Shown: piece by piece, positions 1 to 64,000 of the stretch
How positions within the stretch are numbered: the first letter of the stretch is position 1
How the letters are laid out: the number at the start of each line of letters is the position of its first letter
Assembly (NCBI GenBank): GCA_009829735.1
Contig: CM020618.1
Span: 10,941,119-11,005,118, forward strand
Length of the DNA: 64,000 nt
Source of the DNA: Pyropia yezoensis
Lineage: Eukaryota; Rhodophyta; Bangiophyceae; Bangiales; Bangiaceae
Direction of reading: 5' to 3'
Notes under the pieces: model-generated
What the model saw: the letters and a program-made list of their open reading frames with translations, nothing else
What the model was told of the DNA's origin: nothing
The model's database searches: none
Program-made: the position numbers and the translations under genes

Positions 1-210
1 GAAGCGGACTCCGCGGACACGACCCGGCGGATACTTACGCCGGTGGAGAGTCGGTCATTGGGGGAGGGGGTACCGTCTCACAGTATCCCTACGACGAAGG
101 AGGCCAGGCAACTCGGGTTCCCGAGGCGCCGACGCCTGAAGTACCATCTTCAGTGGTGGAAGCTATGACCGCGCAGGTAACTGCGAGCCTACTGAAGCGG
201 ATGGAGTCCG

Positions 211-1668
211 ATGAGTTCGCTCATCAACTGGCTAAGCGACTGGATATCCAAGGACGCTGACACGGAGATCGTCAACGAGGTCTTCCGGTCGGTTCTTACT
301 CCGGAACGTTATCGTTTAGAGGACCGCTCTACCACCGTATCAGAATCGATGCGTAATACGTCGCATCGAGCGATTCGCTCTATGCAGACCCTTATGAAGG
401 GAGTCCTTATGTTCGGGGGCCCCAACGGACGCCCGTTGGCAGTCATTGGCTTCTTGACTAGCTTCAAGGCAGCCGCGGACAAGGCGCTCGTCAACGAGGG
501 GCTGGGCCTGGAGATCCTCCCGTTCTTTGTTGATGAACGGGTGCGAGGCATTCTTCGCCAGGCATCCCCGATGCCGGGAATGAGGGTCGCGGCCACCCCC
601 ATGGATTACCGTGGGATTCTCAAGGAGCTGCTGAGCAGTTACCTCAGTGAGGACAAGTGCGAGGACCACTATCGGGCCCTTCGCACTGCCACCGCCCAGT
701 TCTGGGAGGATGAGGAGATGTTTGGACGCCGGATCCAAGAGCTCGACTACGAGCTGGGGAAGCTCCTCGGTGAAGGGGAACTACGGGCCATCCTGTTCGC
801 AGGAGTACCCAACTACGTGCGGATATCCGCACGGGGAGCCAATACGGCCCGGACGAACTTCAGTCGACTGATGCATATGTGCAAGTCCCTAGGGGACGCC
901 TACGGGGTGCTACACCCGGAATGTGCCTTGGCCCCGAAGCCCAATGGTGAGGGAGCCAAGCCCAGTCTTACCCCGGTACCGAGGCAAGAGAAGGTGGAAC
1001 GTAAGGCCGCACCAGTACTGGTGGCGACCGAACATCCCCCTTCGGGTGAGGATGAACCCCTAGTTGACCAACAGGGCCACCTGTTGCTACCGGCGACGCC
1101 GGTAATTGATGAGCACGGTACGGTAGCGTACATCGCTCCGGCGGGGACCCAGGTCCAGGTCACCGAGGGCACGGGACGTCGCGTCCCGTACGTACGGACT
1201 ACGGGGTACTCCCCGGTGACGGGTAACCCTCATCAACCCTTGCCAACATGGGCGGTGCGCACGGAGGCACCTCCGCAGATTGCGGGCCGACCCAACCGGT
1301 TGGGGGAGTCCATGTTCCGGTTGACCCAAGGACCCAAGGCCTACCAGGGAGCAGGCACTCGGGCGCCCGAGGGAGGAAACCGTAGCTACGGGGCTACCCC
1401 GATGCGAACTCAAGGGGGGACCGGCACGTCCGGATGTATGTTGTGTGGGGATCCCCAGCACTTGGTGTCTTCCTGCCCACTCATCCCCGAGGAGTCTCGG
1501 CGGGCAGCGGCGCAACGCAAGGCTTCCACTGGAGGGTATCCCGCCAGAGCACCCGGACCCGCACCGGGTAGACAGCCAGCTCCAGGTGGAGTACTGGCAG
1601 TCGAGGAGGCACCTCCTCAGCCGGATGGCCCGGCGTACAGCACCCTACCAAGGGCGGGAAACGAGTAA
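211..1668 (+). CDS. gag: Gag polyprotein of E1
   Basis: Structural nucleocapsid/capsid protein of the retrotransposon. The C-terminal part has a CCHC zinc knuckle (C-M-L-C, then H, then C in the CX2CX4HX4C spacing, about nt 1435-1480), which in this family binds the genomic RNA. The N-terminal half is helical and charged as in Ty3 capsid proteins; a Pro/Gly-rich linker separates the two. The stretch 1-210 is leader or the very start of gag. Family assignment comes from the zinc knuckle and from the pol that follows; capsid similarity was not testable by eye. Confidence 0.75.
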   Translation: MSSLINWLSDWISKDADTEIVNEVFRSVLTPERYRLEDRSTTVSESMRNTSHRAIRSMQTLMKGVLMFGGPNGRPLAVIGFLTSFKAAADKALVNEGLGLEILPFFVDERVRGILRQASPMPGMRVAATPMDYRGILKELLSSYLSEDKCEDHYRALRTATAQFWEDEEMFGRRIQELDYELGKLLGEGELRAILFAGVPNYVRISARGANTARTNFSRLMHMCKSLGDAYGVLHPECALAPKPNGEGAKPSLTPVPRQEKVERKAAPVLVATEHPPSGEDEPLVDQQGHLLLPATPVIDEHGTVAYIAPAGTQVQVTEGTGRRVPYVRTTGYSPVTGNPHQPLPTWAVRTEAPPQIAGRPNRLGESMFRLTQGPKAYQGAGTRAPEGGNRSYGATPMRTQGGTGTSGCMLCGDPQHLVSSCPLIPEESRRAAAQRKASTGGYPARAPGPAPGRQPAPGGVLAVEEAPPQPDGPAYSTLPRAGNE

Positions 1669-1974
1669 GAGGAAGGATGACCGGGGGGCGCTGGGGTAAC
1701 CCAAGCAAGCCACCCCGGAGTACCGCGGGGAAAGCCCCACGGAGAGCGCGGTTGAGCCGACGCCGCATTAACCCCCGGGTACACCTTCCGGCCCCGACGG
1801 CACGGCGTCAGGGGATTGATGATCAACCTCCAAGGTTGGGAGGAGAGGACGGGAAGCCCCGTCACATGGAACCAGACAAGGGCCCTGTTCAGGACGCCCG
1901 AGCTACACCGGATATCGGTGTAGGCCACGTGCTGTTCACCTTGGAGAACTTCAAGGTATCAGCCACACTGGGGG

Positions 1975-4900
1975 TTGACCCCCAGTCGACACGACCTCCC
2001 AGCAGGAGGGTCGTCCCTCCTAGTGATGGCGAACTATCGCCGTAAGGCAGTCACCCTCCCGAAGGGAACTATCCTCGGGATTGCCGAACTCTACGAAGGA
2101 GATATCCTTACCCCTGACAAGGAAGGTCAAGTGGAACCACTTGAGGTGCTGGCGGTCGCCGAGACCACCGAGCGACAGCAACCCGATGACGGTAAGCCTA
2201 ACCCATCGGCGGCTCCGGCGGACCTGCCGCCAAAGGACCAAGAGGCCTTGAAGGCACTGGCCGAGGCTGACCTCGACCACCTTCCCTCTTCGGTAGCCGA
2301 AGGGGTACGACGGATGCTAAGAAAGCATGACGTCATGTGGACAGGCGGGGCCTTGGGTACCATTGGGGCAACCCAACATCGTATAGACCTGGTACCAGGC
2401 GCACGACCCGCCCGGTCACAACCGCACCGAGCGGGACCTATGCAACGAGAGATCGTTGATGGAGAAGTGAAGAGGATCAGTGAAGCTAAGGTGATCCGAC
2501 CTTCGATGTCGGAGTGGGGTGCCCCAGTCGTTATCGTACCGAAGAAGGATCAAACCCCTCGGTTTTGCATCGATTATCGACGCCTCAACTTGGTTACCAA
2601 GAAAGACTCATACCCTTTACCAAGGATGGATGAATGCATCGAATCCCTGGGGGAAGCTACGGTGTTTACCACCATCGACTGCAATGCCGGATACTGGCAG
2701 ATCCCGGTGGCGGACGAGGATATCCCCAAGACGGCGTTCGTCTGTCACAGTGGAGTGTACGAGTTCCTGAGGATGCCCTTCGGATTGTCCAACGCCCCCG
2801 CTACATTCCAGCGGGCCATCGAAATTATACTGTCGGGGGTGAAGTGGCGTAACTGCCTAGTGTACCTCGATGACGTCATCGTCTTCTCGCGCAACATGGA
2901 TGACCATGTGCAACATGTGGACGAGGTACTCACCCTCTTGAGGAACGCCGGGGTAACCCTGCGTCTGAAGAAGTGCGCCTTCTTCCAACAGACAGTCGAG
3001 TATCTGGGCCACCAGATAACCCCTGGTAAACTAAGGGTACTAGAAGCCAATACCCGGGCACTCCGGGATGCCCGGTTCCCTAACAACCAGACGCAGCTCA
3101 AGAGCTTCCTGGGAATGTGCAACGTATACCGACGGTTCGTCAAGGACTTCGCTCGGATAGCTAAACCGTTGACGGTTCTTACGAGCAGTACCTTGCCCAA
3201 GGTACTCCAACCCCCTTCACCTAGCGAAGAGGAGGCATTCGAGTCGCTGAAGCGAGCCCTACTATCCCCACCCGTCCTTGCGTTACCGCACAGACGGGGT
3301 ACCTTCGTCATCGATGTCGGTGCGTGCGATACCCAGGTGGGATGCACCCTGTTACAGGGGGAGACGTTGATCGGTTCCGATAACGTTATCCCGGACCTAC
3401 GTCCGGTAGGGTACTTCAGCCGGACACTCAACCCGGCTGAACGGAACTATAGTGCAACCGAGCGTGAGTGCCTCGGAGTTATATGGGCAGTGCAACTGCT
3501 CCGTCCATACCTGGAGGGCTCCAGGTTCATCGTGAGGTCCGACCACGAACCCCTACGATGGCTCCTCAACCTTGGTGACAAGGATTCCGATAGCCATGGG
3601 AGGCTAGCCCGATGGAGGCTGAAGATGGCCGAGCACGCCTACCGTACCGTGTATAAGGCTGGGTCAACCCACCACCTCGGAGACGCATTGTCTCGACTCG
3701 ACACCCCGAGCGGGGATACCCGCCCGGTGGACGAGGACATCCCGGTGGTACCGGTCTGCATGGTGGGTAACGCTACCCAGGGTATGGTTGACCATACCAT
3801 GGCACACCTTGCGTGCCCATTGACCCTCGCGGACTTCCTCGAGGCACAGGCCAATGACGATGACTCTAGACGTCATCGTGCTAACCTCCTGGCCGGTACG
3901 GCCGGCATCTTCTCCGAGAACGAAGACGGACTCATATACCGGCGGGCGCCCGCCGATGGACGACATCAAGTCGTGGTTCCCGTGTCCTTACGGCAAGCCG
4001 TCATGGAATGAGAACACGAGAATCCTACAGCCGGACACCCGGGGGGTTCACGTATGTTCGCAGCAATGCGTAGGTTCTTCTACTGGCCAGCAATGGCCGT
4101 CGACGTGGTCGACCACGTAAGGGGATGCCACCCCTGTACACGTAACCGCATGAGTCTGCATAGGCAGGCGTCTGCCATGAAGCTATTCCCACCCGATGGG
4201 CCCAACGAGCAAGTCGCTATCGACATACTCGGGCCACTTCCGGTAACGGAAGAAGGGAACAGGTACATCCTGGTCATGTCTGACCGCTTCACCAAGCTGT
4301 CACGAGCGGCAGCCATCCCGAATGATACGGCATACACGATTATGAACGCAGTTGTTTGACCATTGGATCAGTGCATACGGAGTAATGAAGCAACTCCTCT
4401 CCGACAACGGAGCAAACCTTACGTCAGCATTCTGCACTAAGGTCCTGGGCATGTTCGGTATCGAACCACGTCGGGCATCCGACTACCACCCGCAGTCCAA
4501 CGGGCAGGTGGAGCGGTTCAACCGCACCATCGTCAAGATGCTACAGTGCTACGTGGCCGAGCATACGAACACTTGGGACAGGCTTCTGTCCGTACTCACC
4601 CTGGCATACAATGCCAGGCCGCATCGGAGCACAAATATCGCCCCACTGGAGTGGGTCATGCCACTAGGCGTCGGGAACCTGACGCTACCCCCCGGCAGGT
4701 GCACTCGGTATGATACACCGAAGGGCCGACCGGCCGAACGCATCCACCTAGCTTGGTTGGCCAAGCTATCGTGGATGATTCCTAAGCTCAAGGGTGCCCT
4801 TGACAGAACACAGCTTCGATATAAGAAGAACTTCGACGCCCGACTACGGGTGCGCAACGCAACCCTGGTAACAGGTGACTGGGTCTATATCAGACACCAG

Positions 4901-5293
4901 AAGTTCCGAGGGAGCAAGCTTATGCAACCGGTCAAGGGACCGTACCAGATCTTACACAGAGATGATCACTCTGTCATCCTGCACTCCGATACGGAGATAC
5001 AGCGCATCAACCTCAACGATGTGACACCAGCTCCGAAGCCGGAACAGCCTCAGCCGGTACCGGCTGGGTTGCTACATGAAGCTCTTACAACCCACCGGTC
5101 AGATGACCCGGTGGGACCGGATGGGATTCCATACCAAGTAGAGAGCGTGGTCGGACACACCGACCCGGACCTACCAGGACCCTGGTACGTCAAGGTTATA
5201 TGGGTCGGATACGACTCACGCACCTGGGAACAGGCGGCGAATATACCCCGCCAACTCCTCATGCCTTACATGAGGCGACGACGCCTACTGTAA
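1975..5293 (+). pseudogene. pol: Pol region of E1: RT, RNase H, integrase, chromodomain (broken)
   Basis: Reverse transcriptase motifs are clear: FCIDYRRLN, a D-C-N-A-G-Y-W-Q block, FGLSNAPATFQ and the catalytic YLDD. RNase H follows (DVGACDTQVGC, SDHEPL). Integrase shows the HHCC zinc finger end (GCHPCTRN), the DDE core (AIDILGPL, SDNGANLTS) and YHPQSNGQVERFNR. The last ~50 residues form a chromodomain (VIWVGYDSRTWE), a module that in chromoviruses guides integration to modified chromatin. The region has a small number of breaks, so it is treated as a fossil. Confidence 0.88.
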
Positions 5294-5374
5294 CAACCCA
5301 ACCGACACCGACTTCGGCTGTTGGGGGGTGAGGCTTATACCTACTAAGTAGGGTGTGACATGGTTATGGCAGAC

Positions 5375-5446
5375 TTAGGTTTCTAAGTCGAACCAAGCTT
5401 AGGTAACTAAGTAGAGCTAAGCTTAGGTAACTAAGTAAAACCTGAA
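5375..5446 (+). repeat. 24-bp tandem repeat after pol of E1
   Basis: Three units of a 24-bp repeat (TTAGGTAACTAAGTAGAGCT and similar) follow the pol stop codon. The block is AT-rich compared with its surroundings and lies between pol and the end of the antisense ORF, so it may sit in the 3' UTR of both transcripts. Confidence 0.7.
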
Positions 5447-5747
5447 CCTTAATAAGTTAACTTAAAGGTAAAGGCTAACCTCGATAATATCGAAGTAACT
5501 AGGGGGCTTACACGGGAGGATGACCTCCCAAAGCCAAGACACAAAGTGAGGGAGGATAACCTCCCCAAGCATGAACCAACCGGAAGAAGTTGGACGGGAG
5601 GCAAGGCACCACTGAGCCAGAAGGGGTACTCCCCAGGGCAGCAAACAGAGGCGAGCAATGCCCCCAAAGGGGATGAGTTTATACTCACTACTACCCGGCC
5701 ACCATAAGGGCCACCGGGTCCCTCTCCCGTACAAACAATAACACTCC

Positions 5748-8207
5748 TCAGTGGGTAGACCCACTGCCCGAGGGAGGCCACTCACGCGTAAGCGCGTACA
5801 CCTCCGTGCTCCACCGGTCGGCAATCTCACGACGGTCAATCACCCGAGTTACCTCGGTGCATAGCTGGACGAGGGTGCTGCGGCCAGCCTCCACGTCCTC
5901 CAGAGCTTTCTGGAGGCGGTCAAGCACGCCACCGAAGCAACGCGCTGACCCAACCAGCGCAGCACCTGGGGGGATATCCCCCCAGCTAACAGAGAGACCC
6001 TCCCGCGTTGCGCGGGTAACAAGGGCGTCAACGCCCTCATACCAGAGACGGGGACCCCCGTCATGCATGACAGGGGCGGGAGGTGACACTGGCGCAGCCA
6101 GAGGAGCCACAGGAGCCGACACGGCTACCACCGGAGCCGGTGGCACCTGATACGAGGCCCGGTAGGACCCTACCGAAGGGGCTCCACCGTAACCCCGGCG
6201 GGGCTCCGCCCGACGACGGGACACCTCACGCTTCCCACCCGCAGAGCCCCACTCTCGGGGACGACGGCCAACCGCCGCCGGTATCGGGTTACCGAACCAC
6301 GGGGCAAGGACCTGAAGAGGGTCATGGATAACCATGGGAATACCCAGGTCAGCAACAGCCTCGGTGGACGCCCTCCCATGGCAACTGGGCTCACCCGGCT
6401 GAGTACGCCGGATACGCAACGAGTGACGAGGCAAGGGGGAAGCCCCAGCCTGCGGGTCCCGGTACGGGGGAAGGGCCAACACCCCAGCCCAGTTCACGGC
6501 ATCGTGAACAGCCAGCAGGGCCTCGAACTCCCGGGCCAACCCGGTCCGGGCAGCGATCAGGTCCACGCCCAACTGCGCGATGTGCCGACGGACACCCGTC
6601 GGACGATGGAACAGGCGCCCCTGCCAGCGGACGGACAGCAGGAAGGAGGAAGCCTGCCCGAGGGTAACCTCAAGGGTAAAGGTATCCTGCAACGGGTGGA
6701 CCGGTCGGGAGGCCAACACACTCCCGAAGTATCGGAGACAAGGGCCGGTGTCAAACCCGAAAGCAGGGGCGGGTTCCCACCCCTCCTGCCACAGAGGCGG
6801 GCGCACGGGAGTGTATACAGGCGCACGACCGTTGCCGGTCTGCGACGCACACGTTATATCGGTGCGGAACGCATCCGCCATGACGCCATGGTTACGTCGC
6901 CAGCTCGACGCCGACTTCAAACCCGCCATAGGCGGGTAGGGAGCCGTCAACGACAGATACGGGGATACCCCCGGGTAATAAGCGAAGTCGGGATACCGAC
7001 CGGTATCGCCCACCGTCTCCCCGAACGCAACCGGCGCCGCCGCCGCCGCAATCCCCCGAGCACTAGCCGGGTAGTCAACCTCCCGCGGCAACGCGGGAGC
7101 AATCAGGTCGCATACCCCGAAGTTGGGGTCGAGGTAGACCTCACCCCGTCCCACCCGGGTGCGCCAGAGCTGCGCATGCCGGTCGTCCGGCTGACTCAGG
7201 ATCCAATGGTGTTCCACCCGGACCGCGTTCGGCTGGTTGACCAGCCGCACCAACTCCCGCTCCGAACTCGGGTCCACCTTGACGCGCCGGGAGGACTCTC
7301 CACGGGGATGGGGCAGGTGGAAGTCCACCCGCATCCGCCCATCGGACTCCATTGACTCTTGCACAGACAGGCCTCGAACCCGAGCCACCAAGTCGGTCAT
7401 CGACATGGCGGGTTGACCCGCCGCCACGGCGACGCCGCCACCCAACGGGGCAACCCAGGCAGGACCAGGAAGAATCGGGGGCGCCGGGGGATGCCCCGCC
7501 GGCAGATGGGCCGGCGCCGGAGGTGCGCGAGGCCGAGGAGGAAGAAGGAGGGCGGGCACCCGCCCGGAGTAGCTCCCGGTGTCAACCGCCATGGGGGAAG
7601 GAACGTCTTGACCGTTCGACGCCCGCGGCACCGCGGGTAGGGTACCGGCGCCGCCCCCACCCGTCGACGTCGCCCCCGCCTCGGAAGGGGGAGGCACTTG
7701 GACAGCCTCAGGAGCCTGAGCACCAGCAGTGCGGGCACCCGCACCGTCTTGACCGGCCACCCCGGGCGTCGCGCCACCACCACCACCCGCGTCAACGTCG
7801 GGGTCGCGTTGAGGATGCACCGTCCGGACTCCCGGACCACCTTGACCAGCCGGAGTCGGCTGCGGATCGGCACCTCCGCCGCAGGGCGGGCCTTCTCGGG
7901 GTAGCTGCGGTGAGCCGGCACCGGCACCAGGCTCCATCCGGGCAGCCGGCAGAGAGGGGGTAGAAGCCGCCACGCGCGGTTGACCGCCGGGTTGACCGCC
8001 GGGTTGACCCCCGACCGACGGCACCGTCGTGCCGCTGCACACGGACGACAATCCTCCGGCCGACAGACGGACGGACACAGCAGGCTCGTCGTCTTCAGAC
8101 GAGCTCGCCCCGTAACGCGCGGCGGCAGAATCGACAGGCGCGTCGTCCTGCATCTCCTCCCCGATCAGGAGGTCTTCCTCCTCCCCAAGCACCAGGGGAT
8201 AGGACAT
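5748..8207 (-). CDS. Antisense ORF protein of retrotransposon E1 (aORF-E1)
   Basis: A long open frame on the strand opposite gag-pol, lying between the end of pol and the 3' LTR. The ATG at 8207 starts MSYPLVLGEEEDLL and gives 819 residues; the frame is open upstream to 8363. The N-terminal third is acidic then Pro/Gly/Ala-rich; a compact, aromatic-rich core follows with WRTR...GVCDL and HGV...FR motifs; the C-terminus is helical and charged. The core aligns with ORFs at the same place in E2 and E3. No known family recognised; the function is unknown. Opposite-strand extra ORFs are known in some plant Ty3/Gypsy lineages, but homology to those is untested. Confidence 0.65.
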   Translation of the reverse strand: MSYPLVLGEEEDLLIGEEMQDDAPVDSAAARYGASSSEDDEPAVSVRLSAGGLSSVCSGTTVPSVGGQPGGQPGGQPRVAASTPSLPAARMEPGAGAGSPQLPREGPPCGGGADPQPTPAGQGGPGVRTVHPQRDPDVDAGGGGGATPGVAGQDGAGARTAGAQAPEAVQVPPPSEAGATSTGGGGAGTLPAVPRASNGQDVPSPMAVDTGSYSGRVPALLLPPRPRAPPAPAHLPAGHPPAPPILPGPAWVAPLGGGVAVAAGQPAMSMTDLVARVRGLSVQESMESDGRMRVDFHLPHPRGESSRRVKVDPSSERELVRLVNQPNAVRVEHHWILSQPDDRHAQLWRTRVGRGEVYLDPNFGVCDLIAPALPREVDYPASARGIAAAAAPVAFGETVGDTGRYPDFAYYPGVSPYLSLTAPYPPMAGLKSASSWRRNHGVMADAFRTDITCASQTGNGRAPVYTPVRPPLWQEGWEPAPAFGFDTGPCLRYFGSVLASRPVHPLQDTFTLEVTLGQASSFLLSVRWQGRLFHRPTGVRRHIAQLGVDLIAARTGLAREFEALLAVHDAVNWAGVLALPPYRDPQAGASPLPRHSLRIRRTQPGEPSCHGRASTEAVADLGIPMVIHDPLQVLAPWFGNPIPAAVGRRPREWGSAGGKREVSRRRAEPRRGYGGAPSVGSYRASYQVPPAPVVAVSAPVAPLAAPVSPPAPVMHDGGPRLWYEGVDALVTRATREGLSVSWGDIPPGAALVGSARCFGGVLDRLQKALEDVEAGRSTLVQLCTEVTRVIDRREIADRWSTEVYALTREWPPSGSGSTH

Positions 8208-8784
8208 GATAAAGGGTGGCAGAGGCCCCCGCGTCCACAAGCCGTCGACGGCTACGACCCGGTACGGTGGGACAACCGGGACGAGCCAGGGAAGCGCGGG
8301 CACCCGCGCTAATGACCACAAACGGCCACGAGAAGCGCCGCAGGCACGCGGGTCGACCCGCACCCCACGGGGCTACGAACCCGCTCCACCCAGGCACCTG
8401 GGCGGGACGGGGCCACACCATCGTACGGGGCACACAAGGGGGGTACCCCCCAACCGCCCCCACTCAACGCGGGCAGCCCCCGCCACCCACTCAATCGTCC
8501 ACGCGAGAGGGCCCCCCCCCCTACCACCAGACAACTGGTGGCGGATCCGCTTGCACCACCCCTCGGAAAGGGGGGTCGTGAACAGAAACCCGCATCGGGA
8601 AATTAACGGTCCGGAAAACAGATCGTGTGTGTACCACACAAAGGGGGGCACCCCCCTCAGACAACCTCGAAAAGAGGTGTCTGTCGCGACAGGGCGCAAA
8701 GCCCCACCCGACTGGTAAACGGTCACGCGACGCACTTACATTCGGTAACCCGAATGCAACTCGACCCGAGGACGGGCCGAATCT

Positions 8785-8796
8785 AAGGGGGGGATA
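8785..8796 (+). other. Polypurine tract of E1
   Basis: AAGGGGGGGATA directly precedes the TGTAGCA start of the LTR. In LTR retrotransposons this tract primes plus-strand DNA synthesis, and its position fixes the orientation of E1 as plus. Confidence 0.75.
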
Positions 8797-9159
8797 TGTA
8801 GCAATATGGTTGTCCGTATTGTGACCCTAATATTAGGGGGGCTACTTCTAATCCTTAACTTTCAATTTGAGAGTCCGTACTGGTCACGGTATCTATAAGT
8901 TACGTAAGACCAGAGGGACTTGCATCTTGGGGTGGAGGGTAGTTAGTAGTGTCTCCGAGGATTTATAACGAGGGGGCCGGCGGCGAATCCACCGCCGGCC
9001 AAGGTAGAACAACAAACGCCTCCCATTTGGGCTCCCATCTTGGTCCCGTGGCTTGCGCTCCAAGGACAGCAACCTTGGCATCCCGGTGACGTTGGTGCCG
9101 ATCCCCCTTGGTGAGTGTTCCCTGAGAGTGGACGTGTGGCGGATTCCTATTGTGCTACA
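8797..9159 (+). repeat. 3' LTR of E1 (363 bp)
   Basis: Bounded by perfect 7-bp inverted ends TGTAGCA / TGCTACA, with a polypurine tract on its left and foreign pol coding sequence on its right. A TATA-like TTTATAA lies near 8963. The 5' partner is off the window, so LTR divergence cannot be used to date the insertion. Confidence 0.8.
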
Positions 9160-9164
9160 CTCAG

Positions 9165-11365
9165 TACCCCCGGACCCAGACCCAGATGAGGAGCTTCCTC
9201 GGGATGTGTAACGTGTACCGACGCTTCACCAAGGGCTTTGCCAAGGTGGCGAGCCGTTGAATGAGTTAGTGAGCTCAACGCTACCGAAGAACCTGCCTCC
9301 CCCAAGTCGGGTGGAGCAGGAATCCTTTGAGACTCTTCGGGATCTTCTGCTGAAGCCCCCTATCCTGGCTATTCCCAGGTTGGGAGGCCACAATATCCTG
9401 GATGTGGACGCTAGCTACGACCAACTTGGTTGTGTGTTGCTTCAGCAGCAGCCTGACAAGGAGTACATGCCGGTGGGATACTTCAGCAAGAGTCTGAACT
9501 CGGCCGAGAAGAACTACGAAGTCACCGAGTTGGAAGGACTCGCAGTGGTGTGGGCGGTGACGTCACTTCGTCACTACCTAGAGGGTGAGAAGTTCCTCAT
9601 CCGCTGTGACCACCGCGCGTTGCAGTTCATCTTCAAGACGGATTGTACGAACACTCGTCTCAACCGGTGGAGGGTGCGACTGGCACCCTTCAACTTTGAG
9701 TTTGAGTGCCGACCTGGCAGGCAACATGCCCTTGCCGACGGCCTTTCTCGGGTACATACCGAGGGGCTGGACACTAACCCAGTCGATGAGGACATCTCCA
9801 TCGTGGGGGTAGTCACGCGCTCGGGTCAGGCGTTGAACCCCGAGGCGCCAGGGAACAAGAAGTACTTGCCCCTGTCCCTGGACGAGGTGGTGAAGGCCCA
9901 GGCCGAGGATCCCTTCTGCAAGTCGCAGAGGGATACACTGGATACAGTGGCGGAGACGCGGTTCTTTCTCGGAGACGATGGCCTCCTCTTGAGAAGGGGG
10001 GTAATCCAGGGGACCGAACAACTTGTCGTCCCCGCATCCCTCAAGGACAGTATCCTTGAGATGGAGCATAATGCTCCCACAGGTGGACACCTGGGGTCTA
10101 GCAAACTGTACGAGACCCTGAGCACCAGGTACAACTGGCCGTCCATGGTGGTGGACATCTACAGTTGGGTGGCTGCCTGCACAAGTTGTGCGCAGAACCG
10201 TCTGATGGAACGGCGGCCTACTACGGCTATGCTACTGTTCCCAGCCAAGGAGCCCTTTGCCGCGTTGCCAATGGACATCCTTGGGCTACTGCCAGTGACC
10301 GAGGAGGGCAACCAGTACCTCCTGGTCATCTGTGACCGCTTCACGAAACTTACGCGAGCGATCCCACTGGTAGAGATCACGGCCATGTCGGTCGTGTCAG
10401 CCTTCCTAGATCACTGGGTTGCCGCGTATGGCATTCCGGATAGTACACTATCGGACAATGGACCGCAATTTTCGTCCGTACTGTTTCAGAGAGTGCTGGA
10501 TATGTTGGGGGTGCAGGCAAACTATGCCACCCCCTACCACCCACAAACTAATGGGCAGGTGGAGCGCTTCAACAAGACTATTGTTGGGCAGCTGCGCCAC
10601 TATGTGAGTGAGCACGTGAAAACGTGGGACAAATACACTTCTATTCTTACCACTGCCTACAATTCGAAGGTTCACTCATCTACCGGGGAAGTACTCCTCG
10701 CTTTTGTGACCCCCCGTCGCGTGCGGTCTATTGCCGTGCGGCGGCCGCTCCAAACTGGGGAGGATAGTGGCAGTACGCCTACTCCTACTGAGAGTAAGGC
10801 GGAGTTCGCTGCTAGGCTTGAAAAACTCATTCCTAAAGTCAGGGCTGAGATGGACAAAGAACAAAAGTGCTATAAGCGTACCTTTGACAAGAAGGTGCGC
10901 AATGCTAAGCATGTCCCTGAGCAGGGTGACTGGGTACTGGTACACTCACACACCCCAACTGGGGGTAAGTTGGTATTCCAGACGAAGGGGCCGTACCAGG
11001 TCCTTCGTACTGATGGGCGGCGCTTCACCATCGAAAAAGACGATGGGGTCCGCACAGTAAACGGACAGGATGTGGTCAAAGTTGCACCACCGCCTGCAGG
11101 CGACCCAGCTTGGGCGCGTGCGTTGGAAGCGTGGCGCCTACCCTCGCTGCCTGCGGCCAAGCAGGGCCCGCAGGAGTACGTGTTCGATAAGTTCATCGAC
11201 CACGGCTGGGATGAGGACACTAACCGCCTCATGTTGAGGGTGCGTTGGTTCGGCTACAAAGCCAAGGATGATACGTGGGAATATGTGGAGGACCTTCCCG
11301 CTGAGAAGGTCCAGGCATACTGTGCCCGGAATGAGATAGACCCTAACAGCCCCCCCTCAACGTAA
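9165..11365 (+). pseudogene. pol: Pol of E2, from end of RT through integrase and chromodomain (5' part displaced)
   Basis: Starts inside RT with TQTQMRSFLGMCNVYRRF, the conserved block after the RT thumb, immediately after the LTR of E1. RNase H (DVDASYDQLGC, CDHRALQ), integrase zinc finger (ACTSCAQNR), DDE core (PMDILGLLPV, LSDNGPQFSS) and YHPQTNGQVERFN follow. The last ~55 residues are a chromodomain (RVRWFGYKAKDDTWEYVEDL). The long frame through RNase H-IN-chromodomain is uninterrupted, suggesting a fairly young copy, but the gene as a whole is disrupted by E1. Confidence 0.85.
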
Positions 11366-11476
11366 GGGAAGGCCGAGTAACAGTGCCAAGAGAGTGCTTC
11401 AACTCGAAGTGGTACGCAGAGTGGCTTTTAACTACAGCCCTAACCCTCACACTCTCACAACAAAAGCAGCTGCCAA

Positions 11477-13454
11477 CTAGGCATGCATGCTAGACTCTCC
11501 AACCCCACGGCCCTCGCCCTCACGTGGAGGCGAGCGGCGAGACCCACGTCGATAACGCTCCCCACCAGTCGGTGGGGCCGGCGGCTCCAAGTCGGAGCCG
11601 TCGCGCCCCTCACGGTCGCGCAAGTGGCGATGACCGCGGCTGCTCTTCTGCTTAGTCTTGCGCGCAAGTTGGCGACGTAGACGCCGGACCGACTCCGACT
11701 CTGACGGAGTAGAGGACTCAGAGACGGAGTAAGACAACTCGTCTTCCGACACGGAGGGAGAGCGCCGTGAGCGTCGGCGACGACGGCGAGGAGGCGAGTA
11801 TGCCCGGCTCGCACGACGTTTGCCTTGCCCAAGTGGGGCTGGCTGGGGCATAATAGCCCCAATACGAGCCAACTCGGCCGTCATAAGCTCCGCCACCGAC
11901 TCGCAACTCGCGGTCGCCACCGCAGTACGAACGCGCTCCTCAAGTTGAGGAGTCTCGGAAACTTGAAGGGTTGCGGTCGACGCGGCCAACCAGGAAATGG
12001 TGCGCACCAACGTAATGATCATCATTTCCGAGGTCAGAGGCGTGGCCGGTAACACCAGCTTGGGGTATACCGTCAGAAGGGTGGCCCCCAAGTTGGGGGA
12101 CACCGGGGTGGACGACTCAATGGCCACGATTATCGGGATGTCCCCGTGCGGCTGGTAGGGGACAGGAGGAAGCGGAGGGGCCCGCCGAGGTGGCGGTGCC
12201 CGAGTTTAACTGCGGCCCCTACTCGGGGCCCCCGCAGTGGGTTGAGTCATATAGTCATCGTGGGAGGGCACGGCCATCACTATGGCCTTGTCCGGGGGCG
12301 GCGCAGTGTGGCGATCCACCCCCGGGGCATACGGGTAGTCCCCGATGCCCAACCCCTCTCGTAGCACCACAAGGCCGTCGTGAAGTGCACGAGCGACCCA
12401 TACGAACTGGCGAAGTGCGCCATCGTCCTTGGGCCCACGAGTGGGGCGGCGCAACTTGTGCTCGATGCTCTCCCACTCGATAAACTTGTGGAGGTGGAGC
12501 ATCTCCTCAAGTAGAGTGAGTTGTCCTGATGAGCATCCCTCAGCAACTAGCTGAGGGGCGAGCTGTTCCAAACCTTGGATAAGCCAAAGGGGGAGAAGCC
12601 AGAGAATCCCCCGCCGCTGGACACAGGACACCCAGGTCGACATGACCTCGAGAAGCCACTGGGTGGCCAACATGGCCCACACCAGGTGATCAGGGCCAGC
12701 CGTCAACATGACGGAGCCGAAGTGGTCGAGTAACGCGGTAGCAACGCAGGGAACCCGTAGGGGACATCGACGGTAGCAACACAGGGAACCTGTAGGGGCC
12801 ATCAGCTTGAGGCCACCACTCGGGCTTCTTCGGGTAGTACTGCTCCTTACTGGCTGCGGACTGCTGCGGAGACTCAAGTTGAGCCGAGGTCACCAAGTAG
12901 GGACCTCGCCGGAAGTCCTTCTCCATCCGCACATCAAAGTGATGAGTGTGCGGGTCAGCCTCGTGAAGGTACAGGGGGCGAGTTGCCACAGCGTCCCAAT
13001 TGAAGGTCGGCAAGTCGCCGGGACCCGGGATAGTTCCCCCGCGGTCCACCATGGCCTTGGCCCGCTGTACGTCTTCGACCTCCTCATCGTCCAGGAAGGC
13101 AAACTGGTCCGTCCTGAAGCCGGCAGGGAACCCGACCCTACGGGGATACTTCTCCCGTAGGCGGTCCCAAACCCGACCCATCGCTGTGCCAAGTCGGCCA
13201 CAGCGAAGAACAGTTAACCCCGCCTCATACAGAGGCCAAGCGGGGTAGAACCACCGCCCCAAGGCCTCACGTGGGACGACTTGGCCCGCTTCCGGGGGAG
13301 ATCCCGCCGTCAACCCAAAGCCGGGTGACGCGGGAGTCCCATCCCCCGGAGTAACCGCGGAGCCCCCGCCGGAAGTCCCGGCGGGCGCTGCACCGTAGGA
13401 GGTGTCCTCCATACGTTCGTCAAGGGAGTCCGTCTCCACCCCCGGGGTCGCCAT
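11477..13454 (-). pseudogene. Antisense ORF region of retrotransposon E2 (aORF-E2, broken)
   Basis: Opposite-strand coding region between pol and the 3' LTR. The N-terminal part (ATG at 13454, MATPGVETDSLDERME) contains the core shared with E3: a W-x-R....YP..V..P.G...D block and an RPLYL..AD.H..H..VR block. The distal part ends in a serine/arginine-rich tail (PPRRRRRRSRRSPSVSEDEL). It has a small number of breaks. No known protein family was recognised. Confidence 0.5.
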
Positions 13455-13778
13455 GGCTCTCCCCAAGTTGGGGAGAGACGCCCTGGCTACAGCGGCACGA
13501 GACCCGCCTCGAGTTGAGGGGGGCTCGGATCGTGGGTAGATGGGTGGCCTCCCCAGCGTGGGGCGGCCCAGGGGAAGGTGAAGGGGATGTGGTGGTGGTG
13601 GTGAAGTGAGAACCGGGGAGAGCGAGCTGCCGAGTGGGCAAGCTTGAGGAGAGGGGCGGTCAACGTAACCGCCTCCACATCCGCGTTCGTACTCTAGGGG
13701 GGACAGCAAGTCGCGCCCCCAACGCCGAGACGTGCGTTTACGCACTCCCTCACAGGGCCGACCGGGTCGGTCGGAACT

Positions 13779-13791
13779 GAGAAGAGGGGAG
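13779..13791 (+). other. Polypurine tract of E2
   Basis: GAGAAGAGGGGAG abuts the TGTGGCA start of the LTR and fixes the element as plus-oriented. Confidence 0.75.
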
Positions 13792-14260
13792 TGTGGCAGT
13801 ATTGACCCCCAGGTAGGGGGGCAACACGTGCCATGCAAGGGGCGGCAGGCCACTAGCCTGACCCGTTCCTCCCCCTGCATTTGGGTCCATATTCCCTAAG
13901 TTCGGGATAGTTAGCTTAGTAGTAATTCCACCTTGGATTTGGGGGGTTTCTGCATTTATCGTCTTGAATTTTCGTGTGGCCCGGTGGGCAGGTGCTGGGG
14001 TGGAAGATTCTGAGTGGCGAGATTCTGAGGGAACACTGGGGGGATAAGGGGAGGGACAGCGGGGCGTGGCCCTGCGTCCCCGTCCCGACCAAGAAACTGT
14101 TGGACCACACACCATCTTCTTGTTTGTCAGTGAGGGGATTGCCCCACAACAGGGATAGAGTGTGTGCGACTTGCACTTCTTCCGGTTCCCCCGACACGGG
14201 AGGCAGCCCTTGTACACCGCCCCAACTTGGGTGTTGCGTGTGCGAGAGGTTTTTGCCACA
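13792..14260 (+). repeat. 3' LTR of E2 (469 bp)
   Basis: Perfect 7-bp inverted ends TGTGGCA / TGCCACA. The left neighbour is a polypurine tract; the right neighbour is transposase coding sequence on the minus strand that is cut exactly at this point. Confidence 0.82.
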
Positions 14261-14600
14261 ACCACGGCCGGTCCTTCAAAGCTCGATACACGCGGACAAA
14301 TACAGCGCGAGAGACGCGAAAGCGACGCTCAAAATCGGCCTCCGAGTACACAGGAGGGGCACCATTCACACCAAAATAGTCACGTAAGATACAAAACATG
14401 CCAAGCGCAAAGTCCCGTGGCTTTTTCTGCCGGCCCCACGCAGATCCGCGGTACCTCAGCCGCTTCCCACGGTGGGTCGCGCGCACACGGCGGCGATAAC
14501 GCCGCAGAACGGAAAGGTGAGCAGCAACGGCCGAGGCCGCCTCAATGTCCTCCTGGTCCTGCATCAGCGCGCAAACGTCCAGATCAAGCTCCTCCTCCAT
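14261..14600 (-). pseudogene. PIF/Harbinger transposase, N-terminal fragment cut by E2
   Basis: Minus-strand frame from ATG 14600, acidic then basic, with YFGVNGAPPVYSEADFERRF and VRVYRALKDRPW before coding ends at the LTR of E2. The same block (YFGVDGRPPVHGEADFERRF...) occurs in the fuller transposase at 59307-61091, which assigns it to the DDE_Tnp_4 / PIF-Harbinger type. All three catalytic residues lie in the missing C-terminal part, expected beyond the left edge of the window. This was the oldest layer of the nest. Confidence 0.75.
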
Positions 14601-16263
14601 GCCGGCGGGTACACAGGTCTATTGGCGGGGGGGGAAGGAGCTAATGGCAGGCGTAGGGACGCGGGTGACGACGATGGTGGGCGTGACGACGACGACGATG
14701 AGCGTGGCGGCGGTGGCGACGGCGGTTGGCGTGGTTGGCCACCCCCCCAGGAATCGGCCCCACGGCCAGTGTCGCAACGGACACGCCGCGCCCCCCCCCC
14801 CCAACCCCCCAAAACATGCTTGCAGAGGGCGGTCGGGTGGCCAGAGCACGCCAGCACATTCCTATCTTCGCGTCGGCCAATCAAGGGCAAGAAATCGGGC
14901 AAACGCTGTGCCCCCTGTCCTCCCCCCTCATCCAGTCGCCACAGGGGCGCGATGCGGTCGGGCCCCCGCACGCTCATCCGCCACCAGCAAGAAGACACTG
15001 TTGGCAGGGGGAGGGGGCTCGGCGGCCGTTCCGAGGCTTTGCCGCCTGCATCAATTCACCCAATCAGCGGGCGGCAATCACTGTGGCGCCGCCGCCCCTC
15101 CACGCCAGGTGCCCATTCCACGCAGTTCTGGAGGGGGGGGCGCTTTCGCTATCGCTGCCGGAAATCAACGGTCCCAGGGGGGATGGCAACAAAGCACGCA
15201 CGTGTTGTCATGAGACCGCGGTGTGGATTGCCGCCGGCATCAACCACGTCCCGTCGGGATAGCCGGCATGCGCTTCGGCACACGAGGGCGATATCACTTC
15301 AGAAAGCCGACGGCGGGGCGCATCAAGCGCCAGTCGGGAGGCGATCGTCGGGCGACGCGGACGCGATCGTCTACGTCTAGAATGGTATTCAGAAAATTGC
15401 CACGCGGCACGCTACGGACTCTCCAGATCGCCTGCCAGAGGGCCTCGAGAATGGGGAATGGTCTTGGTCCTCCCCCATTTCTGAAACAAATGGGGCGGGA
15501 CCAAGACCAACCCCCATTCCTGAATCTCAATCGACAAGGAGTTACCGGCGGTCGGGTAAATGACTTCAAAACGCTTGCAATAGTCTTGGGGTCCCAGTGT
15601 TGCTACAGGCACCCGACCAACCCGTTCATTGCCGAATCGACCACATTTGTGTCATATTGGGGTGGTTTGGGGGGCAATGTTCTACCACGTGTACATATTC
15701 GGTTGGGGTTGGCTGTTGAGGGGCGTGCTCTTATGAATCAACACGGGATTCCCACGAGGCACAAGACTAATACATGTGCCGAACCAGGTTTACATATTGC
15801 ATACATAATACATAGATTGTGTTGGGTTCCTGCCGAACTTGGGGTCGTGAAACAGCCAAGATAAACTCGCTTTAGTTGTTGGCTGTGCCGTTATCTATAC
15901 ACGGCATGGGGAGGACACTAATGTTTAGATCGTGACAACTATTTAGTAGCTGTTGAGCGCCGTGAGTGGGCTCGCGACTTATTGCGCCAGGCGACGAGTG
16001 CGCGACACCACCGCTGTCGGCCGGCCCCCTCCACCACCGCCGCGCCTTCCGGCGGCTTTGCCCTTCACTCGCGTGGCCGACGCTTTCTGTCACGGATCCC
16101 GGCTTCCCCGCCACCCCCCCATCCCTCTGCCTTCTTGCTGTTTGTGACCAGACCCCGACGGCAAGGTGAGCGGCGACGCGCAGTGGGCCCGCCGGTCGTC
16201 CGACTTCCCCGTTCTTCCCCCTGACATCCACCTCGTTGCACCGCCGCTTTTTTTGTGGCGGTC
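14601..16263. other. Intergenic region upstream of amine oxidase gene
   Basis: No convincing gene. The first ~600 bp are G/C-skewed simple sequence with several overlapping frames and no recognisable protein. From about 15550 to 15950 the composition shifts to AT-richer DNA with plain unstructured sequence, which would suit the promoter region of the gene starting at 16264. A hairpin is listed separately. Confidence 0.5.
15447..15522. repeat. Imperfect inverted repeat (hairpin, ~34-bp arms, 7-nt loop)
   Basis: Arms 15447-15480 and 15488-15522 share the core GGTCTTGGTC / GACCAAGACC and CCCCATTT / AAATGGGG, separated by CTGAAAC. It could be a small foldback remnant or a transcribed hairpin. 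There is no visible target duplication. Confidence 0.6.
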
Positions 16264-19200
16264 ATGATGGGCGACCCCCATGCCCATGTCGCCGCTGCCG
16301 GCGCCCCTGCCGACGCCGAGTCGCCCCGCGGCGGCGGCGGCGGCGGCGGCGGACCAGCGGCGGCGGCGGCCAAGCGAGCACGCCCTACGCTGCCACCACC
16401 CCCACCTCCGCCGCCGGCCGCCGCGGCGGCCGCTTCTCCCCCGGCGCGAGGCGCCGACGCGGCGGCCGCCGCCCCCCCCACTGCCACCACCCCAGCGGTC
16501 ACCCCCGCACCCACCCCCGCTGCCGACACCCCCGCGCCCGCACCCTCCCCCACCCCCACCCCCACCCCGACCCCCACCCCCACCGCACCCAGTGTCACCC
16601 CCGCCGCTGCCACCGCCGCTGCTGCTTCCGCCGTGACCTGCCCCGCTGCTGCGGCCGCCGGCTCCCTCCCAGCCATCCTCGCTCCCGCGGGTGCCACCCC
16701 CCCCGCCACCGCCCCCGCGTCACCCAGCGCCCCCTCGCGGGAGGATTACGACGGCGACGGTGGCGCCGGCGCCGGCGCTGGCGACGGCTGCACCACCACC
16801 CCTGCCCGGCGAAAGCCGGCGTCGTCCAATGATGCGGCGGCCGACGACGGGGCGGGTGGCGACGGCGACGGCGGTGGCGGGTCGCCGCGGGGGGGGTCGC
16901 CGCGGAGACTGGGGGGGAACGCCGCGCCGACCGGGGGGGGCGCTGTGAAGAGAGGCACCCCGCCGGGCTCCTCTGTCGCCCCCACCGTTACCAGTGCCGG
17001 CGCTGCCGCTTCGCCCGCCGCTGCGCCCGCCGACGGGGTTGCCAAGGCGCCGCCGCGTCGGTCGCCCCTCCCGTCGAACGCAGCCGCGTCAGCTGCCTCG
17101 CCGCCTCTCCCACTGCGGGCGGGGGGGGAGCCGCTCTCGCCGGCCGCCGCGTCGTCCCCACCTTCCCCACCCACCGCGGCGAGGCCGCTCTTTGCGGCCT
17201 CACCGTCCGTGTCTTCTGCTTCGTCGCCGTCGCCGCCGCCATCCACAGTTCCGGTGTCCGTTGCCGCCGCCGCCTCTCCTGCTGCCGCCGCTTCCACTGC
17301 CGAGCCGCCTTGCGCCACCAAGCCCGTGGTGGCTCCCTGCGGGGGCACTCCTCCTTGCGCGGCCTCCCCGCTGGGCGACGGTGCCGCTCCCAGCGGGGTG
17401 TCTCCGCCGCCACCCCGCGCGACGTCGCCGCCTCCCCCCGGCCGCGTACCGTCCCCGTCGCCACCCCCCCCTGGCCCACTAGTCCCCCCACCGGCGGCGT
17501 CTCCATCGCCCTCCGCCGGCGGCAGCCTGCGGCCGGGTCCGGCGGCGCCTGCTTCTCCGTCGCCCTGCCCGACCGCGTCTACCCCCTCCACCCGCTCGGG
17601 GCTGCTTGCACGGCCGCCTCCGTCGGACACGCCGCCCGCGCCGTCTGGGTCGCCATCCCCTGCCGGCACGCCCGCCCAGACGCCATCGGCGCCCGATGCA
17701 GCGACCGCGGGCAGCGCTGACGCCGGAGCGGCAGGCGGTCGTGCTGCGCCGGGCAGCAGCCGCCCGCTGGCCCCGTCTCCGGGGTCCACGACGCCTGTGC
17801 CTGCCGTGGCGGTGGTGTCCCCACTGGCAGCTGACGCGGCGCCGCCACGGAGCGTGCTCGTTATCGGCGCTGGGCTGGCGGGCCTGGCCGCCGCCCGGGA
17901 GCTGGCTGCTACTGGCTTTACCGTGACCGTGCTGGAGGCGCGCCCTCGCCTGGGTGGCCGCGCCATCACGGACTGGTCCATGGGCTGCCCCGTCGACATG
18001 GGCGCTGCCTTTGTCCATGGCATCGACGGGAACCCGCTGTCGCCACTAGTATCTGCCGCAGAGGTGGAGCTGTACAATCCTCGGGAGGTGTCGTCGCTCT
18101 ACAACAGTGACGGGAGCGTCATCCCGCGGGAGGATGACCAAATGATGATTGCCCTGTGGCGTCGCATGATGACCATGACGGAAAGCTTTGTGCGCAAGCC
18201 CCCCCTGTCCACGGTCTCCTCCTTGGACGTGCCCCTGAGCGAGCTTATCGAGCAGCTGACTGAGGTGCTGGAGCTCACTCCCGCCCAGGCGGCAGCGCTG
18301 ATGTGGCACGTGTGCAACACGGAGATGCCCTGCGCGGCGGACCTCCGCGACCTGTCGGCCAAGCACTGGGACATGGACGTGTACCACGCGTTTAAGGGGG
18401 AGCACCCCGTCTTGTGCACAGGCTACTCGGCGCTAGTGGCCAAGCTCGCAGCGGGCACCGTCGTGCACACGAGCACCGTGGTGCAGACCATAGAGTGGGA
18501 TGTGCCAATTGAGCCACCGGCCGGGGGTGGGGGGCGCGCCGCCGCCCCTGCCGGCGCCGTGGGCTGCTCGTCCCCCGCTGGTGCCAAACCCGCCGGCAAC
18601 CTCCCGCTGGGCGTGCGCGTGACCGCCACGGTACCGGGCGGCGGCACCCGCACCTACGCTGCCCGGTCGGTGATTGTGACGCTGCCGCTTGGGGTCCTCA
18701 AGGCCGGCGACGTGGCGTTTGCTCCTCCCCTGCCGCGGTGGAAGGCGACGCCGATTGGGCGGCTCGGGAGCGGTCTGCTCAACAAGGTGGCCCTCCGGTT
18801 TGCCGCCCCGTTTTGGCCCCCCACCGCCGACTATGTGGCCCACGCGGCGGGCAATGGAAACCCGTCCACCCGGTGCACGCACTTTCTGTTCCTCTCGCTT
18901 GCCGCCGCGACGGGCGCGCCGGTGCTGGTTGCGTTCCTTGCCGGTTCGGCCGCCGAAGCGGCCGAGGCGGAACCCGACGCCGCCCTCGTGGCGTCGACCA
19001 TGCGCGTCCTTCAAGGCATCTTCCCCGCCGCGCCCGCGGCGCCGCTCGCACACGTCGTTACCCGCTGGCGATCCGACCCGTACGCCCGCGGCTCCTACTC
19101 GTACCCCGCCGTCGGCGCCACCCCCGACGACTACACCTCCATGGCCTCCCCGGTGGGGTCCACCCTCCGGTGGGCGGGGGAGGCGACCAGCCGGGAGCAC

Positions 19201-19542
19201 CCGTCCACCGCCCACGGCGCGTACGTGTCGGGCCTGCGCGAGGCGATGCGCCTGCTGCGCGACGACGGGGGGGGCCTGTCGACGGCGGCGCTGGCGCTCG
19301 TCGAGGCCCAGGTGACAGGCATGGCCCACCCGCCGGGGGGGTCGGGCACCCGCCTGCGGTGGCGGCGGCGGCCACCCCCGCCGCAGGGGGGGGAGGGCGG
19401 GGGGGTGGCGTCGGCCGTCGCCGCCCCTGCTGCCGTCGCCCCCGCTGCCGCGGCGACAGCGGCGGCGGCGACGCCGGCCGGCGGCACCCCGCAGCGGCCG
19501 TCGCGGCGGCGCAAGCGGGCGCGCCCGGCAGTTGCGTCTTGA
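16264..19542 (+). CDS. Flavin amine oxidase (polyamine oxidase / LSD1-like) with long low-complexity N-terminus
   Basis: Single-exon gene, 1092 residues from ATG 16264 (a second ATG is adjacent; the frame is open slightly upstream without ATG). Residues 1-~525 are Ala/Pro/Ser/Gly-rich with no fold visible. The enzyme starts at ~530 with the FAD Rossmann motif VLVIGAGLAG (G535, G537, G540), acidic E558 and LGGRAI. The C-terminal FAD motif is WAGEATSREHPSTAHGAY (970-987). A Lys in GLLNKVALRF (K841) matches the flavin-contacting lysine of LSD1 and polyamine oxidases, and RWRSDPYARGSYSY resembles LSD1. No SWIRM or tower domain is seen. The C-terminus RRRKRARP (1081-1088) looks like a nuclear localisation signal. 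Expected chemistry is FAD-dependent oxidation of a secondary amine (polyamine or methyl-lysine); the substrate cannot be chosen. Confidence 0.88.
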   Translation: MMGDPHAHVAAAGAPADAESPRGGGGGGGGPAAAAAKRARPTLPPPPPPPPAAAAAASPPARGADAAAAAPPTATTPAVTPAPTPAADTPAPAPSPTPTPTPTPTPTAPSVTPAAATAAAASAVTCPAAAAAGSLPAILAPAGATPPATAPASPSAPSREDYDGDGGAGAGAGDGCTTTPARRKPASSNDAAADDGAGGDGDGGGGSPRGGSPRRLGGNAAPTGGGAVKRGTPPGSSVAPTVTSAGAAASPAAAPADGVAKAPPRRSPLPSNAAASAASPPLPLRAGGEPLSPAAASSPPSPPTAARPLFAASPSVSSASSPSPPPSTVPVSVAAAASPAAAASTAEPPCATKPVVAPCGGTPPCAASPLGDGAAPSGVSPPPPRATSPPPPGRVPSPSPPPPGPLVPPPAASPSPSAGGSLRPGPAAPASPSPCPTASTPSTRSGLLARPPPSDTPPAPSGSPSPAGTPAQTPSAPDAATAGSADAGAAGGRAAPGSSRPLAPSPGSTTPVPAVAVVSPLAADAAPPRSVLVIGAGLAGLAAARELAATGFTVTVLEARPRLGGRAITDWSMGCPVDMGAAFVHGIDGNPLSPLVSAAEVELYNPREVSSLYNSDGSVIPREDDQMMIALWRRMMTMTESFVRKPPLSTVSSLDVPLSELIEQLTEVLELTPAQAAALMWHVCNTEMPCAADLRDLSAKHWDMDVYHAFKGEHPVLCTGYSALVAKLAAGTVVHTSTVVQTIEWDVPIEPPAGGGGRAAAPAGAVGCSSPAGAKPAGNLPLGVRVTATVPGGGTRTYAARSVIVTLPLGVLKAGDVAFAPPLPRWKATPIGRLGSGLLNKVALRFAAPFWPPTADYVAHAAGNGNPSTRCTHFLFLSLAAATGAPVLVAFLAGSAAEAAEAEPDAALVASTMRVLQGIFPAAPAAPLAHVVTRWRSDPYARGSYSYPAVGATPDDYTSMASPVGSTLRWAGEATSREHPSTAHGAYVSGLREAMRLLRDDGGGLSTAALALVEAQVTGMAHPPGGSGTRLRWRRRPPPPQGGEGGGVASAVAAPAAVAPAAAATAAAATPAGGTPQRPSRRRKRARPAVAS

Positions 19543-19813
19543 GGGGGTCACCCGCCCCTCCGCGGGAGGGGGGACAGCCGAGGGTGGGATAGGGAGAGGG
19601 GGCAGCACGGTAGAGCACTGGCACGTGCCGCCCATGAATGCCGTTTTTTTTTCCCTTCTGCACCCGTTGACGGTCCCGTCGCCAGTTGTGTAGGGGGCCG
19701 TTTGCCGACGCGCGGGCGTGCCGGCCTCAAACCCTCCCTCCCCCCGCTCCCCTGCACTCCCACCGCCTCTGCCTGCCTGCCCCCATCCCCCCCCGCGCGC
19801 CGTCCGCGGTGGT

Positions 19814-20022
19814 TTACACAAACGACTCGAGGCGGGCGACGAGGTGGCCAAACGCCGCGTCCACGGCCGCGACGCCCTCCCCCCCTCCCTCCCCCTCGGC
19901 GGTGCCCACCACCGCCCGCGCTTCGGCGCCCAGCGCTCGGACGCCAGTGACCATGGCCGGCAACGGCACCGCCATCTCCGCGTAGAGGTCCGCCATGGCC
20001 GCAGCGCCGGCGTCTGACGTCC

Positions 20023-20053
<31 letters not shown>

Positions 20054-20610
20054 GTCGCCGCCGTCGCCGGCGGCCCCTCCCGCGGCGACGGCGTACGTGG
20101 CGACGCGGACAAAGTGCCAAAAGTCGCGCCAGCAGGCGGCCGCCCGGAAGGGTGGGTGGAGCTCCCCCCCGGCGTCAAAGATGCCCGGGTGCGCCGCCCC
20201 CACCGCCGCCCGCGCGGCGGCAATGACCCCGTCAACCGAGTCGCGGAGGGTGGCGGCGGCCGCGGCGGTGGCCGCCGATGCGGCCGCCGCCCGCAGCTCG
20301 TCGTCGGTGAGGAAGCGGCCGGCCGCCTGTGCCGCGGAAGCGGTCGCCCCCAATGACGACGACGACGACGACGGCCGACCACCGTCGCCGTCGTCCGCGG
20401 CGGCTGCGGTGAGGCGCGCCGGGTCAAACAGCGGCGCCTCCCGCTGCCGCGCAATGAGCGCCTCGGCACGGGGGGACAGCCCCGCCGCCGCACCCGCCGT
20501 CACCGCGTCAGCGCGGGCGGGGCGGGGGGCGCCGCCGCCGCCGCCGCGGGGTGCCCCCGCCGTCGCCGACACAACGAGCGACTGGGAGGGGCGGCAGCGG
20601 GTGAGCCCGC

Positions 20611-20641
<31 letters not shown>

Positions 20642-20710
20642 GCCACCGTAGCGGCGGCCGGCCGGCCCCCCAAGGATGGGGGCGGGGAGGAAGGCTGGCG
20701 ACGACGCCAT
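19814..20710 (-). CDS. Nuclear-encoded phycobiliprotein-like (phycobilisome/globin-fold) protein, plastid-targeted
   Basis: Single-exon, 298 residues from ATG 20710 to TAA. Residues 1-~50 look like a plastid transit peptide: MASSPAFLPAP with an early Phe, no acidic residues, a Gly-rich stretch and a VVSATA cleavage-like site. From ~90 the order of blocks follows phycobiliprotein alpha/beta subunits: FLTDDELR (helix start), a Ala-rich helix, HPGIFDAGGELHPPFR, then AACWRDFWHFVRVATYAVAAG. C193, R195 and D196 match the Cys84-x-Arg-Asp chromophore site. ADLYAEMAVPLPAMVTGVRA (241-259) matches the helix after it. A poly-Gly insertion (~214-229) is unusual. It faces the amine oxidase gene tail to tail, 271 bp apart. 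Known alpha/beta subunits are plastid-encoded in red algae, so this is a divergent nuclear paralogue or a biogenesis factor. Confidence 0.8.
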
Positions 20711-22593
20711 CCCGCCGCCCGCAACGGAAGGGGCTGGTGTCGCCCGCTGAGGGGAAGATGAGGGGAGGAGGGGCGGGCCCCTGCTGGAATGGAGGGGGGG
20801 ATGGACGGGGGGGGAAACAGGACCACCACCGCTCTGCTACGCGGTGGGACGCAGGGGTGGAATGACAGCAGCGGGAAGGGGTAGCACGGGCACGGAAGCG
20901 GGGGGCACTCGTCTCGAGAGCCGCCCCTCCACCTTTCGCGCAGCTCCCGCCCGGGCCACGGCCCGGCCGGGATCAGCCGAGCAGCGCCGTGCAGCGCACC
21001 GTGGAGTCAGAGGGCATCATGCTTGACTGGTGGACATGCCACCGGATCGACATTTCCGAAATTGGGTCGGAAGAAATATTTCGGCGCCTCGGCATCGCGC
21101 AGCCACATCCCCAAACAACACGGACACGGCGGCAGGTGGAGGTGGCGGCGGCGGCGGTGGGAGGCTGGCGTGCCGCTGGTGCCCGTCCTTGGCACACGCC
21201 CCTGCTTGGCCTTCAACTTGACCGCTCCGTGGCACGACTGCGACCCGCTTCCGCCGCTTTGGCCGGCCGTGGTGGGAGGGACGGGGGCTCCGGCGGCGCC
21301 CCGTCAGAGCTCTGATCGGTCCGCCACCCCAGCGAGGTGGCGGCTCGCCCCGCCGCGCGTCAGCAGCGGCCACATGGCTGCAGAGCCGGCTTTCCCCGCT
21401 GCTGCAGCCGTTGTCTGACCAGTCGCCACGATCGACCCCAGCCCAGCCGAGGCCAACACTCAAAGGATGTGGTTCGCCGCGTGCAGCGCGGCCGCTGCAA
21501 CGCCCGCCACGAGCCGCACCAAAAGAGTGAAAGAGCGCGGAAGCCGCCATCACGGAAGGGGACGTAATGAAAGGCGCTGAGGGCTTGGGGTGGGGTAGGG
21601 CAAAAGAAGGGTGAGGAGTGCGTAGGGCAAAAGAAGCGGGAGGAGCGGGGGTGAACTGGAGGCTGGAGTGGGTGAAAAATGTAAAGGAAGGAGAGGGGAG
21701 GAGGCTGGCAGAAAGGGAAGGAGTGAAAGCATGTCAGTTGAAAGGAGCTCAGACGGGTTGGTGCGCGGTGACCGTCAGTTGGTGGTGCGAGTGCGGCGAC
21801 CGGAGCCGGGTCGGTCATCCAGCCGAGATGGGGCTCTTAAGCGTCCTTCCGGCTCCGGCAGTGCACCAAGGCTGCCTCGCCGGACCAGGCAGGGCGGGGG
21901 AGATGCATCCCGGGGTCCCCCCTCCCACCAACTGCATGGGCCCAGGTGAGGGTCACCCCAGCCGTTGACCGCGTAACCACCAGCCACCATGGCGGTGCAC
22001 CGCTCTCTGCGTCAAGTGAGAACATGCTCTGATGGTGCAGTGGGAATGCGCGCGCGCGGGCGTTTCGTTGGTGCAAGGCCGAAAGTGCATACGGGGGAGA
22101 TGGCACCGGCTGTTCGTTCTCGCCCCCCCGCCTTCCGCCTTCTCCATGCCCAGTGGCATTGCGGCGCCCGACCCTTGCGAGCGCAGACCGGGTAGGACAC
22201 GCCTTGCAAAGTGCCGTCCAGACGCTTGGGCGCGGCTCACGATCGATGACGAGTGAGGGGCAGAATGGTCAACCGCCTTGCAGCACGGATGCCCTTTTGT
22301 CGGTGGTGGGCTGAAAATCGGGATCGGGCTTGCTTGTCAGAAAGAGAGGCAAACTCTTCAACTTTGCAACTTAGCCTTCGCAATTCCCTCAGCATGAAAA
22401 CAGGGGACCGGAATTGGGTCGTCCACATGTTCTGCGACGCCTCAGCGTCGCGCCCCTCCTCCACCCGACCAAACCCCTTCTCTCTGTCCCAGCTCTTACT
22501 TCGCTGCCCAACCCCCCCCCTGCTGCCTTCCTCCGCGACCTTTCGTTCGTGTTCTCTTTCCTCTTCCGTATCCCCCCGCCCCTGACTGTCACC
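20711..22593. other. Divergent intergenic region between phycobiliprotein-like gene and Pelota gene
   Basis: About 1.9 kb shared by two divergent start codons, so it should hold both promoters. The sequence is a mixture of GC-rich and purine-rich stretches (for example 21590-21740). Several overlapping frames are open on both strands but none has a recognisable protein or codon pattern. No tRNA or obvious transposon end was found. Confidence 0.5.
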
Positions 22594-23796
22594 ATGCGTA
22601 TTGTTCGAAGAGACATTGACAAGTCTGGGGAGGGCACCCTCAAGCTCCTCCCCGAGTCGGCCGAAGACCTGTGGCATGCCTACCACCTGGTCCTTCCGGG
22701 CGACTTTGTGCGGGCGTCCACCTTCCGAAAGGTGCAGCATGAAACCGCCACTGGCTCGTCCTCGTCCGAGCGCGTCCGCCTGTCCCTGACGCTGGAGGTG
22801 TCGTCCGTCGCGTTTGACGCCACCTCAGCCGCCATGCGCGTGACGGGGCGGGTGATTGTGGCCAACGCGGCGGTCAAGGTGGGCGCCTTCCACACCGCCG
22901 AGCTGGACGTCCACCGTGCGTTTACGCTGGGCAAAAAGCACTGGGACGCCCTCGCCATGGAGCGTGTCGCCCTGTCCACCGACGCCGCTGCCGACGCGGA
23001 CGCGGCGGCGGTGGTGATGCACGACGGCCTCGCACACGTGTGCCTCCTCTCCCGTTCCATGACGCTGGTGCGCGCGCGCGTCGAGACTCCCATCCCCCGC
23101 AAGGGAAAAAACGCTCTCTACAACCGCGACACGGCGCTGACCAAATTTTACGCCGCCCTCCTGCGGGCGCTTCTGCAGCACGTGGACTGGGGGGCCATCA
23201 AGGTGGTGCTGCTCGCGTCGCCGGGTTTTACCAAGGACTCTTTTTGGGCCTACGCAATGGAGGAGGCGGCGCGGTCGTCTCTGCGGCCGCTGCTGGAGAA
23301 CCGGGCCAAGGTGCTCCTCCTCCACTGCTCGTCGGGCTACAAGCACGCGCTGACGGAGCTGCTCGCCGACCCAGCAGTGACCGCCCGCCTCGCCGACACG
23401 GCCGCCGTTGCCGAGGCGCGCGCGCTCGACGATTTTTTTGCCATGCTCTCGTCTGACCCCGCCCGCGCCGTCTACGGCCCTCGGGCGGTCATGACGGCCG
23501 CCGAGTTGGGCGCTGTCGACGCCCTGCTGGTGACGGACGAGCTGTTTCGGTCGGCGGTGGTGGCCACCCGCCGCCGTTACGTGGCGCTGGTGGAGGAGGT
23601 GAAGGCGGTGGGCGGGCGGGTGCACATCTTTTCCACCCTCCACCCGACGGGCGAGCGGCTGCGTGACATGACTGGCCTCGCGGCCGTATTACGATACCCA
23701 CTGCCAGACGTGGACGACGAGGAGGAAGAGGAGGAGAGTGAGGTGGAGAGCGGAGCCGAGAGCGGCCCAGAGGGGGGGGCGGGGGCTGGCAGATGA
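22594..23796 (+). CDS. PELO: Pelota (Dom34) ribosome-rescue factor
   Basis: Single-exon, 400 residues. ATG 22594 was chosen because MRIVRRDIDKSGEGTLKLLP matches the start of Pelota proteins and has a CACC context; the frame is open upstream without supporting similarity. N-terminal Sm-like domain (1-~130) is followed by the eRF1-like central and C-terminal domains. Recognisable blocks are VRASTFRKVQ, FTLGKKHWDA, IPRKGKN (167-173, the basic loop), FYAALLRALLQHVDW, VLLASPGFTKDSFW, LHCSSGYKHAL (S247-K250), VYGPRAV and VRVHIFSTLHPTGERL-like RVHIFSTLHPTGERL. The tail is acidic (DVDDEEEEEE), as in other eukaryotes. With Hbs1 it recognises stalled ribosomes, promotes subunit splitting and triggers No-Go/nonstop mRNA decay in the cytosol. 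Length is normal and no domain is missing. Confidence 0.96.
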   Translation: MRIVRRDIDKSGEGTLKLLPESAEDLWHAYHLVLPGDFVRASTFRKVQHETATGSSSSERVRLSLTLEVSSVAFDATSAAMRVTGRVIVANAAVKVGAFHTAELDVHRAFTLGKKHWDALAMERVALSTDAAADADAAAVVMHDGLAHVCLLSRSMTLVRARVETPIPRKGKNALYNRDTALTKFYAALLRALLQHVDWGAIKVVLLASPGFTKDSFWAYAMEEAARSSLRPLLENRAKVLLLHCSSGYKHALTELLADPAVTARLADTAAVAEARALDDFFAMLSSDPARAVYGPRAVMTAAELGAVDALLVTDELFRSAVVATRRRYVALVEEVKAVGGRVHIFSTLHPTGERLRDMTGLAAVLRYPLPDVDDEEEEEESEVESGAESGPEGGAGAGR

Positions 23797-24263
23797 GGCC
23801 GCGGGGGGCGGGGGCTGGCATCTTAGACGTGGGAGGGCGATGGGCGGCCGGCCTCCCCCTCGTGAGAGGGGGAGCGGGGGAGTGGGTGTAAATGTGGGGA
23901 CCGCTGGCGCGCCGCCGTATGTATCGGACCTGCATTATGGGCTATTATCCGCCACGTCTGTCAGTCAGCGCTCAGTCGTGGGTGCGCGCGCACACGCCGG
24001 GCGCAGCGCGAAGCGTCCGACCCCATTGGAAAACAAGGTGGAGAACACGCGGTGAAAGAAAATAGTATAGGCGGCCATGGCGGACTTCGTAGGGTACTGA
24101 AGAGAAGACGCTAGCAGTACCCCTGGCCCGTGTCGCGCGGCTGCAGTCCCGCCGAGCCCGCCGCTAGAAGCGTATCACACCGCCGCGCCAGCCACGCCTG
24201 AGGGGACCCCGAGTGCGGCCGCCAGCACCCCCCCTCCGCCCCCCCCTTTCGCGCGCACGACCC
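23797..24263. other. Intergenic region between convergent PELO and Nudix genes
   Basis: 466 bp holding the 3' ends of two convergent genes. There is no coding frame of note; a short AT-richer patch near 24040-24070 may belong to poly(A) signalling. Nothing else was recognised. Confidence 0.5.
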
Positions 24264-25193
24264 CTATGGTGCCGGCGCCAGCTCCCGCAGCGCCGCCCAC
24301 AGCCCATCCAGGTACGCCTCACTGCGGGGCACCAGCGCCGGGTCCCCCGCGGCGATGCGGCGGCGGAGGTCGGCCGCCCCAAACCACGCGACGCGGTCCA
24401 CCTCGGCGGCCTGTACGTCCCAGCCCCCCCCCCCCTGGAGGGCCTCCACCTCCCCCGGCGCCACCACCACCGCGTACACGTCCTGGTGCTCCCGGTCCAC
24501 AAACGCCCCGTGCACGGGGGTGGTGCCGCGGCTGTCGCTGGGGATGGTGAACCGGCGGGCGCCAATCCGTGCGGCCGGGAGGTCCAGGCCCAGCTCCTCG
24601 GCCAGCTCCCGCCCGGCCGTGTCGGCCGACCCGTCGCCGGCGGCAATGTGGCCCGCCGCCGACACGTCCCACCGGCCGGGGTAGGTGTCCTTGTCGGCGG
24701 CGCGCAGCTGCAGGAGCAGCTGCAGGGTGCCGTCCACGTCCACACCGCCGTCCCCGTCACCGCCACCAGCACTGGCGCCGTGCCCGGCGGCGGCGGGCGC
24801 CACACGCGCCAGCCAGACGTGCACGGAGCGGTGCCAGTCGCCGTCGGCATGCACGCGGGAGCGCGCCTTGATGCGGCCGGTGGGGTGGCCGCCCTCGTCG
24901 AGGACATCAAAGCACTCTTCACCGGCCGCGGCGGTGGCGGCAGTGGTGGCGGGGGACGGTCCGCCGGCCGCCGGCGAGGTGGTAGAGGAGGGCGAGGAGG
25001 AGGAAGCGGAGGAAGAGGAGGAAGAGGAAGCAGCGGCGGCGGCGGTGACAGCGGGCGGCACCGGCCGCGGGCGGAGGGGGGCTGCCGCCACCGACCGCTG
25101 CGAGCAGCGGCCAGGAGTGGTGGCCAGCCGCCGGCCGTGCGACAGCGACACGGGGGTGGCGAGCCGGCGGACGGTCGGTGGGAGGAAGGCCAT
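24264..25193 (-). CDS. Nudix hydrolase, organelle-targeted (NUDX3 / IPP-isomerase-like clade)
   Basis: Single-exon, 309 residues from ATG 25193 (MAFLPPTVRR). An in-frame ATG at 25262 would add 23 residues; the MAF start is preferred because it opens a typical red-algal transit peptide (early Phe, Arg/Ser/Ala-rich, no acids to ~40). A Ser/Ala-rich linker precedes the catalytic domain, which begins at about residue 93 with CFDVLDEGGHPTGRIKARS. DGDWHRSVHVWLARV and GRWDVSAAGHIAAGD lead into the Nudix box at 181-203: G, x5, D, x7, RELAEELGL. The first Glu of the canonical box is Asp here, as in relatives of plant NUDX3. The metal-binding REL..EE core is intact. Substrate is unknown; such proteins hydrolyse nucleoside- or prenyl-diphosphates. 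Confidence 0.85.
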   Translation of the reverse strand: MAFLPPTVRRLATPVSLSHGRRLATTPGRCSQRSVAAAPLRPRPVPPAVTAAAAASSSSSSSASSSSPSSTTSPAAGGPSPATTAATAAAGEECFDVLDEGGHPTGRIKARSRVHADGDWHRSVHVWLARVAPAAAGHGASAGGGDGDGGVDVDGTLQLLLQLRAADKDTYPGRWDVSAAGHIAAGDGSADTAGRELAEELGLDLPAARIGARRFTIPSDSRGTTPVHGAFVDREHQDVYAVVVAPGEVEALQGGGGWDVQAAEVDRVAWFGAADLRRRIAAGDPALVPRSEAYLDGLWAALRELAPAP

Positions 25194-26039
25194 CGCGGGC
25201 AGCGTGCGGGGAAGGGACGGCCCGCGGGGGAGGTGGACGTCGACGGAGGAGGGAGAGGTCATGCACTGGGTTCGTGTCGAGGTTTCAAGTCCACGGCGCT
25301 CTGCGCCACGGGCACCGAAATCCGGAATGAGTCCCCCCGCCACAGCTAGCTGGTTTTCGATGTCTTGGTGATGGCAACCGGCCTCCGCGGTTCCATTCTT
25401 GGGTTGGCTTCTGGAAATATCTCAAATGCGTTCCTCAAACGCGTTTTGAATGCGGCTCGACTCGCACAACACTAGTACCATTCAGGGGCGTTCCGAGACA
25501 CGATGTGGCGTGTGGCGAGGCGATTGTGGCGAGCTTTCTCGTAATCTGATTGGCGGTTCGAGAAGCGGGGCATCCGGGGCCGCCGCCACAAACGCGGCGC
25601 CACAACCGAGTGGCTTGTGGCGAAAGCCATGTGGCGCCACAATGTGGCAGTCGAGCCCATAATTGTCTCTGGGAAATTACACACCGGCTGGTTGTGTAGA
25701 CGAGCAATTCGGAGCTGTTGAACGCCCCTGCCGGCGGCATGACCGATCTGGGCGGTGGATGTCGACGGCGTGCCCCGCGGCGCTTTTCCGCTTTTCGGCC
25801 CTCTGGCCCTCGCCATATGTTCCCGCCTCAGTCGAAGCGCCCGCGAGCCCCTTGGCAAGGTTACCACCAGCGACGCTGCGTCTTCGCCACCACTCCTGCG
25901 CCGCCATCTCCTCTCAACCCGCACGTCAGCCAACGCCTGAACGCGCCTGGGAGAGAAAATGAGCTGTGGGCAGCCTGTACTTTCGCACTCATTTTTGGTT
26001 TAATTAATGTACTGCGCGTTGCCTTGAAGGTCTGAGCGC
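25194..26039. other. Intergenic region upstream of Nudix gene
   Basis: Contains the Nudix promoter side and repeated TGTGGCG/GCCACA words between 25500 and 25650 on both strands. An 11-bp inverted pair CAGGGGCGTTC (25483-25493) / GAACGCCCCTG (25720-25730) frames 248 bp. These ends resemble hAT termini, but flanking 8-mers do not match, so a hAT-type MITE is only a possibility. No coding gene was recognised. Confidence 0.4.
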
Positions 26040-27255
26040 GAGGATGTCTCGGAACGGTTTGATGGTTGTGGCGCCCTGTTCTCCTGGGTGGACCAGCTGG
26101 ATGCGTTCATCACGGAGCGGAAGATTCCCCCATCGGCCGTCTTACTACGAAGAATGCCGCCTGGTGGCGGGCGGGAAACGTCTGGCGGTCAAGCGCGTGC
26201 AGGCGGCTGAGCGGGAGCGGGCCAACGTGGCAACCACCCGTGGCGCCACTATGGCAAGCCTACTGTCCTTTGCGGGTGGCGACGGGGCCCCGTTCCTCAG
26301 CGTGTACATCTTCCGAGGTCGGTTCGGTGAGAAAGACTTAGCAGCCAGCAGCTTTGTGCTCTCTCGCTGCCGGACCCGCACGCGTGCATCATGGCCGCGC
26401 TACTACGGGTGGACCGAGTCTGGCTTTATTGACTCCACGACCATTTCCGCCGTGATGGACCTGTTTTGTTGGGAGTGACAGCTCCGTAACCCCGGGCGGG
26501 ACTGCTTGCTGCTGGGCGACTAGTTGCCATCCCACAAGCAGGTGGATGTGGTGCGGTCGGCGCTCAAGTACAACGTGCACCTTTGGTGGCCGGTTGCCAA
26601 CACATCCCACTTCCTCCAGGTGCTGGATGACAAGTGCTTTGCAGTGCTCAAGACGCACGTGCCCATCCTATCGGAAGAGAAGATTGTCCGCGCTCTGCTG
26701 AAGAGCCAGCCTACCCGTGATTGCGTGCTGCAGGCGGCGTACGGGGCAGAGAGGATTGCCTTCACCCCCACCACCATCAGGGCGTGTTTTTAGTCCGTCG
26801 GGCTCGTGCCTTTCGACCGCCAGCGCGTGCTCCACCTCGCCCGCATCAACCTCGGGATGGACCTTCCCCAGGACGACGTTGCTGACCAGGCGCGCGCGGC
26901 GGCCGCTCTGGTCATCCGTCAAAGCCATGACCAGCATGCTGCGGACTCGCGCACCGTCGTGGCGGGCCGTGCTACGGTCAAGAAGGGGCGCATATACAGC
27001 GGCGGCGATCTGCCGGACGCGCACTGCGCGGAGGTGGCTGCCAGCGCAGCGGCTGCCGCCGCCAAGGCGGACAAGTCCGCTGCCAAGAACGCAGAGAAGG
27101 TGACGGCCGCCCAGGAGAAAGAGAAGCAGCGGAGGCAGCGCGTCCGGGCTACGTGCCGTCTGTGTACAACACGCACCCACCGAGGGCGGGCGGGTTGGTC
27201 TGTATGCCCCTGTGTCTCCTTCTGTGTTTGTCCGATTTGCTTCAAGACTCGGTGA
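26040..27255 (+). pseudogene. pogo/Tigger-type (DDE_1) DNA-transposase relic
   Basis: The catalytic half of a DDE_1 transposase is recognisable. ATTRGATMASLLSFAGGDGA and LSVYIFRGRF match the block after the first Asp; GWTESGFIDS follows. CLLLGD + PSHKQVDVVRSALKYNVHLW and NTSHFLQVLDDKCFAVLK match the second Asp and the H-LQPLD block. KKGRIYSGGDL then a coiled Lys/Ala-rich tail ends it. One frame carries nearly all of this but has in-frame stops at 26476 (TGA), 26521 (TAG) and 26791 (TAG). A frameshift near 26140-26150 separates it from WVDQLDAFITERKIPPSAV, read in the next frame just upstream. The N-terminal DNA-binding domain and the TIRs were not found. It is a dead copy. Confidence 0.72.
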
Positions 27256-27667
27256 TGGGAAAGCCCTGATGGGGGCACACAGTGTCGTGTGCTCGGATCT
27301 TGTGTGACGCCATTTTTCCACATGTTTGTGCGCTCTCTGTTTCTCTCCTGGTGTACTATTCTCTCTCCCGGACTCGTCTCAAAAGGCGAATTTACACCCC
27401 CAGATGCGAATTTATCACCGTGTCTCCAGGAACGAGCCCAAACAAAAGGGCGTGCTGGCGGGGCCTTGCACCAAGACCGCCACCAGCGACCGCTCGCCGC
27501 CAGACGGTGGTAGGTGGCGCCCGCCCACGATGCGCGACACGGGGGCCGCCGCGGCGGGCGTGGTGGCGGCGGCGGCGGCGGGGCCGCGCCCGCCGCCGTC
27601 ACCGCCGCCCACAGGAAGAGTGTCCCGCGTGCGCGGTAGGCCACGGCGGGCGACGGAGTGCCGGCTG
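27256..27667. other. Spacer between pogo relic and retrotransposon block
   Basis: No gene recognised. The second half (27500-27660) is a GC-rich (GGCGGC)-type stretch that encodes only Ala/Pro runs. It ends where LTR-derived sequence begins at 27668. Confidence 0.45.
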
Positions 27668-27873
27668 TGTCGTATAAAACTCGATCCTCGCAGACACGTG
27701 TCAATATCCCTCGGGGGAAATGGACAGGTAACAGAGAAAGAGGAACTACGAGAGTGGTATGCCTGTTGCCTCACGTGCCTGCTCGCAGAGCAAACAGATA
27801 CGCACGGTAGTGCACACGGGGAAGAGGAAAGCAAACGCGCAGTTGTCTTTTTCCTGAGGGCGCGGGCCAAGGG
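27668..27873 (-). repeat. Inverted 206-bp LTR fragment abutting LTR of copy A
   Basis: This segment is the reverse complement of the last 206 bp of the adjoining LTR (28239-28444), with a few differences. Copy B has no such segment next to its LTR. It therefore looks like the end of a second, oppositely oriented LTR of the same family that was left behind when copy A inserted or rearranged. Together the two arms could fold into a hairpin with a ~365-nt loop. Confidence 0.75.
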
Positions 27874-28444
27874 TGTAGCATCCCTGGCCCCGACTTGGCG
27901 CCGACCCGGGACTGCAACCAGAGGGCACCAGGTGCCAGAACACGCCCGCCGTGTGTTGATGGTTGGCGGCCGTGGCCCGTGCCCGGCACTGGGATGCGGT
28001 GGACTACGCTATCCACACGTGAGAGAGGGACTTCTGATGGGTTTTTGCATATTTGTGAGGGACTTGATTCGAGAGAATTTGAGTGTGAGATTAGTGAGTG
28101 GGAATAGAATTAGTAGTGATAGTGGCCCCCGACCTGACGAGGTTAGACTCGGGTCGGGGCCACTCGGGGTCATGGGGGGGCTACCTTGCCAACGTGCCGA
28201 GGCTCCCCCAGATGCACGTTAAGAGGGACAGCGAGGCGCCCTTGGCCCGCGCCCTCAGGAAAAAGACAACTGCGCGTTTGCTTTCCTCTTCCCCGTGTGC
28301 ACTACCGTGCGTATCTGTTTGCTCTGCGAGCAGGCACGTGAGGCAAGAGGCATACCACTCTCGTAGTTCCCCTTTCTGTGTTACCTGTCCCTTTCCCCCG
28401 AGGGATATTGACACGTGTCAGAGAGGATCGAGTTTTATACCACA
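27874..28444 (+). repeat. 5' LTR of copy A (571 bp)
   Basis: Starts TGTAGCATCC and ends TATACCACA; its boundaries are fixed by comparison with the inverted LTR of copy B (53140-53716, 577 bp), with which it shares nearly its full length at a few percent divergence. The antisense strand carries TATAAAACTC just inside the 3' boundary. Confidence 0.8.
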
Positions 28445-28448
28445 TATG

Positions 28449-28465
28449 TGGTGGAGCAGCAGGGG
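28449..28465 (+). other. Primer-binding site of copy A
   Basis: TGGTGGAGCAGCAGGGG begins four bases after the LTR. It is complementary to a tRNA 3' end that terminates in CCA. The tRNA species was not identified. Confidence 0.6.
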
Positions 28466-28655
28466 AAGTTGGAGTGTTTAAGAAGAGACATTTGGGAGCA
28501 GCGGTTGGGTTGTTCCTGTTCTGTCCTTTTCTGTGACTTGGGAATTATTTGCACCCGTTCACGGGAATCCCATTCCTGGCTCTCCAACCCCTCTCTTGTG
28601 GTCTGGCGATCTTTGGACACGCAGGCAACTGGACTGTGGCTGTCTAGAGACCAAC

Positions 28656-29153
28656 ATGGCTACCCTCCCTGGCACGACGGTGCCCGAAGGGGTAGACCCA
28701 GCGTCCCTTGACGCAGCCCTGGTCACCGCGGGGGACGGTGTTCAACCCGGCGTTGTCCCTACGGGTGAAGCAGACCTGGGTGTGACATCCGGTAGCGGAC
28801 TGGAGTCAACAGGCGGCCAAGCACCTCCTGCTCCCGCTCCTCCGGCTGTTCCTCCTGTGGGAGCCACCCCGGGGTCAACGGCGTTTGATTCCGCTCGCAG
28901 CAGACGTCTCCCTCCTGTCGGTTCTACTCCTGAAGTTCCAGGGATACCCCCTTGTGTGTTTACTCCAGGACCTACACATGGCAGCTGGGTGTATACACCT
29001 CTTCCTGTGGGCACTAGCAGTGCCAGAGGCACCGCTGCGACTGGTTCTACGGGTCTTCCTGAGCCTTCGACTCCTGGGACTGGCCAAGCTTTCCCTCCCC
29101 TTGCATCCTCTGGGGCGGGGAGCTCCAAGACCGGTAACCGGAGCAGCCGGAGG
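28656..29153 (+). pseudogene. gag: gag of copy A, N-terminal part (cut by E3)
   Basis: ATG 28656 begins MATLPGTTVPEGVDPASLDA, a Pro/Gly/Ser/Thr-rich leader that ends at SSKTGNRSSRR where E3 has inserted. The same leader opens the uninterrupted gag of copy B, with about a dozen residue differences over 166. Confidence 0.8.
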
Positions 29154-29692
29154 TGTAGCAGTACTCCCAAGCACCAACCCCGAGGCAGGGAAGGAAGAGG
29201 AGTATTGCCGATATCCCAACTTGGGACACCGGAAGCAAGCACCTCCACACAGCCGAACACGGAACTTGCGTGTGGTGAGCGGGTCCACTCACCAAGGCAC
29301 GAACAAGATGTGTCGGAGCCAGACGGTGTTTTCTTGCTTGGCCAGCCAAGGTGGGCCCTCCCCGCCTTGCTGTCCCTCCTTATCAACCCTCCTCACACGC
29401 TCACGCAACCCCTCAAAACACTCAGAAAATGAACCCTCAAACAAACCAATCATATCACTCCACATGCAAAGAACTCAAAGCGTAGAAATCCGTCTGGCTC
29501 CCGTGCAAAAATCCCAAGAAACAAATACCAGCAGCATTACCCTGCTCTAGTATGTCGGAAGTCCTAGTCGAATTTCCGTCCAGAAGTCAGAAGTTTCACC
29601 ATCGTGGGTCGGGTGAATTTCGACTTCCGGTCAGGTCCACTTGACCCGAATCTTCAAAGTATTGGTACCGAATTCCGGCCCAATCTCCCACA
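29154..29692 (-). repeat. 3' LTR of E3 (539 bp)
   Basis: On the minus strand it runs TGTGGGAGATTGG...TACTGCTACA. It matches 42315-42853 along its full 539 bp and is flanked by the target duplication on the outside and the polypurine tract on the inside. Confidence 0.9.
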
Positions 29693-29705
29693 TTTCCCCC
29701 TTCTC
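29693..29705 (-). other. Polypurine tract of E3
   Basis: GAGAAGGGGGAAA on the minus strand abuts the LTR start TGTGGGAG. It confirms minus orientation and identifies 29154-29692 as the 3' LTR. Confidence 0.8.
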
Positions 29706-30697
29706 AAAAGTCCAGCCGTCCCGGTGGACGTCCAATCAGCGGCGAGTCGCAGTGACCGGGAGAGGAGGATGCAATTCCCGAGTTGAGATGCAAAGTACGG
29801 TGCATCGCTGGCGTCTAGCGTGCACCAGGGTTACGCCGGGGTTGCACTCGCGTCCGGCGGGGCCCTCCGGGAGAGGCAGTCCCTCTCCGTGGGGTGCGCT
29901 CTCTGCCCTGACACTGGGTAGAGGAGCCCCCTCCACGCGAAACAGGTGTGGGGGAAAGTCGTCCCCCACCTGGTCAGGGTGCTCCACGGGTGGACTCACG
30001 TGTGGGTGAGCCCCCTAATCTGGGTGTCGGCGTACCTCCGCCACACCCCCTGCCCCTCAACTGGAGGAGTAGGGCGTCGACGTTCTCACTCGGAACGTCG
30101 ACCTGCACCTGCCCCTTCAGTTGGGGTACGGTTGCTCTCGGGGGGTCGGGTTGTGTTCCCCCCTTCAGCTCGATCCACCCCCAGCTGGCTCTCTGCGGGG
30201 TGTTCCTCACTCCTTCCCCCCCCTTTCTAGTCAGGGTTGAGGGGTGTGCGCACCCCGAGTTGGGGGTGTTGCACTCGGTCGCCGGCGGTGGGACTCGGCC
30301 GCCGGTGCGGGGTCTTCTCTCCCCTTCGTGTGTGCGGGCGGGTGTGTGCCTTCCCGCCGCTGCTCCCTCGCGTCGGCGGGTCTGTCTCTTCCCGCCGTGC
30401 GGTTGGTGTCGTTGGTTGGGGTGGTGTCTTCCCCCTTCCGCCCCTGTGTCGGGCGTCTTCGTTGTCGGTGGGGGCGTGGGTTGTGTTCCCCCCCCTTTGT
30501 CCTCGTTGGCGGGGTTGTGTCTTCCCCGCGCTGCCCCTTGTGTCGGGCTTCTTCGTTGTCGGTGGGGGGTGTGGGTCGTGTCCCCCCCCCTTGCTCTACC
30601 TCACCGAGTCGGTCAAGGTTGGTTGTCGTCGGAGGGGGAGCGGGTCGTGTCCCCCCCCGTGCTCAACCTCACCGAGTCGGTCAAGGTTGGTCGCGTG
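29706..30697. repeat. E3 region between 3' LTR and antisense ORF, with short tandem repeats
   Basis: No coding gene recognised. The block 30400-30692 is built of repeated G/T-rich pieces. TCTTCGTTGTCGGTGGGG occurs twice about 90 bp apart, and CCTCACCGAGTCGGTCAAGG occurs twice 68 bp apart. It lies directly upstream of the antisense ORF start, so it may include its leader or promoter. Confidence 0.6.
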
Positions 30698-31750
30698 ATG
30701 GCGGGTGAGCCGAGTCGGCCTTTGTCCCCGTCTCCGACGTCTCTGTCGGACAAGCGACGGACGGGAGAGGAGGCCCTCGGGACTGAGGAGTCTCTCAGCC
30801 GGGGGTCGGCCATGGAGACGACTCGTCCCGGGCGAGGGTCGGAGGCGGCCGCCTCAGCCGTCCCCGCCCCATCACCTCCTACTGCCCCCTCGGCCGTGGT
30901 CCCACCGGGGGATGGGTCTTCCAACCCGGTGGCGGAAGGGGATGTAACTCCCATCCCCCGCCTTCCCGAGTCACGGCTGCTACTCCCGCCGCGGCCCCGT
31001 CCTCCTATGGGGCCCCGAGCCTGGGCGCCTCCCAAGTCAGTCGGGGAGCTTCCCGACTGCAAGCTCAAGGATGTCTACTTGATCATCCCCGAGCCACGGC
31101 GGACCGACGTATGGTACCGCCGGACTCGTCGGTACCCCAACCAGGTGACTCTACCTGATGGGGTGGTCTGCGACCTACCAGCGCTACTCTGCCTGGCGGA
31201 CGCGCCTGAAGTCCAGGCGTTGTCAACCTCCCTCGCCTTGGGGTCGGGCGACAAGGAGATCGACGACACCCACGCGGTTGTGTCTACCGAGTGGTGTGCC
31301 CTTCCCCGTCCCTACCTGGGCGGAGAGGACGCCCACGCCCAACACGGCGTGGTGCGAGAGGAGTTCCGACTCCGGGGCTCCTCGGGCTTCCTCATCCACG
31401 GGTCGCGGGTGGAGTTCACCCACGTACCTCTGGAGGAGCGTGAGCACCAGTACCCTTTTCTCCCAGGGTGGTGGGGGTGGCCATATGGAACGCTAGAGTC
31501 AGCGGTCGAACGACTTGTTCTTTCCTTGGTGAGAAGAGTGGTGCGTATTCTTCTCGTTTTGTATTGTGCCATAGTCGGCTTTGTTAGTAGAGAATCTTTG
31601 AAGAACCATGGTATGTGTTTGTACTCATGGTTGGCTTGCCGCTCTGCTCTGACTTGGAGCAGGGACTTCATCCCCCGACGTACGAGTGCTACGTCGGCGT
31701 ATAGATATGCCCACAGTCTGGCAGTATCTACGGACCTTCTCTACTGGTAG
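30698..31750 (+). CDS. Antisense ORF protein of retrotransposon E3 (aORF-E3)
   Basis: Plus-strand ORF in a minus-strand element, 350 residues from ATG 30698 (MAGEPSRPLSPSP); the frame is open further upstream through repeat DNA. The N-terminus is Pro/Ser-rich, then comes a compact core: VYLIIPEPRRTDVWYRRTRR, YP..V..PDGVVCDL, RPYLGGEDAHAQHGVVREEF and PGWWGWPYG. The core aligns with the antisense ORFs of E1 and E2. A hydrophobic segment (LVLSLVRRVVRILLVLYCAI) follows. The last 126 bp overlap the 3' end of pol tail to tail. No known family was recognised; the role is unknown. Confidence 0.68.
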   Translation: MAGEPSRPLSPSPTSLSDKRRTGEEALGTEESLSRGSAMETTRPGRGSEAAASAVPAPSPPTAPSAVVPPGDGSSNPVAEGDVTPIPRLPESRLLLPPRPRPPMGPRAWAPPKSVGELPDCKLKDVYLIIPEPRRTDVWYRRTRRYPNQVTLPDGVVCDLPALLCLADAPEVQALSTSLALGSGDKEIDDTHAVVSTEWCALPRPYLGGEDAHAQHGVVREEFRLRGSSGFLIHGSRVEFTHVPLEEREHQYPFLPGWWGWPYGTLESAVERLVLSLVRRVVRILLVLYCAIVGFVSRESLKNHGMCLYSWLACRSALTWSRDFIPRRTSATSAYRYAHSLAVSTDLLYW

Positions 31751-34700
31751 GTCCTCTACAAACTCCCATGTGTCGGAAGTTGGTCCATACCCGAACCACC
31801 TGACTCGGAGCATGAGTCGCCCCGACTCATCATATCCGTGCCCGACAAACTTGTCGAACACCGCCTCCAATGGCTTATTGGAAGAGGTCGGCAAGGATGG
31901 GACTTTCCATGCTTGCAAAGCCCTTTCCCAAGCGGGATCTCCCTCTGGGGGTTCGGGTGCGCGAGTCGCGTGATTCCCATTTATTGTCCGGATACCATCA
32001 TCACTCTCGATGGTTAACCGACGTCCATCCGTTTTAAGGATGTGATATGGTCCCAGAGTCTTGAAGACCAATTTCCCTCCCTTATTGTCGTGGGAGTTAA
32101 CATAAATCCAATCTCCAACTCGGAGCGGATCGCGACGATGTCTGACTCGGACATCGAAGTACCTCTTGTAACGGGCTTGGGCCTTCTCCATAGTAGCCCG
32201 GACAAGGGGTATCATCTCCTCCAGTCTCTGGAGTAGGGAGGCTTTCGCCTGACTCGGTGTTTGAGTCGAAGTCTCACCCTCAGTCTGGGTGAGACGCTCC
32301 ACAGCTACTGACGGAAGTCGTCGGGGGCAGACGAAGGCAAACGGTGCCTCTCCCGTACTACTGTGTACCTGGGAGTTGTATGCTGTCACGAGTAGTGACG
32401 CATAACGAGCCCATGTGACTACATGGTCATGGACATAGTGACGCAACTGGCGCACTAGAGTCCTGTTGAATCGTTCCACCTGCCCATTAGTCTGGGGATG
32501 GTAAGGGGTGGCGAAGTTCGTCTGCACCCCCAACATCTTCATGACTCCCTGATACAGGACGGACGCAAACTGTGGTCCGTTATCCGAAAGGATAGAGTCG
32601 GGGATGCCATAACTGGCAACCCAGACGTCGAGTAACTCACTCAGAACGTCCACGGCTGTGATATCCTTGAGTGGGGATACCCGTGTGAGCTTAGTGAAGC
32701 GATCACACATCACCAGAAGGTACTCATATCCTTCAGGTGTTCGTGGTAGTGGACCGAGTAAGTCCACTGCTATCGCTGCAAACGGCTCTGTTGCAGGAAA
32801 GAGTCTCATGGAAGAAGTCTGCCGGGACTCCATGAGTCTATTCTTTGCGCAAGTCGCGCATGCGGCTACATATCCGTACACATCAGCCACGAGTGATGGC
32901 CAATAGTACTTCTTACGTAGGGTCTGATACATCCTCGTAGACCCTGGGTGTCCACCCAACGGTGAGGAGTGCTCCCGTTGGAGGATACTCTTGCGTAACT
33001 CCTTGGGGACGACGACTTGCTTGTCCCCCTGGGTATATCCCTTACGGCAGAGTATGCCGTTGTCATTCAGGAAGAACCGAGTCGGTTGAGCCTGGTCGAG
33101 CTCCTTCCTGAGTCGTCGACAAAGTTTGTCGCTCTCCTGTGCCTGGACAAACTCATCCAAAGACACGGGTAATAATTTGGCCATGCCAGGCATCCTCGGG
33201 TCGAGGACAGTTCCGGAGCGAGTGGTCACTGCCACATGAGGGAGTTCCTCAGGGATAGGGGAAGTGTCTTTCCCATCCGTCGGTATGCGAGACAACGCGT
33301 CCGCAACCGCATGCTTCGGGCCTGGCCGATATTCAACATCATAATCGAACTCAGCGAGGCAGAGTCGCCATCGATTGAGTCGGTTATTCGTACAGGCTGT
33401 AGTGGTGAGTATCCACTTCAAAGCCTTGTGGTCACATCGAATGAGGAACTTCCTTCCTTCGATGTATGGCCGTAGCATGGAGACTGCCCATACCACGCCA
33501 AGACCCTCTACCTCCGTCACAGAATAGTTCTTCTGGGCGGGTGAGAGTCCCTTACTGAAATAGCCAACGGGTAAATACTCCCCCGAAGGCTGTTGTTGGA
33601 GTAAGCAACAACCGAGTTGGTCGTAACTTGCGTCCACGTCAACGATGTAGTGAGCCCCCGGTCTCGGGATCGCTAACACCGGTGGGTTGCAGAGGAGCTC
33701 TCGCAACCTATCAAACGCTTCTTGCTCCGGGGGTTTGGGAGCATCCAAGCGCTTGGGCATCTTGGAACTTACCAAGTGGTTCAACGGTGCAGACACTTTG
33801 GCATAGTTCGCCACAAAGCGTCTGTATACGTTACACATACCCAGGAAGCTCCTGAGTTGTGTCTGCGTCTGGGGGAACTTCGCCCGACGGATGGCCATGA
33901 GGTTCTTCTCATGGACCAGAATGCGACCTGGCCGGACTATATGGCCGAGGTACTCCACCTCATTACTAAAGAGGTGACACTTCGTAGGTTTGAGTGTTAC
34001 TCCTGCTTCACCCAACAGGGTAAACACTCTGTCCAAGTGGGACAAGTGTTCTTCGGCAGTCCCGGAGAACACAATGATATCGTCCAGATACACCAGGGCG
34101 ATCTGCCACTTGACTCCGGCAAGTATCAAGTCAATAGCACGCTGGAAAGTCGCAGGTGCATTGCAAAGCCCAAAAGGGAGCCGTGTACACTGATAAACTC
34201 CACAGTGACACGTGAAGGTGGTCAAGTGTCTGTCCTCCTTGCGGATGGGTATCTGCCAGTACCCCGCGTTGCAGTCCAACGTGGAAAAGTACTGTGCCTC
34301 ACCGAGTGAGTCAAGGCAATCGTCCATACGGGGTAAGGGGTAACTATCCCTTACCGTCCGCTCGTTTAGCTTACGATAATCGATGCAGAACCGCATCGTG
34401 CCGTCTGACTTGGGCACCAAGACTATGGGACTGGCCCACTCACTTGAGCAAGGCTCAATGACACCCATGTCTTGCATCCGTTGGACCTGCTCTCGGGTGA
34501 GTTCCCGTGAGTCTGGTCCCATACGGTAGGGACTCAGGCGAACTGGCCTAGCCCCTGGCTTCAACACGATTCTGTGTTCGGTGGCCTTGATGAGCCCAAG
34601 GTCACCATTCCACAACTTGTGATGCTTCTGGATTAACTCATCCAGTCGTCCATGTAAACACTCCGGGATGTTCTCCCGATGTACCGTCGGCGACTTAGCC

Positions 34701-35614
34701 GTCGATGAACTCGATTGGTCGGCAGAGCCTGCCATTCCAATATCCTCCCATTGCTGTTGAGTCACAGCAACGACATTCCCCTCAAAGGTAGAGATCGACG
34801 CAATCTTCATGCCTCCGGGGAGTCGTCGAGGTTCCTCCGACGTGTTGAGGACCTCCACCCACCAGGTTTGGTCATCCCCACAAGTCATGGGGCCCCAAGC
34901 AACTTGCACTTGGTGAGTATAATAGACTCGGTCCACGGGGGAAACAAGTCCATTCCCTCGAAACCGTGTGCGTACTCGCACAAAGGTCCTTGATCGGGGC
35001 GGGACTACCGTACCCTTACATACTCGTACATGGGTCGTAGAGCCTCCACCCTTGGGAGAGTTTTCCCTAGGTTGATGAGTCGTAGGGGAAACAGTCCTCC
35101 CTTTACGCAATATGGGGACAGTCTCTCCATTACGCATTCGGATTATCCCTTCCGGTCCACAGACGGCCGGGACATGGAGGTCCAGATAGTCAGTTCCCAG
35201 GAGTACGGGGACTGACATATTGGAGACTACTCCAAAGTTCACCTGCGTCTGGTAGAACCCAATGCAAACAGTCAATGCAATAGACCCAACAATGGGGAGG
35301 AGTCCCCCATTGACATCAAACATACGCCACTCGGGTGAGCCGGCGGGGCTCACATCTGTCCCCTCTGGCAATAAGTCTTGCCTAATGAGAGAGGCAGCAG
35401 AGCCTGTGTCGACTATGACACGAGAGGTAAACTCATATCCATCCTGCAGCCAGAGTCGAGCTGCGACCTGGTAGTTACTCCCTACCAGCACTGACACAAT
35501 CCGACTCGGGTCGTGTTTCTGAGGAGGGGCCTTGTCCCTAGGTCTCACCCCTCGAGGTCGAGTCAGGACCTTCACTCTCCCATGGGTCGGTGAGCGTGAA
35601 GCAACCCGCTTCAT
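31625..35614 (-). CDS. pol: Pol polyprotein of E3: protease, RT, RNase H, integrase, chromodomain
   Basis: One long frame of 1329 residues that looks whole. Retropepsin active site IVDTGSAASLI near the N-terminus; RT with [30 protein letters not shown] and YLDDIIVF; RNase H with DVDASYDQLGC and CDHKALK; integrase with the HHCC finger (ACATCAKNR), AVDLLGPLP, LSDNGPQFAS and YHPQTNGQVERFNR; C-terminal chromodomain VRWFGYGPTSDTWEFVEDL. It starts 38 bp after the gag stop. Whole-looking pol plus near-identical LTRs imply a recent insertion. Confidence 0.92.
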   Translation of the reverse strand: MKRVASRSPTHGRVKVLTRPRGVRPRDKAPPQKHDPSRIVSVLVGSNYQVAARLWLQDGYEFTSRVIVDTGSAASLIRQDLLPEGTDVSPAGSPEWRMFDVNGGLLPIVGSIALTVCIGFYQTQVNFGVVSNMSVPVLLGTDYLDLHVPAVCGPEGIIRMRNGETVPILRKGRTVSPTTHQPRENSPKGGGSTTHVRVCKGTVVPPRSRTFVRVRTRFRGNGLVSPVDRVYYTHQVQVAWGPMTCGDDQTWWVEVLNTSEEPRRLPGGMKIASISTFEGNVVAVTQQQWEDIGMAGSADQSSSSTAKSPTVHRENIPECLHGRLDELIQKHHKLWNGDLGLIKATEHRIVLKPGARPVRLSPYRMGPDSRELTREQVQRMQDMGVIEPCSSEWASPIVLVPKSDGTMRFCIDYRKLNERTVRDSYPLPRMDDCLDSLGEAQYFSTLDCNAGYWQIPIRKEDRHLTTFTCHCGVYQCTRLPFGLCNAPATFQRAIDLILAGVKWQIALVYLDDIIVFSGTAEEHLSHLDRVFTLLGEAGVTLKPTKCHLFSNEVEYLGHIVRPGRILVHEKNLMAIRRAKFPQTQTQLRSFLGMCNVYRRFVANYAKVSAPLNHLVSSKMPKRLDAPKPPEQEAFDRLRELLCNPPVLAIPRPGAHYIVDVDASYDQLGCCLLQQQPSGEYLPVGYFSKGLSPAQKNYSVTEVEGLGVVWAVSMLRPYIEGRKFLIRCDHKALKWILTTTACTNNRLNRWRLCLAEFDYDVEYRPGPKHAVADALSRIPTDGKDTSPIPEELPHVAVTTRSGTVLDPRMPGMAKLLPVSLDEFVQAQESDKLCRRLRKELDQAQPTRFFLNDNGILCRKGYTQGDKQVVVPKELRKSILQREHSSPLGGHPGSTRMYQTLRKKYYWPSLVADVYGYVAACATCAKNRLMESRQTSSMRLFPATEPFAAIAVDLLGPLPRTPEGYEYLLVMCDRFTKLTRVSPLKDITAVDVLSELLDVWVASYGIPDSILSDNGPQFASVLYQGVMKMLGVQTNFATPYHPQTNGQVERFNRTLVRQLRHYVHDHVVTWARYASLLVTAYNSQVHSSTGEAPFAFVCPRRLPSVAVERLTQTEGETSTQTPSQAKASLLQRLEEMIPLVRATMEKAQARYKRYFDVRVRHRRDPLRVGDWIYVNSHDNKGGKLVFKTLGPYHILKTDGRRLTIESDDGIRTINGNHATRAPEPPEGDPAWERALQAWKVPSLPTSSNKPLEAVFDKFVGHGYDESGRLMLRVRWFGYGPTSDTWEFVEDLPVEKVRRYCQTVGISIRRRSTRTSGDEVPAPSQSRAASQP

Positions 35615-35652
35615 TACCGCTGGAGCCTTTGGGTCAGTCTTAGTCCCAGCGG

Positions 35653-37417
35653 CTAGGCGTTTCCCTCATCCGACTCGGATGATGGAGTATCCTTGCCACT
35701 TGAGCTGGGGGAAGAGGTTTCCCCCTTCTCAAGCGTGGACTCATCCTCTGACTTAGGTTGAGTCATGGCCGTCACACGTGTGGTGTGTGGCCGGGTATCC
35801 GAATCAGTCCTCGGAATACCGAGCTTCCCAATACGAGCCAACAGGGCTCTCAAACGAACGTCCAGAGTGGGGCATTGGGCTGCCCAGTGTCCCGACTTGG
35901 AACACTGCCAACACGGCCGATCACTCATCGACGCCGATGGCCCCGCTTTTCCCTGTGACTTATCAGGGATGGCGGCCACCATACCTTCCGTCTCTCGAGT
36001 TGAGGACGAAGGTACTGCAGGGTACGTCCGCGTGTAGGAAGGCATCCTGGCAGTTCTGCGGAAGCGACTTGCTTCCATTCCCTTAACTTCTTTCTCTCGT
36101 TCCTTCCGCTGCTCAGACACGAGCCAGCGGTACTCATCACCCTTAGTCTGGGCGATGCGTGCCAACTCCGCCAGAGTCATGGTCGGAGTATTACGCTCTC
36201 GCACAGTCGCTCGAGCTGCTCGGTGGACACCCTCCACAAAGCGTCCCTTAATGACTCCTTGGGGATATAGGAATCCACAGAGGACGTTCAGCTGACGGAG
36301 TCGTTCAGCGAACTCCCGTTCCTCTTCACCCTTACTCTGGGTGGCGCGGTTGAACTCTTCAACCTGCACAGCCAAGGAAGCCTCGTCTGCGTGAAGACGA
36401 AGGATCCAATTAACCAACTCCAGGTAGGAGGTCACCTCACCCGGATTCCCACCATGCCGACTTGGCATGACGTTCATCACCTCGGAGCGGAGTGGCTCCT
36501 TGGTGAAGTCCTGAAGCATGAAAAACGCTTCAGCTTCAGAGACATCATTGTCATCGCAGGCTTTTGCGAACTTCCGCAAAAACTGGAAGACCTTCAGGGG
36601 TGGAGTCCCGTCCCATTCTGAACGGACCCCGAAGGATTGCGCAACGTGTTTCTTGCGCCGGCCCAGGGTACGGGCCTGGCTATTTGAGTAGGTCAACGAC
36701 TTGTTGACCAACCCATATGTCTCACAGTCGAAGACATCCTTGAACAATGGATTATTCACCACGATCTTTCCTGGGACGACTCTAGTCCCAAGACGGTCCG
36801 TGTGAGTCACACGACCATGTCGAGTAAGATCTTCTTCACCCGACTTGCCACTTGCAGAGGACTCAGACTCCGAGTCCACCTCACGACGGAGAGTACGTCG
36901 AATCTCCCGTCGCTTCTGACGCCTCGAGGCCTGCTCAGGCGGAGGGGTGCTCCCCTTCAACGCCTTCCCCACCTCCTCTCGCACGACTTGTGCGATGGCA
37001 GTCATCACCGAGTTATCCACGATACCGGATGATCCAGGTGGAGCTTGACTCGAGCTCCCACCCGGTCCTTCCGGCACCAGTCGTGGCGCGGACCCACCAA
37101 CCCGGGGTACAGAACTCCCTGTCCCGTCACCTCTGCCGGTCGGCGGTCCCATGCCGAAGTGAGTGTCGTCACTCCCCGAAGAGGTTGCCGGAGCCTGACG
37201 CTGGCTCGGCGCTCCCACCGGAGAAGGGCGAACTCCGCCCGTCTCTTCCTGTGACGGCCTGGGAAGGAACCTGGCCGATCGCCGTCGGGGTCCAACCTCT
37301 GGACCCACCACATCCGCACTGCCCGGCCTGGGTGGTACTCCGCCCGTCGGGGGAGGACTACGCTCCCCCTCCCCAGGTTACACTCGGCGCAATGGGGGGG
37401 TCTCCCTCACCAGCCAT
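35653..37417 (-). pseudogene. gag: gag of E3 (copy left of the gap)
   Basis: Same gag as at 40234-41997, with CCHC zinc knuckle CWQCSKSGHWAAQC near the C-terminus and a serine/glutamate-rich tail. It differs from the second copy almost only by single-base length differences in short runs and is broken near its start. Confidence 0.8.
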
Positions 37418-37734
37418 CTCCACAAGAGTCACGTGGAGTCAACCAAAACGACCAAACGGTGTCCAGAGTCGGGGATCGTCAGCTAGGGAGTTCCTAGAGC
37501 ACGTTTCCACCCCTCCACCTGCCTCAAGGAAGGCGGTGAGGTTTCCCGAAACTCCGGGTCTCCCACCAAGACTCACGGTGGCCAACCTCGTCGCCCAGCG
37601 AACGCTCGGAACGTAGGCGAGTCGATCGTGTCACCGGAAGTCTCGGTGCCGAAGGGGGAGAGGGCCAACTTGGTCCCGTCTCCGGTCAAGGGAGGTACCA
37701 AAGTCGATATCCTCTCCCCCGCTGATCCACCAAC

Positions 37735-37929
37735 TGTAGCAGTACTCCCAAGCACCAACCCCGAGTCAGGGAAGGAAGAGGAGTATTGTCCGATATCCCA
37801 ACTTGGGACACCGGAAGCAAGCACCTCCACACAGCCGAACACGGAACTTGCGTGTGGTGAGCGGGTCCACTCACCAAGGCACGAACAAGATGTGTCGGAG
37901 CCAGACGGTGTTTTCTTGCTTGGCCAGCC
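37735..37929 (-). repeat. Partial internal LTR of E3, cut by assembly gap
   Basis: Starts (plus strand) at TGTAGCAGTAC and follows the E3 LTR for 195 bp until the run of N. A primer-binding site identical to that at 42296-42312 lies next to it at 37716-37732. Confidence 0.85.
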
Positions 37930-38429
37930 NNNNNNNNNNNNNNNNNNNNNNNNNNNNNNNNNNNNNNNNNNNNNNNNNNNNNNNNNNNNNNNNNNNNNNN
38001 NNNNNNNNNNNNNNNNNNNNNNNNNNNNNNNNNNNNNNNNNNNNNNNNNNNNNNNNNNNNNNNNNNNNNNNNNNNNNNNNNNNNNNNNNNNNNNNNNNNN
38101 NNNNNNNNNNNNNNNNNNNNNNNNNNNNNNNNNNNNNNNNNNNNNNNNNNNNNNNNNNNNNNNNNNNNNNNNNNNNNNNNNNNNNNNNNNNNNNNNNNNN
38201 NNNNNNNNNNNNNNNNNNNNNNNNNNNNNNNNNNNNNNNNNNNNNNNNNNNNNNNNNNNNNNNNNNNNNNNNNNNNNNNNNNNNNNNNNNNNNNNNNNNN
38301 NNNNNNNNNNNNNNNNNNNNNNNNNNNNNNNNNNNNNNNNNNNNNNNNNNNNNNNNNNNNNNNNNNNNNNNNNNNNNNNNNNNNNNNNNNNNNNNNNNNN
38401 NNNNNNNNNNNNNNNNNNNNNNNNNNNNN
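37930..38429. other. Assembly gap (500 N)
   Basis: Exactly 500 N, a conventional placeholder length. Left of the gap is an E3 LTR; right of it is the RT region of E3. The missing DNA would hold the rest of that LTR and either the remainder of a tandem E3 copy or nothing at all. Confidence 1.
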
Positions 38430-40195
38430 CTCCTGAGTTGTGTCTGCGTCTGGGGGAACTTCGCCCGACGGATGGCCATGAGGTTCTTCTCATGGACCAG
38501 AATGCGACCTGGCCGGACTATATGGCCGAGGTACTCCACCTCATTACTAAAGAGGTGACACTTCGTAGGTTTGAGTGTTACTCCTGCTTCACCCAACAGG
38601 GTAAACACTCTGTCCAAGTGGGACAAGTGTTCTTCGCAGTCCCGGAGAACACAATGATATCGTCCAGATACACCAGGGCGATCTGCCACTTGACTCCGGC
38701 AAGTATCAAGTCAATAGCACGCTGGAAAGTCGCAGGTGCATTGCAAAGCCCAAAAGGGAGCCGTGTACACTGATAAACTCCACAGTGACACGTGAGGTGG
38801 TCAAGTGTCTGTCCTCCTTGCGGATGGGTATCTGCCAGTACCCCGCGTTGCAGTCCAACGTGGAAAAGTACTGTGCCTCACCGAGTGAGTCAAGGCAATC
38901 GTCCATACGGGGTAAGGGGTAACTATCCCTTACCGTCCGCTCGTTTAGCTTACGATAATCGATGCAGAACCGCATCGTGCCGTCTGGACTTGGGCACCAA
39001 GACTATGGGACTGGCCCACTCACTTGAGCAAGGCTCAATGACACCCATGTCTTGCATCCGTTGGAACCTGCTCTCGGGTGAGTTTCCCGTGAGTCTGGTC
39101 CCATACGGTAGGGACTCAGGCGAACTGGCCTAGCCCCTGGCTTCAACACGATTCTGTGTTCGGTGGCCTTGATGAGCCCAAGGTCACCATTCCACAACTT
39201 GTGATGCTTCTGGATTAACTCATCCAGTCGTCCATGTAAACACTCCGGGATGTTCTCCCGATGTACCGTCGGCGACTTAGCCGTCGATGAACTCGATTGG
39301 TCGGCAGAGCCTGCCATTCCAATATCCTCCCATTGCTGTTGAGTCACAGCAACGACATTCCCCTCAAAGGTAGAGATCGACGCAATCTTCATGCCTCCGG
39401 GGAGTCGTCGAGGTTCCTCCGACGTGTTGAGGACCTCCACCCACCAGGTTTGGTCATCCCCACAAGTCATGGGGCCCCAAGCAACTTGCACTTGGTGAGT
39501 ATAATAGACTCGGTCCACGGGGGAAACAAGTCCATTCCCTCGAAACCGTGTGCGTACTCGCACAAAGGTCCTTGATCGGGGCGGGACTACCGTACCCTTA
39601 CATACTCGTACATGGGTCGTAGAGCCTCCACCCTTGGGAGAGTTTTCCCTAGGTTGATGAGTCGTAGGGGAAACAGTCCTCCCTTTACGCAATATGGGGA
39701 CAGTCTCTCCATTACGCATTCGGATTATCCCTTCCGGTCCACAGACGGCCGGGACATGGAGGTCCAGATAGTCAGTTCCCAGGAGTACGGGGACTGACAT
39801 ATTGGAGACTACTCCAAAGTTCACCTGCGTCTGGTAGAACCCAATGCAAACAGTCAATGCAATAGACCCAACAATGGGGAGGAGTCCCCATTGACATCAA
39901 ACATACGCCACTCGGGTGAGCCGGCGGGGCTCACATCTGTCCCCTCTGGCAATAAGTCTTGCCTAATGAGAGAGGCAGCAGAGCCTGTGTCGACTATGAC
40001 ACGAGAGGTAAACTCATATCCATCCTGCAGCCAGAGTCGAGCTGCGACCTGGTAGTTACTCCCTACCAGCACTGACACAATCCGACTCGGGTCGTGTTTC
40101 TGAGGAGGGGCCTTGTCCCTAGGTCTCACCCCTCGAGGTCGAGTCAGGACCTTCACTCTCCCATGGGTCGGTGAGCGTGAAGCAACCCGCTTCAT
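38430..40195 (-). pseudogene. pol: Partial pol (protease and start of RT) of E3, second representation
   Basis: Repeats the sequence of 33849-35614: retropepsin DTGSAASLI, spacer and RT up to the thumb, then enters the gap. It has a few breaks compared with the intact frame at 31625-35614, mostly of the single-base length type. Confidence 0.8.
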
Positions 40196-40233
40196 TACCG
40201 CTGGAGCCTTTGGGTCAGTCTTAGTCCCAGCGG

Positions 40234-41997
40234 CTAGGCGTTTCCCTCATCCGACTCGGATGATGGAGTATCCTTGCCACTTGAGCTGGGGGAAGAGGTT
40301 TCCCCCTTCTCAAGCGTGGACTCATCCTCTGACTTAGGTTGAGTCATGGCCGTCACACGTGTGGTGTGTGGCCGGGTATCCGAATCAGTCCTCGGAATAC
40401 CGAGCTTCCCAATACGAGCCAACAGGGCTCTCAAACGAACGTCCAGAGTGGGGCATTGGGCTGCCCAGTGTCCCGACTTGGAACACTGCCAACACGGCCG
40501 ATCACTCATCGACGCCGATGGCCCCGCTTTTCCCTGTGACTTATCAGGGATGGCGGCCACCATACCTTCCGTCTCTCGAGTTGAGGACGAAGGTACTGCA
40601 GGGTACGTCCGCGTGTAGGAAGGCATCCTGGCAGTTCTGCGGAAGCGACTTGCTTCCATTCCCTTAACTTCTTTCTCTCGTTCCTTCCGCTGCTCAGACA
40701 CGAGCCAGCGGTACTCATCACCCTTAGTCTGGGCGATGCGTGCCAACTCCGCCAGAGTCATGGTCGGAGTATTACGCTCTCGCACAGTCGCTCGAGCTGC
40801 TCGGTGGACACCCTCCACAAAGCGTCCCTTAATGACTCCTTGGGGATATAGGAATCCACAGAGGACGTTCAGCTGACGGAGTCGTTCAGCGAACTCCCGT
40901 TCCTCTTCACCCTTACTCTGGGTGGCGCGGTTGAACTCTTCAACCTGCACAGCCAAGGAAGCCTCGTCTGCGTGAAGACGAAGGATCCAATTAACCAACT
41001 CCAGGTAGGAGGTCACCTCACCCGGATTCCCACCATGCCGACTTGGCATGACGTTCATCACCTCGGAGCGGAGTGGCTCCTTGGTGAAGTCCTGAAGCAT
41101 GAAAAACGCTTCAGCTTCAGAGACATCATTGTCATCGCAGGCTTTTGCGAACTTCCGCAAAAACTGGAAGACCTTCAGGGGTGGAGTCCCGTCCCATTCT
41201 GAACGGACCCCGAAGGATTGCGCAACGTGTTTCTTGCGCCGGCCCAGGGTACGGGCCTGGCTATTTGAGTAGGTCAACGACTTGTTGACCAACCCATATG
41301 TCTCACAGTCGAAGACATCCTTGAACAATGGATTATTCACCACGATCTTTCCTGGGACGACTCTAGTCCCAAGACGGTCCGTGTGAGTCACACGACCATG
41401 TCGAGTAAGATCTTCTTCACCCGACTTGCCACTTGCAGAGGACTCAGACTCCGAGTCCACCTCACGACGGAGAGTACGTCGAATCTCCCGTCGCTTCTGA
41501 CGCCTCGAGGCCTGCTCAGGCGGAGGGGTGCTCCCCTTCAACGCCTTCCCCACCTCCTCTCGCACGACTTGTGCGATGGCAGTCATCACCGAGTTATCCA
41601 CGATACCGGATGATCCAGGTGGAGCTTGACTCGAGCTCCCACCCGGTCCTTCCGGCACCAGTCGTGGCGCGGACCCACCAACCCGGGGTACAGAACTCCC
41701 TGTCCCGTCACCTCTGCCGGTCGGCGGTCCCATGCCGAAGTGAGTGTCGTCACTCCCCGAAGAGGTTGCCGGAGCCTGACGCTGGCTCGGCGCTCCCACC
41801 GGAGAAGGGCGAACTCCGCCCGTCTCTTCCTGTGACGGCCTGGGAAGGAACCTGGCCGATCGCCGTCGGGGTCCAACCTCTGGACCCACCACATCCGCAC
41901 TGCCCGGCCTGGGTGGTACTCCGCCCGTCGGGGGAGGACTACGCTCCCCCTCCCCAGGTACACTCGGCGCAATGGGGGGGTCTCCCTCACCAGCCAT
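40234..41997 (-). CDS. gag: Gag polyprotein of E3 (copy next to the outer 5' LTR)
   Basis: 587 residues from ATG 41997 (MAGEGDPPIAPSVPGEGE). A Pro/Ser-rich N-terminus is followed by a helical capsid-like region (FLRKFAKACDDNDVSEAEAF, also a hallmark of the other gag here, FLRRFVKACNDNDVSEGKAL). A zinc knuckle CWQCSKSGHWAAQC and an acidic/Ser tail end it. It looks whole. Confidence 0.85.
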   Translation of the reverse strand: MAGEGDPPIAPSVPGEGERSPPPTGGVPPRPGSADVVGPEVGPRRRSARFLPRPSQEETGGVRPSPVGAPSQRQAPATSSGSDDTHFGMGPPTGRGDGTGSSVPRVGGSAPRLVPEGPGGSSSQAPPGSSGIVDNSVMTAIAQVVREEVGKALKGSTPPPEQASRRQKRREIRRTLRREVDSESESSASGKSGEEDLTRHGRVTHTDRLGTRVVPGKIVVNNPLFKDVFDCETYGLVNKSLTYSNSQARTLGRRKKHVAQSFGVRSEWDGTPPLKVFQFLRKFAKACDDNDVSEAEAFFMLQDFTKEPLRSEVMNVMPSRHGGNPGEVTSYLELVNWILRLHADEASLAVQVEEFNRATQSKGEEEREFAERLRQLNVLCGFLYPQGVIKGRFVEGVHRAARATVRERNTPTMTLAELARIAQTKGDEYRWLVSEQRKEREKEVKGMEASRFRRTARMPSYTRTYPAVPSSSTRETEGMVAAIPDKSQGKAGPSASMSDRPCWQCSKSGHWAAQCPTLDVRLRALLARIGKLGIPRTDSDTRPHTTRVTAMTQPKSEDESTLEKGETSSPSSSGKDTPSSESDEGNA

Positions 41998-42295
41998 CTC
42001 CACAAGAGTCACGTGGAGTCAACCAAAACGACCAAACGGTGTCCAGAGTCGGGGATCGTCAGCTAGGGAGTTCCTAGAGCACGTTCCACCCCTCCACCTG
42101 CCTCAAGGAAGGCGGTGAGGTTTCCCGAAACTCCGGGTCTCCCACCAAGACTCACGGTGGCCAACCTCGTCGCCCAGCGAACGCTCGGAACGTAGGCGAG
42201 TCGATCGTGTCACCGGAAGTCTCGGTGCCGAAGGGGGAGAGGGGCCAACTTGGTCCCGTCTCCGGTCAAGGGAGGTACCAAAGTCGATATCCTCT

Positions 42296-42312
42296 CCCCC
42301 GCTGATCCACCA
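42296..42312 (-). other. Primer-binding site of E3
   Basis: On the minus strand TGGTGGATCAGCGGGGG lies two bases after the 5' LTR. It differs only slightly from the site of copy A (TGGTGGAGCAGCAGGGG), suggesting related tRNA primers in the two families. Confidence 0.6.
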
Positions 42313-42314
42313 AC

Positions 42315-42853
42315 TGTAGCAGTACTCCCAAGCACCAACCCCGAGTCAGGGAAGGAAGAGGAGTATTGCCGATATCCCAACTTGGGACACCGGAAGCAAG
42401 CACCTCCACACAGCCGAACACGGAACTTGCGTGTGGTGAGCGGGTCCACTCACCAAGGCACGAACAAGATGTGTCGGAGCCAGACGGTGTTTTCTTGCTT
42501 GGCCAGCCAAGGTGGGCCCTCCCCGCCTTGCTGTCCCTCCTTATCAACCCTCCTCACACGCTCACGCAACCCCTCAAAACACTCAGAAAATGAACCCTCA
42601 AACAAACCAATCATATCACTCCACATGCAAAGAACTCAAAGCGTAGAAATCCGTCTGGCTCCCGTGCAAAAATCCCAAGAAACAAATACCAGCAGCATTA
42701 CCCTGCTCTAGTATGTCGGAAGTCCTAGTCGAATTTCCGTCCAGAAGTCAGAAGTTTCACCATCGTGGGTCGGGTGAATTTCGACTTCCGGTCAGGTCCA
42801 CTTGACCCGAATCTTCAAAGTATTGGTACCGAATTCCGGCCCAATCTCCCACA
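42315..42853 (-). repeat. 5' LTR of E3 (539 bp)
   Basis: Matches the 3' LTR at 29154-29692 over its full length. The outer end TGTGGGAG (minus strand) abuts the right copy of the GGAGG target duplication at 42854-42858. Confidence 0.9.
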
Positions 42854-44121
42854 GGAGGCGTCGGCGCCGTCGTCGTCGCTCTAGCACCAGCGAGACCAGC
42901 TCCTCCAGTTCTGAGGAGGGATATGACTGGGACGCATCTCCTGGTCCCACTCGGCGCAGGCTGGTCGAGTTTGACTTCCCTGCCCACCAAGTGGGAGATG
43001 CCACCCTGAACAAGGTCACGTATTGGGGTAACTACCGGCTAGAGAACCAAGACCAAGGTTACACTCGGAGGATGGCCAAGAAGAAGGCATCCCTGAACCG
43101 GCGCATGCAGCCGAGCTTCGGGGGACATCCTCAGTTTTCCGGGAAGAAGCCGGTGCTTATCTTTGCCTTCCTGCGCCGGTTTGTCAAGGCATGTAACGAC
43201 AACGATGTGTCCGAGGGCAAGGCTCTCTACCTCCTGGTTAACTTCATGACCGGAGAAGCGGAACAGCGGTTTGCACAGGTTCTACCAGACTCAGTCGGAC
43301 ACATTGTCGGGCGTACCGCTGGGAGCTCTCTGGAAGCGGTCAACTGGCTCCTGTCCAACTACGCTGACGCGGACTCCCTGCGCAAGGCAGTACGAAAGTT
43401 GAACCGGGAAACCATGGAGAGACAAGAGATTCCAGAGGCCTTTGCCCGCCGTGTCCGGGAGATGAGCGAGGCTTGTGGCAACGTTTACCCTGAGGATAGG
43501 CTCAAGATGATCTTCTCGGAAGGGCTCCCTGAATATCTTCACGTGGACGCTGAGAACTACAACAAGGAACACCAAAAACATACCTTCCAGCAGCTGATGG
43601 CCTACACCCAGGGCAAGCACCAGCAAGCCAAGGCCTTCCAAGCTCCCATGGTGTCGACTCCCAAGCCGTTGTCGCGAGTTCGTCCCGGACCCGACAAGTA
43701 TATGGGAGGTGATAACCCTGTACGGGTACTGGCTGTTGGCGAGGCCTCACCCGTGTGGTCAGGGGACAAGTGGGGCGGCTTCGTCTTGAAGGAGCAACCT
43801 TCCTTGGTGGCTCCTAAGGAGGTCAAGAACCAGCGGTTCCGGTCTTGTTGGCTGTGCCAGAAGGAGGACCATAGGTCCTACCAGTGCCCGACCATCCCCA
43901 AGGATCTCCAGGAGAAGCTCAAGCGTCAAGGACAAGTGTTCGCTAAGGCCGTCAACTGGGCTGACCGGCGAGCACCCTCCAAGACGGACAAGGCACAGGT
44001 ACACGCGATCCGGGTAGCAACCTTGCAGAGCATTACCGAGGCTCTGACCAAGGAGGCTCCTACGGACTTTGACCTGGAGACCGAGACCTCCAAGGAATCC
44101 TCGGACTCGGGAAGTGAATAG
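42854..44121 (+). pseudogene. gag: gag of copy A, C-terminal part
   Basis: Resumes at an Arg-rich stretch (RRRRRRRR) and continues through the capsid-like region to the CCHC knuckle CWLCQKEDHRSYQC and an acidic/Ser end. It is almost identical to the matching part of copy B. Coding is separated from the N-terminal part by E3. Confidence 0.85.
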
Positions 44122-44249
44122 GACAGGCGCTCTCCCCAAGTGTCTTCCCGAATCTCCGACGGCAGGGCACTTCTACCTGTTCTCCCCTGACGTGCCGGGA
44201 GAAAGGACGGCAGTTACCTGCTGAACTGGTAGCCGCCTGGACACCCTGC

Positions 44250-47200
44250 TTGTTCAAGGGGACCTTGCTTGTCCTGCGTAAGGAAAACCTCAAGATTAAT
44301 GCTCGTATGCGTGTGGGGGATAGCCTTCCCCAAGCTGTTACGCCGGTGGTTGACACGGGAACCGGACCAAGCGTCATCACTGAGAACCTGATACCTCCGG
44401 GCTGGCGCCGACATGCCTGGAGAGCGCCTACCAGAACCCAAATTGTCGACGCTTCAGGTCAAACCCTACGACCACGTGGCCGTCTTCCCGTCGCCATCTA
44501 TGTCAACAATGAACCAATGCTTTTTCCCTTTCTAGTAGTCACGACCCTATCAGTCCCCCTTATCCTAGGCTGGGACTTCCAGAAGCAGCATGTCAAGAGT
44601 ATCCTGCCCGGAGAAGGAAAGGTGCAGTTCAACCATGGGTTTGTGTCACCGGTGTTGGAGCATCTGGACGCCAAGGTTCGTGTAGTCAAGAACAAGAAGG
44701 AACGCATCGCACCCTCTACCTTGACACTCTTCAAACCGGTGCTCCTACCTCCTCGCTCGGAGACCAAGGTTCAAGTAACGACCCGGACTGCAGGTCAATG
44801 CCTGATCTACGGACGTAAGGAATTTCTGGCGAAACACCGGTTATACTTGGCCCACGGACATCACAAGAAGGTGGAAAGACACACCCCGTTCTCGGTGCTG
44901 ATCGTCAACGTGAGCCGGAAGCCAATAACTCTCGCCAAGGGCACCCGAGTTGGTACAGCAGAGCCTTACCGGGGGTCCGCCCGTGCTATGAGCAAGGAAG
45001 ACCTTTTAAACCTGCAACAAGAGCTGGCATCCAACTTGACGGCCTTAGACGTACCGCCGAACCAAGAGCAGGCTGGCAGCGCCACTCCGAAGCCCGAACA
45101 AGCACCACCCGGGAAGCCCAAGGTCAAACAAGAAAATGTTCCTCCCGACTTGAAAGAGGCACTGGAGAAGCTTCTCCAGGAATATCGGCACCTGTGGTCT
45201 GGAGAGCTGGGCAAGATGGACGCCACTCTACACCGGATTCAACTCAAGCCAGATGCCAAGCCAGTACACCTGCAACCATACCGGGCTGGACCTCATCGCC
45301 GGGATGAGATTGAGAAGCAGGTTAACAAGATGCTCAAGATGAATGTCATCGCGCCGTCTGATGGCGATTGGGCCTTCCCGGTGGCAGTCGTCCCAAAACC
45401 TGGCGGTCACTTCCGTTTCTGCGTTGACTACAGGCGCCTGAACGAGATGACAGTCAAGGATGTTTACCCGATACCCCGATTGGTTGATTGCATCGACTTT
45501 CTTGGTGATGCCACCCTCTTCTCAACGCTGGATTGTAATGCCGGTTACTGGCAGATCCCTCTGGCTGACGAGGACAAGGACAAGACCACCTTCACGTGCC
45601 ACCACGGACTATTCCGGTGCAAGCGTCCTCCTTTTGGTCTCACCAATGCTCCGGCAACCTTCCAGAGAGCCATCGACATCATCCTGTCGGGGCTAAGCTG
45701 GAGAACATGTTTGGTCCACCTGGACGACATTATCGTTTTCTCCAAGACCCCGGCGGAGCACCTGGAGCACCTTCGAGAGGTCCTGGCCCTCCTGTCCAAG
45801 GCTGGCGTTACCCTGAAGTCCGAGAAGTGCCACCTGTTTGAGACTGAGGTGGAGTACCTGGGGCACGTGCCAAGTCCGGGGGAGCTCCGAGTCAATGAGA
45901 AGAACATCAAGGCCCTCCGGCATGCACGGCAACCTCAGACCCAGACGGAACTCAAGAGCTTCCTGGGTATGTGCAATGTCTGCCGCCGGTTCGTACGGGA
46001 CTATGCTCTGATTGCCCGGCCATTGACCAAGCTCACCAGCAAGAAGCTTCTCGCACAGCTCCCGGTGTTTGACGAGAAGCAGACCGCGGCCTTCGAGGAG
46101 CTCAAGAAGCGCCTGACCACCACTCCAGTACTGGCGTTACCCAAGCGGGAGGGCCAGTTTGTCCTGGAGACTGATGCCTGTGGCGTCCAGGTGGGGTGCT
46201 CTCTACTCCAGCAGCAACCTGATGGGCACTTCCTCCCGATAGGCTACTACAGTCGCGTCCTGACTCCAGCCGAGAAGAACTATTCCACGACGGAGCGCGA
46301 GTGCTTGGCTGTCGTGTGGGCTTGCTTCCTGTTACGTCCATATCTTTAAGGACAAGAGTTCCTCATCCGGACGGACCACGCCAGCCTAAGGTGGCTGCTA
46401 TGCATGGACAGCAGCCAAGGAAGGGTCGCCCGGTGGCGCTTACGCCTTTCGGAATTCAAGTACAAGGTGTGCACCAGAGCAGGGAGGGAGCACCACTGCG
46501 CCGACACCATGTCCCGGCTGGAGACTCCTGCAGCCGACACCGGTCCTATCCCGGAGGAAATACCTTGCTTCATCCTCCCGAATGTCGGACGTGGCTGGCA
46601 TGCTCCCCTATATGAGGCACCTGAAGCTCATCAACCGGTGACGATTCACCGGATGCTGGAGGCACAACTCACGGATCCTCAATGCTTGGAGCTTCGCCAC
46701 CAAATGGACCTGAACCGGAACAGTCGTTTCTCCGAGTCTACAGATGGACTCCTGGTACGGGTGTCACCCTTCGATGGGGCAACTCAAGTCTACGTACCCC
46801 GAAGTCTACGAGCTGACATCCTACGCCTGGAGCACTCGTCTCCCCAGGCCGGACAGCCTGGCATCGACCGGATGTATTCCTCGATGCGGCGGCACTACTA
46901 CTGGGAGACCATGGCAAGAGACGTCCACAAGCATCTAGAGGATTGTCTCTCCTGTGCAAGGAACCGGTTGACCCAGAGGAAGAAGATTTCCAAGCTACGC
47001 CTATTCCCTGCGGCGGAGCCTTTTGCAAGCTTGAGCATAGACATTCTTGGGCCCCTACCTGAGACATCCAGTGGCGACATATACCTGCTCATTAGCTGTG
47101 GTCGGTTCTCCAAGTTCACTCAAGCAATCCCGCTAAGGACCATCACGGCCCTGGAATTACGTCGGCCTTCTGCGAGTCCTGAATAGCCGCCTATGGCCCT

Positions 47201-47773
47201 CCAGACTCTGTCTTAACAGACAATGGCCCCCAGTTTGCATCCCTGTTCTTCCAAGGAGTCTATGACCTGACGGGTATCAGAAACTTGTTCACTACGACGT
47301 ATCACCCACAAACGAACGGCCAGGTGGAACGATTCAACCGGACCCTAGTGGACATGCTACAGCACTACGTGGAGGAGCACCAAGAAGACTGGGACGAGCT
47401 CCTGGCCGTCCTCACGCTAGCCTACAACTCTCGTGTTCACCGGACAACAGGGGTCGCTGCCCTAAACTTTGTCACCCCAAGGCGGCTGACCAACTTCTCC
47501 CTGGAAAGAGTACCAGACGGTCTCCAGCCTGCCCTGAAGTCGGGCCCCAAGGCAAAGGACGAGCTCCTGGGCCAACTGACGCTCCTGCTCCCGCGAGTGA
47601 AGGAGTCAATCGCGATGACCAAGGAGCGATACAAGCGGGACTACGATAAGGGTGTCCGGGAAAAGAGCAAGGAACTCGGTGGTGGCGACTGGGTTTTGTG
47701 GACAATCACAGCAAGACCCGGAGGAAGCTGCACTCCAAGACGGACGGGCCCTATGAAATCCTGAGTACGGACG
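44250..47773 (+). pseudogene. pol: pol of copy A: protease, RT, RNase H, integrase (broken, 3' end missing)
   Basis: Retropepsin [32 protein letters not shown] and LDDIIVF, RNase H ETDACGVQVGC, integrase finger CLSCARNRL, SIDILGPLP, YHPQTNGQVERFNR. Ends at TDGPYEILSTDG in the integrase C-terminal domain, at the junction with copy B. A few breaks are present. No chromodomain or 3' LTR remains. Confidence 0.85.
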
Positions 47774-50700
47774 GTCTGGTACTCTTTCCAGGGAGAAGTT
47801 GGTCAGCCGCCTTGGGGTGACAAAGTTTAGGGCAGCGACCCCTGTTGTCCGGTGAACACGAGAGTTGTAGGCTAGCGTGAGGACGGCCAGGAGCTCGTCC
47901 CAGTCTTCTTGGTGCTCCTCCACGTAGTGCTGTAGCATGTCCACTAGGGTCCGGTTGAATCGTTCCACCTGGCCGTTCGTTTGTGGGTGATACGTCGTAG
48001 TGAACAAGTTTCTGATACCCTTCAGGTCATAGACTCCTTGGAAGAACAGGGATGCAAACTGGGGGCCATTGTCTGTTAAGACAGAGTCTGGAGGGCCATA
48101 GGCGGCTATTCAGGACTCGCAGAAGGCCGACGTAATTCCAGGGCCGTGATGGTCCTTAGCGGGATTGCTTGAGTGAACTTGGAGAACCGACCACAGCTAA
48201 TGAGCAGGTATATGTCGCCACTGGATGTCTCAGGTAGGGGCCCAAGAATGTCTATGCTCAAGCTTGCAAAAGGCTCCGCCGCAGGGAATAGGCGTAGCTT
48301 GGAAATCTTCTTCCTCTGGGTCAACCGGTTCCTTGCACAGGAGAGACAATCCTCTAGATGCTTGTGGACGTCTCTTGCCATGGTCTCCCAGTAGTAGTGC
48401 CGCCGCATCGAGGAATACATCCGGTCGATGCCAGGCTGTCCGGCCTGGGGAGACGAGTGCTCCAGGCGTAGGATGTCAGCTCGTAGACTTCGGGGTACGT
48501 AGACTTGAGTTGCCCCATCGAAGGGTGACACCCGTACCAGGAGTCCATCTGTAGACTCGGAGAAACGACTGTTCCGGTTCAGGTCCATTTGGTGGCGAAG
48601 CTCCAAGCATTGAGGATCCGTGAGTTGTGCCTCCAGCATCCGGTGAATCGTCACCGGTTGATGAGCTTCAGGTGCCTCATATAGGGGAGCATGCCAGCCA
48701 CGTCCGACATTCGGGAGGATGAAGCAAGGTATTTCCTCCGGGATAGGACCGGTGTCGGCTGCAGGAGTCTCCAGCCGGGACATGGTGTCGGCGCAGTGGT
48801 GCTCCCTCCCTGCTCTGGTGCACACCTTGTACTTGAATTCCGAAAGGCGTAAGCGCCACCGGGCGACCCTTCCTTGGCTGCTGTCCATGCATAGCAGCCA
48901 CCTTAGGCTGGCGTGGTCCGTCCGGATGAGGAACTCTTGTCCTTAAAGATATGGACGTAACAGGAAGCAAGCCCACACGACAGCCAAGCACTCGCGCTCC
49001 GTCGTGGAATAGTTCTTCTCGGCTGGAGTCAGGACGCGACTGTAGTAGCCTATCGGGAGGAAGTGCCCATCAGGTTGCTGCTGGAGTAGAGAGCACCCCA
49101 CCTGGACGCCACAGGCATCAGTCTCCAGGACAAACTGGCCCTCCCGCTTGGGTAACGCCAGTACTGGAGTGGTGGTCAGGCGCTTCTTGAGCTCCTCGAA
49201 GGCCGCGGTCTGCTTCTCGTCGAGCACCGGGAGTTGTGCGGGAAGCTTCTCGCTGATGAGCTTGGTCAATGGCCGGGCAATCAGAGCATAGTCCCGTACG
49301 AACCGGCGGCAGACATTGCACATACCCAGAAAGCTCTTGAGATCCGTCTTGGTCTGAGGTTGCCGTGCATGCCGGAGGGCCTTGATATTCTTCTCATTGA
49401 CTCGGAGCTCCCCCGGACTTGGCACGTGCCCCAGGTACTCCACCTCAGTCTCAAACAGGTGGCACTTCTCGGCCTTCAGGGTAACGCCAGCCTTGGAAAG
49501 GAGAGCCAGAACCTCTCGAAGGTGCTCTAGGTGTTCCGCCGGGGTCTTGGAGAAGACGATACTGTCGTCCATGTAAACCAGACATGTCCTCCACCTTAAT
49601 CCCGACAGGATGATGTCAATGTCTCTCTGGAAGGTAGCCGGAGCGTTGGTGAGACAAGCAGGAAGACGCTTGCACCGGAATAGCCCCATATGGCATGTGA
49701 AATTAGTTTTGTCCTTGTCCTCATCAGCCAGAGGGATCTGCCAGTAACCGGCGTTACAATTCAGCGTTGAAAAGAGGGTGGCATTACCAAGGAAGTCGAT
49801 GCAACCGTCCATCCGAGGTATCGGGTATACGTCCTTGACTGTCATCTCGTTCAGGCGCCTGTAGTCGACGCAGAAAAGAAAGTGACCGCCAGGCTTCGGG
49901 ACGACTACCACCGGGAAGGCCCAATCGCCATCCGAGGGCTCGATTACGTGCATCTTGAGCATCTTGTTAACCTGCTTCTCAACCTCATCCCGGCGGTGTG
50001 GTCCAGCCCGCCACGATTGCAGGTGAGCTGGCTGGGCATCCGGCTTGAGTTGAATCCGGTGTAGAGTGGCGTCCATCTTGCCCAGCTCTCCAGACCACAG
50101 GTGCCGATATTCCTGGAGAAGCTTCTCCAGTGCCTCCTTCAGGTCGGGAGGAACATTTCTTGTTTGACATTCGGCATCCGGGGTGGTGCTTGGTCGGGTT
50201 TCGGGGTTGCGCCGCCAGCCTGCGCTTGTTCCGGAGGTACCTCTAGGGCGGTTAAGTTGGATGCCAGTTCTTGTTGCAGGCTCCAGAGGTCCTTCTTGCT
50301 CATGGCATGGGCAGACCCTCGATGAGGTTCGGCCGTTCCAACTCGAGTACCCTTGGCGAGAGTTATCGGCTTCCGGCTCACATTGACGATTAGCACCGAG
50401 AATGGGGTGTGCCTTTCCACCTTCTTGTGATGCGCGTGGGCCAAGTATAGCAGGTGTTTCGCCAGAAATTCCTTGCGTCCATAGATCAGGCATTGACCCG
50501 TAGTCCGGGTGGTCACTTGAACCTTGGTCTCCGAGCGAGGAGGTAGGAGCACCGGTTTGAAGAGTGTCAAGGTAGAGGGTGCGATGCGTTCCTTCTTGTT
50601 CTTGACTACACGAACCTTGGCATCCAGATGCTCCAACACCGGTGACACAAACCCATGGTTGAACTGCACCTTTCCTTCTCCGGGCAGGATACTCTTGACA

Positions 50701-51041
50701 TGCTGCTTCTGGAAGTCCCAGCCTAGGATAAGGGGGACTGATAGGGTCGTGACTACTAGAAAGGGAAAAAGCATTGGTTCATTGTTGACATAGATGGCGA
50801 CGGGAAGACGGCCACGTGGTCGTAGGGTTTGACCTGAAGCGTCGACAATTTGGGTTCTGGTAGGCGCTCTCCAGGCATGTCGGCGCCAGCCCGGAGGTAT
50901 CAGGTTCTCAGTGATGACGCTTGGTCCGGTTCCCGTGTCAACCACCGGCGTAACAGCTTGGGGAAGGCTATCCCCCACACGCATACGAGCATTAATCTTG
51001 AGGTTTTCCTTACGCAGGACAAGCAAGGTCCCCTTGAACAA
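47774..51041 (-). pseudogene. pol: pol of copy B (broken, 3' end missing)
   Basis: Same domain order as copy A: retropepsin, RT, RNase H, integrase. The RT part differs from copy A at many residues, including conserved positions, whereas RNase H and most of integrase are identical to copy A. The far 3' end is absent. Confidence 0.82.
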
Positions 51042-51169
51042 GCAGGGTGTCCAGGCGGCTACCAGTTCAGCAGGTAACTGCCGTCCTTTCTCCCGGCACG
51101 TCAGGGGAGAACAGGTAGAAGTGCCCTGCCGTCGGAGATTCGGGAAGACACTTGGGGAGAGCGCCTGTC

Positions 51170-52930
51170 CTATTCGCTTCCCGAGTCCGAGGATTCCTTG
51201 GAGGTCTCGGTCTCCAGGTCAAAGTCCGTAGGAGCCTCCTTGGTCAGAGCCTCGGTAATGCTCTGCAAGGTTGCTACCCGGATCGCGTGTACCTGTGCCT
51301 TGTCCGTCTTGGAGGGTGCTCGCCGGTCAGCCCAGTTGACGGCCTTAGCGAACACTTGTCCTTGACGCTTGAGCTTCTCCTGGAGATCCTTGGGGATGGT
51401 CGGGCACTGGTAGGACCTATGGTCCTCCTTCTGGCACAGCCAACAAGACCGGAACCGCTGGTTCTTGACCTCCTTAGGAGCCACCAAGGAAGGTTGCTCC
51501 TTCAAGACGAAGCCGCCCCACTTGTCCCCTGACCACACGGGTGAGGCCTCGCCAACAGCCAGTACCCGTACAGGGTTATCACCTCCCATATACTTGTCGG
51601 GTCCGGGACGAACTCGCGACAACGGCTTGGGAGTCGACACCATGGGAGCTTGGAAGGCCTTGGCTTGCTGGTGCTTGCCCTGGGTGTAGGCCATCAGCTG
51701 CTGGAAGGTATGTTTTTGGTGTTCCTTGTTGTAGTTCTCAGCGTCCACGTGAAGATATTCAGGGAGCCCTTCCGAGAAGATCATCTTGAGCCTATCCTCA
51801 GGGTAAACGTTGCCACAAGCCTCGCTCATCTCCCGGACACGGCGGGCAAAGGCCTCTGGAATCTCTTGTCTCTCCATGGTTTCCCGGTTCAACTTTCGTA
51901 CTGCCTTGCGCAGGGAGTCCGCGTCAGCGTAGTTGGACAGGAGCCAGTTGACCGCTTCCAGATAGCTCCCAGCGGTACGCCCGACAATGTGTCCGACTGA
52001 GTCTGGTAGAACCTGTGCAAACCGCTGTTCCGCTTCTCCGGTCATGAAGTTAACCAGGAGGTAGAGAGCCTTGCCCTCGGACACATCGTTGTCGTTACAT
52101 GCCTTGACAAACCGGCGCAGGAAGGCAAAGATAAGCACCGGCTTCTTCCCGGAAAACTGAGGATGTCCCCCGAAGCTCGGCTGCATGCGCCGGTTCAGGG
52201 ATGCCTTCTTCTTGGCCATCCTCCGAGTGTAACCTTGGTCTTGGTTCTCTAGCCGGTAGTTACCCCAATACGTGACCTTGTTCAGGGTGGCATCTCCCAC
52301 TTGGTGGGCAGGGAAGTCAAACTCGACCAGCCTGCGCCGAGTGGGACCAGGAGATGCGTCCCAGTCATATCCCTCCTCAGAACTGGAGGAGCTGGTCTCG
52401 CTGGTGCTAGAGCGACGACGACGGCGCCGACGCCTCCGGCTGCTCCGGTTACCGGTCTTGGAGCTCCCCGCCCCAGAGGATGCAAGGGGAGGGAAAGCTT
52501 GGCCAGTCCCAGGAGTCGAGGTCTCAGGGAGACCCGTAGAACCAGTTACAGCGGTGCCTCTGGCACTGCTAGTGCCCACAAGAAGAGGTGTATACACCCA
52601 GCTGCCATGTGTAGGTCCTGGAGTAAACACACCAGGGGGTATTCCTGGAAGTTCAGGAGTAGAACCGGCAGGAGGGAGTCGTCTGCTTCGCGCGGACTCG
52701 AACGCCGTTGACCCCGGGGTGGCTCCCACAGGAGGGACAACCGGGGGAATTGGAGCAGGAGGTGCTTGGCCGCCTGTATACTCCAGCCCGCTACCGGGTG
52801 TCACGCCCAGGTCTGCTTCGCCCGTAGGGACAACGCCGGGTTGAACACCGTCCCCCGCGGTGACCAGGGATGCGTCAAGGGACGCGGGGTCTACCCCTTC
52901 GGGCACCGTCGTGCCAGGGAGGGTAGCCAT
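51170..52930 (-). CDS. gag: Gag polyprotein of copy B
   Basis: 586 residues from ATG 52930 (MATLPGTTVPEGVDPASLDA) in one open frame. It has a Pro/Gly/Thr-rich N-terminus, an Arg-rich run, a capsid-like region (FLRRFVKACNDNDVSEGKAL) and the CCHC knuckle CWLCQKEDHRSYQC, with an acidic tail. This shows the undisturbed form of the gag that E3 splits in copy A. Confidence 0.88.
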   Translation of the reverse strand: MATLPGTTVPEGVDPASLDASLVTAGDGVQPGVVPTGEADLGVTPGSGLEYTGGQAPPAPIPPVVPPVGATPGSTAFESARSRRLPPAGSTPELPGIPPGVFTPGPTHGSWVYTPLLVGTSSARGTAVTGSTGLPETSTPGTGQAFPPLASSGAGSSKTGNRSSRRRRRRRRRSSTSETSSSSSEEGYDWDASPGPTRRRLVEFDFPAHQVGDATLNKVTYWGNYRLENQDQGYTRRMAKKKASLNRRMQPSFGGHPQFSGKKPVLIFAFLRRFVKACNDNDVSEGKALYLLVNFMTGEAEQRFAQVLPDSVGHIVGRTAGSYLEAVNWLLSNYADADSLRKAVRKLNRETMERQEIPEAFARRVREMSEACGNVYPEDRLKMIFSEGLPEYLHVDAENYNKEHQKHTFQQLMAYTQGKHQQAKAFQAPMVSTPKPLSRVRPGPDKYMGGDNPVRVLAVGEASPVWSGDKWGGFVLKEQPSLVAPKEVKNQRFRSCWLCQKEDHRSYQCPTIPKDLQEKLKRQGQVFAKAVNWADRRAPSKTDKAQVHAIRVATLQSITEALTKEAPTDFDLETETSKESSDSGSE

Positions 52931-53139
52931 GTTGGTCTCTAGACAGCCACAGTCCAGTTGCCTGCGTGTCCAAAGATCGCCAGACCACAAGAGAGGGGTT
53001 GGAGAGCCAGGAATGGGATTCCCGTGAACGAGTGCAAATAATTCCCAAGTCACAGAAAAGGACAGAACAGGAACAACCCAACCGCTGCTCCCAAATGTCT
53101 CTTCTTAAACACTCCAATGCCCTGCTGCTCCACCAAATA

Positions 53140-53716
53140 TGTGGTATAAAACTCGGTCCTCTCCTCTCAGACACGTGTCAATATCCCTCGGGGGAAAGGG
53201 ACAGGTAACACAGAAAGGGGAACTACGAGAGTGGTATGCCTCTTGCCTCACGTGCCTGCTCGCAGAGCAAACAGCTGCGCACGGTAGTGCACACGGGGAA
53301 GAGGAAAGCAAACGCGCAGTTGTCTTTTTCCTGAGGGCGCGGGCCAAGGGCGCCTCGCTGTCCCTCTTAACGTGCATCTGGGGGAGCCTCGGCACGTTGG
53401 CCAGGTAGCTCCCCCCCTACCCCCGAGTGGCCCCGACCCGAGTCTAACCTCGTCAGGTCGGGGGCCACTATCACTACTAATTCTATTCCCACTCACTAAT
53501 CTCACACTCAAATTCTCTCGAATCAAGTCCCTCACAAATATGCAAAAACCCATCAGAAGTCCCTCTCTCACGTGTGGATAGCGTAGTCCACCGCATCCCA
53601 GTGCCGGGCACGGGCCACGGCCGCCAACCATCAACACACGGCGGGCGTGTTCTGGCACCTGGTGCCCCCTGGTCGCCATCCCGGGTCGGCGCCAAGTCAG
53701 GGCCAGGGATGCTACA
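53140..53716 (-). repeat. 5' LTR of copy B (577 bp)
   Basis: Minus strand TGTAGCATCCCTGG...TATACCACA. A primer-binding site TGGTGGAGCAGCAGGG follows after a four-base spacer (plus-strand positions ~53119-53135). It is the inverted partner of 27874-28444. Confidence 0.82.
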
Positions 53717-53893
53717 GTCTGCCGCCCGTCGCGGGCCGCGCCCGTGAAGGAGTCGGGCATAACAGCTCTCATACGATATCGTGTGAATACTGGACGGGAA
53801 AGCTATCTCGTCCAATTACATTGCGGCAAGAGCCACCCCATCCCGTCTCCTGCGCCACCCATTCAGTCACCAGTTCATACACGACACACACTA

Positions 53894-54091
53894 CAGTATT
53901 TCTCCATTGTTGGGCACCCTTTGTGGCGACCGTAAGCCCAAGGATTGTAGCTTGATTCCGTTCTCTGATTGGTCGGTGACAACGATCGAATGCTGACACA
54001 TGCGTTGATCGCACCGTAGAGGTCGGTCGACCTGCATTGGTTACTAGACACCGTGCCCAAGAAAGGATGTCACAGCAATGGAGAAATACTG
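53894..54091. mobile_element. 198-bp MITE with 16-bp TIRs and TA target duplication
   Basis: Perfect terminal inverted repeats CAGTATTTCTCCATTG (53894-53909) and CAATGGAGAAATACTG (54076-54091) are each flanked by TA (53892-53893 and 54092-54093). TA duplication and CAGT ends are typical of the Tc1/mariner-pogo superfamily. The 166-bp interior has no coding frame, so it must depend on a transposase elsewhere. Perfect TIRs suggest a fairly recent insertion. Confidence 0.85.
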
Positions 54092-54224
54092 TACTGTATC
54101 GATGGAGGGCGACAGACGTTGGACATGCCAATCGTCCGAGCATATCTGAGGGATATCAACGCAATCATCGCATCTGACCATCGTCTGTAACACGTGGAGC
54201 CACGTGGTCGTCGTCACCACCGCC

Positions 54225-55200
54225 GCAGCGCCCGCGGCGTGCTGCGGCGCCCGCCGCGTGCTGCGGCGCCCGCCTCCTGGCAGTCTGATGCGGCGCCCGT
54301 ACCCAGCTGCGACTCCTGGTGCCTGGCCCCCTGCTCCGGCGCCCGCGGCCTGCTGCGGCGCCCGCCGCCTGCGGCGGCGCCCGCCGCCTGGCCGCCGGCT
54401 GCGGCGCCCGCAGCCAGCTGCGGCGCCCACAGCCAGATGCGGCGCCCACCGCCTGGCCGCCTGGAGCGGCGCCCGCCGCCTTCTGGCGCCGGCCGCCTGC
54501 TGGTGCCGGCCGCGCGCTGCGGCGCCCTCTACCTGCTCGCGTTCTGCGGCGGCCGCCGCCTGGCCGCCTGCTGCGGCACCCGCCGCCTTCTGCCGCGCCT
54601 GTCGCCTGCTGTGGCGCCCGCAGCTAGCTGCGGCGACCGCCGCTTAGCCGCATTCAGGGGCGCATGCCGCCTGGCCGCCTGCTGCGGCGCCCGCGGCCTG
54701 CTCCGGCGCCCGTGAGCTGCTGTAACGCCCGCAGCCAGCTGCGGCGGCCACCGCCTGGCCACCTGCTGCGGCGCCCGCCACCTGGCTGCTTGTTACGGAA
54801 CCCTCCGCGTGGATGCCTGCTGCGGCGCCCGCCACCTGGTGCGGCGCCGGCCGCCGGCGGCACCGCTCACCTGCTTGGGCGCCCGCTGGCCGCGGAAGTG
54901 CCTGCTGCCGGCGCCAGCACCAGCGCGGGCCTCTCGCCACAGCGGCTGCCCCTAGCCACGGCGCCCGTCCCGCGTCTGCGCCCGTCGGCTAGCGCGGCAC
55001 CCGCCGCCCGATGTGGCGCTGTGGTCAGCCGCCTGCTCGGGGGCCCGCCGGGGGGCCCGCCCCCAGAAACAGCGCCCGCCACATGTGGTTACTCACATTT
55101 CCCGCTGCGGCCCCCGTCGCCGGCTGCCGCGCCTGCCGCCTGCTGCCGCCCCCGTCGGCCAACGCGGCTCCCGCCAGTCGCTGCCCACCCGCCTCGTGTT
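54225..55200. repeat. Degenerate GC minisatellite with recurring GGCGCC
   Basis: About 1 kb built from variants of GCTGCGGCGCCCGCCGCCTG of uneven length. All frames on both strands are open for long stretches only because of this repeat (Arg/Pro or Ala/Gly runs), so no gene is called. Repetition is strongest between 54225 and 54900 and fades towards 55200. Confidence 0.75.
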
Positions 55201-56213
55201 TGCCCGTCCCCGCTCCGGCGCCCTTTTCCCACAGCCGCGCCCGCCCCGTTTTCTGTCACCCGCTTTCCGCCGCTGCGTCCCACCTCCCTTGCAATGCCTC
55301 CCTCCCCCGCCCACTTCTGCGCTAGCGACTATCGTCGCTCCCGCTGCCCGCTGAGGCGCTCGCTCATCCCTCTTCACTGCCCCCTGCTGCTGCACCCTCA
55401 GTGGGTGTCTGAATGTGAGTCCCGTGGAGCTGGTTGCTCAGCGGAACAGAGGGCCGATGTCAGGTGGAACGCGCTTCACAATCACATTAGCTTGTTTGTA
55501 CCGATAGACATTCCTATAAGCGTCTTTCACATTCTTCGCCCTTGGTGTGATGTCACAGTAATTATAACAGCACTCGCCTCTTGTCTGTTTTCCCTCGCCA
55601 CACAAGCCGACGAGTGCCGTTGGTCCCATGCAACACCACGCTGTGCCTCCACCCTCAACAAAGCATATCACACGGTTCCCTGCAATACCTCAGCATTCAA
55701 CAGCATTGCCTCCCTATGAGATGCCAGCTAACATCTGCAGGTTACTGCAGAACCAGGCCAACAAGAACACTAACCTGTTGTACTGTTCCACCAATGTGGA
55801 ATAAGTGTTGATCAATAATGAGGAAATGGGACCGACTGGCCGCAAGAGCGGAAAGCGACAGCTATTACCGTTAAGGCAAAGAAGACAGTCCTTTATCGCC
55901 TGGACGTTCGATGGGGAGCAAGCGGGCCCGACGGGGACGGCGTGCTTCCACGTCGAAGAAAAGGGCAAAACATCATGCCGGTCAAGCAACCGAGCGGAGG
56001 CCGAATGGCCGATCGCTGCGAGCATGGCAAACAATACAGAAGATCCCTTCAAAGCAAGGACAGATAAACAATACAAAAGAAAAGTAGTCCCCCAAGGGCG
56101 AGCCACATGCGGTTCCAATCCAACGAGGTTGGGGCCACCAGTCAGGCGGGCTACAAGCCCATAAATACGGATTTCGGCATGAACGGCGGATATGCTACAT
56201 TGAACGCCGCCTT
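55201..56213. other. Non-coding spacer left of PIF/Harbinger ORFs
   Basis: Lower-GC sequence than its neighbours from about 55430. There is no recognisable protein; frames present are short and lack any motif. It may include the end of the Harbinger element, but no terminal inverted repeat was identified. Confidence 0.4.
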
Positions 56214-57362
56214 ATGTGCCTGGCGTACAAGGACAATGCGCAAGAACCCATTGCGGGGACCGACCAGGCGGGTCGCACGTCTTGGTCGGCCGTTGCCGCT
56301 GACTACCGCTGGCGGAGGTCCAAGGTGCCGCTGCCAACCCGCCAGGGCGTGTTTGTACCGAGGACGTATCCCACGACGAGTGCCGTGACGAAGGAGATGC
56401 GTGACCACGTGGCGAAGCGCGTGCAGCGCCTGGCGTCTTCGTTTGCGGCCGTGGACCGGGCCTGCCTGACAGGGAACATCACGGCGGCGCAGCGGGAGCT
56501 GGACGCCGCCGCCCACTTTGAGAGCCGCAACATGTACGACGCCATCCGCGGTGATGTCAATGAGCAGCAGGAGGCGGCTGATCTGCACGTCGACAAGCGT
56601 GCGGCGACCTGGCTGAGCTCGTGGCGGATTCTCAAGGACATGGACAAGTTTAGCGGCGCTGCCGGGTCGGCAGCGCACCGTCGTCGCGGCCGTCGAGCTG
56701 GTCGTGCTACCGGTCGGGCACGTTCATCAGATCGCGGCGGGGGTGCCGCACGTGGAGGTGGCGGTCGTGAAGGCGGAGGGCGAGTGGCTGAACCATCTGT
56801 AGTGGAGCCATCACTTGGCGATGATGGTGTCATTGACGGGGTTGATGAGGACTGGCCCGCCGGGCTTCAGCCGCGGCCGGCTGGCACGAAGGCGGTGAAG
56901 GCTTTGCGCGCCGCTGACTTGTCGGCCGCCCGGGAGGCGGAGGCCACGCGTGCGGCGCTTAACCGCATGGCGAGGGTGGCTGAGCACGGCGCCGACATCG
57001 CGTTTCGGGGGGGACCAGAAGTGCGGCGCACTAAGGAGGCGGCGCAGTGGCGGCGCTTAGAAATGCGCCGCCGTCTGAAGGCCCTTGCGGATGCCGCGCT
57101 AGAGGACGACGTCGACGACGATACTGTTGAGGTTGGGGGGGCGCATGCCGTTACGGTAATGGCCACGTGTGACTCGGCACGGCGTGGCCACGCTGGGGCT
57201 GCTCCGGCTGAGGAAGCTGCGGCGGCCATCGTGCGCACGGCACCTGCCGGCATGAGTGCCGAAGACGGCGAGTGGCTCGACAGCCTCTTGACGGCGCCGT
57301 ACACAGCGGTGGCCGTTGTGTCTCCAGTGACCGCGGCGGCGGTGACCGACGGCGCGGTGTAA
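56214..57362 (+). CDS. Myb/SANT-like accessory protein of PIF/Harbinger transposon
   Basis: 382 residues from ATG 56214, no interruptions. The N-terminal half has a spaced aromatic pattern (VDKRAATWLSSWRILKDMDK) like the trihelix/SANT accessory proteins of Harbinger elements. A Gly/Arg-rich linker follows. The C-terminal half has PAGTKAVKALRAADLSAARE and AAQWRRLEMRRRLKALADAA, resembling the NAM-associated helical tail of such proteins. In known elements the accessory protein binds the transposase, brings it into the nucleus and contacts the TIRs. The assignment rests on weak motif similarity and on the nearby transposase; it could instead be a host gene. Confidence 0.5.
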   Translation: MCLAYKDNAQEPIAGTDQAGRTSWSAVAADYRWRRSKVPLPTRQGVFVPRTYPTTSAVTKEMRDHVAKRVQRLASSFAAVDRACLTGNITAAQRELDAAAHFESRNMYDAIRGDVNEQQEAADLHVDKRAATWLSSWRILKDMDKFSGAAGSAAHRRRGRRAGRATGRARSSDRGGGAARGGGGREGGGRVAEPSVVEPSLGDDGVIDGVDEDWPAGLQPRPAGTKAVKALRAADLSAAREAEATRAALNRMARVAEHGADIAFRGGPEVRRTKEAAQWRRLEMRRRLKALADAALEDDVDDDTVEVGGAHAVTVMATCDSARRGHAGAAPAEEAAAAIVRTAPAGMSAEDGEWLDSLLTAPYTAVAVVSPVTAAAVTDGAV

Positions 57363-59306
57363 GGACTAAGTCCTTACAGCGTAATTCCTCCTGACTCGCT
57401 CAGAATTACCCACGGACCGGCGGATTAAATCTCAGCCGACGACCACAGTTGTCAAGCTTTGCCCGTGGCCGAGCGGATTCCGGCGCCCTCGTTTGATCCT
57501 AGACATCCAAGGTTCAACTCCACGTGTCCCTGTGATGACAATGCACCATGACGCTGGCGGCTTTACGTTGAGGCCAGAGAGGACACAACAACGTAGCATG
57601 GCGTCAATGCGGCCGACACCGAGGCGGCTTGACACCGAACGTAGAGGCCTCCATCCGAGGCCCCCATCCAGGGCCTCCGTCCGGGGCCTCCATCCGGGGC
57701 CTCCGTCCGAGGCCTCCATCCAGGGCCTCCATCCGAGGCCTCCATCCAAGACCTCCATCCGAACGAATCCGAGACCGCCGTCCGTGGTTCCAGAAGGTCC
57801 CATGGCCACGCCAAGCACCCGTGCCGACGGCGGGTCCTCGGACGGCCCTAGAACCCCTCTGAACACGTCCGAACACGTCCTGTCAGAGAGGGGGCGACCG
57901 CCCCCACCGATTTCGAGGCACCTGGTGCCCGACCTTTGAGGGACTTCGCGGAAGGCCTTCTGAGGGACCCGCGAGAGTATATGTACGGAATGACCGAGGT
58001 CGAGGGCAGAGAGAGGGGGGGGGCAGACAAGGAACCATCGAACCCGAGACCCCAAACAAAGACCACTTTACCTTCGACCACCTGCCCACCGTCGTCAAGC
58101 ACACCCCCACTGCACACCCTCACGCACTCGACACCCCTCTTCTTCCCCGGACCCTCCACCGCTCCCCAAAGAGTACACGACCGTCGCCCTCAGCGTGCGC
58201 TGTGTGGAGTGGGCGCGGGGTCGGGGCGTGCGTGTGTGCACGAGTGTGCGCGTGCCCACTCGCCAACGGACCTCGCACGTGGGCACGGAGGTGGCACCCA
58301 CGTTGCCCGCTACGCTGGCGCAGCAGTCTCCAGCTGCCGCTCACTACGCGGTCAACGTCCGTGCAGTGGACGTCACGGACGGCGTCAACCTTGTGGACCT
58401 GGAGGACAAAGAGGAGATGCCGTGCACTCCCCCGGCGGTGCACTCCCGTCGCACGAAGCGCCATCGCTTCATGGAGAGTCGGGATTGTCTGTAGTTGCAC
58501 AATGTGAGGGTTCTTGTGCATGTGAGCTTCTGCAGCGCTTGCGACCTGTGCCATTATGCTTCTGTGTCACTGTCGGGGTGTCCTTGTCTTTTTTTGCGTG
58601 TAATACGGCTGCTCCTTGAAGATTTTGTTCATATTTCGTTTTCTGCGTGTGCGTTCATGTGCTGTGTGTGATCACCTCTCGCCGTGTCTGGTTGTACTGG
58701 CGGCGGCTTTTCCCCCTCGGTTGTGTGCGGTTTTTTTTTTTCTTCATACGCTTCTATGTTTTTGAACTTCTTCATTGGTCTATGAGGCTGTAAGCGCAGC
58801 CGGGCCGGTCGGGTTGACGCAACACAAGGCTGGCACTCAGCCATACCAGCTCAGTTCATTATTGTATGACATGTGCAATGGCCATGTACCCCAGGGGCTG
58901 CCCAAAGTGCAAACTGAGCACCCCTGAGAAGGTTCAGTGCCCTTCCGCCCATCTTACCCCGTCCGCCGAAACACAGCCCGTGCGGCGGCCACTGTCTTCG
59001 GTCGTGGCCACCTCACCATGGCTACAAGGTCAGATGGCGATTGGCAACCCTTTCTCCGACCACGGCACCACACCATTTACAGTGCCCACGACTCAGTGTG
59101 GTGTCCCCGGAGGCTTCTGGCCAACCAATGCCACCTACTTTATGCTACTTTTTCCCAACCGCAGCAGGTGCTGCCCACCTGCTTGCAGGGCGCCCACACA
59201 CGGACACGGCGTATGGTACAGCCCGACTGCGGGTGCTCCTTTGTGAGGCTTTGGCGCTGGGTGCACCTAGCTTGAACGCCCGGCGTCTTCCTCCCTATCT
59301 CAAGGA
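57363..59306. other. Spacer between the two Harbinger ORFs
   Basis: Holds a 13-bp minisatellite (57644-57760) and a pair of tRNA-type promoter boxes (57466-57521). A stretch of T-rich, lower-GC DNA lies at 58500-58780. Frames at 57936-58619 and 58195-58494 are open but show no recognisable domain, so no gene is called. Confidence 0.4.
57644..57760. repeat. 13-bp minisatellite, nine units
   Basis: Unit GAGGCCTCCATCC with variants at the first four positions and at A/G in position 10, in exact 13-bp register for nine units, followed by one decayed unit. As 13 is not a multiple of three, the array reads through all frames equally and does not suggest coding. Confidence 0.9.
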
Positions 59307-61091
59307 TCATACAAGAAGGTAAAGAAAACAAACAAGCCTCCGCGGAGGCAAAAAAAAAACTTTTGTAGCGCTTTTCAGGTATGGGGCAAGTGCCCTCCCA
59401 CGATGCCGCCAGAAGTGTGCCGCTATGTCCATACACAACAAGCTGTGACCAACGGAGCTAGTAGCCACGGCCCGCGCCAAAAGAGATCGAAGGAACCACG
59501 CCTCAGGCGGCGCACTCCCGGACTGGACCTCTGGATGGGGCCCCTCATGCTCAGGAAGAACAGGGAGTCGGGAATTGCCAGATCCAGCTGCAGCACTGGC
59601 CTGTCCTCTAAGACGGTGTACTTCTGCAGTGACAGGAGCGTCGACGGGAGGGTCACCATCCTCGCCCGCCGCTGTATTGAAAGGTCCGCCGACGGGTGGG
59701 TCGCCACCCCCGCCCGCCGCTGCATTGACAGGTCCGTCGACGGGCGGGTCGCCACCCCCGCCCGCCGCTGCATTGACAGGTCCGCGGACTGGCGGGTCGC
59801 CACCCCCGCCCGCCACTATCTGGGGATGAGGACGATGAGCGGCCGCAAGGTCAGTTGCGCCGGCCGTGCGCGTGCGTGAAAGAAAGCCATCGCGTCGTTC
59901 GATAACGACCATGTTGTGCAGTATGGCAATTGCCTTTCCAGAATTGATGATACGTTCGACGTTGGCGAACCGCGCCGGATAGAGAGAGATGTTGAAACGG
60001 TTCCTCAGCACAGCTTATAGGCGCTCAACGTCCTTACGAAGAGCCTCCTGCAGGTGGTTGTACATACGCTGCGGCGCATCCACGGGCTGGGCAAAGTGCC
60101 GCGCGAGGATGGGGTACTTGGGATAAATGCCGTCAGCAAGGTAATACGGCATCCGTCGCGTGCGGCCATTCATCGTGAAGGGGAAGCGGTCTGGCAGCCA
60201 ACTCCCACTCATGATGTCAGTGTCCAGTGGCGACTGCGACCACACGTTGAGATCGCTCTGGCTGCCGGGACTGACAATGAAAGAATGCCAGATATACAGG
60301 TCCTCGTCGCAAACCGTCTCCATGACGACGGAGCGCCGGCCCTTGCGGTCCTCTTACTGTCCTGCCAGGCCACGCGGGCACTACCTCCATCGCCAGTGGG
60401 AGCAGTCAATTCTGCCCATGCATCCCGACATCACGCGCACCTCAGTGCGATTAAGGACGTGGGTGAACTCCTCGTCGTTCGGAAGCCGCAGGTAGTGTGA
60501 CTCAAACTCTGTCACAATGAAGTCCACGAGCTTCGTCGTCGCAATAGCAATGGTGGAGCGCCGGAGGCGCATGTCCTCGTCTGCGCGGTCATAGGTCTCG
60601 CCGTATGTGAGCACTCTGAATGCGGCCAAAACCTTCTACAATTCATGCGCCTGCGGCCGCCCATTGGCATTGATGGTGCGCGCCCAGAACGGCCGGTCCT
60701 TCGCAGCATTGTAGATCATCTCAAAAACTTTGCGGGGCACTCGGAATCGGCGCTCAAAGTCGGCCTCCCCGTGGACAGGAGGCCGCCCATCGACGCCGAA
60801 GTAGGTACGCAAGCTGGCATGGTTGCCAGCGTCGAATTCTCGACTGCGGTTGGGTCGCCGGCCGCGCGTCGGGCCCAGGCGCCGCTTGGGTTGGATTACT
60901 CCCCTTTGACGCACACGAGAGATGCGCCGTCGAAACGCAGCGGACGACGCCACGGAAAGAACAGCAGCGACAGCCTCATCCGCGGACCCCTCAGACAGCT
61001 CCCACACGTCGGAGCAGGTGGCGGGGTGCTCATCCATGCGATCGTCGCCGGCGATGTCGTCGTCACAGATGGTGGCCACGCGCTTGGCCAT
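59307..61091 (-). pseudogene. PIF/Harbinger transposase, one frame with four in-frame stops
   Basis: ATG 61091 (MAKRVATICDDD) is preferred. N-terminal basic region, then YFGVDGRPPVHGEADFERRF and MIYNAAKDRPFW. The catalytic triad is present: Asp in GRIDCSHW, Asp in DLNVWSQSPLDTD, Glu in RKDVERL. PDRFPFTMNGRTRRMPYYLA and YPARFANVERIINSGKAIAI are hallmark blocks of DDE_Tnp_4. All of it lies in one frame; stops occur at 60636 (TAG), 60381 (TAG), 60354 (TAA) and 60015 (TAA) (lowest plus-strand coordinate given). No frameshift was seen. The C-terminal tail contains four 16-residue repeats. Dead as read. Confidence 0.85.
59631..59822. repeat. 48-bp tandem repeat in transposase tail (four units)
   Basis: Four units of 48 bp in register with the transposase frame, encoding NAAAGGGGDPPVDGPV and variants. 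The unit length is a multiple of three, consistent with expansion while the frame was still translated. Confidence 0.88.
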
Positions 61092-62484
61092 GGCAGGCAC
61101 ACAAGCGTGGGTGCCGCTGCCGGCGATGACGGCAACCGGGCACCTGTGAGGCGGCGCCACAGAGACCAGCGTCGTGGAGGTGACGGCGACGGCCGGCACC
61201 GGGTGACAATGGTGGTGGGGGCGACGGACACCAGGGCCGTCGTGGTGGCGACGACGGCCAGCACACGGTGATGATGGGGGTCGCGGGGACGGCCGGCGCT
61301 GGTCGACAGTGGTGGTCGGTAACGACGGCACTACGGGGGGGGGGACAGGGCGTGCATGGAAACTGAACGTGTGTGCCACTGCGGCCGACGTGGCCCATGC
61401 TGGCGACTGCCACAGTCAGACAGGTCAATGGATGGTCCACGTTGCACACGGCCAGCCAAGTGGCACGTGGGAGGCCCACGTCAGTGGCTCCACCCGTTGC
61501 CCCGAAAAATCTGGGATGCGAGCCTCGCGTGGATGCTGTATGTTTACATATTTCGCCGCGCATCGCCGAGTCTGCGTCTGGGGGACGCTGTGTCACGTGT
61601 CACGCGACCTCCACGGCTGGCACGAGGCAGCCACGGCGCCTCGTCGGCTGCCGTTGGCGCGACGTCTGTCGCCCTCGTGCAGGCACAGGGACCAACAGGT
61701 AGCATCGTGACCGGCAGCCAGTGTCCAAAGAAGCGAGGGGTGACCGTGTTGTTTTACACACACAACTCCAGGGACTGACTGGCGGGGACGGGGCATCCTT
61801 CGCTAGTAATATTGGCAATGTTGTGTAAAATAGTGCCCAATATCGGAAGTTCTGATCAGCCAATGAGAGCTCCGCATTTCCTCTCGGAAAGGTCGACGTT
61901 TCCGAACTCGATCCCCATACAGTACAGGCCCCGTATGGGGATCGCGGTCGGAATTCCGAGGCTGTTGCTTGCTCTCCCTGAACGTTATCCGGTCGACGGG
62001 AGAATGTACTTAAATTTATACGACGAAGTCGCGTGAGGTGTCTTTCAGCGCCGTTGCTGTTCCGAGCGTTTTTGTCGATCCGTTCGGTGGATATCTCTTT
62101 GTCGGACGCAGTCGTGACTTTCCGACGTGCCCCAAAAGATCAACGTGGCACCTAATATCCGTAGTTTTAACGAATATGGTCTCGGAAAGCCTGTTATTGG
62201 CTGCGCCCTAATGTCAATACTGTATGGATACGTAGGCAGGAGCCCGCCCGGCAGAGAGCGCGCCACCACGCGTGGCACGGCGTGGCAGCAGGGGTGGGCC
62301 CCGCCCTGCCCCCCCCCCCCCCCCCCCCCCACCAACCCACCCATCCCAACCCCCACCCAGCACCTGCCTACTGCCGCCCTCTGCCCCTTCTGCCGCCCCC
62401 CCACCCGCCGCCGCTGCCGCCGCCGCCCTCTGTGTGGCGGCCGCCCCAGGCGGGTGCCCTCCCCTCCCGTCGGGTCCCCCCGCC
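61092..62484. other. Spacer upstream of right-edge gene, with AT-rich block and C run
   Basis: 61800-62230 is distinctly AT-richer than the rest and carries CAGCCAAT (~61856) and its inverse ATTGGCTG (~62194), each in a wider imperfect inverted context, which could be a small MITE or paired CCAAT boxes. A run of more than 20 C lies at about 62309-62330. No gene recognised. It should include the promoter of the gene at 62485. Confidence 0.45.
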
Positions 62485-64000
62485 ATGGCCGCCGCCGCCT
62501 TTGTCCCTGGCGTGCCCTTCACCCTCTCCCACCGCACCCCCCGGCGCCACCCCCGCCACGCCCCTATCCGCTTTCACCCTTGTACTGCCGTCGTTGCGGC
62601 AGCTGCTGCCACTACCGCTGCCGCCGCCGCTGCCGCCGCCGCCGCTGCTGCTGCCGCTGCCGCCGCCGCTGCCGCTGCCGCTGCCACCCGCCGACCACCC
62701 GCTGCGCGTGCCGCCGCGGCCACCGCGCAAGCGGCGGCCACCGCTGAAGCGGCGGCGGCGGCGGCACGCCCACCGCGCCGGCAGCGGCGGCGGCGGGAGT
62801 CATCCGCGGTGGCTGCCCCCCCGCCCCGCTCCCCCCCCACCTCCCCTTCGCGCCCCGCCGGCGACTCGCCCCCCCGCGGTGACGGCGACGGCGACGGCGC
62901 CGTCGACGGCGTCGGCGGTGGCGACGGCGGCGGTGGCGGTGACGTTGGCGGTGGCGGTGGCGCCCGCTTCCGCGGCTGGCCCGCCGCCATCCGACGTGGC
63001 GGCCTGACACCGCCGCCGTGGGGACGGCGCCCGGTGCCGCCGCCGCCCTCGCCACCGTCGCCGCCCTCCCCCCCCGACCGCCCGCAGCCGGTTCTGGCGC
63101 GCCTGCTGTCAGGGGCGGGCACAGCGGTGTCGTCAGTGGCGGGGGGGCTTGTCGGGCCACCCCCCGGGCGGCAGCGGCCGCGCCGGCAGCGGCCGCAGCA
63201 GGAACAGGCGGGGGAGGAGGGGCGCGCGGCAGAGGAGGGGACGGGGGCGCCTGGGGGAGGGACGACCCCGCCCCGCCCCGCCGCCGTGGCAAAGAAACCG
63301 CCGCCGCCAGTGGCCCCCGTCGGACCCGTGGCTGCCTCCGCCCCCGCCGCGTCGGGGCCGCCGCGGCAGGGGCGGCGGCGGGCCGCCCGCGGCGGCGGCG
63401 GCGCCCATGCGCCGGCTCCCTCCACCGCCGGCGACGCGCCGGCGTCGCCAATGCCGGCGGCGGTTTCGGGGAAGGCGGCGGCGGCGGGGGGGGACGGCCT
63501 CCCGCGCCCGCCCCTGGTGGCCCGCCTGCTGGCTATTGCGGCCGCCGCGGCAGCGGACGCGTCGCTCGCCGCGTCGGCGCCCGGGCGGGTGGCGCGGCTG
63601 CAGGCGGCGGCGGCCGACGCGGCGGCCGCCGCGTCGGTGGTGGAGGCAGAGACCGACACGTACCGGCGGCTGGCGGCCATGGCGGCGTCCGAGGCGGACC
63701 GCGCGGCGGCCGGCCGCGCCGTCGCCGCCGCGTGCCTCGACGCGCTGACGGGTGCTGCCGCCGGCGTGCAGCGGCGGCGGGGCGGGGGGGCGTCGTCATC
63801 CTTGAGCGACCGCGCCCGCGTGGCGGTGCGGCCGCCGCCGGCGGGGGCTGAGGCGGCCACCGACGGCGTCGCCGACGACGGCACAAACGGCGACGGCGCC
63901 GACGCCGTCAACGGCACCGATGGCGCCGACGACGCGGGCGAGCGCGCCCGCCTTCGTCGGGCGCGGGCAGAGGTGGTGCGCCTTCGCCGGGTGCTGCGCG
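62485..64000 (+). CDS. Probable plastid-targeted Ala-rich coiled-coil protein (partial, runs off window)
   Basis: Open from ATG 62485 to the last base, at least 505 residues with no stop. The start is MAAAAFVPGVPFTLSHRTPR, followed by a His/Arg-rich stretch without acidic residues: a credible plastid transit peptide with an early Phe. A long Ala run and Gly/Pro-rich low-complexity linker follow. From about residue 340 the sequence becomes helical and charged (VARLLAIAAAAAADASLAAS, VVEAETDTYRRLAAMAASEA, ERARLRRARAEVVRLRRVLR), suggesting a coiled coil. No known family was recognised; the informative domain may lie beyond the edge. The opposite strand is also open for 447 codons, but that is the usual shadow of GC-rich coding DNA. 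Confidence 0.55.
   Translation, partial: MAAAAFVPGVPFTLSHRTPRRHPRHAPIRFHPCTAVVAAAAATTAAAAAAAAAAAAAAAAAAAAAAATRRPPAARAAAATAQAAATAEAAAAAARPPRRQRRRRESSAVAAPPPRSPPTSPSRPAGDSPPRGDGDGDGAVDGVGGGDGGGGGDVGGGGGARFRGWPAAIRRGGLTPPPWGRRPVPPPPSPPSPPSPPDRPQPVLARLLSGAGTAVSSVAGGLVGPPPGRQRPRRQRPQQEQAGEEGRAAEEGTGAPGGGTTPPRPAAVAKKPPPPVAPVGPVAASAPAASGPPRQGRRRAARGGGGAHAPAPSTAGDAPASPMPAAVSGKAAAAGGDGLPRPPLVARLLAIAAAAAADASLAASAPGRVARLQAAAADAAAAASVVEAETDTYRRLAAMAASEADRAAAGRAVAAACLDALTGAAAGVQRRRGGGASSSLSDRARVAVRPPPAGAEAATDGVADDGTNGDGADAVNGTDGADDAGERARLRRARAEVVRLRRVLR

What the first reader, a model, noticed from the sequence alone, without database searches (positions are those of the whole stretch)
5748..31750. Conserved antisense gene in three divergent Ty3/Gypsy elements
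E1 (5748-8207, -), E2 (11477-13454, -) and E3 (30698-31750, +) each have a coding region opposite to gag-pol, between the end of pol and the 3' LTR. The predicted proteins share a core. E2 and E3 align without gaps over about 35 columns: W.R....YP..V..P.G...D, then A.L, then [DE]VQ. This is followed by RP(L)Y L..[AE]D.H..H..VR.E..FR. E1 and E3 share W.(R)TR......G V.CDL, HGV...FR and a W..GW.P end. Same place, same strand and shared motifs in elements whose pol genes are clearly different suggest an inherited antisense gene, possibly regulating the element or its silencing. Extra antisense ORFs are known from some plant Ty3/Gypsy lineages; I know of no description for red algae, but could not search.
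Basis: partly seen in the sequence, partly recalled or inferred. Interest (0 to 1): 0.9.

Follow-up and report, generated by a model that had tools for sequence, protein, structure and literature searches.

The report
Antisense gene in red-algal Ty3 retrotransposons
Three different families of jumping genes in a nori seaweed genome carry related versions of an apparently undescribed protein gene, written backwards between their usual genes and their end repeat, and the pattern of changes in it suggests that the protein matters.

Summary
E1, E2 and E3 are Ty3/Gypsy elements of what is very probably Pyropia yezoensis. Each has a frame opposite to gag-pol, after pol. The proteins are homologous: E2-E3 by HMM at 7.6e-36 and 5.5e-17, E1-E3 by profile comparison at 3e-7. 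36 of 37 (E1) and 27 of 28 (E2) scored genomic places keep pol end and this region in line. E1- and E3-type proteins have 42-52% identical relatives in Pyropia vietnamensis. dN/dS, one divergent pair each, is 0.36 and 0.35. Corrections: the window's E3 gene lacks about 1.1 kb; undeleted copies encode 638 residues, so its last 275 bases and the 'GW.P end' are deletion artefacts. The window's E2 frame is broken by a short duplication. No known domain was found; fold prediction was off. Antisense accessory ORFs are known in plant and fungal LTR elements; this is a new variant of that kind, an apparently unrelated protein family in red algae. Best guess: a trans-acting accessory protein with its own antisense transcript. 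Transcription and function are untested.

The parts
211..5293 (+). E1 element: gag-like frame 211-1668 and pol frames 1975-4011 and 4352-5293 (RT, RNase H, weak integrase match)
   Evidence: gag assigned by place only
5748..8207 (-). E1 antisense gene, 819 codons, one frame; core about residues 337-582
9257..11365 (+). E2 pol, 3' part (RNase H, integrase, chromodomain-like end below the Pfam cut-off)
11477..13454 (-). E2 antisense gene, in three frames in this copy; likely start codon at 13454
13792..14260 (.). probable E2 3' LTR: a unit of about 469 bp also found apart from the element
   Evidence: inferred from separate matches to query bases 4535/4536-5004; the LTR pair was not shown
29154..29692 (-). 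E3 3' LTR (539 bp, 1 mismatch to the 5' LTR at 42315-42853; GGAGG duplication on both sides)
29693..30697 (.). leader between E3 3' LTR and antisense start codon; polypurine tract next to the LTR, a two-copy 94-bp repeat at 30409-30593
30698..31475 (+). E3 antisense gene, N-terminal 259 codons (rest deleted in this copy)
31468..31475 (.). 8-bp repeat at the junction of the roughly 1.1-kb deletion
31476..31750 (+). frame beyond the deletion, not part of the gene (spacer and antisense of the pol end)
31625..35614 (-). E3 pol (RT, RNase H, integrase, weak chromodomain-like end)
35653..37311 (-). E3 gag (zinc knuckle just below the Pfam cut-off); a second copy at 40234-42012
42315..42853 (-). E3 5' LTR

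Best explanation
E1, E2 and E3 inherited one antisense accessory gene from an older Ty3/Gypsy ancestor. It encodes a protein of about 640-820 residues: a Pro/Gly/Ser/Ala-rich, probably disordered start, a core of roughly 250-300 residues rich in aromatic residues and shared by the three families, an arginine-rich stretch, and a C-terminal block conserved among E3-type proteins. I propose that it has its own antisense transcript, starting in the leader or 3' LTR and running towards pol, and that the protein acts in trans in the element's cycle, most likely in the nucleus (transcription, pre-integration complex or integration). Shown: place, strand, homology, purifying selection in one pair each of two families, and that copies lacking most of the gene sit at several different sites. 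Inferred: common descent rather than exchange between elements, the transcript, the nuclear site and the role.
For: Homology of the three proteins and the same ranking as pol: E2-E3 61% in pol and 29-39% in the antisense protein, E1-E3 36-46% and 25%. Codon-position identity 2 > 1 > 3 in each E1/E2 comparison with E3. dN/dS 0.36 (E1; 0.25 in residues 270-819) and 0.35 (E3 type), Fisher p 2e-9 and 2e-6. P. vietnamensis relatives of both types. Collinearity with pol at 36 of 37 and 27 of 28 scored places; 54 of 64 full-length E3-type rows and 48 of 55 E1-type rows without stops. Four copies with the deletion have four different flanks, so the gene is not needed in cis. Nuclear, self-promoted antisense proteins are reported for plant elements (PMC7264820).
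Against: No transcript, promoter, fold or known domain. Each dN/dS rests on one pair; among 30 near-identical E3 copies ratios scatter from 0 to 1.9 or are undefined, on 2-9 changes each. The deleted form has spread, so the protein may be dispensable. E1 is only weakly linked by the HMM, and the E2 C-terminal piece shows no similarity above shuffles. 98 of 103 E2-type rows report a stop in the matched stretch. Whether the P. vietnamensis proteins lie beside a pol gene was not seen.
Confidence: 0.6

Rival explanations
1. The antisense protein is a structural or particle component (Gag- or envelope-like part) rather than a nuclear or regulatory factor.
For: Layout of a proline-rich start, a globular core and a basic stretch recalls Gag (the analogy is recalled, not tested).
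Against: No Pfam match to any Gag or envelope family; antisense orientation would decouple its supply from gag-pol.
Confidence: 0.2
2. The antisense RNA is what matters: convergent transcripts form double-stranded RNA that tunes silencing, and the protein is incidental.
For: Convergent layout, with stops 454 (E1), 111 (E2) and 128 bp (undeleted E3) apart; this role is discussed for plant elements in PMC7264820.
Against: Protein-level selection (dN/dS 0.25-0.36), excess of synonymous change and cross-species protein similarity are not expected if only the RNA counts.
Confidence: 0.08
3. A host gene or another transposon's gene was captured in antisense by a Ty3 ancestor and now drifts or serves the host.
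For: P. vietnamensis relatives are named as ordinary hypothetical proteins.
Against: Relatives found number ten and four in capped searches and none has a known domain; the gene is kept in three element families. An ancient capture, followed by use by the element, stays possible and fits the best explanation.
Confidence: 0.1
4. Chance: open frames opposite to a GC-rich region, with similarity due to composition.
For: The region is GC-rich and the opposite strand of E1 holds a 422-codon open stretch.
Against: Shuffle tests, dN/dS and cross-species similarity.
Confidence: 0.02

Closest known systems
Antisense additional ORFs of plant Ty3/Gypsy elements (aORF-3R: maize Grande gene23, rice RIRE2, Silene Retand), review PMC7264820 (parts 1 and 2 of 3 read)
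   Same: Between pol and 3' LTR, opposite to gag-pol, present in many copies of a family, protein of unknown function.
   Different: Host is a red alga; no match to Pfam domains including TRP28; pol ends of E2 and E3 are chromodomain-like below cut-off. Sequences of the plant proteins were not compared directly.
Retand elements with TRP28 antisense proteins, PMC11963269 (passages)
   Same: Long pol-3' LTR region with antisense ORFs and, in part, tandem repeats.
   Different: TRP28 (PF04195) not found here; Retand is a flowering-plant, non-chromovirus lineage according to that paper.
Antisense gene brtn of the fungal Boty element (mentioned in PMC7264820; reference title and passages in PMC8365987)
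   Same: Additional antisense gene in an LTR element outside plants.
   Different: Not compared by sequence; fungal host.
Retroviral antisense genes such as HTLV-1 HBZ (named in PMC11963269 and PMC7264820)
   Same: Working analogy only: an antisense transcript from the 3' side that encodes an accessory protein.
   Different: No sequence relation tested and no expression data here.

Membership tests
Antisense aORF between pol and 3' LTR (aORF-3R, a structural class) | lies between pol and 3' LTR | tested here: met
   Shown with both LTRs for E3; for E2 the 3' LTR is inferred; for E1 the gene lies after pol but no LTR was located
Antisense aORF between pol and 3' LTR (aORF-3R, a structural class) | opposite strand to gag-pol | tested here: met
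Antisense aORF between pol and 3' LTR (aORF-3R, a structural class) | present in most copies of a family | tested here: met
   36 of 37 (E1) and 27 of 28 (E2) scored places; capped searches that used the region itself as part of the query
Antisense aORF between pol and 3' LTR (aORF-3R, a structural class) | own antisense transcript and promoter | not testable with these tools
   no RNA data
Retand / TRP28 antisense proteins | TRP28 domain (PF04195) | tested here: not met
   no Pfam family at E <= 1 in 9 of 9 E3-type members; only DUF6214 in 2 of 5 E1-type members
Retand / TRP28 antisense proteins | non-chromovirus pol | tested here: inconclusive
   Chromo matches below cut-off in E2 (23.2 against 25.1 bits) and E3 (16.7), none in E1; no RT tree made
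Env-like additional ORF | same strand as gag-pol | tested here: not met
Ty3/Gypsy (the carrier elements) | RT and RNase H before integrase in pol | tested here: met
   E3 in full; E1 RT-RNase H then weak integrase match; E2 lacks RT in the window

The most novel reading that the evidence does not exclude
Red-algal Ty3 elements evolved, independently of plants and fungi, an ancient trans-acting antisense accessory protein of a wholly new family, kept through at least three element lineages and a Pyropia species split: a further convergent invention of an HBZ-like antisense gene in LTR elements.
Probability: 0.35. Interest if true: 0.75.

Novelty: new variant of a known kind. Interest (0 to 1): 0.6.

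Why it matters
Antisense accessory genes of LTR elements are known from plants and fungi and their function is an open question (PMC7264820). An apparently unrelated family in red algae, with 228 scored rows in three protein searches of one 107-Mb genome, young insertions and natural deletion copies, suggests that the arrangement recurs and offers a compact system to test why. Relatives are listed as ordinary hypothetical proteins in P. vietnamensis, so the gene also inflates gene counts. LTR retrotransposons are the main repeat class of the P. yezoensis genome (PMC7423979 passages).

Tried and rejected
Known domains: Pfam, NCBIfam, PHROGs and PDB sequence profiles gave nothing convincing. Set aside as chance: DUF6214 (best 0.014, 2 of 5 E1-type members), PDB chains at 0.12 or worse, an NCBIfam match at 0.25 and a PHROG match at 0.13. 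PADLOC was not searched. A viral-contig scan with one P. vietnamensis protein had 2 pattern matches, neither a relative. My first idea, that the 1.1-kb difference among E3 copies was a transposon inserted in the majority, was rejected: the extra stretch continues the frame and aligns with E2 and the P. vietnamensis proteins. The 'GW.P' end fell with it. Selection on E2 was not measured.
Full report
Where it is. The window lies in a genome of 107.5 Mb whose three largest contigs seen measure 43.59, 34.33 and 29.39 Mb. Passages of PMC7423979 give scaffolds of 43.6, 34.3 and 29.4 Mb for Pyropia yezoensis, so the host is very probably that red alga; this is an inference.

Anatomy. E1 has gag- and pol-like frames on + up to 5293 and the antisense frame at 5748-8207. 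E2 has the 3' part of pol up to 11365 and the antisense region at 11477-13454. E3 runs on the minus strand between LTRs 29154-29692 and 42315-42853 (1 mismatch in 539), with GGAGG on both sides and a polypurine tract next to the 3' LTR. Its pol stops at 31625 and its antisense gene starts at 30698 on +. The leader between LTR and gene holds a two-copy 94-bp repeat. Convergent stops lie 454 bp (E1), 111 bp (E2) and 128 bp (undeleted E3) apart.

The window's E3 gene is incomplete. In fetched regions the common form has about 1110 bp more at that point, with an 8-bp repeat at the edge; this stretch continues the antisense frame to 638 codons. The exact junction string of the window was found in 5 of the 8 loci L001-L008; for one of the other three (L005, inside L020) the alignment runs through the point without a gap. 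The window copy, L013, L014/L015 and L020 carry the deletion and have four different flanks, so the deleted form has spread.

The proteins are homologous. An HMM of six E3-type proteins searched against 922 window ORFs finds the two E2 pieces at 7.6e-36 and 5.5e-17 and E1 at 0.0022; the best of 20 shuffled ORF sets reached 0.041. Profile against profile, E1 type and E3 type give 2.7e-6 and 3e-7, over 222 and 235 columns. Alignment scores exceed 200 shuffles by z = 37.6 (E2 middle), 10.9 (E2 N-terminal), 8.8 (E1) and 12.4 (E1 core), while the E2 C-terminal piece does not (z = 0.3). Codon-position identity runs 2 > 1 > 3 in these comparisons, as for coding DNA. E2's first frame change coincides with a short tandem duplication.

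The gene sits with pol across the genome. A DNA query from the E1 pol end through the antisense gene gave 37 scored places: 18 over the full length, 18 up to base 3490-3518, and one starting after the pol end; for the 18 shorter ones a separate match of 67-73% identity follows in the N-terminal region. The E2 query gave 27 of 28 places collinear from pol through the gene. The E3-type protein search gave 70 rows, 64 of them full-length, 54 of these without stops; the E1 type gave 55 rows, 48 without stops. For E2, at least 30 of 103 rows report an open frame of 793-806 aa, but 98 of 103 report one or more stops inside the match, whose first 147 of 401 residues lie before the likely start codon; the stops were not located. 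These searches score only the best candidates, so stop-free shares are biased upwards and copy numbers are lower bounds.

Selection. E1 window copy against L052: dN/dS 0.36 (74 synonymous changes on 672 sites, 74 nonsynonymous on 1773), 0.25 from residue 270 on and 0.62 before. E3 type, L017 against L051: 0.35 (46.5 on 523, 45.5 on 1391). Fisher p values are 2e-9 and 2e-6. One search listed 37 rows, five of them the same place fetched twice; the 30 near-identical distinct copies differ from L017 by 2-9 changes with ratios from 0 to 1.9 or undefined, as for very young copies, and one has a one-base gap.

Relatives elsewhere. E3 type: eight and then ten proteins, among them four of P. vietnamensis (44-52% identity over 58-96% of the query), Logan contigs at 50-95%, one ENA protein at 99% and a JGI protein at 34%. 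E1 type: four proteins, two of P. vietnamensis at 50% and 42%. Only 8000 word-sharing candidates were scored per search, so absence from other red algae is not shown, and the surroundings of these proteins were not seen. If the P. vietnamensis relatives sit in Ty3 elements, both types are older than the split of the two species (inference). In E1 elements the antisense protein of other copies is 91-94% identical to the window's, the end of pol 97-98%: it evolves faster than pol.

What it may do. No known domain was found and the fold tool was off. Composition runs from a Pro/Gly/Ser/Ala-rich start through an aromatic-rich core to an Arg-rich stretch and, in the E3 type, a conserved C-terminal block. 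[quoted passage not shown] PMC7264820, parts 1 and 2 of 3 read) and proteins predicted to bind DNA (Retand TRP28; PMC11963269, passages). By analogy, and because deletion copies have spread, a trans-acting nuclear accessory role is my best guess; a particle component is the main rival. That the protein is dispensable to the element is not excluded.

Novelty. Antisense additional genes between pol and the 3' LTR are an established class in plants and in the fungal Boty element (PMC7264820; PMC8365987 passages). Bdelloid rotifer elements also carry additional ORFs; the passages seen in PMC5408684 do not describe antisense ones. The listings of ten literature searches showed no account for red algae; most subscription papers are not in that library. 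I file this as a new variant of a known kind: same arrangement, apparently unrelated protein family, new host group.

Noticed in passing
window 33849-42508: E3 holds an internal tandem duplication of about 4.1 kb (33849-37929 and 38430-42508, 99.8% identical), with a 500-base run of N (37930-38429) between the copies.
   Followed up: no
window 42854-52437: A fourth Ty3-like element forms an inverted duplication of about 4.67 kb (97% identical arms, 247 bp between), and E3 is inserted into it; its 3' region is cut off here, so whether it has an antisense gene could not be seen.
   Followed up: no
window 5748-8207 (E1) and L017:298-2214 (E3 type): Both antisense proteins hold the string LLLPPRPR before the core (residue 220 of P0002, 94 of P0001); it may be a short linear motif or chance in a proline-rich stretch.
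   Followed up: partly
window 7790-8207: Half of the scored E1 places (18 of 37) break off here and go on with an N-terminal region of only 67-73% identity: two forms of the gene's start, perhaps by recombination.
   Followed up: no
window 16255-19542: A long + strand frame with a strong amine oxidase match (PF01593, 1.5e-67), probably a host gene.
   Followed up: no
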